DNA from: Streptomyces sp. NBC_01551
Lineage (GTDB): Bacteria; Actinomycetota; Actinomycetes; Streptomycetales; Streptomycetaceae
Direction: 5' to 3'
Assembly: GCF_026339935.1 (NCBI RefSeq)
Contig: NZ_JAPEPX010000001.1
Location: forward strand, 6,351,501 to 6,415,500
DNA: 64,000 bases
Numbering within the stretch: position 1 is the stretch's first letter; each line of letters starts with the position of its first letter. Positions 1 through 64,000 of the stretch are shown here, in pieces. A program made the translations under genes and the position numbers. The notes under the pieces are model-generated. The model saw nothing but the letters and a program-made list of their open reading frames with translations, did not search any database and was not told the DNA's origin.

Positions 1-21
1 TGCCTCGGTTTCGCTGCTCAT
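1..21 (-). CDS. Start of a gene running off the left edge
   Basis: Only the first seven codons (reading MSSETEA) are in the window. An ATG on the reverse strand at 21-19 is preceded by an AGGAG-type ribosome binding site about six bases upstream, which makes a real start likely. Nothing can be said about function. Confidence 0.45.
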
Positions 22-125
22 GGCAGCTCCTGTCGGGAGAGCGGGAATGTCCTTTTCATTCCAGCACGCTGCCCGCGCCCGCGCATGTCTGCGGACGCCC
101 GCGCACCGGTCACCCGTGCGACGGC

Positions 126-815
126 TCATCCGGTCAGCTCGTAGATGCTCTGCGCGGTCAGCCACAGGCCCAGCAGCAGGCAGACGAACACGATGGCCTC
201 GTCCTTGTGCCCCTCCATCCACGTCCGCATCCGCAGCAGCCGTGCCTGCGCGGCCTCGGGTGCGAACACCATGTAGAGCTCGGCGGCCAGCAGGCCGGAG
301 CTGGCGAGCAGGCAGAAGCCGAGCAGGGCGATGTACGTCGTCGCGTGCGAGGTGTCGGCCTGGATCACCGTCGTCGCGCCCGCCGCGACCATGCCCCAGG
401 GCTGGAGCAGCACGGCCAGGCCCGCCGCCGCCCATGCCGAGCCGACGTCCACCCGGGAGGGCTTCGGGTCCCGCGCCTCGGTGGCGCCCGGGGCGCGGGA
501 CCGCGCCAGCCGGCGGCGGTAGCGGCGCACCCCGTAGATCACCAGCGCCACCCCGATGGCCAGCTTGACCGCGAGCGCCGCCACGCTGGGCGGGGAACGG
601 GGCGCCGGCGGCTCCCCGCCGGTCAGCGCCAGCACGATCGCGATCACCGCGACGAGACAGGCGAGCCACGCCAGGAGGAAGGCCAGCCCCTTCCACACGC
701 CTCTGGCGGACGACACCACGAGGATGAACGCCATCATCGGCAGCGGGTAGAGGGCGATGGCCAACGCGATCAGCATGAGGTCGAGGACCATGGTGCCCCA
801 ATCGTGTGACGACAT
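126..815 (-). CDS. GAP-family integral membrane protein
   Basis: The 229-residue product is almost entirely hydrophobic. I count six probable membrane segments (about residues 10-34, 41-64, 80-100, 126-148, 156-180, 207-224) with a basic, Arg-rich cytoplasmic loop after the third. This layout and the opening (LMLIALAIALYPLPMMAFIL) match the GAP/Sap family of actinobacterial membrane proteins, named after a mycobacterial glycolipid-export partner. Substrate is unknown. There is no clear Shine-Dalgarno sequence before the ATG at 815; Met9 or Met14 could be the real start. It is divergent from the BrkB-type gene at 925. Confidence 0.75.
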   Translation of the reverse strand: MSSHDWGTMVLDLMLIALAIALYPLPMMAFILVVSSARGVWKGLAFLLAWLACLVAVIAIVLALTGGEPPAPRSPPSVAALAVKLAIGVALVIYGVRRYRRRLARSRAPGATEARDPKPSRVDVGSAWAAAGLAVLLQPWGMVAAGATTVIQADTSHATTYIALLGFCLLASSGLLAAELYMVFAPEAAQARLLRMRTWMEGHKDEAIVFVCLLLGLWLTAQSIYELTG

Positions 816-924
816 ACGACATTACGCACCAGACCTGGCCCCGACACCTTTTGCCCGGCGCCCTCCGAGATGCCGCGCCCGGCCGCGTCCCCCAACCTGG
901 ACGCACACGAAGGAGACCCCGCTG

Positions 925-1818
925 ATGCCGTCGAAGAGGAAGGCGCGCTGGCAGGCCCGCTCCCGGGAGCTGGTGGCGACGGGCAACCGACTGCGGGGGC
1001 GGGCCGAGACCCGGTTCCCCGTGATCACCCATGTCGCGGAGCGGATGGTCGTCGTGAACATCTTCGACTCCGCCACCCGGCTGGCCGCCCAGTGCTTCCT
1101 GACCGCCGTGCCGCTGTTCTTCGTCGTCGCCTCGTTCGCCCCGGAGGGCGTACAGGAGCAGCTGGTCGAGTCCGTACGCACGATGTTCGGGCTCACCGGG
1201 CAGGCGAGCGACCAGCTGAGCGACATCTTCGGCGGCTCCGACGACGACACCCGCAACGCCGTGGGCGCGGCGGGCGCCGTGATCGTGCTGCTGTCGGCGA
1301 CCGCCGTGAGCCGCGCCATGCAGCGGCTGTGCCGGCGCGCCTGGGAGATCCCGCGGGCCGGGGCGCGGATCGTGATCTGGCGCTGGTTCGCCTGGATCGC
1401 CGTCTGGATGGTCCTGCTGATCCTCCAGGGACCGGTGCGCGACGGTTTCGGACTCGGCCTGTGGCTCGGGATCCCCCTCACCCTCCTGTTCCAGACGCTG
1501 GTGTGGTGGTGGAGCCAGCACCTGCTGCTGGGCGGTGTGATCCCGTGGCCCCCGCTTCTGCCCGGCGCCCTGCTGACATCCGCCGCGATCACCGCGCTGT
1601 CGCTGGGCGCACGCGTCTACATGCCGATCGCGCTCAACCGTTCCATCGCCGCCTACGGGTCCACCGGCTCGGTGTTCGTCATCCTGTCGTGGCTGATCGT
1701 GCTGTGCGTGGCCGTCGCCATCGGGATCAGCACGGGCGCCGCCGTGGCTCAGGAGCCGTACCTGGCCCGGCGGCTGGGCAGCCCGGCCCCGGGCCGGCTG
1801 CGGGACGATCCGCTCTGA
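925..1818 (+). CDS. YihY/BrkB-family inner membrane protein
   Basis: A 297-residue membrane protein with about six transmembrane helices and the BrkB/YihY pattern: a basic N-terminus, a long first helix (residues about 50-70, LAAQCFLTAVPLFFVVASF), a polar segment, then paired helices with conserved small residues and a C-terminal region containing YGSTGSVFVILSWL. The ATG at 925 was chosen because AAGGAG lies nine bases upstream; longer in-frame readings begin in non-coding sequence that overlaps the divergent gene. The family was once annotated as ribonuclease BN, but that is not its accepted role now. Function unknown, possibly envelope-related. Confidence 0.8.
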   Translation: MPSKRKARWQARSRELVATGNRLRGRAETRFPVITHVAERMVVVNIFDSATRLAAQCFLTAVPLFFVVASFAPEGVQEQLVESVRTMFGLTGQASDQLSDIFGGSDDDTRNAVGAAGAVIVLLSATAVSRAMQRLCRRAWEIPRAGARIVIWRWFAWIAVWMVLLILQGPVRDGFGLGLWLGIPLTLLFQTLVWWWSQHLLLGGVIPWPPLLPGALLTSAAITALSLGARVYMPIALNRSIAAYGSTGSVFVILSWLIVLCVAVAIGISTGAAVAQEPYLARRLGSPAPGRLRDDPL

Positions 1819-1917
1819 CCGCCGCCCCGCGCGCCGCCGCGGCACACGTGGGGCAGGGGTGTGGCGTGAGTGCCATGCTGGGAGGCGGGGGCCCCGGTGG
1901 CCGGAAGGTTCACGACG

Positions 1918-3375
1918 ATGACGAAGCGCGAGAAGACCGCGTCCGCGAAGGGCCGCGAGCAGACCGCGACCGCGAAGGGTGGCGGCGGGCCACGGCTCTC
2001 GGCCGGGAAACGGGCCGCGGACGGCCGCGGCGCCCGGGCGCGGACACCGCGCTCCGCCCACGGGGACTTCGAGGCCTCGCCGACCCGGACGGATCCCGTG
2101 GACGTCATCGAGCGGCAGTCCGCCACCCGGGTGCAGGAACTGATCCCGATCCGCTACGGCCGGATGGCGCAGTCACCGTTCCGCTTCTACCGGGGAGCGG
2201 CCGCGATCATGGCCGGCGACCTGGCCGACACACCCGACTCGGGTATCCGGGTCCAGCTGTGCGGCGACGCGCACCTGCTGAACTTCCGGCTGCTCGGCTC
2301 GCCGGAGCGCAACCTCCTGTTCGACATCAACGACTTCGACGAGACGCTGCCCGGGCCGTGGGAATGGGACGTCAAGCGGCTCGCGACGAGCCTGGTCATC
2401 GCCGGGCGCGAGAATGGCTTCTCCGAGGACGAGCGCGCGCAGATCGTACGGTCGGGCGTGAGCGGCTACCGCGAGCAGATGGGCCGCTTCGCCCAGATGC
2501 GCACCCTCGACGTCTGGTACGCGAGAGTCGACGAGGCGGACCTGCGGGAGCTGGCGACGGGTGCGCTGCACACCCGGGGCCGCAAGCAGATGTCGGAGGC
2601 GCTGGGCAAGGCGCGCGGACGCGACAGCCTCCAGGCGTTCGAGAAGCTCACCGAGGTGGTGGGCGGCCGCCGCCGCTTCGCCGCCGTCCCGCAGCTGATC
2701 ACACCGGTCTCGCAGCTGCTGCCGGACCAGGAGCGGGACGCGCTCGACGGCCAGATCCGCGACCTGGTCGATCTGTACGGGGAGAGCCTCCAGACGGACC
2801 GCAGGCACCTGCTGAGGCAGTACACCGTCGTCGACATGGCACGCAAGGTGGTGGGTGTCGGCAGCGTCGGCATGCGCTGCTGGGTCGTGCTGCTGCTGGG
2901 CCGTGACGGCGAGGACCCGCTGATCCTCCAGGCCAAGGAAGCCGGCGAGTCCGTTCTCGCCGCGCACGTCGGCGCCAGCGAGTACGCCACCCAGGGCGAG
3001 CGGGTCGTCGCCGGTCAGCGCCTGATGCAGGCCGCGAGCGACATCTTCCTGGGCTGGCAGCAGGCGCACGGGATCGACGGCCGCGAGCGGGACTTCTACG
3101 TACGCCAGTTGCGCGACTGGAAGGGCATCGCCGACCCCTCCCGGATGGTCCCGCGCGGCATGAGGGTCTTCGCCGGAATGTGCGGCGCCACCCTGGCGCG
3201 GGCGCACGCCAGGTCCGGCGACCGGATCGCCATCGCCGCGTACCTGGGCCGTCGCGCTGTCTTCGACGAGGCGCTCGTGCGGTTCGCGGAGAGCTACGCG
3301 GACCAGAACGAGCGCGACCACCAGCGGCTGGTGGAGGCGATCGCCTCGGGCCGGGTGACCGCCGTCGCGGCCTGA
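1918..3375 (+). CDS. DUF2252 domain protein
   Basis: A 485-residue cytosolic protein with a low-complexity Lys/Ala-rich N-terminus (about 1-45) followed by the DUF2252 domain. Diagnostic segments are the RMAQSPFRFYRG block, CGDAHLLNF, and the FDINDFDETLPGPWEWDVKR block. DUF2252 proteins have a kinase-like (aminoglycoside phosphotransferase-like) fold; GDxHxxNF and DxNDFDE correspond to catalytic-loop and metal-binding motifs, but no substrate is established. The ATG at 1918 has GGAAGG about ten bases upstream. It follows the BrkB gene by about 100 bp on the same strand. Confidence 0.85.
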   Translation: MTKREKTASAKGREQTATAKGGGGPRLSAGKRAADGRGARARTPRSAHGDFEASPTRTDPVDVIERQSATRVQELIPIRYGRMAQSPFRFYRGAAAIMAGDLADTPDSGIRVQLCGDAHLLNFRLLGSPERNLLFDINDFDETLPGPWEWDVKRLATSLVIAGRENGFSEDERAQIVRSGVSGYREQMGRFAQMRTLDVWYARVDEADLRELATGALHTRGRKQMSEALGKARGRDSLQAFEKLTEVVGGRRRFAAVPQLITPVSQLLPDQERDALDGQIRDLVDLYGESLQTDRRHLLRQYTVVDMARKVVGVGSVGMRCWVVLLLGRDGEDPLILQAKEAGESVLAAHVGASEYATQGERVVAGQRLMQAASDIFLGWQQAHGIDGRERDFYVRQLRDWKGIADPSRMVPRGMRVFAGMCGATLARAHARSGDRIAIAAYLGRRAVFDEALVRFAESYADQNERDHQRLVEAIASGRVTAVAA

Positions 3376-3446
3376 CCCGGCCCGGGCCGTCCCTTCCGCC
3401 GGCCGGCTGCCCCGGCGGGCAGCGCGAGACGTCCGCGGTGCGCCCG

Positions 3447-4748
3447 TCATGACGGGCGCGGTTCCGGGACCTTGTCCTCGGCCGTGTCCTCGGCGAGGAA
3501 GTCCGTCACCGCGAGCGCGAACAGCAGGGCGAGGGCGAGACCCACGACCACCCAGCCGGTGGGGTAGGACCACAGGATGTACACGAGGGCGGCGACCGCC
3601 ACCAGGCCCCAGGTGAACCAGGAGCGGTGGCGCCGGATGAACGGGCCGACCGGGCCGGTGCGCAGGCCCAGGCGGTCGGCGGTGGCCCGGGTGGCGACGA
3701 TGCCGGAGTGCCAGATCTGGCGGACCGCGGTGGCGTACCGGCCCGGGCCGGAGAGCCAGGCGGCGAGGGCGATCACCACACCCAGGACGATGACCGTGCG
3801 GATCGTCGTGCGCAGCAGCCGGATCATGGCGTCGTAGACGGAGCCGGCGGCGGCCTGGGACACGGTGTCGGGGAGCGCGTTGAGGTAGACCGTACGGAAG
3901 ACGGTCAGCCCGAGCCCGAGGACGAGTACGGCGAAGGCGACCGCGAGGCACGACGTGATCAGGGTCCGGCGCCGGTGGGCGGCGAGCAGGATGCCGGCGA
4001 CGATGAGGAGCACGGCGAGGACGGGCAGCCACAGGCCGACGATCTGGAGCAGCCGGAAGCCCGTCTTGACCCGGCCGATGTCGTTGGACTGGACGACGGT
4101 GAAGTCGGTGTGGATCTCGGGGATCTTGGCGGCGACGCTCATCCCGGCGTCCACGAGCCGCTGTTTGACCTGATCGATCACCGGCGCCAGGTCGACCGTC
4201 ACCGCATCGTTCTTGATTTCCACCGCGCCGTCACCGCTGCCGGTCAGCGCCTTGACGAGCGAGGTGTGGATCGTGCGGTTGGCATTGGTCCAGATCGTCT
4301 CGAACGCGTTCGAGGCGATCACGTCCTGCGCCTTGTCCTTCACGAAACTGCTGACCGCTCCCTCCAGGGAGCCACCGAGCTTGCCCAGTGCCTTCTGGAG
4401 CAGGGGCCGCTGGTCGGGAGCCACGTCCTCCAGCAGGGTGGCGAGGTCGAGGTGCTGCATCAGGGCGCCCGTGACGCGGTTCGCCGCCGCTTCCTGGACG
4501 TCCGGGTCGGAGGCGAGCGGGGCGACCGTGGAGACGTAGCGGTCGGTGTTCCCCACGATGGAGGACGTCCAGGACGCCACGATGCCCAGGGGGGCCAGCA
4601 CACAGCCGATGATGATCAGCAGCGCGGACAGCAGTGAACGCGTCCGGTGCCGCGGCGGGGTCCGCTTCGCGGCCGCCGCCTCCGATTCCAGGGCGGCGAC
4701 CCTGGCCCGCAGGGCCGCGAGTTCGCCCGCGCTGTCGTCACCCGGCAT
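3447..4748 (-). CDS. Conserved actinobacterial membrane protein
   Basis: A 433-residue protein: a short Ala/Glu-rich coiled-coil-like N-terminus (ELAALRARVAALESEAAAA), one membrane helix (about 45-70), a roughly 180-residue exported domain with many predicted helices (SDPDVQEAAANRVTGALMQHLDLATLLE), then four or five C-terminal membrane helices. It is a family I associate with Streptomyces and relatives but has no named function. The ATG at 4748 is preserved by GAGGAGG seven bases upstream; a TTG start 15 bases earlier would place the start codon inside that Shine-Dalgarno. It is followed convergently by the DUF2252 gene. Confidence 0.75.
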   Translation of the reverse strand: MPGDDSAGELAALRARVAALESEAAAAKRTPPRHRTRSLLSALLIIIGCVLAPLGIVASWTSSIVGNTDRYVSTVAPLASDPDVQEAAANRVTGALMQHLDLATLLEDVAPDQRPLLQKALGKLGGSLEGAVSSFVKDKAQDVIASNAFETIWTNANRTIHTSLVKALTGSGDGAVEIKNDAVTVDLAPVIDQVKQRLVDAGMSVAAKIPEIHTDFTVVQSNDIGRVKTGFRLLQIVGLWLPVLAVLLIVAGILLAAHRRRTLITSCLAVAFAVLVLGLGLTVFRTVYLNALPDTVSQAAAGSVYDAMIRLLRTTIRTVIVLGVVIALAAWLSGPGRYATAVRQIWHSGIVATRATADRLGLRTGPVGPFIRRHRSWFTWGLVAVAALVYILWSYPTGWVVVGLALALLFALAVTDFLAEDTAEDKVPEPRPS

Positions 4749-4782
4749 GGCTGACCTCCTCAAGGTCGGGCTGTTCGGAGGT

Positions 4783-5133
4783 TCAGTGGATGACGCTGAA
4801 GCTGCGCCAGGACAGGCTGTCCGGGGCCGTCACGTTCGAGAGGGTGGTGGCGACGTAGATCCCGTCGGCCTTGTCGGACTTCTGACAGTCCGGCGTCCGG
4901 TAGAGGACGACGTCGACGAGGGTGTTGTTCTCGACGTGGGTGGCGCCCTGGGGAAGGGAGATCTTGTGGCAGCCCGTCACCAGGGTGTTGGAGTAGCTCA
5001 GCACGACCGGCGAGTCGTGGGCGCGGAAGCTGAGCATGCCGACGGTGCTCCGGCCCAGGCCCGAGCAGGCGGTGGCGGTCAGCAGCAGTGCTGCGGCCCC
5101 GGTGATGACGCCGATACGCCGACTGTGGGACAT
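4783..5133 (-). CDS. Small secreted lipoprotein, function unknown
   Basis: A 116-residue protein with a basic start (MSHSRR), a hydrophobic core and a lipobox-like end at LLTATAC, so it is probably lipidated and anchored outside the membrane. The mature part has two further cysteines (in VTGCHKI and TPDCQKS) that could form a disulfide. No family recognised. The start at 5133 puts the signal peptide at the N-terminus; a 24-residue upstream extension has no signal-like character. The gene ends 34 bp before the start of the membrane protein at 4748 on the same strand, so the two could be co-transcribed. Confidence 0.7.
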   Translation of the reverse strand: MSHSRRIGVITGAAALLLTATACSGLGRSTVGMLSFRAHDSPVVLSYSNTLVTGCHKISLPQGATHVENNTLVDVVLYRTPDCQKSDKADGIYVATTLSNVTAPDSLSWRSFSVIH

Positions 5134-5255
5134 GGCGCGGTCCTCGTCTGTGCGGTGGTGGCTGTCCTTCCTGCACAGCCTGCCCCGGCGTGGCGCGGGC
5201 GGCATCCGCTGCTCGGCCGGCCGGATGAACGCGCCGGGCCGCCGGCGTCACCGGA

Positions 5256-5295
5256 CAGGGGTGGCGGGGCCGTCCGGACGGCCCCGCCACCCCTG
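5256..5295. terminator. Perfect 40-bp inverted repeat, probable terminator
   Basis: Positions 5256-5275 are exactly reverse-complementary to 5276-5295. The hairpin would have an 18-20 bp GC-rich stem with a minimal loop. It lies 10 bp beyond the stop codon of the deiminase gene ending at 5305, so it most likely terminates that leftward transcript. There is no U-tract, as is common for Streptomyces terminators. Confidence 0.75.
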
Positions 5296-5304
5296 CCGCG
5301 GCTG

Positions 5305-6471
5305 CTACGGGACGGGCTGCTGCTGGGTGACGCAGTGGATCCCGCCACCGCCCGCCCCCAGGCTGTCGGTGTTGAGCTGCTCGACGGTCCGGCCGGGGAA
5401 GAGCCGCTGGAGCGTCGCCTTGGCCGCCGCGTCGGCGCGGGAGTCGCCGAACTGGGACGAGATGACCGCCCCGTTGCACACGTAGTAGTTGGCGTAGGCG
5501 GCCACGAAGTTCGGGTCGCCGGAGCGGATGAGGTCGTAGTCGGGGCCCTGGAGCTTGGTGACCGAGATGGGGCCGCCCTGCGCGGTCGTGGAGGTCGAGA
5601 GGATCTGGTACTGCTGGCGTGCGTCCTTGGACCAGGCGTCGTTGTCACCCGGAAGGGGCATCTGGACCGTCCCCTGGCCGGGGGAGAGGAACCTGGACGT
5701 CGCGTCGACGTGGTCGTCGGTGATGTCCCGGCCGAGGACGCCCTGGAACCAGATCACCTTCGAAGCCCCGAACGCGGCGCACATCGCGGCCTCGACCTGT
5801 GCCTGGGTGCGGTTGGGGTTGCGGTCCGGGTTGAGGATGCTGCTGCGGGTGGCCATGAGGGTGCCGGCGCCGTCCGTCTCCACCGCGCCGCCCTCGCCGA
5901 TGAATCCGGCGGTGCTGAATGGCACTGAGGCGTAGGCCGCGACCCGGCCGGCCACCAGGGAGTCCTTGGCGTGGGTCTGCTGGTTGCCCCAGCCGTTGAA
6001 GTTCAGGCCGACCGCGTCGAGGCCGCCCGCGCCGTTGGTACGGAACACCGGGCCGCTGTCGCGCATCCAGCAGTCGTCGACCGGGATCGAGGTGATCACC
6101 GTGACGGCCGGTCCGCAGGCGCTGCGCGCCTTCGACGCGGCGGCCGGGTTGGCGCACATCACGACCGGCTCGTACTTCGCGACGGTCTTCGCGATGAGCG
6201 CGATGTTGGACTGGACGCCCGCGAGTTGGCGTCCCCAGATGGCCGAGCTGTCGGGCCAGGCCATCCAGGTCCGGGTGTGGCGGACGGTGTCCACCGGCAC
6301 CGCGAAGCCCCCGGCGGCGGCCGCCGGCAGCGCTGCCGGCCGGGTGGTGGGCCGGGTGGCCGCGAAGGCCTCACCGCCGACCGCCGCCAGCGCGGCCCCG
6401 GCGGCCGTGAGGCCGGCCGCCGCCAGGAACCCTCTTCTGTCCAGCTTCCGGCGCTCGTTGATCTCTGTCAT
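5305..6471 (-). CDS. Tat-exported agmatine-deiminase-family protein 1
   Basis: A 388-residue guanidino-group-modifying enzyme of the bacterial PAD/agmatine deiminase family (PF04371). It carries a Tat signal (DRRGFL, residues 11-16, followed by an Ala-rich core) and probable cleavage near AFA-AT at 37. Family motifs are present: TWMAWP (68-73), DCWMRDSGPVF (133-143), NFNGWG, GEGGAVETDG (192-201), DDHVD with His254 and Asp256, and catalytic Cys380 in GGGGIHC. The expected reaction is hydrolysis of a guanidino group to a ureido group plus ammonia, here outside the cell; substrate unknown. The ATG at 6471 has GGAGA upstream. It is divergent from a TetR gene with a perfect palindrome between them. 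Confidence 0.85.
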   Translation of the reverse strand: MTEINERRKLDRRGFLAAAGLTAAGAALAAVGGEAFAATRPTTRPAALPAAAAGGFAVPVDTVRHTRTWMAWPDSSAIWGRQLAGVQSNIALIAKTVAKYEPVVMCANPAAASKARSACGPAVTVITSIPVDDCWMRDSGPVFRTNGAGGLDAVGLNFNGWGNQQTHAKDSLVAGRVAAYASVPFSTAGFIGEGGAVETDGAGTLMATRSSILNPDRNPNRTQAQVEAAMCAAFGASKVIWFQGVLGRDITDDHVDATSRFLSPGQGTVQMPLPGDNDAWSKDARQQYQILSTSTTAQGGPISVTKLQGPDYDLIRSGDPNFVAAYANYYVCNGAVISSQFGDSRADAAAKATLQRLFPGRTVEQLNTDSLGAGGGGIHCVTQQQPVP

Positions 6472-6530
6472 CTCTGATCTCCGATCAGGCGGGGGTGGGT
6501 CGCTCCACCGATTGGGGCGGAACGTATTAC

Positions 6531-6548
6531 TGACCGAGCGCTCGGTCA
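6531..6548. promoter_or_regulatory. Perfect palindromic operator between deiminase 1 and tetR 1
   Basis: TGACCGAGCGCTCGGTCA is an 18-bp perfect palindrome with 9-bp arms, 60 bp upstream of the deiminase start and 98 bp upstream of the TetR start. A divergently placed palindrome of this size next to a tetR gene is the standard arrangement for an autoregulatory TetR operator. It is unrelated in sequence to the operators at 13.6-18.9 kb. Confidence 0.75.
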
Positions 6549-6646
6549 ATATTTTCGGCACGCCAACTCGCTTTGAAACAAAGGAAGTTGAGGACTCTTG
6601 ATCACTTTCGGCTGTGCGGGGGAACCCTGGTCGTTACAGTGGCGCC

Positions 6647-7453
6647 GTGGCAGCGAACCCGGCAGCAGACGAGGGCGCCCGGCAGGCCGGTGCCGCCCGC
6701 ACCTCCCGCACGTCGGCCAAGGGCGCACAGACGCGCGCCAAGCTGATCGCCGCGGCCCGGACGCTGCTCGCGGGCGACGGCCTCGCACGCTTCAGCACCC
6801 GCAACGTCGCCGCTCTCTGCGGCATCTCGCACGGGATGTGCCACTACCACTTCCAGGACCGCACCGACCTGATCGTGGCCGTCGCCCGGGACATCGGGCC
6901 CGAGTGGATCGGCCCCATGGAAGCCGCCGTCGACGGCCCCGGCCCCTTCTCCGAGCGCGCGGAGCGCGTGATCGCACTCCTGACGCAGCCCGAGGGCCCC
7001 GACCTGTCCCGGCTGCACTCCGCCCTGCACTGGTTCGCCCTCAACGACGACCGGGTCCGGGCCGCCGTGGACGGCGAGTACCGGCGCTGGCGGGAGTGCT
7101 TCGTCCGCCTCTTCCAGGTGCTGGCGGACGAACACGACGGCGCCTTCGACCCCGTTCCGCTGGGCATGGCGCTGGCGGCCGCGGCCGACGGGCTCGCGGC
7201 CATCCAGTCCCTGGACGACCGCGTGCGGACCGAGCCGAGCGTACGCGCGCTCGTCTGCGGCCTCGCCGCGGCGGCGGTCACAGCACCAGCCGCCCCCCTT
7301 ACAACGCCCGGCGCGCGGCGGCGATCCGGCGCGGGTCCCAGCCCGGCCGGGGGACGGACTCCAGCAGCAGCCGGGTGTACGGGTGCTCCGGCGCGGCCAG
7401 TACCCGCTCCGTCGGACCCGACTCCACGATCCGGCCCCGCCGCATCACGATGA
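6647..7453 (+). CDS. TetR-family regulator 1
   Basis: The N-terminal part is a standard TetR DNA-binding domain (about residues 25-75) with helix-turn-helix FSTRNVAALCGISHGMCHYHF, followed by a helical ligand domain to about residue 215. The GTG at 6647 is chosen because a -10-like TACAGT sits at 6635-6640, suggesting a leaderless start; a longer in-frame ATG at 6614 lacks a binding site. The last 50 or so residues are Pro/Ala/Arg-rich and lie entirely antisense to the ABC ATPase gene (155-bp overlap), so they may be junk read past a lost stop. It probably represses deiminase 1 through 6531-6548. Confidence 0.75.
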   Translation: MAANPAADEGARQAGAARTSRTSAKGAQTRAKLIAAARTLLAGDGLARFSTRNVAALCGISHGMCHYHFQDRTDLIVAVARDIGPEWIGPMEAAVDGPGPFSERAERVIALLTQPEGPDLSRLHSALHWFALNDDRVRAAVDGEYRRWRECFVRLFQVLADEHDGAFDPVPLGMALAAAADGLAAIQSLDDRVRTEPSVRALVCGLAAAAVTAPAAPLTTPGARRRSGAGPSPAGGRTPAAAGCTGAPARPVPAPSDPTPRSGPAASR

Positions 7454-8096
7454 CCTCGTCGGTGACGCACCGTACGACGCCCAGGTCATGGGTGATGAAC
7501 AGGTAGCCGATGCCGGTCTCCGCGCGGATCTCGGCGAGCAGGTTCAGGATCTGCGCCTGCACCGACACGTCCAGCGCGGCCACCGCCTCGTCCAGGACCA
7601 GGACCGCGGGCTCGACCGCCAGCGCCCGGGCGATCGCCACGCGCTGGCGCTGCCCGCCGGACAGCTGCCGGGGCAGCGCGTCCGCCTCCCGGGCGCCCAG
7701 GCCGACTTGATCGAGCAGCTCGGTGACCCGCCGGCCGTGATCGGCGTCGGGGAAGTGCAGCCGGAGCGTCTCGCGGAGCGCCCCGCCCACGGTGACGCGC
7801 GGGTCCAGGGACAGGAACGGGTCCTGGAAGACCATCTGCACCTCCCGCGCCCGGGCGAGCCGTTCGGACCTGCCGCGCCGGCGCTCGCCGCGGTCCCGGC
7901 CGTGGACCGCGACCCGGCCCCCGTCCGCGTGCTCCAGTCCCACCACGATCCGGGCCGTGGTCGTCTTCCCCGAGCCCGACTCGCCGACGATGCCGAGGGA
8001 CCCGCCCTCGGACAGCCGGAACGAGACGTCGTCCACGGCCGGGACGCTCCCGTAGCTCCGGCGCAGCCCGACGGCCTCCAGGACGGTCTTCCTCAT
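7299..8096 (-). CDS. Oligopeptide/nickel-type ABC transporter ATP-binding protein (DppF-like)
   Basis: 265 residues. Walker A GESGSGKT at 38-45, the Q-loop region MVFQDPFLSLDPR, signature LSGGQRQR, Walker B leading to LDEAVAALDV (the usual Pro after DE is Ala) and the switch His in FITHDLG. It energises import together with the second ATPase and two permeases. Last gene of a six-gene leftward operon; its ATG overlaps the previous stop as ATGA, and AAAGGAGA lies eight bases upstream. The 3' end overlaps the convergent tetR 1. Confidence 0.88.
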   Translation of the reverse strand: MRKTVLEAVGLRRSYGSVPAVDDVSFRLSEGGSLGIVGESGSGKTTTARIVVGLEHADGGRVAVHGRDRGERRRGRSERLARAREVQMVFQDPFLSLDPRVTVGGALRETLRLHFPDADHGRRVTELLDQVGLGAREADALPRQLSGGQRQRVAIARALAVEPAVLVLDEAVAALDVSVQAQILNLLAEIRAETGIGYLFITHDLGVVRCVTDEVIVMRRGRIVESGPTERVLAAPEHPYTRLLLESVPRPGWDPRRIAAARRAL

Positions 8097-9076
8097 CGGT
8101 GGCTCTCCTTTCGCGACGGGGACACCAGGTCGCCGTGATGGCACGACGCCAGGCGCGCCCCGCCGTCCGCCAGCGGCAGCAGGGCCGGGGCCTGCCGGGT
8201 GCAGAGGTCCGTCGCGTACAGGCAGCGCGCGGCGAAGGGGCAGCCCGTCAGCTCCTCGCGCAGGCTCGGCGGGCGGCCCTCGATGGCGGCGAGCCGGCCC
8301 TGCGGGGCGTCCAGGCGGGGGGTCGAGTCGAGGAGCGCGGCCGTGTACGGATGGCGCGGCCGGGCGAACAGCTCCTCGGCGGGGCCCGTTTCGACGATCC
8401 GGCCCGCGTACATCACGTACACCCGGTCGCTGATGGCCGCCGCGAGCCCGAGGTCGTGCGTGACGAACAGCAGCCCGGTGCCGAAGCTCTCGCGGAGTTC
8501 CCCGAGGAGCGCGACCACCTCCGCCTGCGTCGTGACGTCCAGGGCCGTGGTGGGCTCGTCGGCGAGGATCAGCGCCGGGTCACCCATGAGCGCGGCCGCG
8601 ATCATGACCCGTTGCAGCATGCCGCCGGAGAGCTGCCCCGGGTACGTGCGCAGCGCGGCCGCCGTGAGGCCGACGGCCTCCAGCATCCGCACCGCCCGCT
8701 CCTCGGCGGCCTCCTTCCCCGTCCGGGCGTTGAGCCGCAGGCTCTCGGTGAGGAAGTCGCCGACGCGGCGCATCGGGTTGATGGCGGCCCGGGGGTCCTG
8801 GAAGATCATGGCCGCCGTGCTCGTGCGCAGGGCGCGCAGCCGCCCGGGGCCCATCGCGAGGACGTCGTCTCCGACGACCCGCACCGTCCCCTCCGCCCGC
8901 GCTCCCAGCGGCAGCAGCCCGAGCACGCTGCGCGAGGTCAGGCTCTTGCCGGACCCGGACTCACCGACCAGGGCGACGGTCTCCCGGAACCCGACGGTGA
9001 GATCGACCCCGTCGAGAACGGGCCGGGCCGTGTCGGGCAGCCGCAGCCGCAGCGCCTGGATGTCGAGGGTGTTCAT
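8093..9076 (-). CDS. Oligopeptide/nickel-type ABC transporter ATP-binding protein (DppD-like)
   Basis: 327 residues. Walker A GESGSGKS (38-45), signature LSGGMLQR, Walker B ILADEPTTALDV and FVTHDLG. The C-terminal oligopeptide/dipeptide extension carries a four-cysteine pattern (CPFAARC, then two more Cys in TDLCTRQ and ASCHH) typical of DppD-type subunits. The ATG at 9076 overlaps the upstream permease stop (ATGA) and has AGGAGGG upstream; an apparent 27-residue N-terminal extension lies inside the permease gene and is rejected. Confidence 0.88.
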   Translation of the reverse strand: MNTLDIQALRLRLPDTARPVLDGVDLTVGFRETVALVGESGSGKSLTSRSVLGLLPLGARAEGTVRVVGDDVLAMGPGRLRALRTSTAAMIFQDPRAAINPMRRVGDFLTESLRLNARTGKEAAEERAVRMLEAVGLTAAALRTYPGQLSGGMLQRVMIAAALMGDPALILADEPTTALDVTTQAEVVALLGELRESFGTGLLFVTHDLGLAAAISDRVYVMYAGRIVETGPAEELFARPRHPYTAALLDSTPRLDAPQGRLAAIEGRPPSLREELTGCPFAARCLYATDLCTRQAPALLPLADGGARLASCHHGDLVSPSRKESHR

Positions 9077-9930
9077 CGGTCCCTCCTGGCGACCTTGTCG
9101 GCCCAGCGTTCGCCGACGACGTTGAAGGCGACCACGGTCAGCACGATGGCGACGCACGGCACGATCGCCGAGAGCGGGTAGCCGTACTGGATGGCGGTCT
9201 TGCCGTCGAAGACCATGCGGCCCCAGTCGGGGGTCAGGGCGGGCACGCCCAGGCCGAGGAAGGAGAGGCCGGCCAGGTCGATGAGGGCGTAGCCGAAGTT
9301 GATCGTGGACTGGGCGAGGACGACGGGTGCGACCCCGGGCACCACGTGCCGCAGGCAGATCTGCGGCCCGGAGTGGCCCTGCACCCGGTACGCCTCCACG
9401 TACGGGCGTTCGCGCTCGGCGAGGACGAGGGAGCGGGTGAGCCGGCTGACGTACGGGAGGTACGCGCTGGCCAGGGCGATGACCGGAGCCAGCAGGCCCT
9501 CCCCGTAGACCGACACGATCAGGATGGCCAGCAGCATGCCCGGGAAGGCGAAGACCAGCTCGGTGCTGCGGGACAGGACGGAGTCCAGCCAGCCGCCGCG
9601 CCAGGCGGCGGCGGTGCCGATGGCGACCCCGGCCACGGTGGAGAAGACGACCACCCCGAGCGGGCCGAGCAGGGAGGTACGGGCGCCCAGGACCAGGCGG
9701 GACAGCGTGTCGCGTCCGGAAGCGTCGACGCCGAGGAGGTGCTCGGAGGAGGGCCCCGCCAGCGCGTTGCCGAGGTCGACGGCGTTCGGGTCGTACGGGG
9801 CGATCCAGGGGGCGAGCACCGCGATGACGACGACCACGGCGACGAAGCCCAGGCAGAGCAGGGACAGGGGGGCACGGGAGGTCCGGATCCGGGCGAGCCC
9901 GGGCCGGCGCAGCAGGGTCGTGGCGCTCAT
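9073..9930 (-). CDS. ABC transporter permease (DppC-like)
   Basis: 285 residues with an N-terminal membrane helix (about 22-45) containing the DppC hallmark LAPWIAPYDPNAVDL just after it, HLLGVDASGRDTLSRLVLGARTSL, and a core of five further helices. The EAA-like coupling loop is around EAYRVQGHSGPQICLRHVVP. Forms the inner-membrane channel with the DppB-like subunit. ATGA overlaps at both ends show tight translational coupling within the operon. Confidence 0.88.
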   Translation of the reverse strand: MSATTLLRRPGLARIRTSRAPLSLLCLGFVAVVVVIAVLAPWIAPYDPNAVDLGNALAGPSSEHLLGVDASGRDTLSRLVLGARTSLLGPLGVVVFSTVAGVAIGTAAAWRGGWLDSVLSRSTELVFAFPGMLLAILIVSVYGEGLLAPVIALASAYLPYVSRLTRSLVLAERERPYVEAYRVQGHSGPQICLRHVVPGVAPVVLAQSTINFGYALIDLAGLSFLGLGVPALTPDWGRMVFDGKTAIQYGYPLSAIVPCVAIVLTVVAFNVVGERWADKVARRDR

Positions 9931-10886
9931 GCGGCCCGCTTCCTGGGGCCGAGGGCGACCCGGGGGTCGACCAGTGGATGCAGCAGGTCGACGACGAGGT
10001 TCACCGTCATGAACAGCGCGACCATGATGAGGGAGATGGCCTGCACGGTGGGGAAGTCCTTGGTGGTGGTGGACAGTTCGAGGAGCTGGCCGATGCCGCC
10101 GACGCTGAACGCGGACTCCACCAGGACGGTGGTCACCAGCAGCGTGGAGACGATCAGCCCGCCGGTGGTGAGCACGGTGCCCAGCGCGTTGCGGAACACG
10201 TGGCGCCGGATCACCTGGTGGTCGCGGACGCCCCGGCTGCGGGCGACGGTGACGTGCTCCTGGCCGAGTACGTCGAGCATCGCGGCCCGGGTGACGCGCG
10301 CCAGCATCCCGATCAGGTAGAGCGCCAGCGCGACGGCGGGCAGCGTCAGGTGCCACAGCATCTGCCCCAGGCCCTCGCCGGTGCCCCCGGTGGGGAACCA
10401 GTGCAGTTTCACCGCGAACAGCCCCTGGAGCAGGACCGCGGCCACGAACGACGGCGTGCCGATGGCGAAGGTGGTCGTGACGAGGATCGTCGAGTCGGCG
10501 CCGCCGCCGCGGACCGCGCCGATCCAGCCCAGCAGCAGACCGAGGACGACGACCAGCACCAGCGCCATGGAGATCAGCAACAGGGTGCTGGGCAGCCGGT
10601 CGACCAGCAGCCGGGACACGTCCGTGCGGTACGTGATCGAGCGCCCGAAGTCGCCCCGGAGGACCTGGCCGAGCCAGCGGACGTACTGCACCGCGAACGG
10701 ATCGTCCAGGTGGTACTGCGCGTTGATCGCCCGCAGCGCCTCCGGGGAGGCCGACCGCCCGGCGAGCAGGAAGCTCGCCGGATTGCCGGGCGCCAGGTAC
10801 ATCGCGCCGAAGATGACGAAGGAGGCGCCGAACAGGGTGGCCGCCATCTCGGCCAGCCGCCGCACGGCGAATCTCAGGAAACTCAT
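9927..10886 (-). CDS. ABC transporter permease (DppB-like)
   Basis: 319 residues, six transmembrane helices, starting with FLRFAVRRLAEMAATLFGAS and the DppB-type motif YLAPGNPASFLL. The segment YVRWLGQVLRGDFGRSI and the coupling loop EHVTVARSRGVRDHQVIRRH are characteristic. The ATG at 10886 overlaps the stop of the binding-protein gene (ATGA). Together with the DppC-like subunit it should make the pore. Confidence 0.88.
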   Translation of the reverse strand: MSFLRFAVRRLAEMAATLFGASFVIFGAMYLAPGNPASFLLAGRSASPEALRAINAQYHLDDPFAVQYVRWLGQVLRGDFGRSITYRTDVSRLLVDRLPSTLLLISMALVLVVVLGLLLGWIGAVRGGGADSTILVTTTFAIGTPSFVAAVLLQGLFAVKLHWFPTGGTGEGLGQMLWHLTLPAVALALYLIGMLARVTRAAMLDVLGQEHVTVARSRGVRDHQVIRRHVFRNALGTVLTTGGLIVSTLLVTTVLVESAFSVGGIGQLLELSTTTKDFPTVQAISLIMVALFMTVNLVVDLLHPLVDPRVALGPRKRAA

Positions 10887-12571
10887 CGCGCGGCCGCCCC
10901 GACGTCGGCGGCCCACGGGTAGTACAGGTACGAGATGGTGGTCGGTGCCCCGGTGATCCGCTTGTTCAGGAACACGGCCGTGGGCCACTCCGCCACCGGG
11001 ATCCACAGGACCTGCTCGGCGGCCTTCTTCTGGAGCTGCGCGGCCGCCGCCGTCCGCCGGGCCGGGTCGTAGTCCGCGCGGGCCTTGGCGACGAGGTCGT
11101 CGTAGGCCGGGTCGCTGTAGCCGGCGTAGTTCTGGAAGGCCCCGGTCTGGAAGTTGCTCAGCAGGTCCATCGGGTCGGTGATGGAGTCGTAGTACGTCTC
11201 GGGGAACATGTCCAGGCCCTCGCGTGCCTGGGGGTCGGTGAACAGCGCGGTGAAGGCGTTCGGCGCGATGGTCTTCAGCCGCACGTCCAGGCCGATCTTG
11301 CTGCCGGCCGCCTGCACGGCGGTGGCCAGCAGGGAGACGTCCTGGCCGATCGGGCTCGTGGCGATGGTGACCGTCTTGCCGGTGGCGCCCGCCTCCTTGA
11401 TCAGCGCCTTGGCCTCCTCGATGTTCTGCTCGGGCGAGGGCAGCCCGTCGAAGGCGGCCTTGCGTACCTCCTCGGGGGCCGCGGCCCAGACGGCCTTGGT
11501 GGTGAGCGAGTTGGTGGCGGTGCCCGCGCCGCCCAGGCCCGCCTTGACGAACCCGCGGCGGTCCAGCGCCATGGACAGCGCCCGCCGGACCCGTACGTCA
11601 CCCAGGGGCCCCTTCATGCTGGTGACGTTGACGTTGACCGTGCTGAGCCCCTCGCCGAAGTAGAGCGTGCCGACCCCGCTCTTGCTCAGCCGGTCGTAGC
11701 TCTCGGTGGGGATCAGGTAGCCGCCGTCGGCCTCGCCGTTGAGCATGGCGTTGGTACGGGCGGACGGGTCGGTGAGGAAGGTGAAGACCGCCTTCGCCGA
11801 CTTGGCCTTGCTGCCCCAGTAGCCGTCGAAGCGATGGAGTTCGATCGACTGGCCCTTGTTCCAGGCGCCCAGTTTGAAGGGGCCGGTGCAGTCCAGGCTG
11901 CCGGAGGTGCCGTAGTCCTCGCCCGCCTTCTCCACACCGGCCTTCGAGGCCACCACACCGGCCGCGGTCGCCATGTACTGGGGGAACTGCGAGTCCGGCT
12001 GCTTCAGCTTGACCGTGACCTGGAGCGGACCGGTCTTGGTGAGCGATTCGACGTTGGAGAAGTTGCTGTTCCAGGCCGATCCGCCGTCGGGGTCGAGCTG
12101 GCGTCCCAGGCTGAAGACCACGTCGTCGGCGCTCATCACACCGCCGTCGTGGAACTTCACGCCCGGGCGGAGGTCGTAGACCCAGGTGGTCGGGTCGGGG
12201 TTGGAGGCCTTCTCCGCCAGCCCCGGCGCCACGGTGAGCTGCGGGGTCCACCGCATCAGGCTCTCGCAGACGTTGGACAGGACCGTGTTCTGCGGGTAGT
12301 CGAAGGCGGCGATGTAGTCCAGCGTGGGCGGCTCCGCGTACAGGGCCCAGGTGAAGGAGTCGAGCTCACCGGCGGCCGCGGGCGTACCGGGGGACAGCTT
12401 GAAGGCGGCCGCGCCGCCGGGCGCCGGGCCGTCCTTCGGCGGGCCGGCGCAGGCGGTCGCCAGGCTCAGCGCGGCGACGGCGGCCAGCGCGGCGGCGCGC
12501 AGCGCGTACGTCCGGCGCGTGGATCCACGGGCTCCGGACCGGGGCAGGGAACGCGGCAGGGAACGTGGCAT
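10883..12571 (-). CDS. Family 5 extracellular solute-binding lipoprotein
   Basis: About 562 residues. A basic, Arg-rich start (MPRSLPRS), hydrophobic core and lipobox at SLATAC; the mature protein has SBP family 5 landmarks (LTVAPGLAEKASNPDPTTWVYDLRPGVKFHDG, VRRALSMALDRRGFVKAGL). It delivers substrate to the permease pair. Family 5 binds peptides, nickel chelates, opines or other solutes; the sequence does not say which. Being co-transcribed with a cytosolic agmatine deiminase suggests a guanidino compound, and the nearby urease keeps nickel open as an alternative. The start may instead be six codons upstream at 12589. The gene starts 20 bp after the deiminase stop. Confidence 0.85.
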   Translation of the reverse strand: MPRSLPRSLPRSGARGSTRRTYALRAAALAAVAALSLATACAGPPKDGPAPGGAAAFKLSPGTPAAAGELDSFTWALYAEPPTLDYIAAFDYPQNTVLSNVCESLMRWTPQLTVAPGLAEKASNPDPTTWVYDLRPGVKFHDGGVMSADDVVFSLGRQLDPDGGSAWNSNFSNVESLTKTGPLQVTVKLKQPDSQFPQYMATAAGVVASKAGVEKAGEDYGTSGSLDCTGPFKLGAWNKGQSIELHRFDGYWGSKAKSAKAVFTFLTDPSARTNAMLNGEADGGYLIPTESYDRLSKSGVGTLYFGEGLSTVNVNVTSMKGPLGDVRVRRALSMALDRRGFVKAGLGGAGTATNSLTTKAVWAAAPEEVRKAAFDGLPSPEQNIEEAKALIKEAGATGKTVTIATSPIGQDVSLLATAVQAAGSKIGLDVRLKTIAPNAFTALFTDPQAREGLDMFPETYYDSITDPMDLLSNFQTGAFQNYAGYSDPAYDDLVAKARADYDPARRTAAAAQLQKKAAEQVLWIPVAEWPTAVFLNKRITGAPTTISYLYYPWAADVGAAAR

Positions 12572-12591
12572 CGGTGCTCTCTCTTCCATGC

Positions 12592-13614
12592 TCAGCGGGA
12601 GGTGGCGACGGGCGCCGCGGCGGGCACCTGCTGGGTGATGCAGTGGACGCCGCCACCGCCGTACGCGATCACGCGCGAGCGGACGCCGACGACCTTGCGG
12701 CCGGGCAGCGCGGCCGCGATGACGGCCAGCGCCCCCTCGTCCTCGGTCAGGCCCGCGACCGGGACGACGACGCCGCCGTTGGCGACGTAGAAGTTCAGGT
12801 ACCCGACCTCGGTGCGGCGGCCGGCCACCTCCACGAACGCGCTCTGCGGCAGGTCGATGATCTCCAGCGGGCGCCCGGCGGCGTCCGTGGCGGACTCCAG
12901 CACGGCGCGGTTCGCGCGCATCCGCTCGTAGTCGGGGTGGGCGGGGTCGCTCGGGAGCTGCACCACCACCGTGCCCGGGGCGACGAACGCGCAGACCCCG
13001 TCCACGTGCCCGTCGGTCTCGGTGTCCAGCAGGCCGCCGTACGGCAGCCAGATCACCTTGGTGACGCCGAGGCGGGCGATCAGCTCCGCCTCGATCTCCG
13101 CCTTGCTCATCCCCGGGTTGCGGTTCGGGTGGAGCAGACACTGATCCGTGGTGATCAGCGTGCCCTCGCCGTCGACGGTGACGGAGCCGCCTTCGAGGAT
13201 CATGTCGGACGCGACGCGCTCCACGCCGAGGTGCTCCAGCAGGGCGGCCGCGATCTTGTCGTCGGTGTCGTAGGGGTGGTGCTTGCCGCCCCAGGCGTTG
13301 AAGCGGAAGTCGACGCCGGCGCGCTCCCCGTCGGGCCCGAGGACGAAGATCGGCCCGGAGTCGCGGAACCAGGAGTCGTCCAGGGGCAGCTCGACCACCT
13401 CGACACCCGCGCCGCACAGGGCGCGGGCCTCGGCTCCGCTGCCGGGCAGGGCCACCACGGTGACCGGTTCGAATTCCGCGATCGCGCTCGCGACCTGCGC
13501 GTATTCCGCCTTCACCGCGTCGAAGACCTCACCCCACAGCTCCTGGCGGGTGGGCCAGGCCATCAGGCAGCGCTCGTGCTCGGCCCACTCGGCCGGCATG
13601 CGGAAACTCGTCAT
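12592..13614 (-). CDS. aguA: Agmatine deiminase, cytosolic
   Basis: 340 residues with no signal peptide, the only non-exported deiminase in the region. Motifs: RCLMAWP (15-21), SWFRDSGPIF (81-90), FNAWGG, GGSVTVDGEGT, DGHVD with His203/Asp205, and catalytic Cys325 in GGGGVHCITQQ, closest here to canonical AguA (agmatine to N-carbamoylputrescine plus ammonia). ATG at 13614 with AGGAG nine bases upstream. First gene of a six-gene operon with the ABC transporter; operator-like palindromes lie 10 and 73 bp upstream of the start. No N-carbamoylputrescine amidase gene is present in this window. Confidence 0.88.
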   Translation of the reverse strand: MTSFRMPAEWAEHERCLMAWPTRQELWGEVFDAVKAEYAQVASAIAEFEPVTVVALPGSGAEARALCGAGVEVVELPLDDSWFRDSGPIFVLGPDGERAGVDFRFNAWGGKHHPYDTDDKIAAALLEHLGVERVASDMILEGGSVTVDGEGTLITTDQCLLHPNRNPGMSKAEIEAELIARLGVTKVIWLPYGGLLDTETDGHVDGVCAFVAPGTVVVQLPSDPAHPDYERMRANRAVLESATDAAGRPLEIIDLPQSAFVEVAGRRTEVGYLNFYVANGGVVVPVAGLTEDEGALAVIAAALPGRKVVGVRSRVIAYGGGGVHCITQQVPAAAPVATSR

Positions 13615-13623
13615 GGTCTGCTC

Positions 13624-13643
13624 CTGTGTGAATATTCAGTCAG
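13624..13643. promoter_or_regulatory. TetR operator-like palindrome O1
   Basis: Nine-base arms around a TA centre; on the + strand the right arm is TTCAGTCAG and the left arm differs from its exact complement at two positions. It shares the TGACTGAA/TTCAGTCA half-site with O2, O3 and O4. It sits just upstream of the aguA Shine-Dalgarno, where bound repressor would block transcription. Confidence 0.6.
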
Positions 13644-13686
13644 TTCAGAGAAGGAGTGTGCCGGTGATGTGCCCCGCATCCTTCAC

Positions 13687-13706
13687 CGAACTGAAAATTC
13701 AGTCAA
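13687..13706. promoter_or_regulatory. TetR operator-like palindrome O2
   Basis: On the minus strand it reads TTGACTGAATTTTCAGTTCG: a perfect left arm TTGACTGAA and a right arm degenerate in its last three bases. It is 73 bp upstream of aguA and 156 bp upstream of tetR 2, so it could control either promoter. Confidence 0.65.
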
Positions 13707-13861
13707 TGGTTCTGGCCAAGCAGTTGCGGAATCGGCCTCATGGGGGCACTGGGCCACCCTGTGGCCAGGTGTGATCGCCTCGACGGGGCGCCTGATCGGC
13801 CCTGAAGATCCGGTCAGGAAATAGCCCCAGGTGACGGAGTCGGCGGGTAGAGTGACACCTC

Positions 13862-14434
13862 GTGTCAGACCGTCGAACAGAAATACTCAGAGCCGCCACG
13901 CGAGTGATCGCCCGCCGTGGCGTGCGCGGCCTTCGCGTGGGAGAGCTGGCAGCCGAGGCGGGGGTCTCCACCTCGCTGATCTACTACCACTTCACCGATC
14001 GCGCCGGGATCCTGCGGCGGACCCTGGAGTTCATCAGCGATCGCGCCGACCGCTACACGGCCGAGCGGGAGCCCGGCCTGGCGCCGGTCGACCCCCGGAC
14101 CGAACTGGCGCAGGTCCTGCTGCTGGAACTCCAGGACACCCCGGAAGTACGCGAGAACAGCACCGCGTGGGGAGAGCTGCGGGCGAGCGCCGTCTTCGAC
14201 GCCGACCTGCGGGAGGACGTCGCCAAGGCCACGCACACCTGGGTCCACGAGATCGCCGACCTCCTCGCCCACGCCCGGCCCACGGGCACGGCTCCGGCGC
14301 ACGCGGCCGCCGCCGAACGCCTGACGGCCCTCCTCGAAGGCCTCAGCGTCCGCTGGCTCAGCGGCTCCCTCCCGCTGGAGCACGCGCGCCGGCTCCTGGC
14401 GGACGCCATCGAGGCCGAACTGGACCACGGCTGA
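13862..14434 (+). CDS. TetR-family regulator 2
   Basis: 190 residues. N-terminal TetR DNA-binding domain with GVRGLRVGELAAEAGVSTSL and recognition helix ending IYYHF (about residues 20-47), then a helical ligand-binding domain with ENSTAWGELRASAVFD. It is a clear paralogue of the regulator at 18272-18847 along its whole length. The GTG at 13862 lies eight bases after a TAGAGT -10-like hexamer (13848-13853) with no Shine-Dalgarno, suggesting leaderless expression; the paralogue has the same geometry. Divergent from aguA and expected to bind O1/O2. Its 3' end is 20 bp from the convergent ureC. Confidence 0.88.
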   Translation: MSDRRTEILRAATRVIARRGVRGLRVGELAAEAGVSTSLIYYHFTDRAGILRRTLEFISDRADRYTAEREPGLAPVDPRTELAQVLLLELQDTPEVRENSTAWGELRASAVFDADLREDVAKATHTWVHEIADLLAHARPTGTAPAHAAAAERLTALLEGLSVRWLSGSLPLEHARRLLADAIEAELDHG

Positions 14435-14454
14435 CGTCCGGAACGCCCCGCCGG

Positions 14455-16221
14455 CTACAGGAAGTAGAGGCGGCTGAGCGAGACCGAGTCGGTGGGCTCC
14501 GAGACGAGCGGCTCGCCGTCGAGTGACACCAGGCCGGTAGCGGGGTGTACGTCGACCGTGCCGGTGCGGGCGTTGCGGAGCATGCTGCGCGGCCCGATGC
14601 CGCGGGTGCCGCGGACGGCGACGCGGCGGCGCCGGGTCGGCATCCGGTCGCTGCCGAGGTTCGCGGCGGCGGCCGAGACGAAGGCGACGGAGATGTCGGC
14701 GGCGGTGGCGCCGTAGGCGCCGAACTGCGGGCCGAGGACCAGCGGTTCGCACCGGTCGGTCGACGCGTTGGGATCGCCGGTGACCCCGTAGGCCGGGAAG
14801 CCCGACTTGAGGACCAGTTGCGGTTTCGCGCCGAAGTAGCGTGGCCACCACAGCACGATGTCGGCGAGCTTGCCGACCTCGATGGAGCCGATCTCGTGGG
14901 CCAGGCCGTGGGCGATGGCCGGGTTGATCGTCAGCTTGGCCATGTACCGCAGGACCCGCTCGTTGTCGTCCCCGCCCGCCGCCGTGCCGTACGAGCCCTC
15001 GCCGTCCAGCGGGCCCAGCTCGGCCTTCATCTTCCCGGCCAGGGCGAAGGTGCGGCGTACCGTCTCGCCGGCCCGCCCCATGCCCTGGGCGTCCGAGGAG
15101 GTGATGCCGATGACCCCGAGGTCGTGCAGGACGTCCTCGGCGCCCATGGTGCCGGCGCGGATCCGGTCGCGGGCCATGGCCGCGTCGCCGGGCAGGTCCA
15201 GCCTGAGGTCGTGCGCCGAGACGATCATGCCGAAATGCTCGCCCAGCGCGTCGCGGCCGAAGGGGAGGGTGGGGTTGGTGGAGGAGCCGATGACGTTGGG
15301 GACGCCGGCCATCTTGAGGACGTTGGGGACGTGTCCGCCGCCGCAGCCCTCGATGTGGAAGGCGTGGATGGTGCGGCCGTCCAGGACGCGCAGGGTGTCC
15401 TCGACGGAGAGGCATTCGTTGAGGCCGTCGCTGTGCAGGGCGACCTGTACGTCGTGCTCCTCGGCCACGCGCAGGGCGGTGTCCAGGGCGCGGGTGTGGG
15501 CGCCCATGTCCTCGTGGACCTTGAAACCGGAGGCGCCGCCCTCGGCCAGCGCCTCGACCAGCGGGGCGGCGTCGGAGGAGGAGCCGCGGGCGAGGAAGCC
15601 GATGTTCACCGGCCAGGCGTCGAAGGCGTTGAAGGCGTGCTTGAGCGCCCAGGGGGAGTTGACGCCGACGCCCCAGACCGGGCCGAACTCCTGGCCGATG
15701 ACGGTGGTGACGCCCGCGGCGAGCGAGGCCTCCATGATCCGCGGCGAGAGCAGGTGGACATGGGTGTCCACGGCGCCGGCGGTGGCGATCATGCCTTCGC
15801 CGGAGACGATCGAGGTGCCGGTGCCGACGACGACGTCGACCCCGTCCAGGGTGTCCGGGTTCCCGGCCCGGCCGATGGCGTGGATGCGGCCCTCGCGGAT
15901 GCCGACGGAGACCTTGCGGATGCCGAGGACGGCGTCGATGACCAGCACGTTGCTGATCACGACGTCGCAGGTCTCGCGGACGGCGGCGGCCTTCAGGTGC
16001 AGGCCGTCGCGGGCGGTCTTGCCGAAGCCGGCCAGGAACTCGTCCCCGGGCTTCTGGGCGTCGTACTCGACCCGGACGGTCAGCCCGGAGTCGCCGAGCC
16101 GGACCCGGTCCCCGGCCCGGGGACCGTGGACCGCGACGTAGTCGTAGGGGTCGCCGCCGTCCGCCGGGACCGCACCGGGGCGGCCGTGGCAGCCCGCCGC
16201 GTCGAAAATGCTGCCACTCAT
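14455..16221 (-). CDS. ureC: Divergent urease alpha subunit
   Basis: 588 residues of the UreC fold. Metal and catalytic residues are kept: His154/His156 (DTHVH), carbamylated Lys234 and His236 (FKVHED), His263 (ALHSD), His289 (AFHIEG), and Asp377 (SSDAQGMGR). The active-site flap that normally reads MVCHHL is VSAHDL here (334-339): the mobile-flap Cys is Ala336, the catalytic His337 remains, the next His is Asp338. The stretch after the first metal site (GQEFGPVWGVGVNSPW, 176-191) also departs from classical ureases. It could hydrolyse urea or a related ureido compound, using nickel. ATGA overlap with ureAB; no ureDEFG in the window. Confidence 0.85.
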   Translation of the reverse strand: MSGSIFDAAGCHGRPGAVPADGGDPYDYVAVHGPRAGDRVRLGDSGLTVRVEYDAQKPGDEFLAGFGKTARDGLHLKAAAVRETCDVVISNVLVIDAVLGIRKVSVGIREGRIHAIGRAGNPDTLDGVDVVVGTGTSIVSGEGMIATAGAVDTHVHLLSPRIMEASLAAGVTTVIGQEFGPVWGVGVNSPWALKHAFNAFDAWPVNIGFLARGSSSDAAPLVEALAEGGASGFKVHEDMGAHTRALDTALRVAEEHDVQVALHSDGLNECLSVEDTLRVLDGRTIHAFHIEGCGGGHVPNVLKMAGVPNVIGSSTNPTLPFGRDALGEHFGMIVSAHDLRLDLPGDAAMARDRIRAGTMGAEDVLHDLGVIGITSSDAQGMGRAGETVRRTFALAGKMKAELGPLDGEGSYGTAAGGDDNERVLRYMAKLTINPAIAHGLAHEIGSIEVGKLADIVLWWPRYFGAKPQLVLKSGFPAYGVTGDPNASTDRCEPLVLGPQFGAYGATAADISVAFVSAAAANLGSDRMPTRRRRVAVRGTRGIGPRSMLRNARTGTVDVHPATGLVSLDGEPLVSEPTDSVSLSRLYFL

Positions 16222-16937
16222 GCCTGCTCGCGCTCCTGCTCCTGGTCCGGAAATGCGGTGAGGTAGCCCGTGGCGCGGGCCTTGGCCAGCGCGGCCTCGC
16301 GTGCGCCGGGGGCGTCCAGGGGGCCGTCGACCAGCCCCGCGAACCCGATCGCGACGCGGGCCCCGCCGATCGGAAGCAGCTCCACCGAGGCGGTGGACCC
16401 GGCGTCGAACCGGACGGAGGAGCCGGCCGGGACCGCGAGCCGGGTGCCGTACGCCGCCGCGCGGTCGAAGGCCAGGCGCGGGTTCGCCTCGAAGAAGTGG
16501 AAGTGCGAGGTGACGCTGATGGGCACGGCCGCCGTGTTGCGCACGGGCAGTCGCAGTGTCGGTTCGGCGGGGTGGTAGCCCGCCCCGTCCCCGGGCAGGG
16601 CCGCGCCCGGGGCGTCGGCGCCCAGCGAACCCCGCTGCCCGAAGGGGTCGTCGACGACGCACAGCCGGGTGCCGTCCTCGAACACCGCCTCGACCTGAAG
16701 GGTGGTCACCACATCGGGAACGCCGGGCAGTACCTCGTCGGCGCTCAGAACGCGCCGCCCCGCCTCGATCGCCTCGGCCAGCCGGCAGCCGTCGCGGGCC
16801 GCTTCGCACACGGTGTCCGCGATCAGCGCCGTGGCTTCCGGCACGTTGAGCTTCACACCCCGCTCACGCCGGGCGCGGGCCAGCTCCGCCGCCGTGAAGA
16901 GCAGCAGCCGGTCCCGCTCGGTCGGTGTCAGTCGCAT
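16218..16937 (-). CDS. ureAB: Fused urease gamma-beta subunit
   Basis: 239 residues joining a UreA-like domain (about 1-100, MRLTPTERDRLLLFTAAELARARRERG and LPGVPDVV) to a UreB-like domain (about 120-230, with ISVTSHFHFFEANPRLAFDR and FDAGSTASVELLPIGG). Gamma-beta fusions occur in several bacteria. It assembles with UreC. It begins 17 bp after the exported deiminase gene ending at 16955 and overlaps ureC by ATGA, so deiminase 3, ureAB and ureC form one operon. Upstream AGG is a weak binding site; coupling to the previous gene may help translation. Confidence 0.87.
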   Translation of the reverse strand: MRLTPTERDRLLLFTAAELARARRERGVKLNVPEATALIADTVCEAARDGCRLAEAIEAGRRVLSADEVLPGVPDVVTTLQVEAVFEDGTRLCVVDDPFGQRGSLGADAPGAALPGDGAGYHPAEPTLRLPVRNTAAVPISVTSHFHFFEANPRLAFDRAAAYGTRLAVPAGSSVRFDAGSTASVELLPIGGARVAIGFAGLVDGPLDAPGAREAALAKARATGYLTAFPDQEQEREQA

Positions 16938-16954
16938 ACTGCCTCATCTGGGAG

Positions 16955-18124
16955 CTACGGAAGGGGTTCGTGCATCGTGGAGCAGTGGATGCCGCCGCCG
17001 CCCGCCATCAGCCGGTCGACGTCGAGCTGGACGACCGTCCGCCCCGGATAGGCCTCCGCCAGGGCCCGCTTGGCGGCGGCGTCCTTCGCCGCGTCACCGA
17101 ACTGGGCGGTGACGACCGCCCCGTTGACCACGTGGAAGTTGAGGTACGAGTCCACGAACTGGGAGTCCTTCGACCGGACGGTGTCGGGGCCCTCGACGCG
17201 GATCACCTTCAGCCGCCGCCCGCGTGCGTCGGTCGCGCCGGAGAGGACGGAGAACTGTTCACGGGCGTCCCGCGCCCACACGTCGTCGCGGTCCGTCGGC
17301 GGGACCTGCACCATGACCACACCCGGCCGCACGAAGCGCGAGGTCACGTCGATGTGGTCGTCGGTGATGTCCTTGCCCTTGATGCCCGGGACCCAGATCA
17401 TCCGGTCCGCGCCGTACGCGTGCAGGACGGCGTCCTCGATCTCGGCCCGGCTCATGCCGGGGTTGCGGTTCTTGTTGACGAGGCTGCTCTCGGTGGCCAT
17501 CACGGTGCCGTCGCCGTCGGTCTCGATCGCGCCGCCCTCACCGACGAAGTCCGTCCTGGTGAAGGAGAGGTAGCCGTCGTCCGCGATGCGCCGGGCGACT
17601 TCGGCGTCACGGGAGTGGGTCTGCTTCCTGCCCCAGCCGTTGAAGTTGAGGCCGATCGCGTCGAGCCCGCCGCGGCCGTCCCGGCGGAAGACCGGCGCGG
17701 TGTCCCGCATCCAGAGGTCGTCCGTCGGGATCGAGTCGAGGACGGTGACCGCCGGGCCGCAGCGGGACCGGGCGGTGGCGGCGGCATCGGCGCCCGGGGC
17801 GCACATCGCCACCGGCTCGTAGCGAGCGATCGTCCGGGCGATCAGGGCGATGTCCTCCTGGACCCCGGCCAGCCGTCGGCCGCCCCAGATGGACGTGCGG
17901 GTCGGCCAGGACATCCAGGTGCGGGCGTGGGGGACGTCGTCCCGGTCCACCCACCAGCGCGGCGCCGCCGCGCTGGCCCGCTGCGGGGCCATGGCGAGGG
18001 CGCCCAGCGCCACACCGGCCGCCCCGACGCCGGCGGCGCCGAGGACGCACCTGCGCGAGGGTTCGGCCGAGCCGCCGAGCAGGCGGCCGAGGAGGGAGCG
18101 GCTGTCGCCGTGGGATGCGCTCAT
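16955..18124 (-). CDS. Tat-exported agmatine-deiminase-family protein 3
   Basis: 389 residues. Tat signal SRRCVL (23-28) plus an Ala/Gly-rich core to about 52. Family motifs: TWMSWP (69-74), DLWMRDTAPVF (136-146), NFNGWG, GEGGAIETDGDGT, DDHIDVTSRF with His257/Asp259, and Cys381 in GGGGIHC. It resembles the first exported deiminase (5305-6471) more than the cytosolic one. The ATG at 18124 follows GGAGAG. First gene of the deiminase-ureAB-ureC operon with the perfect palindrome O3 52 bp upstream, so an exported deiminase and a cytosolic urease are made together. Substrate unknown. Confidence 0.85.
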   Translation of the reverse strand: MSASHGDSRSLLGRLLGGSAEPSRRCVLGAAGVGAAGVALGALAMAPQRASAAAPRWWVDRDDVPHARTWMSWPTRTSIWGGRRLAGVQEDIALIARTIARYEPVAMCAPGADAAATARSRCGPAVTVLDSIPTDDLWMRDTAPVFRRDGRGGLDAIGLNFNGWGRKQTHSRDAEVARRIADDGYLSFTRTDFVGEGGAIETDGDGTVMATESSLVNKNRNPGMSRAEIEDAVLHAYGADRMIWVPGIKGKDITDDHIDVTSRFVRPGVVMVQVPPTDRDDVWARDAREQFSVLSGATDARGRRLKVIRVEGPDTVRSKDSQFVDSYLNFHVVNGAVVTAQFGDAAKDAAAKRALAEAYPGRTVVQLDVDRLMAGGGGIHCSTMHEPLP

Positions 18125-18176
18125 GGGTCTCTCCGGATCTCTTGGGGGGAGGAGGAGGTGTGGCTCGACTCTGCCA

Positions 18177-18196
18177 TTGACTGAAAATTCAGTCAA
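18177..18196. promoter_or_regulatory. TetR operator O3, best copy
   Basis: TTGACTGAAAATTCAGTCAA: two perfect 9-bp arms around an AA centre. It lies 52 bp upstream of the deiminase 3-urease operon, in the gap behind the convergently ending tetR 3. This is the cleanest of four related palindromes (O1-O4). Confidence 0.75.
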
Positions 18197-18271
18197 GGTG
18201 CGGGTCAAACGAAAGCCCGACGCGGCAGGAGCCGGGTCGGGCGAGCCCGCCAGGAGAGTCGGGCGAGCCCC

Positions 18272-18847
18272 CTAGGAGAGTCGGTCGAGTTCGGCCGCGA
18301 TGGCCGTGGCCATCAGCTCGCGCGCGTGCCCCAGGGGCAGGCTGCCGCTCAGCCAGCGCGAGCTGAGGCCTTCCACCAGCGCCGTCAGACGTTCGGCGGC
18401 TCCGGCGAGGGCTGCCGCGCCGGCCATCGGCCGGACCCGGCCCAGGAGCTCGCCCACCTCCTGCACCCATACCAGGGTCGCGCGGGCGAGGTCCTCGCGC
18501 AGATCGGGGTCGAACACCGCACTGGCCCGGAGCTCTCCCCAGGCCGTGCTGTTCTCGCGGACCTCGGGGCTGTCCTGGAATTCGAGGAGGAGGGTCTCCT
18601 CCAGTTCGCCCCGCGCGTCGAGCGGCGGAGCGTCGGGCTCCCGTTCCGTGGTGTACCGCCCGGCCCGATCGTTGATGAACTCCAGGGTCGCGCGCATGAT
18701 CCCGGCGCGATCCTTGAAGTGGTAGTAGATCAACGCGGTGGACACGCCCGCCTCGGCGGCGAGTTCCTCCACGCGCAGGCCGCGCACGCCGCGTCGGGCG
18801 ATGACCCGCGCGGCCCCTTCCATGATTGCTGTTCGACGGTCAGCCAC
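18272..18847 (-). CDS. TetR-family regulator 3
   Basis: 191 residues, a paralogue of the regulator at 13862-14434: the recognition region differs by little (GVSTALIYYHF versus GVSTSLIYYHF) and the ligand domain shares ENSTAWGELRASAVFDxDLRED. The GTG at 18847 was chosen by alignment to the paralogue (both begin xDRRT) and because TAGGGT at 18856-18861 sits eight bases upstream without a Shine-Dalgarno. Near-identical recognition helices imply that both paralogues can read the same operators. It lies between O3 and O4 and may control the urease operon and deiminase 4. Confidence 0.85.
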   Translation of the reverse strand: MADRRTAIMEGAARVIARRGVRGLRVEELAAEAGVSTALIYYHFKDRAGIMRATLEFINDRAGRYTTEREPDAPPLDARGELEETLLLEFQDSPEVRENSTAWGELRASAVFDPDLREDLARATLVWVQEVGELLGRVRPMAGAAALAGAAERLTALVEGLSSRWLSGSLPLGHARELMATAIAAELDRLS

Positions 18848-18934
18848 AAGCCGACACCCTACCCGGGCGTCGATCTCCACCACGACCTCGGTCCTGACCG
18901 AAATTACAGCCGGTTGGGATCCGGCGGGCGGCAA

Positions 18935-18954
18935 TTGACTGAATATCCAGTCAG
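18935..18954. promoter_or_regulatory. TetR operator-like palindrome O4
   Basis: TTGACTGAATATCCAGTCAG: a perfect left arm, and a right arm with two mismatches to the O3 arm. It is 74 bp upstream of the tetR 3 -10-like box and 161 bp upstream of the deiminase 4 start, so it can serve both divergent genes. Confidence 0.65.
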
Positions 18955-19115
18955 TGGCAGAGTGGGGTACATCGCCGCGGAACTCGATGGTCCGTCCCGG
19001 GTCCGCGGCACGGCCGCTGGATCGCCGTGTCGTGTGCCTCGTGCCGACAATGGAACGGACGACGTTCTGCGAGCGCGGCCCTGACCGCTGCCCCTCGGTG
19101 AAAGCCCTCAGCTGA

Positions 19116-20309
19116 ATGCCGGAGCCCTCTGTGTCCCCTTCGCCCCTGTCCTCCCCCCTCTCCCGTCGCACGGCGCTGCGCGCCCTCGCCGGCGGCGCCC
19201 TCGCCCTCGGAGCCGCCGGCTGCGCTCCCTCCTCCGACCCGGCGGACCCGGCCGCCTCGTCCGCCCCCGGTGCGCGCGAGGAGAGCGGCGCGGGGCGCAG
19301 GTTCGGCGCCGAGTGGGAGAGCCACGCCCGCACGTTCATGTCCTGGCCCGCCCTGGAGAACGTCTGGTACGAGGACCTGCCGGCGGTACGGGCCGACATC
19401 GCCCGCGTGGCCCGCGCGGTGGCCGCGTACGAACCCGTGGTGCTGCTCGCCCGCCCCGAGCAGCAGGCGGCGGCCCAGCAGGCCTGCGGTTCCGACGTCG
19501 AGGTGATCGCGCTGCCGGTGGACGACCTCTGGGCGCGCGACACCGTGCCGGTGTTCGTGGAGCAGCCCGGCAAGGGCAAGGCCCTGGGCGTCGACTTCAA
19601 CTTCAGCGGGTGGGGCAACAAGCAGGAGCACCGCAACGACGCCCAGGTGGGTCGGCTCCTGCTCGCGAAGTACGGCATCGAGCGGGTGCGGGCGCCGCTC
19701 GTCGCCGAGGGCGGCTCCTTCGAGACCGACGGCCAGGGGACCCTCCTGGTCACCGAGAGCTCGGTCGTCAACGACAACCGCAACCCCGGCAAGAGCCGCG
19801 ACCGGATCGAGGCCGAGCTCAAGGACGCCCTCGGCGTCAAGAAGGTGATCTGGCTCGCCGGCGTGCGAGGCCAGGACATCACGGACGCGCACGTCGACAG
19901 CCTCGTCCGCTTCACGGCCCCCGGCGTCGTCCTCCTGGACCAGGCGTTCCCCGACTCCCCGCCCGACGTGTGGTCCCGCGCGGCCGACCAGGCGAGGGGC
20001 GTGTTCAAGGACGCGACGGACGCGCGGGGCAAGCGCCTGGAGGTCGTCGACCTGCCCCAGCCCGACCTGGACAAGATCACCGGCCGTGGTGACGCGTTCG
20101 TTTCCACGTACGCGAACTTCTACGTGGCCAACGGCGCCGTCTTCATGCCCCGCTTCGGGGACGCCCGGGCGGACGACCGCGCGAAGGGCATCCTCCAGGA
20201 GCACTTCCCGGACCGTGACATCGTGCCGGTGAAGATCGACACCATCGCCTCGGGCGGCGGCGGCATCCACTGCTCGACCCACGACCAGCCGGGCAAGCCG
20301 ACCGAGTAG
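19116..20309 (+). CDS. Tat-exported lipoprotein of the agmatine deiminase family (4)
   Basis: 397 residues. A Tat motif SRRTAL (16-21) is followed by a hydrophobic core ending in a lipobox, LGAAGC (31-36), so it should be folded in the cytosol, exported by Tat and lipid-anchored. Catalytic motifs: TFMSWP, DLWARDTVPVF, NFSGWG, EGGSFETDGQGT, DITDAHVDS with His259/Asp261, and Cys386 in GGGGIHC. A GTG at 19131 with GGAG six bases upstream is a plausible alternative start and keeps the signal. Divergent from tetR 3 with O4 between them. Substrate unknown; the neighbours suggest a guanidino compound. Confidence 0.85.
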   Translation: MPEPSVSPSPLSSPLSRRTALRALAGGALALGAAGCAPSSDPADPAASSAPGAREESGAGRRFGAEWESHARTFMSWPALENVWYEDLPAVRADIARVARAVAAYEPVVLLARPEQQAAAQQACGSDVEVIALPVDDLWARDTVPVFVEQPGKGKALGVDFNFSGWGNKQEHRNDAQVGRLLLAKYGIERVRAPLVAEGGSFETDGQGTLLVTESSVVNDNRNPGKSRDRIEAELKDALGVKKVIWLAGVRGQDITDAHVDSLVRFTAPGVVLLDQAFPDSPPDVWSRAADQARGVFKDATDARGKRLEVVDLPQPDLDKITGRGDAFVSTYANFYVANGAVFMPRFGDARADDRAKGILQEHFPDRDIVPVKIDTIASGGGGIHCSTHDQPGKPTE

Positions 20310-20632
20310 CGCGCCAGCTCAGGCCGCGGACGGGACGGGCCGCTTGGACTCGTGGACGGGGACACAGTTGCCAGGCAGGGTGTGCGGGACGTGCGCGGTC
20401 TGGACGGCAGCGCGGGTGGTCCGGGCGACGTCCGAGGGCGAAACGGGAGAGGACCGGGCGCAGGGGAGACCTGACCGGATGGACGAGCAGCTGCTCGACC
20501 TGGCGTGACCCGGCCGAGCAGCTGCAAAGGACCCAAGGGGGCCTCAAACCCCTCAGGCGCCGACCCGCTCCGGCGGGCGCGGCTCCGAGATCCGGACCAC
20601 GGCCGCCCCGCCGCCCCGCGCCGCCGCCGTTC
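20310..20632. other. Gene-free stretch with a possible DUF397-like remnant
   Basis: No convincing gene. On the minus strand, a frame ending with the TGA at 20321-20319 finishes in a segment like the tail of DUF397 proteins (NCVPVHESKRP; the family has CVxVA and VRDSK), without a start codon or the W-KSSYS opening. A 14-bp palindrome CGAGCAGCTGCTCG lies at 20484-20497, with its left half repeated near 20514. A decayed DUF397 gene is possible but weakly supported. Confidence 0.25.
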
Positions 20633-21382
20633 TCAGGCGGGCAGGGCCAGCAGCATCAAGGGCGCGGAAGTGGGCTGCGGTGAGCCCCCGGCGGGTTCGA
20701 GGGTGAGGCCCACACCGACGGCCTTGCGCAGGTCGCCCTGGAGGAGGGTGGCTCCGTCGCGGTCCAGCAGCCCGGCCGGGCGCATGGTGCCGTGGTCGTC
20801 GTACCAGAGCTGGTACGTCCGGCCCGGCCCCGGTTCGGGGAGTCCCGCGCCCACGAAAACGGCTCGGTTCAGCCGCTGCGAGCCGACCACGGAGGTGACG
20901 GCGCCGGTGCTGGTGCGGCCGTGCACCGTGCGGGCGTCGGGCGCCGCCAGCACGGCGGTCACGTCCCGCATCCGCAGCTCCGTGCCCTGAGCCTGCTGCC
21001 GGGCCTCCTCGGCCTGTTGCTGCTGCCACACGGCGAGCCCGCCGAACGCGGCCGCCGCAGCGACGGAGGCGGCGAGCGCCAGCGGTAGCGCCTTGCGGCG
21101 CAGGACGGAGCCGACCGTACGGGGCCGGTCCTCCGCCGGCAGCCGCGGCGGCACCTGCCGTACGGAGTCGATGCCGTGCATCACCGCGTCCTTCATCCGC
21201 GCCGGCGGCGGCGCGGACACCGCGGCGGCGAGGCGGGCGGTCGTACCGCCGAACTCGGCCACTTCCTGGCGGCAGGATCCGCACTGCGCGAGGTGCGCGG
21301 TGAACGCGGCGTGCTCCTCGCCGCTCAGGGCGTGAAGGGCGTAGGCGCCGGTGAGGGTGTGCAGGTCTGCTTCGTTTCTCAT
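20633..21382 (-). CDS. rskA: Anti-sigma-K factor RskA
   Basis: 249 residues. The N-terminal domain has the zinc anti-sigma motif HLAQCGSC near residue 29, one transmembrane helix follows at about 97-115, and the exported RskA domain follows, with VVGSQRLNRAVFVGAGLPEPGPGRTYQLW. It sequesters SigK at the membrane and releases it after regulated proteolysis, as established for the M. tuberculosis homologue. Its ATG overlaps the sigK stop (ATGA), so the two are translated in equal measure. Confidence 0.88.
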   Translation of the reverse strand: MRNEADLHTLTGAYALHALSGEEHAAFTAHLAQCGSCRQEVAEFGGTTARLAAAVSAPPPARMKDAVMHGIDSVRQVPPRLPAEDRPRTVGSVLRRKALPLALAASVAAAAAFGGLAVWQQQQAEEARQQAQGTELRMRDVTAVLAAPDARTVHGRTSTGAVTSVVGSQRLNRAVFVGAGLPEPGPGRTYQLWYDDHGTMRPAGLLDRDGATLLQGDLRKAVGVGLTLEPAGGSPQPTSAPLMLLALPA

Positions 21383-22041
21383 GTGGTCACCCCCATGCAG
21401 TCGCGCAGCCGGATCAGCCCGTCGCGCATGCGTGTCTTGATGGTCGGAAGCGGTGCGCGAAGCGTCTCGGCGACTTCACGGTAGGTCAGGCCCTGGTAGT
21501 AGGCCAACGTGACGGCCTGGCGCTGGAGTTCGGTCAGCCCGCGCATGCACCGCCGCACCTGTTCGCTCTCCAGCCGGGTCTCGACCTGCTCGGCCACCTC
21601 GTCGTACGGCCGCTGCTGCTCGCGCGCCGCCCGGTCGTACTCGCGGTTGGTCGAGGCCTGGGCCGAGCGGACCCGGTCGACGGCGCGGCGGTGCGCGAGG
21701 GTGGCCGCCCAGGCGGGCACGCTGCCCTGGTCGGGCCGGTACCGGGCGGCCTGGCGCCAGAGGTCGATCATCACCTCCTGAGCCACCTCCTCGGACTGGG
21801 CCCGGTCGCGCACGACCCGCACGACGATCCCGAAGACCGTGCCGGCGAGGGCGTCGTAGAGCGCGGAGAACGCGTCCTTGTCGCCGCGGGCCACCCGGGC
21901 CATCAGGTCCTCGAGGGGCGAACCGCCGCCGTCGCGGGCGACGAAGGGGAGAGGTTGCCTCACCGCCGCCCCTTCCCGCCGGCCCGCGCCGCGCGGCGCC
22001 CGGTGGGGGCGGGCGGTCTGCCGGGATGCGTCTGCGTCCAT
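21379..22041 (-). CDS. sigK: ECF sigma factor SigK
   Basis: 220 residues: a variable basic N-terminus, then region 2 (ALYDALAGTVFGIVVRVVRDRAQSEEVAQEVMIDLWRQA, residues about 63-100) and region 4 (LTELQRQAVTLAYYQGLTYREVAETLRAPLPTIKTRMRDGLIRLR, near the C-terminus). The ATG at 22041 has AAGGA about ten bases upstream. Operon with rskA. A promoter-like motif at 22111-22137 on the same strand matches one serving the divergent lipid operon, suggesting that SigK activates both. Confidence 0.88.
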   Translation of the reverse strand: MDADASRQTARPHRAPRGAGRREGAAVRQPLPFVARDGGGSPLEDLMARVARGDKDAFSALYDALAGTVFGIVVRVVRDRAQSEEVAQEVMIDLWRQAARYRPDQGSVPAWAATLAHRRAVDRVRSAQASTNREYDRAAREQQRPYDEVAEQVETRLESEQVRRCMRGLTELQRQAVTLAYYQGLTYREVAETLRAPLPTIKTRMRDGLIRLRDCMGVTT

Positions 22042-22110
22042 TGCATGACAGTCCTTCGGGTCGGGATCAACCGGGACCCGCACAGTACGCGGGCCCGGCT
22101 CCTGAGCCCT

Positions 22111-22137
22111 CTTCGGAGTGGACACCCGTACGGATTG
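22111..22137 (-). promoter_or_regulatory. Putative SigK promoter for sigK-rskA
   Basis: On the minus strand: CAATCC (22137-22132), 15 bases, CCGAAG (22116-22111). The predicted transcription start is roughly 65 bases before the sigK ATG. The same two hexamers with identical spacing occur on the opposite strand at 22213-22239. They resemble the mycobacterial SigK promoter elements as I recall them (CCATCC and CCGAAT). Confidence 0.65.
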
Positions 22138-22212
22138 CCCTGGTCGTCCGGCAATTGCGCCGCGTAGCGGAAGCCAACAGGAACTCCACCGGAACGTGAC
22201 CGCAAGGCGGAC

Positions 22213-22239
22213 CAATCCGGGGTCCCGTCCGCGCCGAAG
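22213..22239 (+). promoter_or_regulatory. Putative SigK promoter for the lipid operon
   Basis: On the plus strand: CAATCC (22213-22218), 15 bases, CCGAAG (22234-22239). It faces the FAD oxidoreductase gene, with a predicted start around 22246. Its near-identical twin on the other strand supports divergent autoregulated promoters. Confidence 0.65.
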
Positions 22240-22293
22240 TACCCGTGAACGGCCGCCCCTGGCGGCGTGGCGACTCGTGGGGAGCTGGTACCT

Positions 22294-23553
22294 GTGCACA
22301 CGCGGAGAGTGGCCGTCATCGGAAGCGGCGTCGCGGGACTGACCGCCGCCCACGTCCTGGGGAAGGCCTGCGAGGTCACCCTCTACGAGGCCGACGACCG
22401 GGTCGGAGGCCACGCCCACACCCACGAACTCCCCGCCGACGGCGGCGGAACCGTACGCGTGGACTCGGGTTTCATCGTCCACAACGAACGCACCTACCCC
22501 ACCCTCCTTCGGCTCTTCGGCGAACTCGGCGTGTCCACCCAGGACTCCGAGATGAGCATGTCCGTCCGGTGCGACGGCTGCGGCCTCGAGTACGCCGGGG
22601 CGCGCGGCGCGGCGGGCCTGTTCACCGGCCGACCCGCCCTGCGCGGCCGCTACCTGCGGCTGCTGGCCGAGGTGCCGCTCTTCCACCGCCGCGCCCGCAC
22701 GCTGCTGCGCGAGAGCCGCCCCGAGCACCACACCCTGGGCGACTTCCTCAGTGACGGCGGCTTCTCCCCGTACTTCGTCTCGCACTTCATCACCCCTCTC
22801 GTCGCCGCCGTCTGGTCCTGCCCCGCGCGGACCGCCCTGTCCTACCCGGCCGCTTACCTGTTCCGCTTCCTCGACCACCACGGACTGCTCTCACTCACCG
22901 GATCCCCGCAGTGGAAGACCGTCACCGGCGGCAGCTCCGCCTACGTCGACCGGATCGTCAAGGAGATCGGCGACGTCCGCACCTCCACCCCGGTGACCCG
23001 GGTCAGCCGCCACCCCGGAGCCGTCCTCGTCACCACCGCGGACGGCCTCACCGACGCCTACGACGCGATGGTGATCGCCACCCACCCCGACCAGGCCCTG
23101 CGCCTGCTGATCGACCCCACCCCGGACGAGCGCAGGATCCTGGGCGCGTTCACGTACGAGGCCAACCCGGCCGTCCTGCACACCGACACCGGCCTGCTGC
23201 CCCGCTCGCCCCGGGCCCGCGCGTCCTGGAACTACCACCTGGCCGACTGCCGCACCGCCGCCGACGCCGTGCGGGTCAGCTACGACATGACCCGCCTCCA
23301 GCGGCTGCCCGGTGCCACGGAGTACGTCGTCACCCTCAACCCGGGCGACCACGTCGACCCCGACCAGGCCCTCGCCCGCATGCGGTACGCGCACCCCGTC
23401 TACACCCACGCGTCGGTGGCCGCGCAACGGGAGTTGCCCCGGCTCAACATACGCGGCACCGCCTACGCCGGCGCCTACCACGGCTGGGGCTTCCACGAGG
23501 ACGGCTGCCTCTCCGGCGTACGGGCGGCCGCCGCCCTGGGCGTCGAGTGGTGA
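22294..23553 (+). CDS. FAD/NAD-dependent oxidoreductase of the SigK lipid operon
   Basis: 419 residues. The N-terminal Rossmann fold VIGSGVAGLTAA is followed by the amine-oxidase-type segment GGHAHTHEL and the block DSGFIVHNERTYP; the C-terminus has AYHGWGFHEDGC. It matches the flavin oxidoreductase encoded beside CFA-type methyltransferases, as Rv0449c is in M. tuberculosis. The start is uncertain: GTG 22294 has GGGGAG ten bases upstream, GTG 22267 is also in frame. It overlaps the next gene by GTGA. Probable role is modification of membrane fatty acyl chains; the exact reaction is not shown. Confidence 0.82.
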   Translation: MHTRRVAVIGSGVAGLTAAHVLGKACEVTLYEADDRVGGHAHTHELPADGGGTVRVDSGFIVHNERTYPTLLRLFGELGVSTQDSEMSMSVRCDGCGLEYAGARGAAGLFTGRPALRGRYLRLLAEVPLFHRRARTLLRESRPEHHTLGDFLSDGGFSPYFVSHFITPLVAAVWSCPARTALSYPAAYLFRFLDHHGLLSLTGSPQWKTVTGGSSAYVDRIVKEIGDVRTSTPVTRVSRHPGAVLVTTADGLTDAYDAMVIATHPDQALRLLIDPTPDERRILGAFTYEANPAVLHTDTGLLPRSPRARASWNYHLADCRTAADAVRVSYDMTRLQRLPGATEYVVTLNPGDHVDPDQALARMRYAHPVYTHASVAAQRELPRLNIRGTAYAGAYHGWGFHEDGCLSGVRAAAALGVEW

Positions 23554-24326
23554 GCGCCGGACCGGCCGTCGCCCCCGCCGCGGCGCCGGCCCTGTACGAG
23601 TGCGTCGTCGCGCACGCGCGGACCGCCCCGCTCCGGCACGCCTTCCGGCACCGCACGTACATGTGGCTCGTCGATCTGGACGCGCTGCCCCGACTCCCGC
23701 GCATGCTGCGCCCGTTGGCCCGCTTCGACGGCCGCGACCACTTCACCGGCGCCGCGCCGGCCATCCGCGCCGGCCTCGACGCCTACCTCGCCTCCCAGGG
23801 CGTACGGCTCGACGGCGGCCGGGTGCTGATGCTGGCCCACGCCCGCGTCTTCGGCTACGTGTTCAACCCCCTGACGCTGTACTGGTGCCACGACCGCACC
23901 GGGGCGCGGGTCTGCGTCGTCGCCGAGGTCCACAACACCTACCGGCAGCGCCACTGCTACCTGCTGCGCCCCGACGCGGCGGGCCGGGCCGAGGCCGCGA
24001 AGGACTTCCCCGTCTCGCCGTTCTTCCCCGTCGACGGGCACTACCGCATGCGCCTGCCCGAACCGCGCGAGCGGCTGGACGTCACCGTCCAGCTCGCGCG
24101 CGCCGGGCAGCGGCCCTTCACCGCGACCCTGCGCGGCCGGCGCCGGAGCGCCACCCCGCTCGCGCTGCTGCGCGCGGCAGCCCGGCACCCGTGGTCCACG
24201 GCCGCCGTCGCGGCCGGGATCCGCCGCCACGGCATCCGCCTCTTCCTCCGCGGCCTGCCCGTCCACCCCCGCCCGGCCCCTGCCCCCGTACCCGTACCCG
24301 TACGTCAGGAAGGCATCGCCCCGTGA
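23550..24326 (+). CDS. DUF1365 protein
   Basis: 258 residues with the DUF1365 signature segments RHAFRHRTYMWLVDLD, RVFGYVFNPLTLYWCHD and KDFPVSPFFPVDGHYRM. Always seen next to CFA synthase-like genes; biochemical role not established. GTG at 23550 overlaps the upstream stop (GTGA) and it overlaps the methyltransferase gene the same way. The C-terminus ends in a Pro/Val repeat. Confidence 0.85.
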   Translation: MSAGPAVAPAAAPALYECVVAHARTAPLRHAFRHRTYMWLVDLDALPRLPRMLRPLARFDGRDHFTGAAPAIRAGLDAYLASQGVRLDGGRVLMLAHARVFGYVFNPLTLYWCHDRTGARVCVVAEVHNTYRQRHCYLLRPDAAGRAEAAKDFPVSPFFPVDGHYRMRLPEPRERLDVTVQLARAGQRPFTATLRGRRRSATPLALLRAAARHPWSTAAVAAGIRRHGIRLFLRGLPVHPRPAPAPVPVPVRQEGIAP

Positions 24327-25624
24327 CCCTCTCGATCCCGCGCCCCGCCTATGCCCCCGACCCGCCCCGCGCGTACGTCGACGCCCAGGCCTGGCCGGAC
24401 GTGGCCCGGCCGTCCGCGGCCCCGTTCGGGCACGCCGCCATCGCCCGCCGGATCATCCGGAGCGCGGTGGCGGCGCTGCCCCTGCGCTGCCGTTTCGGAG
24501 ACGGGCCGGCCACCGGCACCGGGCCCTCGCTCACCGTCCACGACCCGGAGGCCTTCTTCGGCCGGATCGGGGCCGACGGCCTGATCGGGTTCGGCGAGTC
24601 CTACATGGCGGGGGAGTGGGACAGCGACGACCTGCCCGGCCTGCTGACCGTACTGGCCGCGCACGTGGACGAACTGGTGCCCGCCCCGCTGCGGCGCCTT
24701 CGCGGGGCCTGGGCGCACGGCAGGCCGCTGACGCAACTGAACTCGCGGTCGGGCGCGCGCGAGAACGCCCACCACCACTACGACCTCTCCAACGAGCTGT
24801 TCGCGCTGTTCCTGGACGAGACGCTGTCCTACTCCTCGGCGCTCTTCGCCGCCTTCCCCGCCCGCCAGGAGTCCCTCGGCACCGCCCAGCACCGCAAGAT
24901 CGACCGGCTGCTCGACCTGGCCGACGTCGGCGAGGGCACCCGCCTGCTGGAGATCGGCACCGGCTGGGGCGAGCTCGCCCTGCGGGCGGCCGCGCGCGGC
25001 GCCCAGGTGACGACCGTGACCCTCTCCGTCGAACAGCACGACCTCGCCCGACGCCGCGTCGCCGAGGCGGGCCTCGCCGGCCGGGTGGACGTCGAGCTGC
25101 GGGACTACCGGGACGTCTACGGCCGCTACGACGCCGTGGTCAGCGTCGAGATGGTCGAGGCGGTCGGCGCCGAGTACTGGCCCGCGTACTTCGGCGCGCT
25201 GCGCCGGGCCCTGCTGCCCGGCGGCCGGATCGCGCTCCAGGCCATCACCATGGGCCACCGGCAGATGCTCGACACCGCCGCCACCCACACCTGGATCAGC
25301 AAGTACGTCTTCCCCGGCGGCCTGATCCCCTCCCGCGAGGCCATCGAGGAGAACGCCGCCGCCGTGGGCCTGCGCGTCATCTCCGACCACGGGTACGCCG
25401 ACCACTACGCGCAGACCCTGCGCCTGTGGCGGGAGCGCTTCACCTCGCGGGCCGACGCCGTGGAGAGGCTGGGCTTCGACCGCACGTTCCGCCGGATGTG
25501 GGAGCTCTACCTGTCCTACTCCGAAGCCGGATTCCGCTCGCGCTACCTCGACGTCCGCCAGCTCCTGCTCACGGAGGCCGACCCCGGGCAGGAACCACAG
25601 CCGGATCCGGAGCCCCGGGCGTGA
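24323..25624 (+). CDS. CFA-type SAM-dependent fatty acyl methyltransferase
   Basis: 433 residues. An N-terminal domain (about 1-120, with GFGESYMAGEWDSDDL) precedes a SAM-binding domain containing HHHYDLSNELFALFLDETLSYSSA and LLEIGTGWGELALRAA, and a C-terminal active-site region with HTWISKYVFPGGLIPS. The family adds a methyl or methylene group to unsaturated acyl chains of phospholipids. In the mycobacterial locus the counterpart is UfaA1. GTG at 24323 overlaps both neighbours. Confidence 0.87.
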   Translation: MTLSIPRPAYAPDPPRAYVDAQAWPDVARPSAAPFGHAAIARRIIRSAVAALPLRCRFGDGPATGTGPSLTVHDPEAFFGRIGADGLIGFGESYMAGEWDSDDLPGLLTVLAAHVDELVPAPLRRLRGAWAHGRPLTQLNSRSGARENAHHHYDLSNELFALFLDETLSYSSALFAAFPARQESLGTAQHRKIDRLLDLADVGEGTRLLEIGTGWGELALRAAARGAQVTTVTLSVEQHDLARRRVAEAGLAGRVDVELRDYRDVYGRYDAVVSVEMVEAVGAEYWPAYFGALRRALLPGGRIALQAITMGHRQMLDTAATHTWISKYVFPGGLIPSREAIEENAAAVGLRVISDHGYADHYAQTLRLWRERFTSRADAVERLGFDRTFRRMWELYLSYSEAGFRSRYLDVRQLLLTEADPGQEPQPDPEPRA

Positions 25625-26445
25625 CCGGCGCGGCGCGGGAGGCCCTGGCGGCCAACCTGGCCGCCGCCGGCGCCACCGCCCTGGCGGTCATGCTGGCGAC
25701 GTTCGCCGTCGCGGTCCGCAAGGGGCCGCACCGGATCGTGGACGTCGCCTGGGGCCTCGCCTTCGCCGCCGTCGCCGCGGTCACGTACGGCCTCTCCGCC
25801 GGGTACGGGGACGACGCCCGCCGGCTCCTCGTCGCCGCCGCCACCCTCCTGTGGGGCGTGCGGCTGGCGGCGCACATCGCCCGGCGCGGCCGCGGCCACG
25901 GCGAGGACCCGCGCTACGCGAGACTCCTCGCCCGGGGGCGCGGCGGCCCGCGCCTGCGCGCGCTGCGCAAGGTCTACCTGCTCCAGGGAGCGCTGGTCTG
26001 GCTGGTCTCCCTGCCCGTGCAGGCCGCCTCGTACGTGGCCGCGCCCATCGGCGTCCTCACCGTCCTCGGTGCGGTCCTGTGGGCGGTGGGGCTGGCCTTC
26101 GAGGCCGTGGGGGACTTCCAGCTCGCCCGGTTCAAGGCCGATCCCGCCCACCGCGGCACGGTCATGGACCGGGGCCTGTGGGCATGGACCCGCCACCCCA
26201 ACTACTTCGGCGACTGCCTGGTCTGGTGGGGCCTGTACCTGATGGCCTGCGGGACCTGGCCGACCGCCCTGATGTCCCTGCTCTCGCCGGTCGTCATGAC
26301 CCTGCTGCTGACCAAGGGCAGCGGCAAACGCCTGCTGGAGGCCCATCTGGCCGACCGGCCCGGCTACGCCGCGTACACCGCCCGCACCAGCGGGTTCATT
26401 CCCCGGCGGCCTCGGGGTCCGGCAGGGCCTGCTCGGACCAGATGA
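25621..26445 (+). CDS. DUF1295 membrane protein, steroid 5-alpha reductase-like
   Basis: 274 residues with about six helices and the DUF1295/isoprenylcysteine methyltransferase-type C-terminus: RGLWAWTRHPNYFGDCLVWWGLYL and GYAAYTARTSGFIPRRP. Probably an NADPH-dependent membrane reductase acting after the methyltransferase, by analogy with 10-methyl fatty acid formation; this is inference. GTG start overlapping the previous stop (GTGA). The 3' end overlaps the convergent phosphatase gene by 50 bp. Confidence 0.82.
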   Translation: MTGAAREALAANLAAAGATALAVMLATFAVAVRKGPHRIVDVAWGLAFAAVAAVTYGLSAGYGDDARRLLVAAATLLWGVRLAAHIARRGRGHGEDPRYARLLARGRGGPRLRALRKVYLLQGALVWLVSLPVQAASYVAAPIGVLTVLGAVLWAVGLAFEAVGDFQLARFKADPAHRGTVMDRGLWAWTRHPNYFGDCLVWWGLYLMACGTWPTALMSLLSPVVMTLLLTKGSGKRLLEAHLADRPGYAAYTARTSGFIPRRPRGPAGPARTR

Positions 26446-29215
26446 CCTTCCCCTCGGGCGTGTACCTGGCCCCCCACCGGCGGCTGAGCTGCGCCACCAG
26501 GAAGAGGCCGCGACCCCCCTCGTCCGTGGTGGTGGCGTAGTGCAGCCGCGGTGAGCTGCTGCTGCCGTCGAAGACCTCGCAGGTCAGCACCCGGTCGAGG
26601 AGCAGCCGGACCCGGACCGGCTCGGCGCCGTGCCGGATGGCGTTGGTGATCAGCTCGCTCAGCACCAGTTCCGTGCCGAAGGTGAGCTCGGAGAGCCCCC
26701 ACTCCTCCAGCTTCGCCATGGCCAGGGCACGCATGCCCCCGACCGCGCTCGGCTCGAACGGCACGTCCCATTCGGCGATGTGGTCCGCCGGCAGGGCCGA
26801 CGTCCGGGCGACCAGCAGGGCCACGTCGTCGCGGGGCCGCACCGGCAGCAGCCGTTCGAGGACCGCCCGGCAGGTCTCGGCGGGCTTGCGGTCCGCGTGG
26901 GCCAGGGCGGCGCGCAGCAGGTCCAGGCCCTCGTCGATGTCCCGCGTCCGGTCCTCGACCAGCCCGTCGGTGTACAGCACCAGCTGGGTGCCCTCGCTGA
27001 GCTGCAGCTCCGCCGACTCGAAGGGGAACCCGCCCAGCCCCAGCGGCGCGCCCGCCGGCAGCTCGGGGATCTCCACGGTGCCGTCCGGGCGCACCACCGC
27101 AGGCGGCACGTGCCCGGCCCGCGCCACCGTGCAGCGCTGGTTCACCGCGTCGTACACGGCGTACATGCAGGTGGCGCCGAGCAGGCCGCCCTGGGCGCCG
27201 CCGCCCTCCCCGCCGCTCTGGTCGATGTACTGCACGAGGTCGTCCAGCCGGGCCAGCAGCTCGTCGGGGGGCAGGTCCAGGGACGAGAAGTTCAGTACGG
27301 CCGTCCGCAGCCGGCCCATGGCCGCCGCGGCGTGCAGACCGTGCCCGACGACGTCCCCGACGACCAGCGCCACCCGGCTGCCGGGGAGCGGGATCACGTC
27401 GAACCAGTCGCCGCCCACCCCGGACTGCGCGGGCAGGTAGTAGTGGGCCACCTCCACGGCGCTCTGCTCGGGCAGGTCGCGCGGCAGCAGGCTGCGCTGG
27501 AGGGTCACGGCCAGGGTGTGCTCACGGGTGTAGCGGCGCGCGTTGTCGATGCTGACCCCGGCCCGGGCGACCAGCTCCTCCGCCAGCGACAGGTCCTCCT
27601 CGTCGAAGGGCTCCGGCTTCTGCGAGCGCCAGAAGTTGACCACGCCGAGCACCACCCCGCGGGCCTTGAGGGGGGCCGTGATCAGCGAGTGCACGCCGTA
27701 GTCGATGATGGCCCGCGCCCGCGGCGGGTCCTGGGCGTGCCAGCCGGTCGCGTCGGCCAGCTGGGGCACCACCTCGGCCCGACCGCTGCTGAGGCCGCGC
27801 GCCTGCGGGGTGGAGTCCACGAAGTCGATCAGCCTGCCGCGCGGGTAGAGCGGCACGTCGTCGTGGATCCCGCTGAACCCGGTGCGGCGCAAGTCGGCCG
27901 ACGCGGCGGTGGGCTCCTCGCCGTGCAGCACCGGCTCCGCCAGATCGACGGTCGCGAAGTCCGCGAACCGGGGTACGGCGACATCCGCCAGCTCCTGGGC
28001 GGTCTGCTCCACGTCCAGGGTCGTGCCCACGCCGACCCCGGCGTCGTAGAGCAGTTTCAGGCGCCTGCGGGCCGCCTCGGCGCGGGTGCTGAGCACCTGC
28101 ATCTCGGTCGAGTCCCGGATGGTGACGGCCGCCCCCTCGGGCCCGCCACCGGGCTTGGTCGGCCGCTGGTTGATCACCAGCAGCCGCTCCCCGGCCTCGT
28201 GCACCTCGTCGGTGGCCACCCGGCGGGACAGCAGCAGCTCGCCCAGGTGACGGTCGAGCCCCACACGGTCGATGCGCTGCCCCTCGGCGTCCGCCGGCAG
28301 CCGCAGCAGCCGTTTGGCCTCGTCGTTGGCGAGCAGCAGCACCCCGGCCCCGTCGGTGATCAGGACGCCCTCGCGGACGGCGTGCAGCACCGCGTCGTGG
28401 TGCTCGTACATCCGGGTCATTTCGAGCGGGCCGAGTCCGTGCGTCTGGCGCCGCAGGCGTCTGCTGATCAGTGCCGCGCCCGCGGTGGCCAGGGCCAGGG
28501 CCGCCGCGCTGGCGCCGAGGATGACGGGGAGCTGCCGGTTGACCACCCCGGTGACGTTCTCGACCGTGAGCCCGGCCGACACCAGGGCCTCCACCTGGCC
28601 GTCGTCGGTGAACACCGGCACCACGGCCTGGATCTCCTGGCCGAGCGGCCCCTTCACGCTTTCGGTGTACACCTCGCCGTTGAGCGACGGTTCGATCGTG
28701 CCGACGAACTTCTTCCCGATGCGGTCGGGGAGGGGGTGGGTGTAGCGGATCCCCTCCGTGTCCATGACGACGATGAAGTCCACCCCGGCGGCCTTGCGGG
28801 TCTCCTCGGTGAGCGGTTGCAGGATCTTGGTGGGATCCGGGGTCTGGAGCGCCGCGTGCAGCCCGAGCGAATGGGCGAACGTCTCCGCGACCGCGACCGA
28901 ACGGGCGCGGGCCTCGCGGTCCACGTCGTGACGCGACTGGAGTACCAGCGCGAGTACCGCCCCGGCGGCGAGCAGCACCACGACCGCCACCTGAAGGACG
29001 AATACCTGTCGGGCGACGCTTCGCGGGCGATTCCGTCTCAGTGACCGCACCGACGTCCCCGGCACGGGCTGCAAGGATGGGTCACGAACTATTTGTAGCA
29101 CTGCCGGTGGCCTGAGGTCGGTCGAGATACCCCGGCGGGGTGGCGCGGCGATTCGCGCCGGCCGCCGCGCGGGCGGTGCAACGCGCACCTCACGGCCTTG
29201 TCCGGGCTCTGGCAC
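26396..29215 (-). CDS. Membrane sensor with PAS, GAF, SpoIIE phosphatase and HATPase domains
   Basis: Up to 939 residues. Order: membrane helix (about 72-93), an extracytoplasmic cache-type sensor (about 95-225), second helix (about 230-252), PAS (about 265-380), GAF (about 390-545), SpoIIE/PP2C phosphatase (about 560-790, with GVGGDWFDVIPLPGSRVALVVGDVVGHG) and a C-terminal anti-sigma-type kinase domain (about 805-930, ELVLSELITNAIRHG). Such Streptomyces proteins control sigma factors by partner switching. The start is uncertain: GTG 29215 gives the longest product, GTG 29101 is equally possible, and the sequence between is poorly codon-biased. Confidence 0.83.
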   Translation of the reverse strand: MPEPGQGREVRVAPPARRPARIAAPPRRGISTDLRPPAVLQIVRDPSLQPVPGTSVRSLRRNRPRSVARQVFVLQVAVVVLLAAGAVLALVLQSRHDVDREARARSVAVAETFAHSLGLHAALQTPDPTKILQPLTEETRKAAGVDFIVVMDTEGIRYTHPLPDRIGKKFVGTIEPSLNGEVYTESVKGPLGQEIQAVVPVFTDDGQVEALVSAGLTVENVTGVVNRQLPVILGASAAALALATAGAALISRRLRRQTHGLGPLEMTRMYEHHDAVLHAVREGVLITDGAGVLLLANDEAKRLLRLPADAEGQRIDRVGLDRHLGELLLSRRVATDEVHEAGERLLVINQRPTKPGGGPEGAAVTIRDSTEMQVLSTRAEAARRRLKLLYDAGVGVGTTLDVEQTAQELADVAVPRFADFATVDLAEPVLHGEEPTAASADLRRTGFSGIHDDVPLYPRGRLIDFVDSTPQARGLSSGRAEVVPQLADATGWHAQDPPRARAIIDYGVHSLITAPLKARGVVLGVVNFWRSQKPEPFDEEDLSLAEELVARAGVSIDNARRYTREHTLAVTLQRSLLPRDLPEQSAVEVAHYYLPAQSGVGGDWFDVIPLPGSRVALVVGDVVGHGLHAAAAMGRLRTAVLNFSSLDLPPDELLARLDDLVQYIDQSGGEGGGAQGGLLGATCMYAVYDAVNQRCTVARAGHVPPAVVRPDGTVEIPELPAGAPLGLGGFPFESAELQLSEGTQLVLYTDGLVEDRTRDIDEGLDLLRAALAHADRKPAETCRAVLERLLPVRPRDDVALLVARTSALPADHIAEWDVPFEPSAVGGMRALAMAKLEEWGLSELTFGTELVLSELITNAIRHGAEPVRVRLLLDRVLTCEVFDGSSSSPRLHYATTTDEGGRGLFLVAQLSRRWGARYTPEGKVIWSEQALPDPEAAGE

Positions 29216-29268
29216 TACCGTGAATCCCGTGGGTCAGTCGCAGCCGCGTGGCGAGGAGGCCGGGAACC

Positions 29269-30048
29269 GTGTCGACGTCCAGCCATGAGATTTTCGGAGC
29301 GCCGTGCTGGGTCAGCCTGATGACCCGGGACCTCGCCTCCGCCCACGCCTTCTACGGCGCCGTACTGGGCTGGCAATTCCGGCCCACCCGGCTCGGCGAG
29401 CAGTTCTCGGTCGCCATGCTCGACGGCGTGCCGGTCGCCGGGATCGGCGCCCTGGCGCTGCGGCTGGGCATCCCGGTGGCCTGGACCCCGTACTTCGCGG
29501 TCGAGGACGCCGATGTGACGGCCGCGCGGATCCGCGAGCGCGGCGCCACGACGGCGGTCGGCCCGCTCGCCTTCGGGACCGGGCGCGCCGCGCTCGCCGC
29601 CGACCCCGACGGGGCGGTCTTCGGGTTCTGGCAGGGCGAGGTCATCCCCGACTGGACCGCCCGCGGGGACGGGGCCGCCGCGTGGATCGAACTCCACACC
29701 CGGGACGCGTTCGCCGCCGCGGTCTTCTACGGGGAGGTCCTGGACTGGGCCTGCGAACGGCCGGGCTGCTGCGACGTCTCCTACGAGCAGGGCCGCGTCA
29801 TCGTCCGCCGGGGCCACGACACGGTGGCGCGGATCAGCGGCGGGGCCGTCGAGGCGGCCCCCGACCCGCAGGTCCGGCCGCGCTGGCACGTCCACTTCTC
29901 GGTGCTCGACCTGGAGAAGGCCGTGGAGACCGCCACCACGTTCGGCGGATCGGCCGTCTCCCCCGTCCAGACCGGGCCCACCAGCCGCTCGATCACCCTC
30001 CGCGACCCGGACGGCGCACTGTTCACCATCGTCTCGCCGAACACCTGA
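29269..30048 (+). CDS. Two-domain VOC (glyoxalase-like) protein
   Basis: 259 residues containing two VOC repeats (about 8-125 and 135-259), opening with GAPCWVSLMTRDLASAHAFYGAVLGWQF and ending in ITLRDPDGALFTIVSP. VOC proteins bind a metal and catalyse varied reactions or bind small ligands; no substrate can be assigned. GTG at 29269 is supported by GAGGAGG nine bases upstream. It is divergent from the large sensor-phosphatase. Confidence 0.82.
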   Translation: MSTSSHEIFGAPCWVSLMTRDLASAHAFYGAVLGWQFRPTRLGEQFSVAMLDGVPVAGIGALALRLGIPVAWTPYFAVEDADVTAARIRERGATTAVGPLAFGTGRAALAADPDGAVFGFWQGEVIPDWTARGDGAAAWIELHTRDAFAAAVFYGEVLDWACERPGCCDVSYEQGRVIVRRGHDTVARISGGAVEAAPDPQVRPRWHVHFSVLDLEKAVETATTFGGSAVSPVQTGPTSRSITLRDPDGALFTIVSPNT

Positions 30049-30177
30049 CGGGCCGGTCCGGCCCCCTCCGGCCCCGCCGGCGTTCGAGGCTCCGCGCGGC
30101 GGGCCCGTTGCCCAGCGCGGGACCGCTCGTTGACCCGTCTGACGTGGGCGTTGGCGGTACGGGGACGAGGGATCCGG

Positions 30178-33100
30178 GTGGCGGTAGCACGCAGGACGGT
30201 ACTGCAGGCGGCTTCTGCCGGTACGGCGGCGGCGCTCCTCGGGTCCGCCCCGGCAGCGGCGGCCACCGCCGCACCGGGCGTCGGCGCACCGGCCGCCGGC
30301 GCACCCGCTTCCGACGATCCGGTCAGGCTGCGCCTCACCGCCGCCACCAACGGCGCGGCGACCACCACCGCCACCGCGGACCGCGTCATCGCCGAGGTGC
30401 AGGGGATCCTCTGGGAGCTGACGCCGGACGGCTCGGCCGCGCGCGCACTGACCCCGCCCGACCTGGAGCCGACCCGCCCCGTGCTCTCGCCCGACGGCCG
30501 CCAGGTGGCGATGAGCGCCTACCGCGACGGCACCTTCCACATCTGGCTGATGAACGCCGACGGCTCGGGCCTGCGCAGGCTCACCGACGGCCCGTTCGAC
30601 CACCGCGCGCCCGCCTGGTCCCCCGACGGCACCACGATCGCCTGCTGCTCCGAACGCGGTGGCGACCCGGTGGCGGGCAGCCCGTACCGCATCTGGACCG
30701 TACGGGTACGCGACGGCCACGCCCGCCGCCTCACCGGCCTCCCCGGCCAGAGCGGGCCCGGACAGGGCGGCGAGTGGGAGGACTTCGACCCGGCCTGGTC
30801 CGCCGACGGCTCCCGGGTGCTGTTCGTACGCGGAACCTTCGCCGGGGAAACCCTCACGGCCCGCACCCTCGCCTCGGTGGCCGCCACGCCCCTGGCCGAC
30901 GCCGACGCCCCTGGGGCCCCCGGCGCCTCCGACGCCCCTGAAGCCGGCGACGACGATGCCCCCGCCGACGCCCCCGCACCTGTGCGGACCGAGCACACCG
31001 TCGCCGACGGCCGCCTGCTCGCCCCGGCGCTCTCCCCGGCCGGCCGCACCGCCTGGCTGTGCGCCCTGCCCGGGCCCCGCAAGGCCGAGCACCTGACCCT
31101 GTTCGTGGACGGCCGCCACGTCGCCCTCGACGGCGATCTCGCGCCCGCGCCGCCGCGCTGGGCCGGGGACGACCAACTGCTGATCACCCTCGACGGCCGG
31201 TTCCGGCTGATCCGCCCCCACCGGGAGAACACCGGCCGCGAACTCCCCCTCGACGCCACCCTCGACATCCGCCGGCCCCGCTACCGGGCCAAGGCGTACG
31301 TCCTGGAGGCCGAACGGGACCGCCCGGTGCGCGGCATCCACCTGCCGGCCCTCTCTCCCGACGGCCGCAGCGTGGCCTTCGCCTCCCTGAACTCCCTGTG
31401 GGTGGCGTCCGTGACCGGGGGCGCGCCGCGCCGGATCGTCCGCGCCGCCGCCACCACGTACGTCCAGGCCCCCGTATGGACGCCCGACGGCCGCGCCCTG
31501 CTCTACACCGACGACCGCGACGGCCTGAACGCCGTCCGCCGCCGCGAGCTGGCCGACGGCGCCGAACGCGTGCTCGCCCCCGGCGGGCGCGTCTACGGCG
31601 CCCTCTCCCCGGACGGCACCCGCCTGGCCGCCCTCGACATGTCCGGCCGCCTCCTCGTGCGCGACCTGGCCACCGGGGCCGAGACCCGCCTGGCGGACGC
31701 CCTCGGCGGCGGTGGGCTGCCCGGCCCGCCGAGCTGGTCCCCGGACGGCCGCCACCTCGCCCTCTGCGACCGCAACCGGCTCAGCCGGCGATTCCGCGAG
31801 GGCTACAACCTCATCCGGATCGTCGACGCGAGCAGCGGTGCGTCCCGTCTGTACGCCCTCGCCCCGCACGCCTCGCTGTCCGACCGCTACGCCTCCGGCC
31901 CCGCGTGGTCCCCCGACGGCCGCCACCTGGCCTGCGTCAGCGAATCAGCCCTGTGGCTGCTCCCGGTCACCCCCGACGGCGCCCCGGACGGCCCGGCCCG
32001 CCGCCTCACCGACGAACCCGCCGACCACCCCTCCTGGTCCGGGGACTCCCGCACGCTGCTCTACCAGTCCGGCGCCCGGCTGCGCCTGCTATCCCTCGAC
32101 GCCGCGGGCGCCCCGGCCGGCCCGGCCCGGAGCGTGCCGGTCGCGCTGAGCTACCGCAGGCCGGCCCCCGTGGACACCGTCGTACGGGCCGGGCAGCTCT
32201 GGGACGCCACCGGCTCCGCGCCGCGCGCCGACGTGGACGTCCTGATCAGCGGCGGCCGGATCACCGCCGTCGAACCGCACCGGCCGGGGGTGCGCCGCCG
32301 GGCCACCCGTACCGTCGACGCGTCCGGTGCCACCGTGCTGCCGGGTCTGTGGGACGCGCACATCCACCCGTACCTGAACACCTACGGCGCGCGCGAGGGC
32401 GCGACCCTGCTCGCCTACGGGATCACCACCGCGGTCTCGCTCGGCGGTTCGGCGTACGAGCAGGCCCGGGTACGGGAGGACATCCTGGCGGGTCGGCTCG
32501 CCGCGCCCCGGCTGCTGGCCGGCGGAGAACTCCTGGACGGCTCCCGGGTCGCCTACAGCATGGGCCGCGCCCACCGCACGCCGGAGGGCTTCACCCGCTC
32601 GCTGGCCCGGGCCGCCGCCCTCGACTGGGACTTCGTCAAGACCTACGTCCGGGCCCCGTACCCGCAGATGGCGCAGGCCGCCCGATTCGCGCACGAGCGG
32701 CTGGGGGTTCCCGCCGGCTCGCACCTGTGCGCGGCCGGGATCCACGCGGGGCAGGACCTGACCACGCATCTGGTGGCCACCGAGCGCGCGGAGTCCGGGC
32801 ACGGCGCGACCCCGTCGGGCCACACCTACCAGGACGCCCTGGAGCTCTACACCCGCGGCGGCTTCCATCTGATCGCCACGCCGTTCACGGCGCTGCCCCT
32901 GCTCGGCCAGGACCCCGGTGCCGCCGCCGACGCGCGGGTGACGGCCCTGATGCCGCCGTGGGACGTGGTGGCGGTCAAGGCGGTGGCCGGGGAGCCGCCC
33001 ACCGAGGAGCAGCTGACCGCCCTGGAGCGGGAGGTCGCCGTCTACCGGCGGGCCCTGCGGGGCGGCGCGTGGCTGGCCCTGGGCACCGACGCGCCACTGA

Positions 33101-33465
33101 CCCCGGTCGGACTCCAGCTCCACCTGGTGCTGCGGGCCCTGCACCGGTACGGAATGAGCCCGGCCGAGGCCCTGACCACGGTGACGCGGACCCCGGCGCG
33201 CGTCTTCGGCGTCGCGGACCGCCTCGGCACGGTGGAGACCGGGAAACTGGCGGACCTGACCGTCGTCGACGGGGATCCGTTCGCGGACTTCGCCGCCCTG
33301 ATCCGGACCCGCGCTGCCGTCCGGGGCGGCGTCGTCCACGAACGCGCCGCGATCGTCGAGGAGTTCGCCCGGCGCACCCCGGCCGAGAACCCCGGCGACG
33401 ACTGGCGCGCGGTCGCCCGCGAGCTGGCCCGGGACAGCTGCTGCGGCTCCCCGTTCGCGGGCTGA
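30178..33465 (+). CDS. Tat-exported beta-propeller amidohydrolase fusion
   Basis: 1095 residues. A Tat-like signal (ARRTVL, residues 4-9, then an Ala-rich core) precedes a TolB-like beta-propeller of many PD40/WD-type repeats, recognisable by recurring LSPDGR, WSPDGT and WSADGS turns, to about residue 655. The C-terminal amidohydrolase domain (about 660-1075) has the metal motif DAHIHPY, the segment GSHLCAAGIHAG, ALGTDAPLTP and a FGVADRLGTVETGKLADLTVVDGDP ending. It probably hydrolyses an amide or cyclic amide outside the cell. GTG 30178 has GAGG seven bases upstream. Confidence 0.82.
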   Translation: MAVARRTVLQAASAGTAAALLGSAPAAAATAAPGVGAPAAGAPASDDPVRLRLTAATNGAATTTATADRVIAEVQGILWELTPDGSAARALTPPDLEPTRPVLSPDGRQVAMSAYRDGTFHIWLMNADGSGLRRLTDGPFDHRAPAWSPDGTTIACCSERGGDPVAGSPYRIWTVRVRDGHARRLTGLPGQSGPGQGGEWEDFDPAWSADGSRVLFVRGTFAGETLTARTLASVAATPLADADAPGAPGASDAPEAGDDDAPADAPAPVRTEHTVADGRLLAPALSPAGRTAWLCALPGPRKAEHLTLFVDGRHVALDGDLAPAPPRWAGDDQLLITLDGRFRLIRPHRENTGRELPLDATLDIRRPRYRAKAYVLEAERDRPVRGIHLPALSPDGRSVAFASLNSLWVASVTGGAPRRIVRAAATTYVQAPVWTPDGRALLYTDDRDGLNAVRRRELADGAERVLAPGGRVYGALSPDGTRLAALDMSGRLLVRDLATGAETRLADALGGGGLPGPPSWSPDGRHLALCDRNRLSRRFREGYNLIRIVDASSGASRLYALAPHASLSDRYASGPAWSPDGRHLACVSESALWLLPVTPDGAPDGPARRLTDEPADHPSWSGDSRTLLYQSGARLRLLSLDAAGAPAGPARSVPVALSYRRPAPVDTVVRAGQLWDATGSAPRADVDVLISGGRITAVEPHRPGVRRRATRTVDASGATVLPGLWDAHIHPYLNTYGAREGATLLAYGITTAVSLGGSAYEQARVREDILAGRLAAPRLLAGGELLDGSRVAYSMGRAHRTPEGFTRSLARAAALDWDFVKTYVRAPYPQMAQAARFAHERLGVPAGSHLCAAGIHAGQDLTTHLVATERAESGHGATPSGHTYQDALELYTRGGFHLIATPFTALPLLGQDPGAAADARVTALMPPWDVVAVKAVAGEPPTEEQLTALEREVAVYRRALRGGAWLALGTDAPLTPVGLQLHLVLRALHRYGMSPAEALTTVTRTPARVFGVADRLGTVETGKLADLTVVDGDPFADFAALIRTRAAVRGGVVHERAAIVEEFARRTPAENPGDDWRAVARELARDSCCGSPFAG

Positions 33466-33587
33466 CGGGCCGGCGGGCAGAGCGGCCGACGGGCCGGCGG
33501 GCTGGCCGAGTCCCGCCCTGGTGGCCGTCCGCGCCGGTGCGGCACCATCGCCGTGTCCGTACGGTCGCCGAGCCGAAGGAACCGCCC

Positions 33588-34124
33588 GTGCACACACCAC
33601 CCCGCACGCACCCGCGCATCCGCTCCCTCGTCACCGCACTCGCCCTGATCGCCGGCGCGCTCCTCGCGCCCGGCGTCGGGGTGCTGGCCGGGGCCACCGA
33701 CGCGCACGCCGCCCCCACCAAGATCAGCCACGCCACCGCGACCTCGATGTTCCGCCAGTCGGGGATCACCTGGTCCTCGTCGGGCAACTGCTCCGACCGC
33801 AACAATGGCAGCTGCACGTCGTTCGAGCAGCTGAACCTCGCCACCGCCCAGGCCGCGCAGACCCTCAGGAGCGCGAGCGGCTGCGCCCTGAACATCACCG
33901 GCGGCACGGAGACGGGGCACGCGAGCGGCACGTACTCCCACTGGAACGGCTACAAGCTCGACTTCGGGAAGGCGGGCTGCCTGACCACGTACGTCAAGAA
34001 CACCTTCACGTACATCGGCCCGCGCGGCGACGGTGCTCCGCAGTGGAAGTCGGGCTCGGGCAACATCTACGCCGACGAGGGCAACCACTGGGACGTCCTC
34101 TACTACACCTGCGGCGGCTGCTGA
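33588..34124 (+). CDS. Small secreted protein, peptidase M15-like
   Basis: 178 residues with a signal peptide (basic start, hydrophobic core, cleavage near AHA-AP at about 42). The mature part has spacing reminiscent of zinc D-Ala-D-Ala peptidases: YSHWNGYKLDF (S-H...G...D) and DEGNHWDV (E..HW), which could supply His, Asp and His zinc ligands, plus four or five cysteines. It could act on cell-wall peptides. The domain is small and I infer the family from motif spacing only. GTG at 33588 has AAGGA seven bases upstream. Confidence 0.7.
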   Translation: MHTPPRTHPRIRSLVTALALIAGALLAPGVGVLAGATDAHAAPTKISHATATSMFRQSGITWSSSGNCSDRNNGSCTSFEQLNLATAQAAQTLRSASGCALNITGGTETGHASGTYSHWNGYKLDFGKAGCLTTYVKNTFTYIGPRGDGAPQWKSGSGNIYADEGNHWDVLYYTCGGC

Positions 34125-34146
34125 GCCGGCCCTCACCCGCACCGCA

Positions 34147-34193
34147 GCGCGCCGCCTCCCCGCCGCCGCGAGGGCACCGGGGAGGCAGCGCGC
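34147..34193. terminator. Bidirectional terminator-like hairpin
   Basis: GCCTCCCCG (34154-34162) pairs with CGGGGAGGC (34178-34186), with further partial pairing outside (GCGC arms). It lies between the stop of the secreted protein (34124) and the stop of the convergent CsbD gene (34204), so it can serve both. Confidence 0.65.
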
Positions 34194-34203
34194 CGTGCGG
34201 GCG

Positions 34204-34377
34204 TCAGTCCTTGAGCGTGTCCTTGATCTTCTCCTTGGCCTGGCGGGCGTCGCCCTTCGCCTGGTCCATGCGGCCCTCGGCGGTCAGACGCTCGTTGCCG
34301 ACGGCCCGGCCGGCGGCCTCCTTGGCCGTGCCCTTGGCCTGCTCGGTCTTGGCCTTCGCCTTCTCTCCGCGGGACAT
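34204..34377 (-). CDS. CsbD-family stress protein
   Basis: A 57-residue hydrophilic, Lys/Ala/Glu-rich protein: MSRGEKAKAKTEQAKGTAKE at the start, then AVGNERLTAEGRMDQAKGDA, the CsbD-family signature. In other bacteria CsbD genes belong to general stress regulons; molecular role unknown. ATG at 34377 has a strong GGGAGGG site seven bases upstream. It is shorter than most gene callers accept. Confidence 0.85.
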   Translation of the reverse strand: MSRGEKAKAKTEQAKGTAKEAAGRAVGNERLTAEGRMDQAKGDARQAKEKIKDTLKD

Positions 34378-34524
34378 GTGGTCCCTCCCGTACGTCGGAA
34401 ACGGTGGACGTGAATGCGTCTGACCGCGAATGGCCCCCGTAAACCTGGCTGATTCGGGTTGATTCCCTTCCGGGATTTCCCGGCTAGGGTCCCGCCTTGT
34501 CAGTATTCCAGGGGAGGGAAACAG

Positions 34525-34869
34525 ATGATCAAGCGAATCGCGAAATTATCGGTATTGCCGGCCGTCGCGGCGACCGTGCTTCTCGCCGCCGCTCCCGCCA
34601 ATGCCGCGGGCTACCGCTGGAGCAGCTGCTACGAAGGGCGCTGCGACTGGGGTTACGTCGACGGTTCCTTCGGCACGATCTGGGACCAGAGCGAGGACGC
34701 CGCCGGCGCCGCTCTCGAGGTCCGGATGTACGGCGGCGGAACCGACAGGGTCACGACCCTGAACCACGACATCACGGAGCGGTGGTTCCCGTACGTCATC
34801 CGGCAGGCGCGGGTCTGCGAATGGGACGGGTTCAAGCTCTCGTCGTGCGGGGGCTGGAAGTCCTTCTAG
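34525..34869 (+). CDS. Small secreted protein, function unknown
   Basis: 114 residues with a Sec-type signal (MIKRIAKLSVLP and an Ala-rich core, cleavage near ANA-AG at 27). The mature part is rich in Trp, Tyr and Cys (CYEGRCDWGYVDG, RVCEWDGFKLSSCGGW), with four cysteines likely paired. No family recognised. Strong GGGGAGGG site before the ATG. Upstream TTGATT (34459) and TAGGGT (34485-34490) look promoter-like, although the 20-base spacing is long. Confidence 0.75.
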   Translation: MIKRIAKLSVLPAVAATVLLAAAPANAAGYRWSSCYEGRCDWGYVDGSFGTIWDQSEDAAGAALEVRMYGGGTDRVTTLNHDITERWFPYVIRQARVCEWDGFKLSSCGGWKSF

Positions 34870-34900
34870 TGCGCGCGTGACCGGCCAGGCGCGACAGTGA

Positions 34901-34935
34901 CGCCCCGCCCGCCGCCGACGGCGTCAGGCGGGGCG
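34901..34935. terminator. Terminator hairpin
   Basis: CGCCCCGCC (34901-34909) and GGCGGGGCG (34927-34935) form a perfect 9-bp stem, with an additional small stem possible in the loop and TT following. It sits 32 bp after the stop codon of the small secreted protein. Confidence 0.7.
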
Positions 34936-34998
34936 TTCGCGCTCCGGACCGCGTCGCGGGTCGCCGGGGTCGGGCGTGCCGCCCATCATGCGGAGCAT

Positions 34999-35286
34999 TC
35001 AACAGGAACGCGATGTTGAGTCAGGCCGTGCAATTCCAGCGCACGCCCTCCGTGGGAATTCGCGCGTCCGCCGGGTCGGCGCCAGACCGAGCCCGCCGAA
35101 CATGAACTCAACGACGTATCCGGCGGCCACTGTCGCCAGATGGAAAGCGCCGAGGACGAAAACGGTCATGCGCGGGCCCTGATACGTCCGGTAGATGTTC
35201 AGGGTCGCCGCGAGCGGGTGTCCCTCGAAGAAGAAGGCGCGCCAGAAGGAATCCGGCACCCGGGTCGAATAATCGAGCAGGTGTTC
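34999..35286 (-). pseudogene. Remnant of an ArsP_1/YraQ-type permease
   Basis: A reading frame without a start gives VPDSFWRAFFFEGHPL joined directly to LNIYRTYQGPRMTVFVLGAF, then HLATVAAGYVVEFMFGGLGL. In intact permeases of the YraQ/ArsP_1 family, the first block (VPDSFW, a few residues from the end of a cytoplasmic loop) and the second (ILNIYRKYYGARM...) are separated by about 50 residues with two membrane helices. Here those residues and the whole N-terminal half are missing. The fragment abuts the AlkB gene. Family assignment rests on remembered motif similarity. Confidence 0.65.
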
Positions 35287-35309
35287 GGGTGGCGCGCTAC
35301 CCTGGAGGC

Positions 35310-35936
35310 ATGCACGCACTCCAGGGCTCGCTCTTCGACCAGACCGACGAGATCGGCCTCGGCCCGCTCTGCGGGCTGCGCCGGACCGAGCTCGGCGCCG
35401 GGGCCTGGGTGGACCACCTGCCCGGCTGGCTGACCGGGGCCGACGCGCTGTTCGAGCGGCTGGCCGCAGAGGTGCCGTGGCGGGCCGAGCGGCGCCAGAT
35501 GTACGACCGCGAGGTGGACGTACCACGGCTGCTCGCCTTCTACGGCGAGGGCGAGGCCCTCCCGCACCCCGCGCTCACAGACGCCCGGGCGGCCCTGAGC
35601 GGGCACTACGCCGCCGAGCTCGGCGAGCCGTTCACCACCGCCGGGCTGTGCCTCTACCGCGACGGCCGAGACAGCGTCGCCTGGCACGGCGACCGGGGCG
35701 GGCGCTCCGCCACCGAGGACACCATGGTCGCCATCGTCTCCGTCGGCGATCCGCGCGACCTCGCCCTGCGCCCGCGCGACGGCGGCCCCACCCTGCTGCG
35801 GCTGCCGCTCGGACACGGCGACCTCGTCGTGATGGGCGGCTCCTGCCAGCGCACGATGGAGCACGCGATCCCCAAATCGGCCCGCGCCGTCGGCCCCCGG
35901 ATCAGCGTCCAGTTCCGCACCCGCGGCGTCCTGTAA
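35310..35936 (+). CDS. alkB: AlkB-type 2-oxoglutarate/Fe(II) dioxygenase
   Basis: 208 residues. Iron ligands HxD in WHGDRG and the distal His in MEHAIPK, with the 2-oxoglutarate-binding Arg in PRISVQFR near the C-terminus; the N-terminus has RQMYDREVDVPRLLAFYGEGE. Expected to repair alkylated bases (1-methyladenine, 3-methylcytosine) in DNA or RNA by oxidative demethylation. The ATG at 35310 has TACCCT at 35298-35303, six bases upstream, so expression may be leaderless; the GGAGG is too close to the start to act as a binding site. Confidence 0.87.
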   Translation: MHALQGSLFDQTDEIGLGPLCGLRRTELGAGAWVDHLPGWLTGADALFERLAAEVPWRAERRQMYDREVDVPRLLAFYGEGEALPHPALTDARAALSGHYAAELGEPFTTAGLCLYRDGRDSVAWHGDRGGRSATEDTMVAIVSVGDPRDLALRPRDGGPTLLRLPLGHGDLVVMGGSCQRTMEHAIPKSARAVGPRISVQFRTRGVL

Positions 35937-36002
35937 CCCCCTTACGGCCGCTCGCGCGGGTTCCTCCGATGGCGCACCGAGCTGGCGCACGCCACGCCGC
36001 CG

Positions 36003-36971
36003 GTGTCCGCTGGAGGGGTGGAGGTCCCCGTACCCGACCGCGGCCGGCCGGCCGGACTCCCTCCGGCGGCGGGCGCGGCCGTCCTGGCCGCCGGGATCCT
36101 CTCGATCGGCCTGCACCTGATCGGGCAGGAGCTGCTGTCGCTGGTGGCCCTGGGGATCGCGGGGCTGCTGTGGCTCGTCCTCGCCCGCGACTTCGCGGCC
36201 CGGCTGATCGGCGACCGCGGCCGTTTCCGGGCCGAGGCCGACACCCCGGCGGCGCTGACGGCGGTCGCCGCCACCACCGTGCTCGGGTGCCGGCTCTCGA
36301 TGCTGGGGTGGCAGGGGGCGGCCGCCGCCGCGCTGGCGCTGGCCACCGTGCTCTGGCCCGGGCTGCTGCTCGCCGTCGTACGGCACTGGCACCGGCGGAT
36401 GCCGGGAGCGGCCTTCCTCGTCTGCGTCGCGACCCAGGGGCTCGCCGTGCTCGCGGCGGTGCTGGCCGCGGCGGACGACGCCGACTGGCTCGCCCGGGCG
36501 GCGCTGGCCGCGTTCTGCCTCGGCCTGCTGCTGTACGGAGCGGCCCTCGTACGGTTCGACTTCCGCGAGGTGTTCCGGGGGGCCGGCGACCACTGGGTGG
36601 CGGGCGGCGCGCTGGCCATCTCGGCCCTGGCCGGCTCCAGGCTCACGGCGTCACCCGTCTGGACGGGCTGGGCGCACACCACCCTGCGCACCGTCACGCT
36701 CGTCGCGCTCGCCCTCTCGCTCGTCTGGTACGTGGTCCTCCTAGCCGCCGAACTGGGCAGCCCGCGCCCGCGCTACGACATCCGGCGCTGGGCGACCGTG
36801 TTCCCGCTCGGCATGACGGCGACCGCCTGCCTCTCGGCGGCCGACCCGACGGGCGTGGCCTGGCTGGGCCAAGCGGGTGAGCTGCTGCTGAGGATCGCCG
36901 TCGCCGCGTGGCTGCTGACCTTCGTCATGTTCGTCGCGGCCCACCGGCGTCGCCCCGGCCGCCGCCGCTGA
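36003..36971 (+). CDS. TDT-family (tellurite resistance/C4-dicarboxylate) membrane protein
   Basis: 322 residues with about nine or ten transmembrane helices and the family ending YDIRRWATVFPLGMTATA. It belongs to the tellurite-resistance/dicarboxylate transporter (SLAC1-related) family; substrate unknown. Start uncertain: GTG 36003 or GTG 36018. The 3' end overlaps the convergent YoaK-type gene by 47 bp. Confidence 0.72.
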   Translation: MSAGGVEVPVPDRGRPAGLPPAAGAAVLAAGILSIGLHLIGQELLSLVALGIAGLLWLVLARDFAARLIGDRGRFRAEADTPAALTAVAATTVLGCRLSMLGWQGAAAAALALATVLWPGLLLAVVRHWHRRMPGAAFLVCVATQGLAVLAAVLAAADDADWLARAALAAFCLGLLLYGAALVRFDFREVFRGAGDHWVAGGALAISALAGSRLTASPVWTGWAHTTLRTVTLVALALSLVWYVVLLAAELGSPRPRYDIRRWATVFPLGMTATACLSAADPTGVAWLGQAGELLLRIAVAAWLLTFVMFVAAHRRRPGRRR

Positions 36972-37680
36972 CCCCGGCGCCGCCCGGATCCCCGCCGCCC
37001 GGATCCGCGCCGCCCGCCCGGATCCCCGCCACCGCGACCCAGGCCAGCAGGGCGAGCGCCGCGAGCAGGGCCCAGCGCGAGCCGTGGTGCAGCGTCAGCA
37101 GACCGCCCGCGACGGCCCCGCAGAGCAGGGCCGCGACCGAGACCAGGCGCCGAACCGCGGGCGCTCCCCACGGGTCGGCGGCCAGTCCCGTCAGCGCCCG
37201 GGTGACCACGGTCGTCGTCAGGTCCGGTACCGCCAGCCGGTGGACGACCGCGTTCTGCAGGCCCATGCCGAGCGCGAGCAGGCCGACCACCGCGAGCTGG
37301 CCGCCCCCGGACGCCGTCGCGGCGAGAGCGCCGCCGACCAGGGCCGCCTGCACCGCCACCAGCGGGCCGAACATCCGCGCCGCCGTGCGGTCGCGGCGCA
37401 GCCGCCCGGTGGCCATCGCCCCGGCGATGAAGGCCGCCAGCGCCAAGAGCGAGGCCGCGCCGGACAGTTCCCGGTCCCCGGCGAGCGCGAAGCCGAGGAA
37501 CGCCACGTTGCCCGTCATGTTGGCGACGAAGACGTGGTCGAGCCCCAGATAGCTCACCGCGTCCACCAGCCCGCTCACGAACGTGAGCACGACCAGCAGC
37601 GGCGCCACCGCCGCGTGCGGCCCGCTCTCCCCGTCCGGCCCCGGCGGGAACAGCAGGGCGGACAGCCTCCGCCGGATCAT
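36925..37680 (-). CDS. YoaK (DUF1275) family membrane protein
   Basis: 251 residues, six helices, with the DUF1275 pattern FVSGLVDAVSYLGLDHVFVANMTGN near the N-terminus and QNAVVHRLAVPDLTTTVVT mid-protein. Function unknown. The C-terminal tail is Gly/Pro/Arg-rich (GGADPGGGDPGG). GGGAGGGAG lies upstream of the ATG at 37680. Confidence 0.85.
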   Translation of the reverse strand: MIRRRLSALLFPPGPDGESGPHAAVAPLLVVLTFVSGLVDAVSYLGLDHVFVANMTGNVAFLGFALAGDRELSGAASLLALAAFIAGAMATGRLRRDRTAARMFGPLVAVQAALVGGALAATASGGGQLAVVGLLALGMGLQNAVVHRLAVPDLTTTVVTRALTGLAADPWGAPAVRRLVSVAALLCGAVAGGLLTLHHGSRWALLAALALLAWVAVAGIRAGGADPGGGDPGGAGVSGGGRGDAGGPRRT

Positions 37681-37763
37681 CCCGCTCCCTCCCGCCGCGC
37701 GACGTGCCCGTGCCGCCGCGTTTCCTGTGGCGGCGCCCCGAGCACCTCAGTAGGGTCCCGGCC

Positions 37764-38198
37764 ATGGCATACACGTTTCAGGTGACCATCGACTCCGCCG
37801 ACCCGCATCCCCTCGCCGACTGGTGGGCCGACGCCCTCGGCTGGGAGGTGGAGCCCAGCGACGAGGCCTTCATCCGCCGCACCATCGAGGCCGGCCACGC
37901 CACCGACGAGGACACCACCACCCACCGCGGCACCCTCGTGTGGAAGGCCGGGGCCGCGATCCGCCACCCGGAGGGCCTGGAGCGCGCGCCCCGCATCCTC
38001 TTCCAGTTCGTACTCGACGCCAAGACCGTCAAGAACCGCGTCCACCTCGACGTCCGCACCGCAGCCGACGACCCGAAGGCCGTGGTCGAACGCCTGATCG
38101 CCAAGGGCGCCACGCACCTCCACGAAGCCACCCAGGGCCCCTTCCGGTGGACGACACTCGCCGACCCGCAAGGCAACGAACTCTGCGTCTCGCACTAG
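37764..38198 (+). CDS. Glyoxalase-like VOC protein
   Basis: 144 residues, a single VOC domain of the Glyoxalase_6 type: VTIDSADPHPLADWWADALGW at the start and FRWTTLADPQGNELCVSH at the end, with an HLDVRTA strand. Ligand unknown. Probably leaderless: TAGGGT at 37751-37756 is seven bases before the ATG and there is no Shine-Dalgarno. Upstream methionines in the frame are rejected on that basis. Confidence 0.85.
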   Translation: MAYTFQVTIDSADPHPLADWWADALGWEVEPSDEAFIRRTIEAGHATDEDTTTHRGTLVWKAGAAIRHPEGLERAPRILFQFVLDAKTVKNRVHLDVRTAADDPKAVVERLIAKGATHLHEATQGPFRWTTLADPQGNELCVSH

Positions 38199-38217
38199 CC
38201 GGGCCTACGCTGCCCCT

Positions 38218-38898
38218 GTGAACGTCATCCTCTTCGGCGGAACCGGAATGCTCGGCCACGGGGTCCTGCGCGAATGCCTGCGCGATGACGCCGTCGAACG
38301 CGTCGTCGCCGTCGGGCGGACCCCGCTCGGCGTCTCGCACCCCAAACTGCGCGAGCTCGTCCAGGCCGATCCCTCCGACCTCTCCGCGCTCTCCGCCGAA
38401 CTGCCCGGCTTCGACGCCTGCTTCTTCTGCCTCGGCGTCTCCTCCGTCGGCATGAAGGAGGAGGCCTACCGCCGCATCACCCACGACCTGACGCTCGCGG
38501 TCGCCCGCCCCCTCGCCGCGGCCAACCCCCGGATGACGTTCGTGTACATCTCCGGGGAGGGCACCGACAGCACCGAGAGCCGCCGGGCCATGTGGGCCCG
38601 CGTCAAGGGCAAGACGGAGAACGAGCTGCTGTTGCTGCCGTTCCGGGCCTACATGTTCCGTCCCGGCATCGTGCAGCCGATGCACGGCCTGCCGTCCAAG
38701 ACGCGTCTGCACCGCACCGTCTACACCGTCGCCGGCCCGCTCATCCGGCTGCTGCGCCGGATCGCGCCGGACCGGATCACCACCACCGAGCTCCTCGGCC
38801 GCGCCATGATCGCCGTCGCCACCCCCGCGACGGCCCCCGGCACCCATGTCCTGCGCACCCGTGACATCAACCGTCTCGGCGGCGCGGACCAGGCATAA
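38218..38898 (+). CDS. NAD(P)-binding epimerase-like protein
   Basis: 226 residues with a Rossmann nucleotide-binding motif FGGTGMLGHGVL (6-17) and a short-chain-dehydrogenase-type strand MTFVYISGEGTDS. Resembles NAD-dependent epimerase/dehydratase family proteins; the Tyr-x-x-x-Lys pair is not obvious, so catalysis is uncertain. GTG at 38218 is six bases after TACGCT (38206-38211), suggesting leaderless expression. It follows the VOC gene by 19 bp. Confidence 0.8.
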   Translation: MNVILFGGTGMLGHGVLRECLRDDAVERVVAVGRTPLGVSHPKLRELVQADPSDLSALSAELPGFDACFFCLGVSSVGMKEEAYRRITHDLTLAVARPLAAANPRMTFVYISGEGTDSTESRRAMWARVKGKTENELLLLPFRAYMFRPGIVQPMHGLPSKTRLHRTVYTVAGPLIRLLRRIAPDRITTTELLGRAMIAVATPATAPGTHVLRTRDINRLGGADQA

Positions 38899-38959
38899 TT
38901 CGCTGTCGGACCGTCCTCCCGCACGTGAGAATGGAGCATCTCGATCCGGGAGGAACCCC

Positions 38960-40171
38960 ATGAGCCAGGCCCACCTGACTCTGCACGACCTGCTGCCGCC
39001 CCAGGACCTGGCGGCCGCCATCGACGCCGGGCACGTGACCCGCAAGTCGCACCCCGAACTGCCGCTGTCCATCTACACGTACACGCGGACGGCCCAGTAC
39101 GAGCAGGTGTGGAACCAGGTCACCACGCGTTGTCGAGGCCTCGTCGCCGACGACACCACCGGCGCCGTCGTCGCCCTGCCGCTGCCGAAGTTCTTCAACG
39201 TCGGCGAGCACGAGGCCGGGCGGCCGTACGCGCCCGCGCTGCCGCAGGACGAGCCGTTCGAGGTGTACGACAAGGTCGACGGCAGCCTCGGCGTGGTCTT
39301 CCACTACGCCGGCCACTGGCGGGTCGCCTCCAAGGGTTCCTTCATCAGCGCCCAGGCCACCTGGGCGCAGCGCCGCCTCGACGGCAAGGACACCTCGGGC
39401 CTGGTCCCGGGCGTGACCTACCTCGCCGAGATCCTGTACCCGGAGAACCGCATCGTCGTCGACTACGGCGACCGCCGGGACCTGGTCCTGCTCGCCGCCT
39501 TCGGGCGGGACGGCACCGAGGTCCCGCTCGCCGAGGCCGCCGCCCACTGGCAGGGCATCGGCTCCGTCGTCACGGTGTGGCCCGCCATGCCGCTGGCCGA
39601 ACTGATCGCGCTGACCGAGTCCAACACCCTGCCCGGCGGCCGCACCGCCACCGGTACCGACGCCGAGGGCTTCGTGCTGCGCTTCGCGTCCGGCGTCCGG
39701 GCGAAGGCCAAGATCTCCGAGTACGTACGGCTGCACAAGGTGCTGACCCGGGTCACCGAGCGCGACATCTGGCGCGGCCACGGCATCCAGCGCTTCGCCG
39801 GCCTGCCCGCCAAGCAGCTGGCCCAGCACCTGGGTTGCACGGTCGCCGACATCGACGCCTGGGGCGACAAGCCGCTCGACGCGCTGCTGGACCAGGTGCC
39901 CGACGAGTTCGACACCTGGGTGCGCCAGGTCATCGCCCGCATCGAGGAAGAGGCCGCGCGGCGCGAGCGCGCCATCGACGAGGCCTTCCGGGGCCTCGCG
40001 CACCTGACCGGCGACCGGGGCGCCTTCGCGCGGGCCGCGAAGGCGCTGCCCGACAGCCGGCTGCGCGCCGCGATGTTCCTGCGCCTGGACGGCCGGTCCA
40101 CCGAGCTCGCCGTCTGGCGGGACGTGCGGCCGGAGACGGCCGACCCCTACACCACCGACGAGGAGAACTGA
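38960..40171 (+). CDS. T4 Rnl1-like RNA ligase
   Basis: 403 residues. The nucleotidyl-transfer motif I is VYDKVDGSLGV, with Lys105 as the AMP-accepting residue; downstream are GTDAEGFVLRF (motif IV-like) and VRAKAKISEYVRLHK (motif V-like). A C-terminal helical domain follows. These features match the Rnl1 branch of ATP-dependent RNA ligases, which seal 5'-phosphate to 3'-OH RNA ends such as broken tRNA anticodon loops. GGGAGG precedes the ATG. Three bases separate it from the kinase/phosphatase gene, so the two form an RNA-repair operon. Confidence 0.85.
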   Translation: MSQAHLTLHDLLPPQDLAAAIDAGHVTRKSHPELPLSIYTYTRTAQYEQVWNQVTTRCRGLVADDTTGAVVALPLPKFFNVGEHEAGRPYAPALPQDEPFEVYDKVDGSLGVVFHYAGHWRVASKGSFISAQATWAQRRLDGKDTSGLVPGVTYLAEILYPENRIVVDYGDRRDLVLLAAFGRDGTEVPLAEAAAHWQGIGSVVTVWPAMPLAELIALTESNTLPGGRTATGTDAEGFVLRFASGVRAKAKISEYVRLHKVLTRVTERDIWRGHGIQRFAGLPAKQLAQHLGCTVADIDAWGDKPLDALLDQVPDEFDTWVRQVIARIEEEAARRERAIDEAFRGLAHLTGDRGAFARAAKALPDSRLRAAMFLRLDGRSTELAVWRDVRPETADPYTTDEEN

Positions 40172-40174
40172 CCA

Positions 40175-41107
40175 GTGTCCGAAGACCCCGCACGCCCCGT
40201 CGTCCATGTCATGACGGGGCTGCCGGCCTCGGGGAAGACGACCGCGGCGCGGGCCCTGCAGGCCGAGGCCGGAGGGCGGATACGCCGTGTCAACCTGGAT
40301 GACCTGCGGGCCATGCTCGACGTGCCCGACCCCGAGCGGAGCCGTTCGTACAAGCACGAGCAGACCGTCCTGGCCGTCCAGGACGCGGCCGTGCGCGCGG
40401 CGGTCGAGGACGGGTTCGACGTGGTCGTCGACAACACGCACCTGACACCGCACATCCCCAAGCGGCTCAAGGCCGCGGTCGGGGGGCTCGCCACCTTCGT
40501 CGTGCACGACTTCACGGACGTGTCGGTGGAGGAGTGCGTGGCCCGGGACGCCGCGCGGGAACGGCAGGTCGGCGAGGAGATCATCCGGATCCTCGCGGAC
40601 AAGCACCAGCGGTCCCGCAAGGGCGGCTGGCGGCTCACCGCCGAGTGGCTCAACGACCAGCCCCCCGTGCAGCCGTACGTGGCCGACCCGGCGCTGCCCG
40701 CCGCGGTGATGTGCGACATCGACGGGACGCTCGCGCTGACCGGCGACCGTCACGTCTACGACTTCACGCGTTGCGGACTCGACCTGCTCAACGAGCCGGT
40801 GCGGTACGCCCTGGACGCCTTCAGGCGCGCCGAGGGCGACACCATCGTGCTGCTGTCCGGGCGGAGCGAGGACCACCGGGTGCAGACGGAGGAATGGCTG
40901 GCGCGGCACGAGGTGCCGTACGACGAGCTGTGGATGCGCGCGTCCGGGGACCAGCGCCGCGATGACGTGGTGAAGGCCGAACTGTTCGACGCGCACGTCC
41001 GCCACCGGTACGCGGTGCGGATGTCGCTGGACGACCGGGACCGGGTGGTCGCGGTCTGGCGCCGGATGGGCCTGCCCACCTGGCAGGTCAACTACGGGGA
41101 CTTCTAG
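40175..41107 (+). CDS. Polynucleotide kinase-phosphatase (T4 Pnkp-like)
   Basis: 310 residues. The N-terminal kinase has P-loop GLPASGKT (15-22), NLDDLR, and VVVDNTHLTP. The C-terminal half is a haloacid-type phosphatase with DIDGTL (181-186; Asp181/Asp183), LLSGRSED and the DDRDRVV end block. The order kinase then phosphatase is that of T4 Pnkp. It would convert 2',3'-cyclic phosphate/5'-OH ends to 3'-OH/5'-phosphate for the ligase encoded just upstream. GTG start at 40175 with GAGGAG about six bases upstream. Confidence 0.86.
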   Translation: MSEDPARPVVHVMTGLPASGKTTAARALQAEAGGRIRRVNLDDLRAMLDVPDPERSRSYKHEQTVLAVQDAAVRAAVEDGFDVVVDNTHLTPHIPKRLKAAVGGLATFVVHDFTDVSVEECVARDAARERQVGEEIIRILADKHQRSRKGGWRLTAEWLNDQPPVQPYVADPALPAAVMCDIDGTLALTGDRHVYDFTRCGLDLLNEPVRYALDAFRRAEGDTIVLLSGRSEDHRVQTEEWLARHEVPYDELWMRASGDQRRDDVVKAELFDAHVRHRYAVRMSLDDRDRVVAVWRRMGLPTWQVNYGDF

Positions 41108-41130
41108 CGCGGCCGTGCGCCGCCACGCCC

Positions 41131-41169
41131 CGGAAGGCCGGCCCCCGAGGTGCGGGGGCCGGCCTTCCG
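41131..41169. terminator. Strong bidirectional terminator
   Basis: A perfect 17-bp GC-rich stem (41131-41147 with 41153-41169) around a five-base loop AGGTG. It lies between the convergent ends of the RNA-repair operon (41107) and the SH3 protein gene (41179). Confidence 0.8.
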
Positions 41170-41178
41170 GCTGCCGGG

Positions 41179-41883
41179 TTACGGCATCGGCACGGGCTGC
41201 GGGCGCGGCTCGCGCGGACGCGCCGGGCAGGCCTTCACGGGGCCGAGGTTCTGGACGTAGCGCGCGGCCACCCAGCGGGACTCGGAGCCGGCGAGGCGGT
41301 ACCAGATGTCGTTGCCGTCAACCAGGTCCCCGGTGTTCTTGCACACGAGCTCGACGTGCCGGCCGGGCTGGAGCGTGCCGAGGTTGTTCGATCCGACGTA
41401 GGGCTTGTTGCGGATGGTCAGCGGGCCCTTGGAGACGACCTTGCCGTAGACGGCCTTGACCTGGGTGCCGTCGGTGGTGTTTCCGTTCGAGTTCTCGCCG
41501 GACCCGTTCGGGGTCCCGGTGGAGTTCTCCGAGTTGTCCCAGTCGCCGGTGTTTCCAGTGTTACCGGTGTTGCCCGTGTTTCCAGTGTTGCCCGTGTTTC
41601 CGGTGTTTCCAGTGTTGCCCGTGTTGGCGTCGGAGTTGCCCGTGTTGCCCGTGTTGCCCGTGCTACCTGTGTTGCCCGTGCTGGCGTCGGAGTTGCCGGT
41701 GTTCCCCGAGTTCTCGGTGCCGTCGTCCGGCCAACCGTGCTCGGTGCCGTCGTCCACCACGCTCCCCTGCTCCGGCGTGTCGGGCAGCGGGTCCTCGTCC
41801 GCCGCGGCGACGCCCGCTCCGACCAGGCCGAGCACCAGGCTTCCGGCGGCGAGAGCGAGGATGGTCCTGGGGCGCTTCAGCAT
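41179..41883 (-). CDS. Secreted SH3-domain protein with Asn-Thr-Gly repeat
   Basis: 234 residues: a signal peptide (cleavage near VAAA-DE at 28), an acidic linker, a low-complexity spacer of about 20 Asn-x-Gly triplets, mostly NTG (about 60-120), and a C-terminal bacterial SH3 domain (about 150-220, LTIRNKPYVGSNNLGTLQPG and WYRLAGSESRWVAARYV), ending in a Pro/Arg tail. The repeat is a 9-base DNA unit prone to slippage. A cell-wall-binding role is plausible. ATG at 41883 with GAGGAG upstream. The gene is isolated by a strong terminator on its 3' side. Confidence 0.82.
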   Translation of the reverse strand: MLKRPRTILALAAGSLVLGLVGAGVAAADEDPLPDTPEQGSVVDDGTEHGWPDDGTENSGNTGNSDASTGNTGSTGNTGNTGNSDANTGNTGNTGNTGNTGNTGNTGNTGNTGDWDNSENSTGTPNGSGENSNGNTTDGTQVKAVYGKVVSKGPLTIRNKPYVGSNNLGTLQPGRHVELVCKNTGDLVDGNDIWYRLAGSESRWVAARYVQNLGPVKACPARPREPRPQPVPMP

Positions 41884-42242
41884 GAGCCGGCTCCTCTATG
41901 AAGACGTCCGCCCGGCCGCGGCGCGCGGCCGGAGGCGGCGACCAGGCGGTCACCACGGACGACTATGACGAGGGCGTGGCCCAACGGCCCGGCGGCGCAC
42001 CGCCGATTAACCCGATATGCGCAATATCTGGCGATGGTGCGCATGTGCGAGGCCATGCCCGCCCCCGAACGGGCACGGCCGCGCGGCGGGGCCCCCGGGG
42101 GGAGGGGCCGATGCCGGAGTGGACCGGCTCCGGGAAATCTACGGGCGGACCGCCACCGCCCGCGCCCATCCACAGGGTGAAACCCGCCTACCCCCCAGGG
42201 TGGGGACCCTGTACAACCAGGGGTGTACCAGAGGGGGTTGAC
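41884..42242. promoter_or_regulatory. Divergent intergenic region of SH3 protein and kinase
   Basis: About 360 bp with no gene. It contains a locally AT-rich patch with inverted repeat GATAT-GCGCA-ATATC (42014-42028) and, close to the kinase start, GTACA (42211-42215) and TGTAC (42224-42228) separated by eight bases. The second is well placed to be an autoregulatory site for the adjacent NarL-type response regulator. Confidence 0.45.
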
Positions 42243-43166
42243 GTGCAGTTGTCCGCGCACCCGGCGGCGGTCCGGATCCGCGCCGGGCTTCCGGTGACCG
42301 GCGAGGTCGTGTATGCCGTCGGCTCGCTGTGGATCTCCTCCACCATGGTCCGCAACTGGCCCGACCCCCAGGGCTACTGGCGCGACACCGACGCCCTCGC
42401 CTACGCGCTCCTCGTCGCGAGCTACCTGCCGCTCGCCCTGCGGCGGCGATTCCCCGTCGCCATCCTGGCGAGCACCGCGTTCTGCGTCGCCGCGTACTTC
42501 ACCCTCGGCTACTACCACGTCGTCGCCGTCTGCGGGCTGCTCCTCCCGCTCTACACCGTCGCCTCGCTCATCCCCCGCCGGGTGTCGGCCCGGTGCGCGG
42601 CCGGGGCGCTGCTCGTGCTCCTGTGGGGCACCCGGCTCGCCGAACCGGGGATCGGGCCGCTCAGCGCCCGCGAGGCCCTCGCGGAGATGCGCCGGATGCT
42701 GGTCCTGCTGCGCGCGCGGGAGGCGGCGCCCGCCGACCCGGCCCTGCCCGGCGTACCCCGACTCGCGCAGCTCGACGAGCCCGCCAAGCGGGTCGGCGAG
42801 GCCGGGGTGGGCGTCGACGTACAGGTCACGGGCGCGGCGTACCCGCTGCCGTCCGGGATCGACCTGTGCGCGTACCGCGTCGTCCAGGAGGCGCTGACGA
42901 ACGTGCTGAAGCACGCGCCCGCCGCCCGGACCACCGTTCGCGTGCACTACGCCGAGGACGAGGTCCGGGTACGGGTGAAGGACGACGGAAAGGGGCATGC
43001 CGGCGCGCGGGATTCAGTCCCTCGCGGGGCGCCCGGCCAGGGCTTGATCGGCATGCGCGAGCGGGCGACGATCTACCACGGCACGGTGAGCGCCGAACCC
43101 GCCCCCGAGGGCGGATTCGAGGTCAGGCTGCGGATTCCCGTGCCCCGGGCCGGCCGTGGTGCGTGA
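42243..43166 (+). CDS. Sensor histidine kinase lacking the phosphoacceptor domain
   Basis: 307 residues resembling NarL/DesK-type Streptomyces sensor kinases. The N-terminal half has four or five membrane segments to about residue 138. Normally a long dimerisation/phosphoacceptor helix (containing a His in an ELHD-like motif) follows. Here the membrane segment ends and, within a few residues, the sequence resumes at LSAREALAEMRRML, a part located after that helix. The ATPase core is present: YRVVQEALTNVLKHAP (N-box) and KDDGKG with GQGLIGMRERA. So the kinase probably cannot autophosphorylate on the usual His. GTG at 42243. Confidence 0.78.
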   Translation: MQLSAHPAAVRIRAGLPVTGEVVYAVGSLWISSTMVRNWPDPQGYWRDTDALAYALLVASYLPLALRRRFPVAILASTAFCVAAYFTLGYYHVVAVCGLLLPLYTVASLIPRRVSARCAAGALLVLLWGTRLAEPGIGPLSAREALAEMRRMLVLLRAREAAPADPALPGVPRLAQLDEPAKRVGEAGVGVDVQVTGAAYPLPSGIDLCAYRVVQEALTNVLKHAPAARTTVRVHYAEDEVRVRVKDDGKGHAGARDSVPRGAPGQGLIGMRERATIYHGTVSAEPAPEGGFEVRLRIPVPRAGRGA

Positions 43167-43210
43167 ACCGGGACCGGGCGAGCCGGGCGAGCTGGGGAGG
43201 AGGTGCGGCG

Positions 43211-43963
43211 ATGCCGAGCGTGCTCGTCGTAGACGACCAGTTCCTCATCAGGTCCGGGCTGACCGCGCTGCTGACCGCCGCGCCCGGCTTCGAGGTCGCC
43301 GGGGAGGCCGCGGACGGCGAGGAGGCGGTGCGGCTCGCCGCCGAGACCCGCCCCGACGTCGTCCTCATGGACATCCGGATGCCCGGGACCGACGGGATCG
43401 CCGCCACCGAGCGGATCCTGGCGCAGTACGCGGAGCGCGTGAGGGAGCCGGAGCGCGCGGAGAACGCGGGGCGCGCGGGGGAGCCGGAGCGCGTGGGCGA
43501 GCCGGAGCGCGCCGGGGAGGCGGGCGGACGCGGGGGCCCCAAGGTGCTCGTGCTGACCACCTTCGACTCCGACGAGCACGTCTACCGCGCCCTGCGGGTC
43601 GGGGCGAGCGGCTTCCTCGTCAAGGACACCCCGCCCGACCGGCTGCTCGCCGCCATCGCCACCGTCCACGCCGGCGAGATGCTGTTCAGCCCGCGCGCCC
43701 TGCGCGGACTGATCGACACCTACGCCGCCCCGGTCGCCGGCGCCCCGTACCCCGCTCTGGACACCCTCACCCCGCGCGAGCGCGAGGTGCTCGGCCTGGT
43801 CGGTGCCGGGTTGGCCAACGGCGACATCGCCGCCCGGCTCGTCCTGAGCGCCGCCACCGTCAAGACCCACGTACACCGCTGCATGAGCAAGCTGGCCCTG
43901 TCCAGCCGCGCGCAGGCCGTGGTCGTCGCGCACGAGTTCGGGCTCGCCGTCCGGACGCCGTGA
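43211..43963 (+). CDS. NarL/FixJ response regulator with a repeat insertion
   Basis: 250 residues: receiver domain with Asp8/Asp9, phosphorylation site Asp54 (LMDIRMPG) and Lys138 (FLVKDT), and a C-terminal LuxR-type helix-turn-helix (LTPREREVLGLVGAGLANGDIA). Between the third helix and fourth strand (residues about 74-109) there is a Glu/Arg-rich insertion containing repeated EPER units (REPERAEN, GEPERVGEPERAGE), absent from normal receivers at this point. GGAGG precedes the ATG. Likely co-transcribed with the preceding kinase, 44 bp apart. Confidence 0.87.
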   Translation: MPSVLVVDDQFLIRSGLTALLTAAPGFEVAGEAADGEEAVRLAAETRPDVVLMDIRMPGTDGIAATERILAQYAERVREPERAENAGRAGEPERVGEPERAGEAGGRGGPKVLVLTTFDSDEHVYRALRVGASGFLVKDTPPDRLLAAIATVHAGEMLFSPRALRGLIDTYAAPVAGAPYPALDTLTPREREVLGLVGAGLANGDIAARLVLSAATVKTHVHRCMSKLALSSRAQAVVVAHEFGLAVRTP

Positions 43964-44059
43964 CGGCGTGCCGGAGCCGCGTGACCTGGATGGCCTGAAC
44001 CAACCGTCTTCGAGGCCTTCCGGATGCGGGCGGCGGCCACCGGCGCCAGAGTGGGCCGC

Positions 44060-44434
44060 ATGGGTATCGAAGACTACAGCGGCGGCCCAGGGCCCCAGCA
44101 GACCGGCGTCATGGTCGTCACGACCAACGACGTCCCCGGCTACCGGGTCGAGCAGGTCATCGGGGAGGTCTTCGGCCTCACCGTGCGCTCCCGCCACCTG
44201 GGAAGCCAGATCGGCGCGGGCCTGAAGTCGATGATCGGCGGCGAGCTGAAGGGCCTCACCAAGACGCTGGTGGAGACCCGCAACCAGGCCATGGAGCGGC
44301 TCATCGAGGCGGCGAAGGCGCGGGGCGCGAACGCGGTGCTCGCGATGCGCTTCGACGTGACCGACGCCGCCGACGTGGGCACCGAGGTGTGCGCGTACGG
44401 GACAGCCGTGGTCCTGGTCCCGTCGGCCGGCTGA
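44060..44434 (+). CDS. YbjQ (UPF0145) family protein
   Basis: 124 residues with the family core: VMVVTTNDVPGYRVEQVIGEVFGLTVRS and RGANAVLAMRFDV. These small proteins form pentamers in known structures; function unknown. ATG at 44060 is preceded at seven bases by CAGAGT, a -10-like hexamer, and lacks a Shine-Dalgarno, so it may be leaderless. Alternative start at an upstream in-frame ATG adds 12 residues without support. Confidence 0.83.
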   Translation: MGIEDYSGGPGPQQTGVMVVTTNDVPGYRVEQVIGEVFGLTVRSRHLGSQIGAGLKSMIGGELKGLTKTLVETRNQAMERLIEAAKARGANAVLAMRFDVTDAADVGTEVCAYGTAVVLVPSAG

Positions 44435-44467
44435 CCCGCGCCAACCGCCGCGGCGGCGGCCGGCCCC

Positions 44468-44577
44468 GTGACGATCAGCTCGCCCGAGCTGTCCGTCACC
44501 GTGGACAGCGCCTTCCCGCGTGTCGTCGACTACACCCGCCGCGCCACCGGGGACGTCCTGCACGGCAACGAGGAGGG
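44468..44577 (+). pseudogene. Fragment of a secreted glycosidase domain
   Basis: A short in-frame segment reading VTISSPELSVTVDSAFPRVV and DYTRRATGDVLHGNE resembles the N-terminal beta-domain of actinobacterial endo-alpha-N-acetylgalactosaminidase-like enzymes, in which a similar block occurs early in the protein. It is not followed by matching sequence; the frame continues into the antisense of the EamA gene. No signal peptide precedes it. Probable decayed insertion remnant; family assignment is tentative. Confidence 0.4.
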
Positions 44578-44608
44578 GGCTTCAGCGGGGCGCCTTCAGA
44601 GGGGGCCC

Positions 44609-45556
44609 TCAAGGGGCCGTGCGCGGCGCGGACGGTGCGGGCTCCCGCAGGCCCGCCGCCAGCCCGGCGAGGACCACGGCCAGGCCCAGCCAGACCGCCG
44701 GGCCCGGTACCCCGCCCCCGGTCAGGACCCCGGCGCCGGCCGCGGCGAGCGGGGCGACGCCGGTCAGCAGCCCGGCTCGGCCGGAGCCCACGGCGGCCAC
44801 GGTGCGGTACCAGAGCAGGAAGGCCACCGCAGTCACCATCACGGCCAGGTACCCGGCGGCCGCCCACTGGTCCGGGCCCAGCTCCACGAGGTCCGCCGGG
44901 CGCTCGAAGAGCAGGGTGAGCCCCGCCAGCATCACCGCCCCCAGCCACACCGCGTGCAGCGACACCCCCCACGCGCCGTGCCGCCGCAGCACCGGCACCG
45001 CGAGCAGCGTGAACCCCGCCTCGCAGGCCAGCGCGAGCGCGGCCCAGGCCACCCCGGCGGCGTCCGTGCGGCCGGTCCCCTCCACCAGTACGGCCCCGGC
45101 CACGACGACCGGGGCGGCCAGCAGGATCCGGCGGCGGGGCCGACGGCCCTCCAGCAGCGGGCCGATCACCCCGAGGAGGACCGGCACGGAAGCCACCGCG
45201 ACGGCGATGACGGCCGGTTCGGCGTGCGCGACGCCACGTACGACGGCCACGTTGAACAGGACCAGGCCCGTCGCGGCGATCCCCGCCAGCCACAGCCATT
45301 CCCGGCCGCGCGGGAGCAGCAGTCGCACCCGCGCGGCCCGGGCGAGGGCGAGCAGGATCAGCGCGGCGGCCGCGTAGCGGACGGCCTGGGTGGCGAACAG
45401 CGGGGCGTCGACGAGCGAGCGGGAGACGGTGACGCTGCTGCCGACCAGGGCCATGCCGGCGATACCGGGCGCGAGGTCGCGCAGCGAGGCGGAGGGGGCG
45501 GGTGGGGCGGAGGGGACGAGGGTGGCGGGTGCGGGGTGGGTGGTGAGTGGCTCCAT
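44609..45556 (-). CDS. EamA/DMT-family exporter
   Basis: 315 residues, ten predicted helices in two EamA halves (LVGSSVTVSRSLVDAPLFATQAVRYAAAALIL and AWAALALACEAGFTLLAVPVL). A small-metabolite or drug exporter of unknown substrate. Its ATG is only 29 bp from the divergent MocR-type regulator, so the two promoters and any operator must overlap, and the regulator is the natural controller. Confidence 0.85.
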   Translation of the reverse strand: MEPLTTHPAPATLVPSAPPAPSASLRDLAPGIAGMALVGSSVTVSRSLVDAPLFATQAVRYAAAALILLALARAARVRLLLPRGREWLWLAGIAATGLVLFNVAVVRGVAHAEPAVIAVAVASVPVLLGVIGPLLEGRRPRRRILLAAPVVVAGAVLVEGTGRTDAAGVAWAALALACEAGFTLLAVPVLRRHGAWGVSLHAVWLGAVMLAGLTLLFERPADLVELGPDQWAAAGYLAVMVTAVAFLLWYRTVAAVGSGRAGLLTGVAPLAAAGAGVLTGGGVPGPAVWLGLAVVLAGLAAGLREPAPSAPRTAP

Positions 45557-45585
45557 ACGATCGAGCCTGGCCCCAGAATGGTCCC

Positions 45586-47091
45586 ATGAGCAGGTCCAAT
45601 GAGAGCGTGTCCCAGGGGTCCAAAGCCGGATCGGACTTCCTCCAGCTCGACCTCGGCCGGGCCCCGCTCGGCGGCCGCACCGAGTGGCTCGCCGGGCGCC
45701 TGCGCGCCGCGATCGCCGACGGCACGCTCCCGGTCGGCACCCGGCTGCCCGCCAGCCGGGTCCTCGCCGCCGAACTCGGCGTCTCGCGCGGCCTGGTCAC
45801 CGAGGCCTACCAGCGGCTGGCCGAGACCGGCCAGGTGGCGGGGCGCGGCCGGGGCGGCACCGTCGTGGTCGCGGCCCCACCGCCCGCGCCGGCCGCCCCC
45901 GTGCGCACCCCGGACCGCGGTGGGCTGGTGGACGCGCTGCGCGCCGTACCCTGCCGGATCGACCTCTCGCCCGGGGTACCCGACCTCACCGCCTTCCCCC
46001 GTACCGCCTGGCTCCAGGCCGAACGCCGGGTCCTCGGCGGCCTCACCGCGGCCGACTTCGGCTACGGCAACCCGCAGGGCGCGCCCGCGCTGCGGGAGGC
46101 GGTGGCCGGCTGGCTGGCCCGCAACCGCGGCATCCGGGCGGACCCCGACGAGGTGGTGATCGTCGCCGGCGTCGCCCAGGCGCTGGCCCTCCTCGCCGTG
46201 GTGCTCCGCGAGGACGGCGTCCGGCGGATCGCGGTGGAGGACCCCGGCTCGCTCGGGGCGCGGCAGCAACTGGAGTACGGGCGGCTGGAGACGGCCCCGG
46301 TACGGGTGGACGCGGGCGGCTTGGACGTTGCCGCGCTCCGGGAGAGCGGGGCCGCGGCGGTCCTGCTGACGCCCGCGCACCAGTTCCCGACCGGCGTCGT
46401 CCTCGACGGCGAGCGCCGCCGGGAGTTGCTGGGCTGGGCGGCCGCGGGGGGAGTGGTCATCGAGGACGACTACGACGCCGAGCACCGCTACGACCGCGCG
46501 CCGGTCCCCGCGTTGAAGGCGATGTTGCCCGAGCGGGTCTGCTACGCGGGCAGCGTGTCCAAACTGCTCGCGCCCGCGCTCCGGTTGGGCTGGGTGCTGG
46601 CGCCGGAGCGCTACCGGGACGCGGTGGTTCAGGCCAAGCGGTACGCGGACCTCGGCAACGCGGTGCTGGCGCAGCTGGTGCTGGCCGACCTGATGGACTC
46701 CGGGGAGCTGGAACGCCACCTGCGCTTCGTGCGGCGGCGCCACCGCCGCCGCCGGGACGCGATGCTGCGGGCGATCGCGGCCCGTTTGCCGGGAGCCCGG
46801 GTCCACGGCGCGGCGGCGGGGCTGCACCTGATGGTCACCTTCGACGAGGACCGCTTCGAGGACACCGCCCTCGCCTCGGCGGCCCTCGGCCTCGGCGTCA
46901 AGGCGCACCCGCTGTCCTGGCACCGCCTCGGACCGGGCCCGCCCGGGCTGATCCTGGGCTACGCGGCGGGCCCGGCCGGCGAGATCGAGGAGGGCGTCGC
47001 GGTCTTCGGCGAAGCCTTGGGGACACTGCGGCGAAAAGTTTTTTCGCCGGGGCGGCAACCTCCGGCCCGGTCGCGCGTCGTGCGGGGGTGA
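45586..47091 (+). CDS. MocR-type regulator (GntR HTH plus aminotransferase fold)
   Basis: 501 residues. N-terminal GntR winged helix (about 30-95, LPASRVLAAELGVSRGLVTEAYQRL) joined to a fold-type I aminotransferase domain with the PLP-binding Lys326 (AGSVSKLLAPALRLGW) and the Asp of IEDDYDAEH. MocR regulators such as PdxR and GabR use PLP or amino-acid adducts as signal. ATG at 45586 with CAGAAT six bases upstream, consistent with a leaderless start. Divergent from EamA. Confidence 0.85.
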   Translation: MSRSNESVSQGSKAGSDFLQLDLGRAPLGGRTEWLAGRLRAAIADGTLPVGTRLPASRVLAAELGVSRGLVTEAYQRLAETGQVAGRGRGGTVVVAAPPPAPAAPVRTPDRGGLVDALRAVPCRIDLSPGVPDLTAFPRTAWLQAERRVLGGLTAADFGYGNPQGAPALREAVAGWLARNRGIRADPDEVVIVAGVAQALALLAVVLREDGVRRIAVEDPGSLGARQQLEYGRLETAPVRVDAGGLDVAALRESGAAAVLLTPAHQFPTGVVLDGERRRELLGWAAAGGVVIEDDYDAEHRYDRAPVPALKAMLPERVCYAGSVSKLLAPALRLGWVLAPERYRDAVVQAKRYADLGNAVLAQLVLADLMDSGELERHLRFVRRRHRRRRDAMLRAIAARLPGARVHGAAAGLHLMVTFDEDRFEDTALASAALGLGVKAHPLSWHRLGPGPPGLILGYAAGPAGEIEEGVAVFGEALGTLRRKVFSPGRQPPARSRVVRG

Positions 47092-47141
47092 AGGGCGTGA
47101 TCCCGCGCCCCTCACCGACCGTGGAGAACCGGAGAACCACC

Positions 47142-47636
47142 GTGAAGAACCTGAAGAGCGTCACCCCGACCGCCCGCCGGGTGGCCGCCGTCACCACCGC
47201 CGCCGCCGGGGTGGCCGTCGCTCTCGCCGCCGGGCCGGCCTTCGCCGCGCAGGGCCCGTCCGCCATGCCGTCGCCCGTCCCCAGCGTGTCGGCCAGCACC
47301 GCCCCGGCGCCCTCCGTCAGCGTCCCGCCGCGCGGTACGCCCACCCCGAGCCGCAGCGTCCCGCCGCGCGGTACGCCCACCCCGAGCCGCAGCGTCCCGC
47401 CGACCTCCGCCCCGTCGCCGTCGGTGAGCCGCGCCCCCGGCAGCGCCACCCCGTCCCCCGCGCCGAGCGGCGTCCCGTCGGCCGCGCCCAGCGCCACCCC
47501 CGGCGGCGGCGAGGGTTCCGAGCTCGCGCATACTGGCTCCTCCGCCACCACCATGGCCCTCGGGGCCGGCGCCGTCGCGCTGATCGCCGTCGGTGGCGGC
47601 GCCCTGTACACCGTGCGGCGCCGCGTCAGCAGCTGA
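47142..47636 (+). CDS. LAxTG sortase-substrate surface protein with Pro/Ser/Thr repeat
   Basis: 164 residues: a signal peptide (cleavage near AFA-AQ at 38), a Pro/Ser/Thr-rich stalk with a 12-residue tandem repeat SVPPRGTPTPSR (two full copies at 47318-47389 plus a partial), then LAHTG, a hydrophobic helix and a basic tail (RRR). The LAxTG motif is that of class E sortase substrates in Streptomyces. GTG at 47142 has GGAG seven bases upstream. It is followed after eight bases by a sigma factor gene. Confidence 0.8.
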   Translation: MKNLKSVTPTARRVAAVTTAAAGVAVALAAGPAFAAQGPSAMPSPVPSVSASTAPAPSVSVPPRGTPTPSRSVPPRGTPTPSRSVPPTSAPSPSVSRAPGSATPSPAPSGVPSAAPSATPGGGEGSELAHTGSSATTMALGAGAVALIAVGGGALYTVRRRVSS

Positions 47637-47643
47637 GGAACCC

Positions 47644-48318
47644 GTGCTCCACCTCGTCTCAACCGCAGGCCCCCTCGCTCCCGGTCACGGCCGGGAGCGG
47701 CGGGGTCCGTGGTGGTGGCTGCTGCGCCGGGAGCGGCCCGCCCCGGCCGCTGAGCGCCGGCCGCGCCAGTTCTCGTACACCTACGGCCAGGAACAGGACC
47801 GCTCCGGCTCCGGGCACGGCGATTTCGGCCAATCTCCCACCGTGAGCGCGCTCTACCACGCGCACCGGCTGCGCATGGTGCGCCTCGCGGTGCTGCTCGT
47901 CGACGACCTCGCCACCGCCGAGGACGTGGTGCAGGACGCGTTCACCGCCCTCTACCGGCGGCACGGGGAGCACATCACGGAGGTGGACAACGCGCTCGGC
48001 TACCTGCGCACCGCCGTCGTGAACACCTCGCGCTCCGTGCTGCGCCGCCGGCGGACGGCGCGGGCGTGGACCCCGCCCGAGGCCGCCGACGTACCGTCCG
48101 CCGAGGCGCACGTCGTCCTCGACGAGGCGCACCGCGAAGTGCTCGCCGCCCTGGGGCGGTTGACGCCGCGCCGGCGGCAGGTGCTGGTGCTGCGCTACTG
48201 GGCCGACCTGAGCGAGGCGGAGATCGCCGCCACGCTCGGCATAAGTCGGGGCGCGGTCAAATCGAACGCGAGCCGCGGGCTGGACGCGCTGGAACGGATC
48301 CTGGAGGGACGGATATGA
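47644..48318 (+). CDS. Sigma-70 family (SigE-like ECF) sigma factor
   Basis: 224 residues. Region 2 (ALYHAHRLRMVRLAVLLVDDLATAEDVVQDAFTALY) and region 4 (LTPRRRQVLVLRYWADLSEAEIAATLGISRGAVKSNASRGLDALE). The first 75 residues are variable. The GTG at 47644 has GAGGAA four or five bases upstream. The stop overlaps the next ATG (ATGA), a common arrangement for a sigma and its partner. Confidence 0.83.
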   Translation: MLHLVSTAGPLAPGHGRERRGPWWWLLRRERPAPAAERRPRQFSYTYGQEQDRSGSGHGDFGQSPTVSALYHAHRLRMVRLAVLLVDDLATAEDVVQDAFTALYRRHGEHITEVDNALGYLRTAVVNTSRSVLRRRRTARAWTPPEAADVPSAEAHVVLDEAHREVLAALGRLTPRRRQVLVLRYWADLSEAEIAATLGISRGAVKSNASRGLDALERILEGRI

Positions 48319-48899
48319 CGCCGTACGGCGAAGCGCCGGGTGGGAACCCGGCCGAGCGCCCCGTCGAACGGCGGCTGCGGCAGGCCCTGGCCGCGCGGGC
48401 GGGGGAGATCTCCGTGAGCGAGCTGCGGCCCGCCGATCCGCCGGGACCGCACGTCCGCGGGATGTCCGGTGTCGCGTGGCTGCGTACGCGCCGCTTCGCG
48501 CTGCCCCTGGCGGCCGGGCTGGCCGCCGCCGCGACGGTCATCGGCTTCGTCGTCCTCGCGCCCGGGGCCGGCCCGGCGCGCCAGGAGCCGCCGGCCGCGC
48601 CGCCCGAGTTCAGCACCCCGGGTACGCCGCGGCCCCCGAACACCTCCGGTCCGACGCCGCAGCGGGGAACTCCGACGCCGGAGCCGTCGGCTTCGCCGTC
48701 CCCCGGGGGCAGCTCGACGCCGAGTCCCTCCGTGTCGTCGCCGCCGGTTAGCCCGTCGCGGTCCGCCGTTCCGCCCTCGCGGGGCCCGACGCCGTCGGGT
48801 TCCCCGCGGCCGCCGTCGGCGTCCTCGGCCCCGCCGACCGGCACGGGCAGCCCGTCGGCTGCCCGCAGCGCGACGTCGTCGGAGCCGCCGAGGCTCTGA
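48315..48899 (+). CDS. Anti-sigma-like single-pass membrane protein
   Basis: 194 residues: a hydrophilic N-terminal domain (1-60) with VERRLRQALAARAGEIS, one membrane helix (about 62-84), then an extracellular Pro/Ser/Thr-rich tail of about 100 residues. There is no zinc motif, so it is not a classic ZAS anti-sigma. Translational coupling to the sigma gene (ATGA) suggests a partner or regulator role. A 21-base direct repeat ends at the gene end (48889 and 48912). Confidence 0.65.
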   Translation: MTPYGEAPGGNPAERPVERRLRQALAARAGEISVSELRPADPPGPHVRGMSGVAWLRTRRFALPLAAGLAAAATVIGFVVLAPGAGPARQEPPAAPPEFSTPGTPRPPNTSGPTPQRGTPTPEPSASPSPGGSSTPSPSVSSPPVSPSRSAVPPSRGPTPSGSPRPPSASSAPPTGTGSPSAARSATSSEPPRL

Positions 48900-48935
48900 C
48901 GGGCCGAGGAACCGAGGCTCTGACGGGCCGAGAAG

Positions 48936-48975
48936 AAGGGGTGCCCCGCCGATCGCGTCGGCGGGACACCCCTTT
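48936..48975. terminator. Terminator hairpin
   Basis: AAGGGGTG and CCCGCCGA on one side pair with TCGGCGGG and CACCCCTTT on the other, with one mismatch and a TCGCG loop. It follows the sigma/anti-sigma operon (ends 48899) and precedes the convergent MarR gene end (49023), so it can serve both. Confidence 0.75.
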
Positions 48976-49022
48976 CCTCGCGTCGTGCCGCCTCCGCTTC
49001 CTTCGCGTCGGGCGGCTCCGCC

Positions 49023-49505
49023 TCAGGCGGCCCGGGCGGCGCCCGCCACCAGGGACGGCCCGGTGCGGTGCATGTTCTCCAGGGCGGCGACCAGCGGCGC
49101 CAGCTCCGGATCCCGCGCGGCCTCGTCCAGAGCCTCCCGCAGAGCGGCGTCGTTCGTCGGCCGCGCGGCGGCGAGCAGTTCCAGCCCGGCCTCGCTCACG
49201 TCGGTGTAGATGCCGCGCCGGTCGGTGTCGCAGATGAAGCGGTTGAGCAGCCCGCGGTCCTCCAGCCGGCTGACGAGCCGGGTGGTCGCGCTCTGGCTCA
49301 GCACCACCGAGTCGGCGACCTGCTGCATCCGCAGGTGGCCGGTGTGCTGGCGGCTGAGCACGTCCAGCAGGGAGTACTCGCGGACGCTCAGGTCGTGGCC
49401 GCCCTGGAGCGCCCGCTCGATGTGCGCCTCGATCCGGCCGTGCAGGAGGGAGAGGGCACACCAGCCCTGGGAGAGGGCGGTGGTTGCAGTGTCCGCGACC
49501 GTCAT
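49023..49505 (-). CDS. MarR-family regulator
   Basis: 160 residues. Winged helix: LRMQQVADSVVLSQSATTRLVSRLEDRGLL followed by the wing FICDTDRRGIYTDVSE. Divergent from an MFS transporter gene, and the gap between them contains tandem 17-bp repeats (49567-49600), an obvious candidate binding site. AAGGAGG lies before the ATG. Typical role is ligand-relieved repression of the transporter. Confidence 0.86.
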   Translation of the reverse strand: MTVADTATTALSQGWCALSLLHGRIEAHIERALQGGHDLSVREYSLLDVLSRQHTGHLRMQQVADSVVLSQSATTRLVSRLEDRGLLNRFICDTDRRGIYTDVSEAGLELLAAARPTNDAALREALDEAARDPELAPLVAALENMHRTGPSLVAGAARAA

Positions 49506-49566
49506 GGACTCCTCCTTCAGATCCTTCTGAGCGTTGTCTCACCAGGATATGACACTGCCGCAATAG

Positions 49567-49600
49567 CCCGCGTTTGCGATTAACCCGCGCCTGCAACTAA
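49567..49600. repeat. Tandem 17-bp direct repeats between marR and MFS genes
   Basis: Two directly adjacent 17-mers, CCCGCGTTTGCGATTAA (49567-49583) and CCCGCGCCTGCAACTAA (49584-49600), with identical CCCGCG starts and TAA ends. A degenerate third copy may lie just before (ending near 49566). They are 61 bp upstream of the MarR start and 72 bp upstream of the MFS start. Confidence 0.5.
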
Positions 49601-49672
49601 TGTGGTCGCACGTAAGCCGCGAAAGCAACCGAATGCGGCCTGCGCTGTCTCACCTGAAAGACACCTCCCCTC

Positions 49673-50899
49673 ATGCCTCTCGCACTCCTCGCCCTGGCCA
49701 TCGGAGCCTTCGGGATCGGCACCACCGAATTCGTGATCATGGGCCTGCTCCCCGAGGTCGCCGCCGACTACGGTGTTTCCATCCCGACGGCGGGCTTCCT
49801 GGTCACCGGCTACGCCCTCGGCGTCGTCCTCGGCGCCCCCCTGATGACCGTGCTCGGCACCCGCGTCCCCCGCAAGCGGATGCTGATGCTCCTGATGGGC
49901 CTGTTCATCGCCGGCAACGTGCTCTCCGCGCTCGCCCCCGCTTTCGAGGTCATGCTCGCCGGGCGTGTCGTCGCCTCCCTCGCCCACGGTGCCTTCTTCG
50001 GCATCGGCTCGGTCGTCGCCGCCGGACTCGTCGCCCCCGAGAAGAAGGCCGGCGCGATCGCGATGATGTTCACCGGCCTGACCGTGGCCAACGTCGTCGG
50101 CGTCCCCCTCGGCACCCTGGTCGGCCAGAACGCCGGCTGGCGCGTCACCTTCCTGATCGTCGCCGCGCTCGGCGTACTCGGCCTGCTCGGCATCGCCAAG
50201 CTGGTCCCCGAGCTGCCCCGGCCCGAGGGGGTCCGGATCCGCCACGAGCTGGCCGCCTTCCGCAACGTCCAGGTACTGCTCGCCATGGCGATGACCGTCC
50301 TCGGCTTCGGCGGGGTCTTCGCCGCCATCACCTACATCACGCCGATGATGACCGACGTCGCCGGGTTCGCCGACACTTCCGTGACCTGGCTGCTCGTGCT
50401 CTTCGGCCTCGGCATGGTCGCCGGGAACCTGATCGGCGGCCGCTTCGCCGACCGGGCGCTGATGCCGATGCTGTACGTGTCGCTGGGCGCGCTGGCCGTC
50501 GTACTGGCCGTGTTCACCGTCACCGCCCACACGAAGGCCGGCGCCGCCGCCACCGTCGTCCTGATCGGGGCGCTCGGCTTCGCCACCGTGCCGCCGCTGC
50601 AGAAGCGGGTCCTGGACCAGGCCGCGGGCGCCCCGACGCTGGCCTCCGCCGTCAACATCGGAGCCTTCAACCTCGGCAACGCCCTCGCCGCCTGGCTGGG
50701 CGGGCTCGTCATCGCCGCCGGGCTCGGCTGGACCGCCCCGAACTGGGTGGGCGCGGCGCTGGCCGGCTCCGCGCTGGTCCTGGCCCTCGTCTCCGGCGCG
50801 CTGGCGCGCCGCACGGCCGGGTCGCGCCCGGGCGGCGCCGAAAGCCGCGTCGCCGCGGGCTCGACGGCCGAGGCCGAGGCCGTGCCGGTCCGCCACTGA
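49673..50899 (+). CDS. MFS transporter (AraJ/SotB-like)
   Basis: 408 residues with 12 predicted helices. The opening LALLALAIGAFGIGTTEFVIMGLLPEVA and GTRVPRKRMLMLLM loop are characteristic of the DHA1 sugar-efflux or drug-efflux group. Probably exports drugs or sugars; the divergent MarR is the likely repressor. The last codons lie inside a 32-bp tandem repeat (50882 onward) that runs past the stop. Confidence 0.85.
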   Translation: MPLALLALAIGAFGIGTTEFVIMGLLPEVAADYGVSIPTAGFLVTGYALGVVLGAPLMTVLGTRVPRKRMLMLLMGLFIAGNVLSALAPAFEVMLAGRVVASLAHGAFFGIGSVVAAGLVAPEKKAGAIAMMFTGLTVANVVGVPLGTLVGQNAGWRVTFLIVAALGVLGLLGIAKLVPELPRPEGVRIRHELAAFRNVQVLLAMAMTVLGFGGVFAAITYITPMMTDVAGFADTSVTWLLVLFGLGMVAGNLIGGRFADRALMPMLYVSLGALAVVLAVFTVTAHTKAGAAATVVLIGALGFATVPPLQKRVLDQAAGAPTLASAVNIGAFNLGNALAAWLGGLVIAAGLGWTAPNWVGAALAGSALVLALVSGALARRTAGSRPGGAESRVAAGSTAEAEAVPVRH

Positions 50900-50990
50900 C
50901 CCGGCCGCCCGCGGTGCCGGTCCGCCATTGACCCGGCCGCCCGCGGTGCCGGTCTGCCATTGACCCGGCCGCCCGCCGTGCCGGTCCGCT
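50882..50990. repeat. 32-bp tandem repeat at the MFS gene end
   Basis: Units begin at 50882, 50914 and 50946 with a partial fourth at 50978; the first three are nearly identical. The first unit spans the last codons and stop of the MFS gene, the rest lie downstream. Each begins with GTGCCGGTC. A recent slippage or duplication is likely. Confidence 0.8.
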
Positions 50991-51101
50991 TGCTGGGCCG
51001 GCCGGCCGGCCGCCCGCCGATCCGGTCCGCCGCTGAGCCGGGTCACCCCTGATCCGCTTCACACCGCATTGCTCGTTACGTCACCCACAGGAGAACCCCG
51101 C

Positions 51102-51581
51102 ATGTCCCGCACCGCCGCCACCGCCGCCACCGCCGCCGCCCGTACCGCCGTCGCCCCGCTGACCACCGAGGACGCCGAGCTGCTCGTCGCCGCCGCCCGC
51201 GCCGCCGCCGAGCGCGCCGGGGTCGCCGTCAGCGTCACCGTCCTCGACGCCGGCGGCCACCTGCTCGCCTTCCGCCGCGACGACCGCGCCGTGCTGATCT
51301 CCGGCGAGACCAGTACCCGCAAGGCCTTCACCGCCCTCCAGCTGAACGCCCCGACCGCCGACCTCGTCGACGCCGTCCAGCCCGGCGGGCTCTTCCACAC
51401 GCTGCCCACGGCCCTCGACCGCCCGCTGCTGTTCATCGCCGGCGGCCTGCCCGTCCACCGCGACGACCGCCTCATCGGCGCGATCGGCGTGGGCGGCGGC
51501 GCCCCCGACCAGGACCACGGCTTCGCGGCCGTCGCGCTCGCCGCGCTCGAAGGGCTGACCGGCGAGCCGATCACGGCCTGA
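51102..51581 (+). CDS. HbpS/GlcG-like (DUF336) protein
   Basis: 159 residues. After an Ala/Thr-rich start it has the GlcG/HbpS fold: LVAAARAAAERAGVAVSVTVLDAGGHLLAFRRDD and VHRDDRLIGAIGVGGGAPDQDHGFA. Homologues include the Streptomyces haem-binding HbpS and the GlcG/PduO C-terminal domain. There is no signal peptide, so it is probably cytosolic. AGGAGA is upstream of the ATG. Ligand unknown. Confidence 0.82.
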   Translation: MSRTAATAATAAARTAVAPLTTEDAELLVAAARAAAERAGVAVSVTVLDAGGHLLAFRRDDRAVLISGETSTRKAFTALQLNAPTADLVDAVQPGGLFHTLPTALDRPLLFIAGGLPVHRDDRLIGAIGVGGGAPDQDHGFAAVALAALEGLTGEPITA

Positions 51582-51628
51582 GCGAGGAGCCGGCCGGGTC
51601 GAACTGACGCCCCGGGTCGCGCCGCCCC

Positions 51629-51657
51629 GTCCCCCGTGCCACTTTGGTACGGGGGAC
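51629..51657. terminator. Hairpin just upstream of the hexosaminidase
   Basis: A 13-bp stem with one G-U pair (51629-51641 with 51645-51657) and a CTT loop. It ends 12 bp before the GH20 ATG. It could terminate the upstream HbpS-like gene or sit as a hairpin in the hexosaminidase leader. Confidence 0.5.
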
Positions 51658-51668
51658 ACGGGCACATC

Positions 51669-53312
51669 ATGAACCAGTCCACGCGGATCAGGAGAGGCAA
51701 CGTGATCGCGACGGCCACGGTCGCCGCGCTGGTCTCCCTCGTCTCCGTACCGGGCTGTACGGCGAGCCCCGCGAGCCCGGGCGCCACCCGGTCCGCCGCG
51801 ACGGGCGGCCCGACCAGCGGGGTCCCCGCCGCCTCCGACACGGACACCCCCGAGGCCGCCGCCCCGTCGCCGACACCGTCCTACCCGCTCTCCACGGCCC
51901 CGCGCACCATCCCGGCGGTGCGGGAGCACGAGCCGGCCCGCGGCCCCGGCTGGAAGCCCGCCCCCGACGCCCGCGTGGTCGTCCCGCCGGCCAACAGCGC
52001 GGCCCTGTCCGACGAGGGCAAGCTGCTCGCCGGCGAACTCGGCATCGGCTACGCGGAGTCAGCCGAACCGCGCCGCGGCGACGTCCAACTCGCCCTCGGC
52101 GCGAAGAACTCCGGGACCCCCGAGTCGTACACCCTCACCGTGCGGGACGGGCAGGCGCACATCACCGGCCCCGACGAGGCCGGCGTCTTCTACGGCACCC
52201 GCACCCTCAAGCAGGCGGTGAAGAGCGGCGGTTCGGCCCCCGAGGGAGTCGTGCGCGACGCTCCCGCCAAGCCGCAGCGCGGCCTCAACCTCGACATAGC
52301 GCGCAAGCACTTCAGCCCCGACTGGATCGAGGACCGGCTGCGCGAGATGGCCGACCTTAAGCTCAACCAGCTCGGCCTGCACTTCTCCGATGACCAGGCC
52401 TTCCGGATCGAGTCCGACACGCACCCCGAGATCGTGTCCGAACCGCACCTCACCAAGGCCCAGGTCCGGAAGATCAACGCCCTCGCCGCCCGGCTGCACA
52501 TCACGGTGGTCCCCGAGATCGACTCGCCCGGCCACCTCGGCGCGGTGCTGCGCGCCCACCCGGACCTCCAGCTGCGCGACGTACAGGGGCGGGCCGTCAA
52601 GGGCGCCGTGGACATATCCAACCCGGCGTCGGCCAAGCTCGTGGACGAACTGCTGCGCGAGTACCAGCCGCTGTTCCCGGGCGGGGCCTGGCACCTGGGC
52701 GCCGACGAGTACCAGGCGCTGGTCTACCGCGACCCGCAGGCCTCCTTCCCGCAGCTCGCGCAGGCGGCGCGGCAGCGGTACGGGCCCTCGGCGCGGGTCC
52801 AGGACCTGGCGACGGGCTGGCTGAACGACCGCGCGGACGTGGTGCGGCCGTCGGGGAAGGCGCTCAAGGCGTGGAACGACGGGTTCTTCGCGGGCGGGGT
52901 GACGAGCGCCGCCAAGGACATCCAGGTCGAGTACTGGACCGGTAAGGAGCTGGGCGCCCGGCCGCCGCTGGAGTACCTGCGCGAGGGCCGCAAGCTCGTC
53001 AACCTGAACGACGAGTACCTCTACTACGTGCTGGGGCAGCCCAACCAGTTCACGTACCCGACCGGCCAGCGGATCTACGAGCAGTGGACACCGCTGGTGC
53101 TGCGCGGTACGACCCCCGTGCCCGCGACGTACGCGGACCAGATCCTGGGCGGCCGGCTCGCCGTCTGGAGCGACCTGGCCGGGGCCCAGACCCAGGACCA
53201 GGTCGCGGCCGGCATCCGGCTCCCGCTGGCGGCGCTGTCCCAGAAGGTCTGGGACGCGCGCACGCCGCAGCAGCCGTGGACGGACTTCAAGGCCCTCGCG
53301 GACCGGCTCTAG
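51669..53312 (+). CDS. GH20 beta-N-acetylhexosaminidase, secreted lipoprotein
   Basis: 547 residues. A signal with n-region RIRRGN and lipobox-like VPGC at about 29-32 suggests lipid anchoring; a Pro/Ser/Thr linker follows, then GH20 domain 2 (about 95-195) and the catalytic TIM barrel with RGLNLDIARKHFSPDWI, LGLHFSDDQAF, PEIDSPGHLGA and the catalytic Asp-Glu pair in HLGADEY. Cleaves terminal N-acetylglucosamine or -galactosamine, e.g. from chitin fragments. ATG 51669 keeps the basic n-region; GTG 51702 has a better site (AGGAGAGG) but loses it. Confidence 0.87.
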   Translation: MNQSTRIRRGNVIATATVAALVSLVSVPGCTASPASPGATRSAATGGPTSGVPAASDTDTPEAAAPSPTPSYPLSTAPRTIPAVREHEPARGPGWKPAPDARVVVPPANSAALSDEGKLLAGELGIGYAESAEPRRGDVQLALGAKNSGTPESYTLTVRDGQAHITGPDEAGVFYGTRTLKQAVKSGGSAPEGVVRDAPAKPQRGLNLDIARKHFSPDWIEDRLREMADLKLNQLGLHFSDDQAFRIESDTHPEIVSEPHLTKAQVRKINALAARLHITVVPEIDSPGHLGAVLRAHPDLQLRDVQGRAVKGAVDISNPASAKLVDELLREYQPLFPGGAWHLGADEYQALVYRDPQASFPQLAQAARQRYGPSARVQDLATGWLNDRADVVRPSGKALKAWNDGFFAGGVTSAAKDIQVEYWTGKELGARPPLEYLREGRKLVNLNDEYLYYVLGQPNQFTYPTGQRIYEQWTPLVLRGTTPVPATYADQILGGRLAVWSDLAGAQTQDQVAAGIRLPLAALSQKVWDARTPQQPWTDFKALADRL

Positions 53313-53335
53313 CGCCGGACCGGACCGGGCCCGGA

Positions 53336-54172
53336 CTACCAGATGGAGTTGACCCACTCGGGGTGGTCGATGAACGGGTTCCGGTTGTGCTGGTAGGTGT
53401 CGAATATGACCTGGTTGCGGCGCTGCTCGAAGGCGTCCGGCGGGTCCGCCTGGTTCCACTGCTTCAGCAGGCTGATCTTGCCGAACAGCGGGGCGGACCC
53501 GTTGTTGACCTTGTCGTTCATCTCCAGGTCGGCGAAGCCGTCGCCGCCGTCGTAGCGCACGGCCATGTAGAGGAGCATGCGCGCCACGTCGCCCTTGACC
53601 GCGTCGCGCGGCTCGAAGGAGTCGGAGTCGGTGTAGCTGCCCGGGGCCTCGGAGACCGGGCTGCCGCCCTTGTCGAAGTCCTTGTTGCCGCGGGTGCTGT
53701 TGACGGTGACGTCCTCGGGCCGCAGGTGGTGCAGGTCCGTGCCGGGGCCGGTGGCGGTGCCGAAGTCGCCGTGGCTCTTGGCCCAGACGTGCTCGCGGTT
53801 CCAGTCGTTGACGCCGCCGCCGTTGGTGTTCTTGGACTGTGAGCGGCCCGAGTAGACCAGGATGACGTTGTTCGGGTTCGCCGGGTCCTGGTCGGTCACC
53901 TTCAGCGCGTTCCACACGCCGTCGTAGGTCACCTTGGACTGGTTCTTGATGATGTCGTGCAGCGCGGTCTTCAGCGCGGCGCCGGTCTTGCCCTCAGTGC
54001 CGGCGTAGTACGCGTCGACGGCCGAGGTCGCGGTGGTCGCGGCGGCCGGGGCAGCCGCGTCGGCGTGGGGAGCCGCCGCGCGCTGCTGGCCGGCCGAGGC
54101 GGCCGCCGGTACGAGGAACACGGCCGCGGCGGCGATGCCGGCGGCCCATGGGGTACGACGGAAGATTCTCAT
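53336..54172 (-). CDS. Secreted endonuclease I family nuclease
   Basis: 278 residues with a signal peptide (MRIFRR, cleavage near ASA-GQ at 28). The endonuclease I core has NREHVWAKSHGDF, TDLHHLRPEDVTVNSTRGNKDFD, VKGDVARMLLYMAVRY and HNRNPFIDHPEWV, giving the metal-binding His/Asn residues of the beta-beta-alpha-metal fold. Degrades extracellular DNA, probably to scavenge nucleotides. A longer start at 54199 is also in frame. It converges with the hexosaminidase gene. Confidence 0.87.
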   Translation of the reverse strand: MRIFRRTPWAAGIAAAAVFLVPAAASAGQQRAAAPHADAAAPAAATTATSAVDAYYAGTEGKTGAALKTALHDIIKNQSKVTYDGVWNALKVTDQDPANPNNVILVYSGRSQSKNTNGGGVNDWNREHVWAKSHGDFGTATGPGTDLHHLRPEDVTVNSTRGNKDFDKGGSPVSEAPGSYTDSDSFEPRDAVKGDVARMLLYMAVRYDGGDGFADLEMNDKVNNGSAPLFGKISLLKQWNQADPPDAFEQRRNQVIFDTYQHNRNPFIDHPEWVNSIW

Positions 54173-54422
54173 GACGTGGGGGAACCTCTTCACACGCACC
54201 GCCCCCGCCTGGCAGTTGGCGGGGCGTCAGTGGCAGAGCGAGGGTCACATTGTCATGTGCCCAACAGGTTAAGGAAACGTGTCGGACCGGGGGACTTCGT
54301 CGCTGGTCCGAGTGGGTGATGGCGGGTGAGGCCCCCTTGGCAGGGAGGTCCGGGGCGGGCACGGTAGCGGGGGTCCCAGCGGGGGCCGAGCCGAGCGTGA
54401 ACAGCCCCACCGGGAGCAGCCC

Positions 54423-54989
54423 ATGGCAGTGAAGATCCTCATCGTGACCGGCGACGCGGCGGAGTCGCTGGAGGTCCTCTACCCCTACCAGCGCCTGCGC
54501 GAGGAGGGGTACGAGGTGCACATCGCGGCCCCGTCGGTGAAGAAGCTGCGTTTCGTGGTGCACGACTTCGAGGACGGCTTCGACACCTACACCGAGAAGC
54601 CCGGCTACACCTGGCCGGCCGACCTGGCCTTCGCCGACGTCGTCACCGAGGACTACGCGGCCCTGGTCGTCCCGGGCGGCCGGGCGCCGGAGTACCTGCG
54701 CAACGACCCGGAGGTGCGGCGGATCCTGTCCGCGTTCGCCGACGCCGACAAGCCGATCGCCCAGATCTGCCACGGGCCGCTGATCACCGCCGCGAGCGGC
54801 GCCCTGGACGGCCGCCGGGTCACCGCCTATCCGGCCCTCGAGCCGGACATGAAGGCGGCCGGCGCCGCGTTCCAGGACGCGGAGGCCGTCGTCGACGGCA
54901 CCCTCGTCTCGGCCCGCGCGTGGCCCGACCACTCGGCCTGGATGCGGGAGTTCCTGAAGGTGCTGCGGGCCAAGGCGCCGGTCTCCTGA
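54423..54989 (+). CDS. PfpI/DJ-1 family protein
   Basis: 188 residues with the class I glutamine amidotransferase-like fold: VLYPYQRLREEGYEVHIAAPS, VVPGGRAPEYLRND and the nucleophile elbow ICHGPLIT containing the reactive Cys. Typical of PfpI/YhbO-type proteins (proposed deglycases or stress chaperones). GGGAGC lies before the ATG. Role here unknown. Confidence 0.85.
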   Translation: MAVKILIVTGDAAESLEVLYPYQRLREEGYEVHIAAPSVKKLRFVVHDFEDGFDTYTEKPGYTWPADLAFADVVTEDYAALVVPGGRAPEYLRNDPEVRRILSAFADADKPIAQICHGPLITAASGALDGRRVTAYPALEPDMKAAGAAFQDAEAVVDGTLVSARAWPDHSAWMREFLKVLRAKAPVS

Positions 54990-55136
54990 GTGCCTCAGGG
55001 CCGGCCGTGAACGAGAAGGGGAAGCTCCTCATTCCCTTGTGAAGTGTCCGGGTCCGGGACTGACGGGGCGCGGGTGGTGTGCTGAGGTGGGCGGGTCAAC
55101 CCATGCTGTTGCCAAGGCATTTGGAAGGACACCGCC

Positions 55137-56114
55137 GTGACTGGAACGACCGGATCCCTGGGCCGACGCGGTTTCATCGGCGCGGCCGCCGCCCTCGGCG
55201 GCGCCGCGCTCGTCGGACCGCTCGCACCGCTCGCCCACGCGCGGGCCGCCGGGACACACCGCCCCGACACCATCGCCACCCCGGCCGGCTTCCAGCCCGA
55301 GGGCATCGCGGTCTCGCCCCGGGGCACGGCCTACACGGGTTCGCTCCTCGACGGCTCGCTCTACCGCGTCGACCTGGCCACCGGCGCCGGGCGGATCATC
55401 AGCCCGAGCCCCGGCCCCGGCTCGATGTCCGTCGGGCTCAAGTTGGACGCGTACGGCCGCCTCCTCGTCGCGGGCGGCGCCGACGGCCGGATCCGCGTCG
55501 TCCACGCCGGTGACGGGCGGGTGCTGGCGACCCACCGGGCCGCGACGGGCACCGCCTTCGTCAACGACGTCATCGTCGGCTGCGGCGGGGCCTGGTTCAC
55601 CGACTCGTTCAACGACGTCCTGTACTTCCTGCCCGCCGAACGCGCTCTCACCGGCGCCGGCAGTGCCCCGCGCCCGCTGCCGCTCGGCGGCGAATGGGTC
55701 CCGACCCCGCCCGGCGGCCAGTACTGGGGCGCCAACGGGATCGAGCGGACCCCGGACGACCGGGCGCTGCTGGTGGTCAACGACAACGCGCGGGCGCTGT
55801 TCCGCGTCGACCCGCGCACCGGCGCCGCCACCCGTACCGTGCTCGACGGCGGGGCGGTGGGCAACGGCGACGGGCTCGTCGTACACGGCCGCACGCTGTA
55901 CGTCGTACGCAACTGGGACTACGCCATCGACGTGTTCACCCTCAGCGTGGACGGGCGGCGGGCCCGGTTCGTCAAGCAGATCACCGACCCGCGCTTCGAC
56001 GAGCCGACGACGGCGGCGGTGCACGGCGGCCGGCTCTACGTGGTCAACGCCCGCTTCGACTCCGACTGGTCGGACCCGGCCACCGCCTCGACGATCGTCA
56101 GCTGCTCGACGTGA
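55137..56114 (+). CDS. Tat-exported beta-propeller protein
   Basis: 325 residues. A Tat signal LGRRGFIG (8-15) with an Ala-rich core to about 38 is followed by a six-bladed propeller of the SMP-30/NHL type: GFQPEGIAVSPRGTAYTGSL, VNDVIVGCGGAWFTDS and NGIERTPDDRALLVVNDN. Probably a lactonase or a ligand-binding periplasmic-type protein; no clear catalytic assignment. GTG 55137 with GGAAGGAC upstream. Overlaps the convergent binding protein by 17 bp. Confidence 0.8.
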   Translation: MTGTTGSLGRRGFIGAAAALGGAALVGPLAPLAHARAAGTHRPDTIATPAGFQPEGIAVSPRGTAYTGSLLDGSLYRVDLATGAGRIISPSPGPGSMSVGLKLDAYGRLLVAGGADGRIRVVHAGDGRVLATHRAATGTAFVNDVIVGCGGAWFTDSFNDVLYFLPAERALTGAGSAPRPLPLGGEWVPTPPGGQYWGANGIERTPDDRALLVVNDNARALFRVDPRTGAATRTVLDGGAVGNGDGLVVHGRTLYVVRNWDYAIDVFTLSVDGRRARFVKQITDPRFDEPTTAAVHGGRLYVVNARFDSDWSDPATASTIVSCST

Positions 56115-56904
56115 CCGCGGGGGCGGGCTCGTACTTGTAGTTCGCCGGGCCGAAGTTCTTCTTCACGGCCGCTTCCCAGGCGCCGTCCGACACCATCTTG
56201 GTGAGGGCGTCGTTGATCTTCTTCTGGAGTTCCTTGTTGCCCTTCTTGACGCCGATGCCGTAGTTCTCGTTGCTCAGGCTCAGCCCGAGCAGCTTGAACT
56301 TGCCCTCGTTCCCCTTCCTGGCCGCGTAGCCGGCCAGGATGGAGTTGTCGGTGGTCATGGCGTCGGCCGAGCCGTCCTGAACGGCGACGAGGCACTCCGA
56401 GTAGCTCTCCAGCTCCATCACGCTGGCCTTGGGCGCGAGGGCCTTCACCTTCGCGGCCGAGGTCGAGCCGGTCACGGAGCACAGCCTCTTGCTGTTGAGG
56501 TCCTCGGCCTTGGTGATGCCGGCGTCGTCGGCGCGGACCAGCACGTCCTGGTGCGCGATGAAGTACGGGCCGGCGAAGTCGACCTTCTCCTTGCGCTTGT
56601 CGCTGATCGAATAGCTGGCGGCGACGAAGTCGACCTCGTTGTACTGGATCAGCAGTTCCCGGTCGGCGCTGTAGACCTGCTTGAACTCGATCTCGTTCGC
56701 CTTGTAGCCGAGCTGCTTCGCGAGGTACGTGGCCACATCGACGTCGAACCCGGTGAAGCTGCCGTCCTGCTCGCGGAACCCGATGCCCGGCTGGTCGAAC
56801 TTGATGCCGATTTCGATGGGCTCCTTGGCGTCCTCCGAGCACCCGGAGGCGGTCAGGGCTACCGCGATGGTCGCGGCGACCGCACCGGCCTTGGAAACCT
56901 TCAT
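56098..56904 (-). CDS. Amino-acid (glutamate-type) ABC binding lipoprotein, orphan
   Basis: 268 residues: signal with lipobox LTASGC (about 17-22) and SBP family 3 sequence IGIKFDQPGIGFREQDGSFTGFDVDVATYLAKQL, VDFVAASYSISDKRKEKVDFAGPYF and a polar-amino-acid pocket. Usually next to permease and ATPase genes, but none is here, so it may serve a system elsewhere or be a sensor ligand protein. ATG 56904 preceded by GAGGAAAG. The leader upstream (to 57171) is comparatively AT-rich and divergent from the next gene. Confidence 0.85.
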   Translation of the reverse strand: MKVSKAGAVAATIAVALTASGCSEDAKEPIEIGIKFDQPGIGFREQDGSFTGFDVDVATYLAKQLGYKANEIEFKQVYSADRELLIQYNEVDFVAASYSISDKRKEKVDFAGPYFIAHQDVLVRADDAGITKAEDLNSKRLCSVTGSTSAAKVKALAPKASVMELESYSECLVAVQDGSADAMTTDNSILAGYAARKGNEGKFKLLGLSLSNENYGIGVKKGNKELQKKINDALTKMVSDGAWEAAVKKNFGPANYKYEPAPAVTSSS

Positions 56905-57171
56905 GCTGGACTCTTTCCTCGGGAACACGGGTCACGCGGGTCACGCGGGAGACGCGGGAAGGGTGAATCGGGTAAATCGGAGAATTGGGTAACTCGTTCA
57001 CGAGCGGAACCATGGGTTCGGCTTGGCGCGTGTATGAGGAAGCTAGGAAGGTCGCGGCGCGGTGTCACGGGATCTGAGCAAAATTTGAGGATAACGATCC
57101 GGCCCCGGCGAAGGATCTTCGGCGAATATGGATCTTGACGTGGATCTCGATGGAACGAGGGGCGGGAAGCG

Positions 57172-58242
57172 GTGACGGATTCGGTGAGGATCGACGGCAA
57201 TACGCTGCTGTTGGGTGATGGAGTACATGTCCGATTCATCAGGACATTGCGGCTTCCTGAATCGGGAACGCACGCATTGCCGCCGAATCTGGGGGAGTTC
57301 CCGCTGCGGCGGGTCGAGGATTACCCGGACACGGTTCCGGCGGAATGGCGGGCCAAAGGTGGCGTGATGCTGCCGGTGTACCTGCGCGAGGCGATGTGGC
57401 TGAGCTTCGCCGGGACCCGGGAGCCGGCCGCGCTCCAGGTCGGCGTGGGCAAGGTGTGCGCGGTCTCCGGCGAGCGGTGGTCGGGGCGGCTCGCGCGCGA
57501 CCCGCAGAACTACGTGGTGCTGCCCCGGCAGCCGTGGCTCGACGGGATCAACTCGGGCGACGGGACGGTCCGGCAGTTCGTGGCGGTGCCCCTCGGGCTC
57601 GGCGCGACGGTCGAGGGACAGGTCACCGGCGAGGAGACCACGGGCGGGGTCCAGCTCCAGGCGTTCGGGCTCGGGCCGCAGGCGCTGGAGCGCTGGCGGG
57701 AGGCGGAGCGGGCCCGGCTGCTCCCTCCGCCGCCGCCCGCGCCGGGAGGCGGCGGCCTGTACGGCGGCCCGGCGGCTCCCGCCGGGGGCTTCGGCTACGG
57801 CGGTCCGGTGCCCCCGCCGGCGGCCGCCCCGGCCGCTCCCGCCATGGCCGCCGCTCCCGCGATGGGGCTCGGCGTCGGCGGCTCGATGCAGCAGGAGGTC
57901 TACCGCGACGACCGGGCGCTGACCGCCTGGGCGCGGGAGCCCGCCGCCCGGGTCTTCGTCCACCTGGTGACCCCGCCGGCCTGGCGCCGCATCACCGGCG
58001 AGGAACCGCCGCCCTCACCCGTCGACCGCGCCGCGTACACCAGGGCCGGGCTGCCCTGGTACGACTACTACGACGAGAGCGGCCACGACCTCCCCTCGAC
58101 GGGAACCCTGGCCCAGGTCAAGCCGGTCGGTGACTGGCTCGGCGACGACCACACCCCCTGGACCCCGCCGACCCCGCCCCAGATCAAATCCGTCGGCCCG
58201 ACCCCAAGGCCGGGCAAACCGGTCCGGGACGGCGACTGGTAG
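57172..58242 (+). CDS. Conserved protein of unknown function with Pro/Gly linker
   Basis: 356 residues. An N-terminal domain (about 1-185, with FIRTLRLPESGTHALPPNLGEFPL and GVMLPVYLREAMWLSF) is followed by a Pro/Gly/Ala-rich linker (about 185-245) and a C-terminal segment with AGLPWYDYYDESGHDLPSTG. I do not recognise the family by name. No signal or membrane segments, so cytosolic. GTG at 57172 with GGGAAG six bases upstream. The gene is followed by about 80 bp and then the tRNA-like element. Confidence 0.7.
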   Translation: MTDSVRIDGNTLLLGDGVHVRFIRTLRLPESGTHALPPNLGEFPLRRVEDYPDTVPAEWRAKGGVMLPVYLREAMWLSFAGTREPAALQVGVGKVCAVSGERWSGRLARDPQNYVVLPRQPWLDGINSGDGTVRQFVAVPLGLGATVEGQVTGEETTGGVQLQAFGLGPQALERWREAERARLLPPPPPAPGGGGLYGGPAAPAGGFGYGGPVPPPAAAPAAPAMAAAPAMGLGVGGSMQQEVYRDDRALTAWAREPAARVFVHLVTPPAWRRITGEEPPPSPVDRAAYTRAGLPWYDYYDESGHDLPSTGTLAQVKPVGDWLGDDHTPWTPPTPPQIKSVGPTPRPGKPVRDGDW

Positions 58243-58325
58243 CCCTCGGGCCCCGTTCGGGTGGCGGGAACCGGTCAAACTGGTGATCGAGTTCCGGTCG
58301 GCGGGTCGGTATGATCGCGGGCAGC

Positions 58326-58398
58326 AAGGCCGTAGCGCAGAGGTCGTCGCGCCCACGCATCGAGCTGGAGGACGTCGGTTCGAATCCGACCGGTCTTG
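58326..58398 (+). ncRNA. tRNA-like element with aberrant anticodon arm
   Basis: The acceptor AAGGCCG (58326-58332) pairs with CGGTCTT (58391-58397), extended outward by GC/GC; T8 and A9 are present; D-stem GCGC/GCGC (58335-58338, 58349-58352) with a GG-containing loop; T-arm GTCGG-TTCGAAT-CCGAC (58374-58390). The interval between D and T arms is 21 nt (normally 23). It has no clean five-pair anticodon stem; the best fit is CCA(C)GC/GCTGG around a short ATCGA loop, and U33 is missing. Therefore it is either a tRNA relic or a non-translating tRNA-like RNA. No CCA is encoded. Confidence 0.6.
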
Positions 58399-58455
58399 CG
58401 TCTTCTTCATGTCGTTGTGGACGCCGGGCACCGGCGAAGGACCGGTGGAGTGGTG

Positions 58456-59595
58456 ATGACACAGCCGACACCCGTACGCTGCCCCGCGATCGAGCACCCC
58501 GACCTGCCACTCGCAGACCCGGCCGGGCTCGACCCGCTGCTCGAACGGCTCGCGGCGGCCGAACGCGTCGACACCGACGAGGAGTTCCCGCTCGGCACCC
58601 TCCGCAGCGACGGCCGCGTCGACCTGTGCAAGCAGGGCCTCGGTCCGGCCGGCGCGGCCCGGTTGCTGCCGGTGGCCGCCGCCTCCGCGCACGCCCGGCA
58701 CCTGCTGCTCGGCACCAACTCCATCGGCGACGACGGCGCCCGCACCCTCGCCGGAGCCCTCGGCGAGGGGCACGGGCTGCGCACCCTGTACCTCGGCTGC
58801 AACCGGATCGGCCCGGACGGCGTGAGCGCCCTCGCCGGGGCCCTCGCCGACGACACCACCGTCCATGCCCTCTGGCTCAAGCGGAACCCCGTCCACGAAG
58901 ACGGCGCCCGCGACCTCGCCGCCCTGCTGCGCCGCAACACCACGCTGCGCACCCTCGACCTGGTCAACACCGGCGTCGGCGCCGAAGGCGTACGGCACCT
59001 CCTCGACGCCCTCACCCACCGCGAGACCCCCCTGGAGCGGCTCTTCCTCGGCGGCAACGGCCTCACCGCCGCCGACGCCCCGCTGCTGGCCGCACTCATC
59101 CGCGACGCCGGGGTCCGCGAGCTGTACCTCCCCGCCAACCACCTCGGCGACGCGGGCACGGCCGTCCTCGCCGCCGCCGCGGCCGCCGACCCCTCCCGCC
59201 CCGTCCGCCTCGGCCTCGGCGGCAACGGCATCGGCCCCGCCGGCGCCCGCTCCCTCGCCGACGCCCTCGGCGGCATCGACACCCTGGACCTCGGCCGCGC
59301 GATGTCCGAGCGCAGCCTCGGCTCCCACGGCAACTCCACCGGCGACGAGGGCGCGTACGCCCTGGCCTCCGCGCTCCCCGGCAGCCCCCTGCGCCGCCTG
59401 GAGCTGCGCCACACCGGACTCACCGGGCGCGGCGCGAAGGGCCTGCTGGCCGCGATGCCCGCCGACTCCCCACTGGAGTACGTCGGACTCGGTCCCGGCC
59501 TGCCCCGCCGCGTCAAGCGCTCCTTCGCCGAACGCCTGCGCCCCGCCCGGCCCACCCACCCCGACCTGCGCGCCATCGGCAGCGTGTACCGATGA
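58456..59595 (+). CDS. Leucine-rich-repeat protein (ribonuclease-inhibitor type)
   Basis: 379 residues made of 28-residue-type leucine-rich repeats: recurring LRTLYLGCNRIGPDGVSALAGAL, LRTLDLVNTGVGAEGVRHLLDAL and RELYLPANHLGDAGTAVLAAA patterns, with xLxLxxNxIGxxGAxxLAxAL consensus. It should form a curved protein-binding scaffold. ATG 58456 with GGAG five bases upstream; a GTG codon in-frame just before is an alternative. First gene of a tight operon: stop overlaps the next ATG (ATGA). Starts 57 bp after the tRNA-like element. Confidence 0.85.
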   Translation: MTQPTPVRCPAIEHPDLPLADPAGLDPLLERLAAAERVDTDEEFPLGTLRSDGRVDLCKQGLGPAGAARLLPVAAASAHARHLLLGTNSIGDDGARTLAGALGEGHGLRTLYLGCNRIGPDGVSALAGALADDTTVHALWLKRNPVHEDGARDLAALLRRNTTLRTLDLVNTGVGAEGVRHLLDALTHRETPLERLFLGGNGLTAADAPLLAALIRDAGVRELYLPANHLGDAGTAVLAAAAAADPSRPVRLGLGGNGIGPAGARSLADALGGIDTLDLGRAMSERSLGSHGNSTGDEGAYALASALPGSPLRRLELRHTGLTGRGAKGLLAAMPADSPLEYVGLGPGLPRRVKRSFAERLRPARPTHPDLRAIGSVYR

Positions 59596-61439
59596 GCGGG
59601 GCGGGCCCGGGGTACCGGTACAAGGAGGTGCCCGAAGGGGTCCTGCCCGGCGGGATCGCGCCGGAGGACGTCTCGACCTGGCAGCGGATCCGCCGCTACG
59701 CCGTACCCGGCTGGATGATCGAGCGCGCCACCGCGCACCGGCTGGCCGGCGACTGGCGGGCCGCCTGCGCCGCCGCGGCCGTGGACGTCCGCTTCGAGCC
59801 GGCCGACATCGCGTCGCGCTACGGGGCGTCCGTCGCCGAAGCCCTGGAGGACGACCTCCGCCACCTGGCGCCCGACCTGCTGCGCTGGCACCTGCCCCGC
59901 GGGCTCGGCGGCCGTACGACGATCGCCACCGACCTCCGGGTGCTGCTCGCCACCTACGGCACGGCCCCCGGCGCGCCGTCCCTCTCCGTCTCCACCTCCG
60001 CCATGACCGAGGGGCCGCAGCGGCTGCGGCTGCTGTGCGAGCCGGTCGACCCGGTACGGCCGTACGTCCCGTACTCCGGCTTCCTCGTGGAGAACTGGAC
60101 CGCGGCCCGCCCGCTCTGGGACGCCCGCCGCGCCGGCGCACTGCGCGAACTGCTCGGCGCCGGCGACGGACGGCTGCCCTTCTTCCACGCCGACGGCACG
60201 CCGCTGCGCCCCGACGAGCTGCCCCGCGCCGACCCCGGCGCCGCCGACCCCGCCGGCAACGCCGAGTGGATCACCCTCCTCCAGTCCCGCGGCGACTCCC
60301 GCGAGGCCTACGCGGCCGCGGGCGTCGAGCGGGACCTGACCGCCCCCGAGCGGACGCGGACCTACGGCCGCCCGGCGGACCCGGAGGCGGTCCTCGCGAC
60401 CAACGCCCTCGACCTGACCCGGCTGCGGGCCGGAGTACGCCGCCTCGCCGCCGCCGGAGCCGGCGCCGCGTTCCGGGTCAGCACCGGCTACCTCACCATC
60501 CGGCTCGACGCGGTCGGCGAGGCCCCGCACGGCCCCGACGGCCCGGTCCGGGCCCGGTACATCGCACAGCGGGACGAGGCGGCGCGCCTCGCCCGGCTGC
60601 CGGAGTACGCCTGGAAGCGGCTGCCCGACCTCGAACTCGTACGGCTCGGCCGGATCACCCCGCGCGAACTCCACCCGCTCGTCACCGACGCCCTGTTCCC
60701 GGGCGCCGGCCCCGCCGTCGGACCGCCCGGTCCGGCCGAGGGCAAGCCCGTCCGGGTGCGGTGCCGCGGCGGCTGGCACGAGGTGCGCTCGCGCGGCGGC
60801 CTGCTGGAGATGCCGCACACCCCCGAGGAACAGCAACGGGAGCGCGCACTGAGGGCGTTCGGCGGCGCCGTCACCGGCTGCTTCGCCGTCGAGCAGACCT
60901 GGATCACGGGGGAGGGCCGGCTGCCGCGCGCCCTGCGCGCCGAGCACCGGGACTTCTTCCTGCGGGTCCAGCACGGCGACACCCCGGGCGTCCTGGCGCT
61001 GCTGGACGCCGGCGTCAGCCCCCGGATCCGGGACGGGAGGCGGCGCGGGCTGCTCCACGCACTCCACCTCCTCGACCACGAGCAGCTGCTGCCCAGGCTG
61101 TTGGCGGCCGGGCTGGACCTGGAGTCCCAGGACGTGAACCAGCGCACCCCGCTCCAGTCGGCGGTGCACTGGGGCGGCTCGGCGGACCTGGTCCGCGCGC
61201 TGCTCGCGGCCGGGTCCCGGATCGACGTCGTCGACGACATGGAACTGTCCCTCTCCCAGGACATCCGCCGCTACAAGCGCACCGACCTGGCCTTCCTGCG
61301 GCGCCGGGCGGACGAGGAGTTCCCCGGCATCGGCGCCGACTGGTGGGACGAGTACATGGAAGAGTCCGCGTACGACGAGGACCCCTCGGAGCCCGAGGAC
61401 CCCGAAGACGGGTCTTCCGAAGGCGGGGAAGACGCATGA
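59592..61439 (+). CDS. Large protein with C-terminal ankyrin repeats
   Basis: 615 residues. About 450 residues of unrecognised sequence (with RRYAVPGWMIERATAHRLAGDWRAAC and GRITPRELHPLVTDALFP) precede two or three ankyrin repeats (about 475-555, VQHGDTPGVLALLDAGVSPRI, RTPLQSAVHWGGSADLVRALLAAGS), then an acidic tail (SEPEDPEDGSSEGGEDA). Ankyrin and LRR genes together suggest target recognition feeding the downstream ATPase. ATGA overlaps at both ends. Confidence 0.8.
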   Translation: MSGAGPGYRYKEVPEGVLPGGIAPEDVSTWQRIRRYAVPGWMIERATAHRLAGDWRAACAAAAVDVRFEPADIASRYGASVAEALEDDLRHLAPDLLRWHLPRGLGGRTTIATDLRVLLATYGTAPGAPSLSVSTSAMTEGPQRLRLLCEPVDPVRPYVPYSGFLVENWTAARPLWDARRAGALRELLGAGDGRLPFFHADGTPLRPDELPRADPGAADPAGNAEWITLLQSRGDSREAYAAAGVERDLTAPERTRTYGRPADPEAVLATNALDLTRLRAGVRRLAAAGAGAAFRVSTGYLTIRLDAVGEAPHGPDGPVRARYIAQRDEAARLARLPEYAWKRLPDLELVRLGRITPRELHPLVTDALFPGAGPAVGPPGPAEGKPVRVRCRGGWHEVRSRGGLLEMPHTPEEQQRERALRAFGGAVTGCFAVEQTWITGEGRLPRALRAEHRDFFLRVQHGDTPGVLALLDAGVSPRIRDGRRRGLLHALHLLDHEQLLPRLLAAGLDLESQDVNQRTPLQSAVHWGGSADLVRALLAAGSRIDVVDDMELSLSQDIRRYKRTDLAFLRRRADEEFPGIGADWWDEYMEESAYDEDPSEPEDPEDGSSEGGEDA

Positions 61440-62638
61440 GCGCCCAGCGGCATGCGCAGCCCCCGCGCGCCCTCGCCGCGGCCGACGCCCTCAACGCCCG
61501 CCTCGGCGGCACCCGTACCGAGCCCGCCGTCAACCCCCAACTGGAGGCGCTCGCCCTAGCGGTGACGGCCAATCAGCCCGTCCTCCTGTGGGGCGAGCCC
61601 GGCATCGGCAAGTCCGCCGGCATGGAACGGCTCGCCACCGCCCTCGGGGTCGGGCTGGAGACGGTCATCGCCAGCGTCCACGAGCCCTCCGATTTCGCGG
61701 GGCTGCCCATCGTCGGCGACGACCCCGCCACCACCGGCGTCCCCATGGCCCCGCCGGACTGGGCGGTCCGCCTCGCCCGCACCGGCCACGGGCTGCTGTT
61801 CTTCGACGAGTTGTCCTCCGCCCCGCCGGCCGTGCAGGCCGCCCTGCTGCGCGTGGTGCTGGAGCGCCGCGTCGGCAGCCTCGCGCTGCCCGAGTCGGTA
61901 CGGATCGTCGCCGCGGCCAACCCGCCCTCCAGCGCGGCCGACGGCTGGCACCTCAGCCCGCCGCTGGCCAACCGGTTCGTGCACCTCGACTGGACCCACG
62001 ACCCCCGCACCGTCGCCCGCGGCATGGCCGGGACCTGGCCCGAGGTCGCCATCCCCGCCGTCGACCCCGCCCGGATCCCCGGCTCGGCAGCCCGGGCGCG
62101 CGGCGTGATCTCCGGCTTCCTGACGGCCCGGCCCGGCCTGGTGCACCACATGCCGAAGGAGGCCGAGGGCCGCGGCCGCGCCTGGCCCTCGCCGCGTACG
62201 TGGGAGATGGCACTCCGGCTGCTGGCCGCCGGGTACGCGGCCGGCGCGGGCCGCGAGGCGCTGGCCACCGCCCTCACCGGGGCCGTGGGGGAGGCCGCCG
62301 GCCTGGAGCTGCTCTCGTACATGGAGCACCTCGACCTGCCCGACCCGGACCGGGTGCTGGCCGACCCGGACGCCTTCGCGCTGCCCGAGCGCGGCGACCG
62401 GCAGCTGGCGTTCCTGATCGCCGTGGTCGCGGCCGTGCAGAGCGAGCCCACCCGCCCCCGCTGGGAGGCCGGCTGGGCGGTCCTGGCCAAGGCCGTCGAC
62501 GCGGGCGTGCCCGACGTGGCCGCGCGGGCGGCCGCCGACCTCGCCGCGATGCGTGACCTGGACTGGCCCGTACCCGCCGGGATCGACGCCTTCGTGGAGC
62601 TGCTCCAGCTCGCGGGCGCGCTGCCCGGCAGCGGCTGA
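61436..62638 (+). CDS. MoxR-type AAA+ ATPase
   Basis: 400 residues. Walker A GEPGIGKS (53-60), Walker B LLFFDELSSA (Asp124/Glu125), sensor 1 VAAANPPSSA and an arginine-rich LANRFVHLDW block; a helical lid follows. MoxR ATPases act as chaperones for VWA-domain partners, and such a partner is encoded 18 bp downstream. ATG overlaps the ankyrin gene stop (ATGA). Confidence 0.86.
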   Translation: MSAQRHAQPPRALAAADALNARLGGTRTEPAVNPQLEALALAVTANQPVLLWGEPGIGKSAGMERLATALGVGLETVIASVHEPSDFAGLPIVGDDPATTGVPMAPPDWAVRLARTGHGLLFFDELSSAPPAVQAALLRVVLERRVGSLALPESVRIVAAANPPSSAADGWHLSPPLANRFVHLDWTHDPRTVARGMAGTWPEVAIPAVDPARIPGSAARARGVISGFLTARPGLVHHMPKEAEGRGRAWPSPRTWEMALRLLAAGYAAGAGREALATALTGAVGEAAGLELLSYMEHLDLPDPDRVLADPDAFALPERGDRQLAFLIAVVAAVQSEPTRPRWEAGWAVLAKAVDAGVPDVAARAAADLAAMRDLDWPVPAGIDAFVELLQLAGALPGSG

Positions 62639-62656
62639 GGCCGAGGGCGAGGGGGA

Positions 62657-63862
62657 GTGGCAGACCCCGTCGGCGCGGCCGCGGACCTGGACCGGGCGAA
62701 GCTGCTCGCCGCCCGCTACAAGGCGGCGCAGGCCCGCCCGTACCTCGCCTCCGCCCTGTACGCGCTGACGGTGGTGCCGTCCGCGCACGTCCCCACCATG
62801 GGCGTGGACCGGCACTGGCGCTGCTACGTCTCGCCCGCCTTCGTCGACGCGACGCCCGTCGCCGAGCTCGCCGGGGTGTGGATCCACGAGGTCGCCCACC
62901 TGCTCCGCGACCACCACGCGCGGGCCGGCCGGCTCCCGGCCGCAGACCAGCGCGACCACCTCCGGGTCAACATCGCCCAGGACTGCGAGATCAACGACGA
63001 CCTCCTCGCCGACGGGCTGGCCCTGCCCGAAGGCCGGGTGGAGCCGAGGCACTTCGGCCTGCCCACGGGCGGCATGTTCGAGAGCTACCTCCCCGCGATC
63101 CCGGCCACGCCCCCGCACGCGGCGGACTGCGGCTCCGGCGCGCACGGCACCCCGATGCCGTGGGAGCTCGGCGAGGCCGCGGGCCCGGCACGGCTCGGCC
63201 CGGTGGAGGCCGAGGCCCTGCGCCGCCAGAGCGCCGAGGCCATCCGGGCCCACCAGCGCGCCCGCGGCACCGTCCCGGCCGGCTGGCAGCGCTGGGCGCG
63301 GCAGCTGCTGGAACCCACCGTCGACTGGCGCCGGGCGCTGTCCGGGGCGGTCCGGGAGGCCGCCGCCTGGGCGGCGGGCGCGGTGGACTACACCTACCGC
63401 CGCCCCTCGCGCCGCACCCCCGCGCTCGGCGGCCGCGTGGTGCTGCCCAGCCTGCGGAGGCCTTTGCCCCGGGTGGCGATCGTCATCGACACCTCGGGGT
63501 CGATGGGCGAGGACGATCTCGCCGCCGCGCTCGCCGAAGTCACCGGTGTGCTGCGTGAGGTGGGCATCGGCGGCAACCGGGTCGCCGTGCTGGCCTGCGA
63601 CGCCGACGTGCACGCCGTGACCCGGGTGACCAGTGCCGAGCAGGTGACCCTGGCCGGGGGCGGCGGCACCGACATGACCGTCGGCATCCGCGCCGCGCTG
63701 GCCCTGCCCGACCGGCCGAACATCGTCGTCGTGCTGACCGACGGGTACACGCCGTGGCCGCGGGAGACCCCGTCCTGCCGGCTGATCGCCGCCCTGATCG
63801 GGCAGGCGGCGCCGGAGCCGCCGGGCTGGGTGGAGACCGTACGGATCGACCTCGGGCAGTGA
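62657..63862 (+). CDS. DUF2201 metallopeptidase-like/VWA protein
   Basis: 401 residues. The N-terminal domain has a zinc-type HEVAH motif (His77, Glu78, His81; WIHEVAHLL), followed by a long linker and a VWA-like domain with a metal-adhesion motif DTSGS (278-282) and GGTDM. This matches DUF2201 proteins, which pair with MoxR ATPases. The HExxH suggests peptidase activity, but a catalytic role is unproven. GTG 62657 with GAGGG-rich site upstream. Last complete gene of the operon. Confidence 0.85.
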   Translation: MADPVGAAADLDRAKLLAARYKAAQARPYLASALYALTVVPSAHVPTMGVDRHWRCYVSPAFVDATPVAELAGVWIHEVAHLLRDHHARAGRLPAADQRDHLRVNIAQDCEINDDLLADGLALPEGRVEPRHFGLPTGGMFESYLPAIPATPPHAADCGSGAHGTPMPWELGEAAGPARLGPVEAEALRRQSAEAIRAHQRARGTVPAGWQRWARQLLEPTVDWRRALSGAVREAAAWAAGAVDYTYRRPSRRTPALGGRVVLPSLRRPLPRVAIVIDTSGSMGEDDLAAALAEVTGVLREVGIGGNRVAVLACDADVHAVTRVTSAEQVTLAGGGGTDMTVGIRAALALPDRPNIVVVLTDGYTPWPRETPSCRLIAALIGQAAPEPPGWVETVRIDLGQ

Positions 63863-63957
63863 CCCGGTTTGGCCGGGAACCTACGGTGGGGCCTGCCCGG
63901 TTCGCGCGCGCGTGACAGCATGGCCGGGCAACACCCGGTACACGGAGGGGGAGTTCA

Positions 63958-64000
63958 GTGAGCGGAGTACGCAAGGGCCTGGCCAAGGTGGAGATCGCGC
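63958..64000 (+). CDS. Start of a gene running off the right edge
   Basis: Reads MSGVRKGLAKVEIA from GTG 63958, with GGAGGGGGAG just upstream. Only 14 residues are available, so family and function cannot be called. Confidence 0.45.
   Translation, partial: MSGVRKGLAKVEIA

Follow-up and report, generated by a model that had tools for sequence, protein, structure and literature searches.

The window analysed here is a stretch of 64,000 nucleotides from Streptomyces sp. NBC_01551 (assembly GCF_026339935.1, contig NZ_JAPEPX010000001.1, positions 6,351,501 to 6,415,500). Within it, at 5305–20309, lie all the genes named in a preliminary description of this DNA: four PF04371 deiminases (D1 to D4), a family 5 importer, a fused UreAB, a UreC and three TetR genes. 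Together with the operator copies discussed below, they are arranged as follows:

5305–6471, minus strand: D1, PF04371 deiminase with a twin-arginine signal (PF04371 311.6 bits)
6530–6549: palindrome CTGACCGAGCGCTCGGTCAA, operator variant with 3 mismatches, between D1 and TetR1
6614–7453, plus strand: TetR1, distant from the other TetR proteins
7299–8096, minus strand: importer ATPase, DppF type
8093–9076, minus strand: importer ATPase, DppD type
9073–9930, minus strand: importer permease, DppC type
9927–10886, minus strand: importer permease, DppB type
10883–12571, minus strand: family 5 solute-binding lipoprotein, SBP_bac_5 (PF00496 243.2 bits)
12592–13614, minus strand: D2, cytosolic PF04371 deiminase of the agmatine-deiminase type (PF04371 394.9 bits)
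13687–13706: shared operator, 3 mismatches, between D2 and TetR2
13862–14434, plus strand: TetR2, with a BetI-type C-terminal domain
14455–16221, minus strand: UreC', a UreC-like subunit (PF00449 and PF01979)
16218–16937, minus strand: fused UreA-UreB, gamma/beta (NF009671 308.5, cut-off 243)
16955–18124, minus strand: D3, PF04371 deiminase with a twin-arginine signal, heading the UreABC' operon (PF04371 323 bits)
18177–18196: shared operator, perfect copy TTGACTGAAAATTCAGTCAA, upstream of D3-UreAB-UreC'
about 18272–18835 (start uncertain), minus strand: TetR3
18935–18954: shared operator, 2 mismatches, between TetR3 and D4
19116–20309, plus strand: D4, PF04371 deiminase, twin-arginine lipoprotein (PF04371 362.5 bits)

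The curated cut-off of PF04371 is 25 bits, and all four deiminases carry the domain with its active-site Cys, His and Asp. The start of D1 was taken as the ATG at 6471, with the palindrome just upstream. Read by eye, the N-termini of D1, D3 and D4 show a twin-arginine stretch followed by a hydrophobic one, D4 has the lipobox LGAAGC, and D2 has neither signal nor lipobox, in agreement with the earlier reading of one cytosolic and three twin-arginine enzymes, one of them a lipoprotein. Likewise, the gene spacing fits the two operons proposed at the outset, one joining D2 to the importer and one joining D3 to the urease genes: D2 ends at 12592 and the binding protein starts at 12571, D3 ends at 16955 and UreAB starts at 16937, and the UreC' start at 16221 lies four bases within UreAB. 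By domain matches, the importer consists of the SBP_bac_5 lipoprotein, two BPD_transp_1 permeases and two ABC ATPases with oligo_HPY. It thus resembles the family 5 peptide/nickel importers in its PF00496 binding protein and its OppB/C/D/F-like parts, but differs from them in that the binding protein reaches the cut-off of none of the 11 listed NCBIfam models. The best of these is NikA-like, yet at 124 against a cut-off of 600, and the idea of a nickel importer serving the urease is not favoured.

Beyond the four deiminases of the window, the genome has two further PF04371 genes over the cut-off. One, D5, immediately follows a second UreAB-UreC pair (L012, the main Streptomyces locus), and the other, D6, belongs to an AguA-AguB-like pair (L013). 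D2 and the AguB-linked D6 share 67% identity. On TIGR03380 (cut-off 381.8) D2 scores 344.1, D1 234.7, D3 228.3 and D4 256.3, and D6 is likewise below, at 313.3. In MtAIH, Asp220 is described as holding the amine of agmatine (PMC6447857, available part). At that position in the alignment D2 has the likewise acidic Glu and D1, D3 and D4 have Ile, and the UreC'-linked deiminases D5 and those of L121 and L101 have Gly. With Gly in these three and Ile in D3 in place of the amine-binding Asp, agmatine need not be their substrate.

The palindrome TTGACTGANNNNTCAGTCAA precedes D2, the D3-UreABC' operon and D4, as well as the distant aguA-aguB operon. Counting the D1 variant, there are 4 copies in the window, where 100 shuffles gave 0.06 on average, and 9 sites in the whole genome, 2 of which lie before aguAB. 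The operator recurs at promoters of orthologous genes in L017, L018 and L092, with a copy between UreC' and D2 in L092. When L012–L015 and L017–L160 were scanned with up to 3 mismatches, it was found in L013, L017, L018 and L092 only, a reversed control pattern giving 5 matches; at that tolerance it was not found in the main D5 locus. TetR2, TetR3 and the TetR of the aguAB locus share 59–73% identity (TetR2 is 73% identical to TetR3 and 64% to the TetR beside aguAB), and TetR1 is distant from them. The common operator and the similarity of these three regulators support the shared regulon that had been suggested, and at the level of sequence this regulon is real. A third strong site in the genome (163721) lies next to a membrane protein gene and a short gene without a name, with no link seen, and further sites lie at 3132547 and 3619040.

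No AguB gene stands beside the window deiminases in the region read. The preliminary description had taken a carbamoylputrescine amidase to be missing, which holds for the window but not for the genome, where an AguA-AguB-like pair is found elsewhere under the same operator. Hence a lack of AguB as a gap in the organism is not supported. The AguB-like gene beside D6, called so by score and neighbour, reaches 241.4 on TIGR03381, below the equivalog cut-off of 410.25; it led us to drop the idea that the organism has no AguB at all, and with it present no further enzyme is needed for the step it would catalyse.

The UreC' of the window keeps the equivalents of His134, His136, Lys217, His219, Asp221, His246, His272, His320, Arg336 and Asp360 (in the numbering of the K. 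aerogenes urease), with the metal ligands (an HxH pair, the carbamylated Lys, two His and an Asp) and the catalytic flap His all present. In 30/30 sampled variant rows, too, no metal ligand is lost and the His320 equivalent is present. Other parts of the site have changed: the flap Cys beside the catalytic His is Ala, and the GTxATTxTPG loop is shorter by 4 residues. The loop deletion, with Ala or Val at the flap Cys, is found in all of the 80 nearest loci (the best 80 of 577), and the flap Cys is absent from 110/110 loop-deleted rows outside the genome itself (80 nearest and 30 sampled). Of these 110, 106 have Gly for Ala363 and the other 4, from plasmids, retain Ala; neither this Gly nor small loop changes are unique to the branch, as 6/34 other rows have the Gly and 3/34 have gaps in the loop. 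The change at the flap Cys alone was rejected as a mark of the branch, as L153 has Val there but retains the loop and the helper genes; on its loop it is counted with the ordinary UreC rows. Against the TIGR01792 cut-off of 680, the window UreC' scores 619.7 and the second copy 640.1, and the genome's ordinary UreC reaches it with 894.2; the cut-off is also missed by 6/6 further UreC' proteins scored. The genes described earlier as a urease are therefore there, but with the window UreC below this cut-off their function as one is doubtful. Of the two products that the preliminary description had feeding this enzyme, urea or a ureide, the ureide is favoured because the active site is altered.

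In a tree made by a quick method from 11 of the 80 nearest loci, all 64 sampled loci and 3 rows of the genome itself, UreC' separates from the other rows at a branch with SH-aLRT 100 (43 rows versus 35). The nearest loci are the best 80 of 577 confirmed and hence biased to near relatives. The sampled loci (L097–L160) are 40 of the 67 places outside the genome itself from one search, 20 of 25 from another and 4 of 159 plasmid records. Left out were 26 places from the 67-place search, all of 44–48% identity, and two of the 25, of which three more were already among the fetched loci. UreD/F/G lie within 4 kb of UreC in 0/30 sampled UreC' loci versus 34/34 other UreC loci. Likewise, 18/18 genomes where UreC' was the only type found (that is, with one match at E 1e-60 or 1e-100, depending on the search) gave no UreD, UreF or UreG. 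It is also worth considering that among the control genomes B. subtilis has a urease alpha domain match and no UreD or UreF match; missing helper genes thus do not exclude a urease, and the helper-gene feature is not universal. Taken together, the lost parts of the active site and the lack of the usual helper genes suggest, from sequence, that UreC' splits larger urea-like molecules.

The tie of a deiminase to the urease genes, proposed from this one region, is borne out: the genes stand side by side, and this is conserved in many genomes. A deiminase gene lies at most 4 kb from UreC' in 80/80 nearest loci (the best 80 of 577) and in 9/30 sampled loci, versus 0/34 other UreC loci, and it adjoins UreC' in four lineages. 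In all 6 same-genus UreC' genomes searched (our own excluded) the single PF04371 gene adjoins UreC', and three genomes from three other families (G208, G427 and G007) each have a single PF04371 gene, which is next to UreC', and lack both UreD/F/G and any AguB-like match at E 1e-40. The neighbour is a D5-type deiminase in 77/80 nearest loci (again the best 80 of 577), and D5-type copies whose start was read, in L012 and L121, have no signal, so that export, central to the earlier proposal, is not supported as the essential point. The linkage is also not exclusive. Among the 18 genomes with only the UreC' type, 13 have no PF04371 gene and two (G449 and G106) have one away from UreC', which indicates that UreC' has other uses, and in some of them UreC' has a glycerate kinase or an alpha/beta hydrolase as its neighbour; G107, of the same genus, has the deiminase and no UreC'.

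Our proposal, which we hold with about even confidence for and against, is that these genes form a regulon for the breakdown of a guanidino compound from outside the cell, in which UreABC' hydrolyses the substituted urea made by a deiminase. The compound, probably agmatine or a close relative, would be taken up by the family 5 importer, and D2 would convert its guanidino group to a ureido group in the cytosol (agmatine to N-carbamoylputrescine); the exported deiminases may perform the same first step outside the cell. UreAB-UreC' would then split the N-substituted urea into amine, CO2 and ammonia, taking over the role that AguB has in the aguA-aguB operon. UreC' would thus be a urease-derived hydrolase of substituted ureas and not a housekeeping urease, its metal site being filled without UreD/F/G, and its substrate is most likely the N-substituted urea made by the deiminase, N-carbamoylputrescine or a relative. 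The acidic residue of D2 at the amine-binding position and a PotABCD-like importer that comes after UreC' in L150 speak for this scheme. Gene content, conservation, the operator, the active-site changes and the absence of helper genes are observed; what the substrates are, which way the importer carries them, which metal is used and whether UreC' is active at all are inferred.

There are other explanations. UreABC' might be a true urease, with deiminases that act on free guanidine or another urea-yielding compound to provide urea and, from it, ammonia; deimination of guanidine itself would give urea. The metal ligands and the His320 and Arg336 equivalents are all there, and the amine-binding acid, which a small substrate might not need, is missing from some of the deiminases linked to UreC'. 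We nonetheless consider it unlikely, given the changed pocket (the flap Cys gone throughout the loop-deleted rows, and Gly at Ala363 in nearly all of them, a change also seen in some other rows), the missed TIGR01792 cut-off and the complete ordinary ureABCFGD operon elsewhere in the genome, where its one set of helper genes stands. That UreC' is no longer a urea hydrolase at all, but a relict or a structural or regulatory part, would fit the missing flap Cys and the shortened loop; it is hard to square with metal ligands and a His320 equivalent kept in every sampled variant across deep divergence, or with the UreAB model match (fused, split or partial) beside UreC' in the 30 sampled variant loci, and we regard it as very improbable.

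It is also conceivable, though we think it rather unlikely, that UreABC' acts on a different ureido compound, for example a purine-derived ureide, or a ureido acid arising from creatine or guanidinobutyrate; D5 would then be the deiminase that goes with it, and the link to agmatine in the window would be secondary. Several neighbourhoods point this way: a PF02133 permease (cytosine/purine/allantoin type) lies near D5, itself without the amine-binding acid, in L012 and many relatives; a glycerate kinase gene (PF02595) follows UreC' in L126 and, by resemblance of the gene start, in L124, L128 and L129; and a UreC' of 66–68% identity sits within a peptide-synthetase cluster on three annotated plasmids (the plasmid search gave more than 60% identity in 4/159 records, all Streptomycetaceae, and the two protein searches cover the best 120 matches each). 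Set against this, the window copy is under the same operator as aguA-aguB, and the deiminases that stand in line with UreC' in L092 and L148 do carry the amine-binding acid; in L092, UreAB, UreC', D2 and the importer form one run on one strand.

It is informative to place the proposed regulon among known systems. UreABC' shares with the bacterial nickel urease (UreABC with UreD/E/F/G) its subunit make-up, the PF00449 and PF01979 domains, the metal ligands and the catalytic histidine; it departs from it in the flap Cys, the loop, the TIGR01792 score and the helper genes, found neither within 4 kb of UreC' nor anywhere in the 18 UreC'-only genomes. With AguA-AguB it shares the first enzyme (D2), an adjoining TetR gene and the operator of the genome's aguA-aguB-like operon, but its proposed second enzyme is a urease-family metalloenzyme and not the nitrilase-family AguB. 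A parallel is AguY, an N-carbamoylputrescine amidohydrolase possibly derived from GatA (PMC12283126, as far as available): like the proposed UreC', it is a non-homologous stand-in for AguB after agmatine deiminase, in Actinomycetota too, but it resembles GatA-type amidases. The available main text of that paper names agmatinase, a transcarbamylase, AguB and AguY, and the word urease occurs in it 0 times. In the available parts of two studies of S. coelicolor, SCO5525-SCO5526 ("ureABC", the second urease cluster) is an ure(AB)C-only cluster (PMC2492869) grouped with urea-utilising genes, and SCO5527 is given as a homologue of the arginine decarboxylase pathway (PMC3293853). Going by neighbouring gene numbers and gene order, L012 would be the counterpart of SCO5525-SCO5526; these parts treat the cluster as a urease, and the deiminase partner and altered site are not discussed in them. 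Among the matches listed, by titles and the starts of abstracts and with subscription journals little covered, no urease-like hydrolase of N-carbamoylputrescine was found.

More broadly, and with somewhat less than even confidence, we suggest that the UreC' branch hydrolyses N-substituted ureas without nickel helpers, converting N-carbamoylputrescine to putrescine as a further route beside AguB, the transcarbamylase and AguY. If so, many Streptomyces proteins called "urease subunit alpha" would be wrongly named, and the annotation of this locus would be corrected in many Streptomyces. Urease is known as a nickel enzyme with a single substrate. The finding would also add one more enzyme to polyamine and guanidine breakdown and illustrate the recruitment of the urease scaffold for other ureas.

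The four PF04371 deiminases (D2 cytosolic; D1, D3 and D4 of exported type), the family 5 importer, the fused UreAB, the UreC and the three TetR genes lie in this high-GC genome of 7.05 Mb, a Streptomyces judging by its closest relatives, where the preliminary description had placed them, and the operon assignments of that description fit the gene spacing: D3-UreAB-UreC is one tight minus-strand run, D2 with the solute-binding lipoprotein, permeases and ATPases is another, and the plus strand carries D4, TetR1 and TetR2. By-eye reading also bears out the twin-arginine leaders on D1, D3 and D4 and the additional lipobox on D4. An importer ATPase gene and TetR1 overlap by ~150 bases on opposite strands (window 7299–7453); the called genes in a related locus, L092, have no overlap.

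Two further PF04371 genes above cut-off lie elsewhere in the genome. D6, 67% identical to D2, is part of a TetR/AguA-AguB-like locus (L013); D5 directly follows a second UreAB-UreC pair (L012), flanked by ilvE-like and cimA-like genes; the opposite strand carries a PF02133 permease. The genome also has a full urease operon of the ordinary kind, ureA-B-C-F-G-D (L014). The window and L012 UreC proteins are 91% identical to each other and each only 45–46% identical to the ordinary UreC.

Alignment with ureases of solved structure reveals that the window UreC (14455–16221, minus strand) retains its metal ligands along with the flap histidine and the arginine, but it has Ala in place of the flap cysteine and Gly in place of the SSDxQA-stretch Ala, and its GTxATTxTPG loop is short by four residues. 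The loop deletion and the lack of the flap cysteine recur in 80/80 nearest relatives (best 80 of 577 confirmed); we refer to this type as UreC′. All seven UreC′ proteins scored fall below the NCBIfam urease equivalog cut-off of 680, which the ordinary UreC reaches (894.2; the single one scored).

Urease equivalog scores of UreC′ proteins (all below 680)
Window UreC: 619.7
L012, second copy in the genome: 640.1
L101: 497.4
L118, plasmid: 610.6
L121: 493.3
L150: 598.5
L148: 587.7

Among 64 further loci picked by similarity from a phylum-wide sample (296 genomes), a class sample (199) and plasmids, 30 UreC proteins have a 4- or 8-residue loop deletion and no flap cysteine, and the other 34 do not. 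A quick tree of 78 proteins puts the deleted type on one side of a single branch with support of 100; its long branches include L130 and a few more. At the sequence level the differences between the types are graded, since in one non-deleted locus (L153, otherwise ordinary-looking, with full loop and helper genes) the flap cysteine is Val, and among the 34, six have Gly at the Ala363 place (K. aerogenes numbering) and three have loop gaps. Two UreC proteins from loci that do have helper genes (L138, L139; GGGSGPKT loop, HPH for HxH, CHNL flap) diverge strongly and represent a second unusual urease type.

Of the non-deleted UreC genes, 34/34 have UreD, UreF or UreG within 4 kb, versus 0/30 deleted ones. 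Whole-genome searches of 21 genomes found each of the three absent from all 18 with only the deleted type (one UreC match at E 1e-60 or 1e-100), and all three present in the 3/3 that also have an ordinary UreC; in six further same-genus genomes UreD lies near the ordinary urease (one match under cut-off). The 18 genomes are 81–96% complete by the tables, so single absences could be assembly gaps, but incompleteness hardly explains 18/18 three times over. In B. subtilis, one of the control genomes, urease alpha was matched and UreD and UreF were not, so a urease can do without them. The absence of helpers suggests, but does not prove, that UreC′ has a different function or metal.

A PF04371 gene adjoins UreC′ on the same strand in 80/80 nearest loci (best 80 of 577), with a gap between matched parts of median 20 and at most 855 bases. 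In the broader sample such a gene lies within 4 kb of UreC in 9/30 deleted-type loci versus 0/34 others (Fisher p 0.0005, kinship ignored; six of the nine are from same-genus genomes). Four lineages have this arrangement (Streptomycetaceae, L101, L121 and L148), and their gene orders differ: UreAB-UreC′-deiminase in L012 and L101, the latter also with a divergent family 5 importer, and deiminase-UreAB-UreC′ in the window, L121 and L148. The UreC′ neighbor is the sole PF04371 gene in six same-genus UreC′ genomes and in G208, G427 and G007, the last three having no AguB-like gene at E 1e-40; AguB above the curated cut-off was found in 0/29 genomes searched, including this one.

A search for words common to promoter regions yielded the palindrome TTGACTGANNNNTCAGTCAA, with four window sites at ≤3 mismatches (mean of 100 shuffles 0.06, maximum 1): upstream of D1, D2, D3-UreABC′ (a perfect copy) and D4. 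The site at D1 is a variant of its own, and TetR1 is only distantly related to the other TetR proteins. Genome-wide there are nine sites versus four for the reversed control pattern; two precede aguA-aguB and three (163721, 3132547, 3619040) have no known link, neighbors having been inspected at 163721 alone. This last is a strong copy (C1:163721, L171 4722; 2 mismatches) with no known deiminase near, lying between an unnamed small gene and the gene of a large membrane protein. The palindrome recurs upstream of orthologous genes in L017, L018 and L092, and was not found in the remaining scanned loci except L013. Because the palindrome is common to them and TetR2, TetR3 and the aguAB-locus TetR are 59–73% identical, the genes for the deiminases, importer and UreC appear to respond to one signal together with the agmatine genes.

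In MtAIH, an agmatine deiminase, Asp220 holds the agmatine amine (available part of PMC6447857). At the equivalent position D2 and D6 have Glu, the L148 deiminase has Asp, D1, D3 and D4 have Ile, and L121, L101, D5 and 59 listed D5-type sequences (of 85) have Gly. Judged by this residue, D2 fits agmatine as substrate and D3 and D5 need not use it.

Alongside what is observed (the genes, their conservation, the operator, the active-site changes and the absence of helpers), we propose a pathway in which a guanidino compound would be imported and deiminated to a ureido compound, which UreC′ would hydrolyze to an amine, CO2 and ammonia. The operator common with aguAB and a polyamine-type importer after UreC′ in L150 (TIGR01187 potA 358.2, cut-off 355.6; PotD-, PotB- and PotC-like parts under theirs) point to N-carbamoylputrescine as a candidate substrate. 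An ABC ATPase gene follows UreAB-UreC′ in L147, L149 and L150; in L147 and L150 it is interpreted as the beginning of a PotABCD-like importer (models on L150 only). By title and abstract start, none of the papers listed in literature searches, mostly outside subscription journals, was an earlier report of a urease-like N-carbamoylputrescine hydrolase; the main text of PMC12283126, which covers enzymes converting this compound to putrescine, does not mention urease. SCO5525-SCO5526, a ure(AB)C-only cluster (PMC2492869, in part), has been classed as urea-utilizing (PMC3293853, in part).

A role this narrow is disfavored because 13 of the 18 genomes with only the deleted type lack a PF04371 gene and two have it away from UreC′, whose neighbors where no deiminase adjoins include a glycerate kinase and an alpha/beta hydrolase, or are uninformative. 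The glycerate kinase gene (after UreC′ in L124, L126, L128 and L129; Pfam for L126, the rest by resemblance) hints at ureide or glyoxylate metabolism. UreAB-UreC′ relatives, 66–68% identical, also occur on four plasmids (L117–L120, about 7250–10600). On the three plasmids with annotation they sit in a peptide-synthetase cluster, which again suggests that the substrate is larger than urea, and they may be tailoring enzymes. The same cluster encodes APH-type kinases, a weakly B12-binding-like protein and a 2OG oxygenase (Pfam for L118 and one L117 gene). Substituted ureas, rather than any single compound, may be the common denominator of UreC′ substrates.
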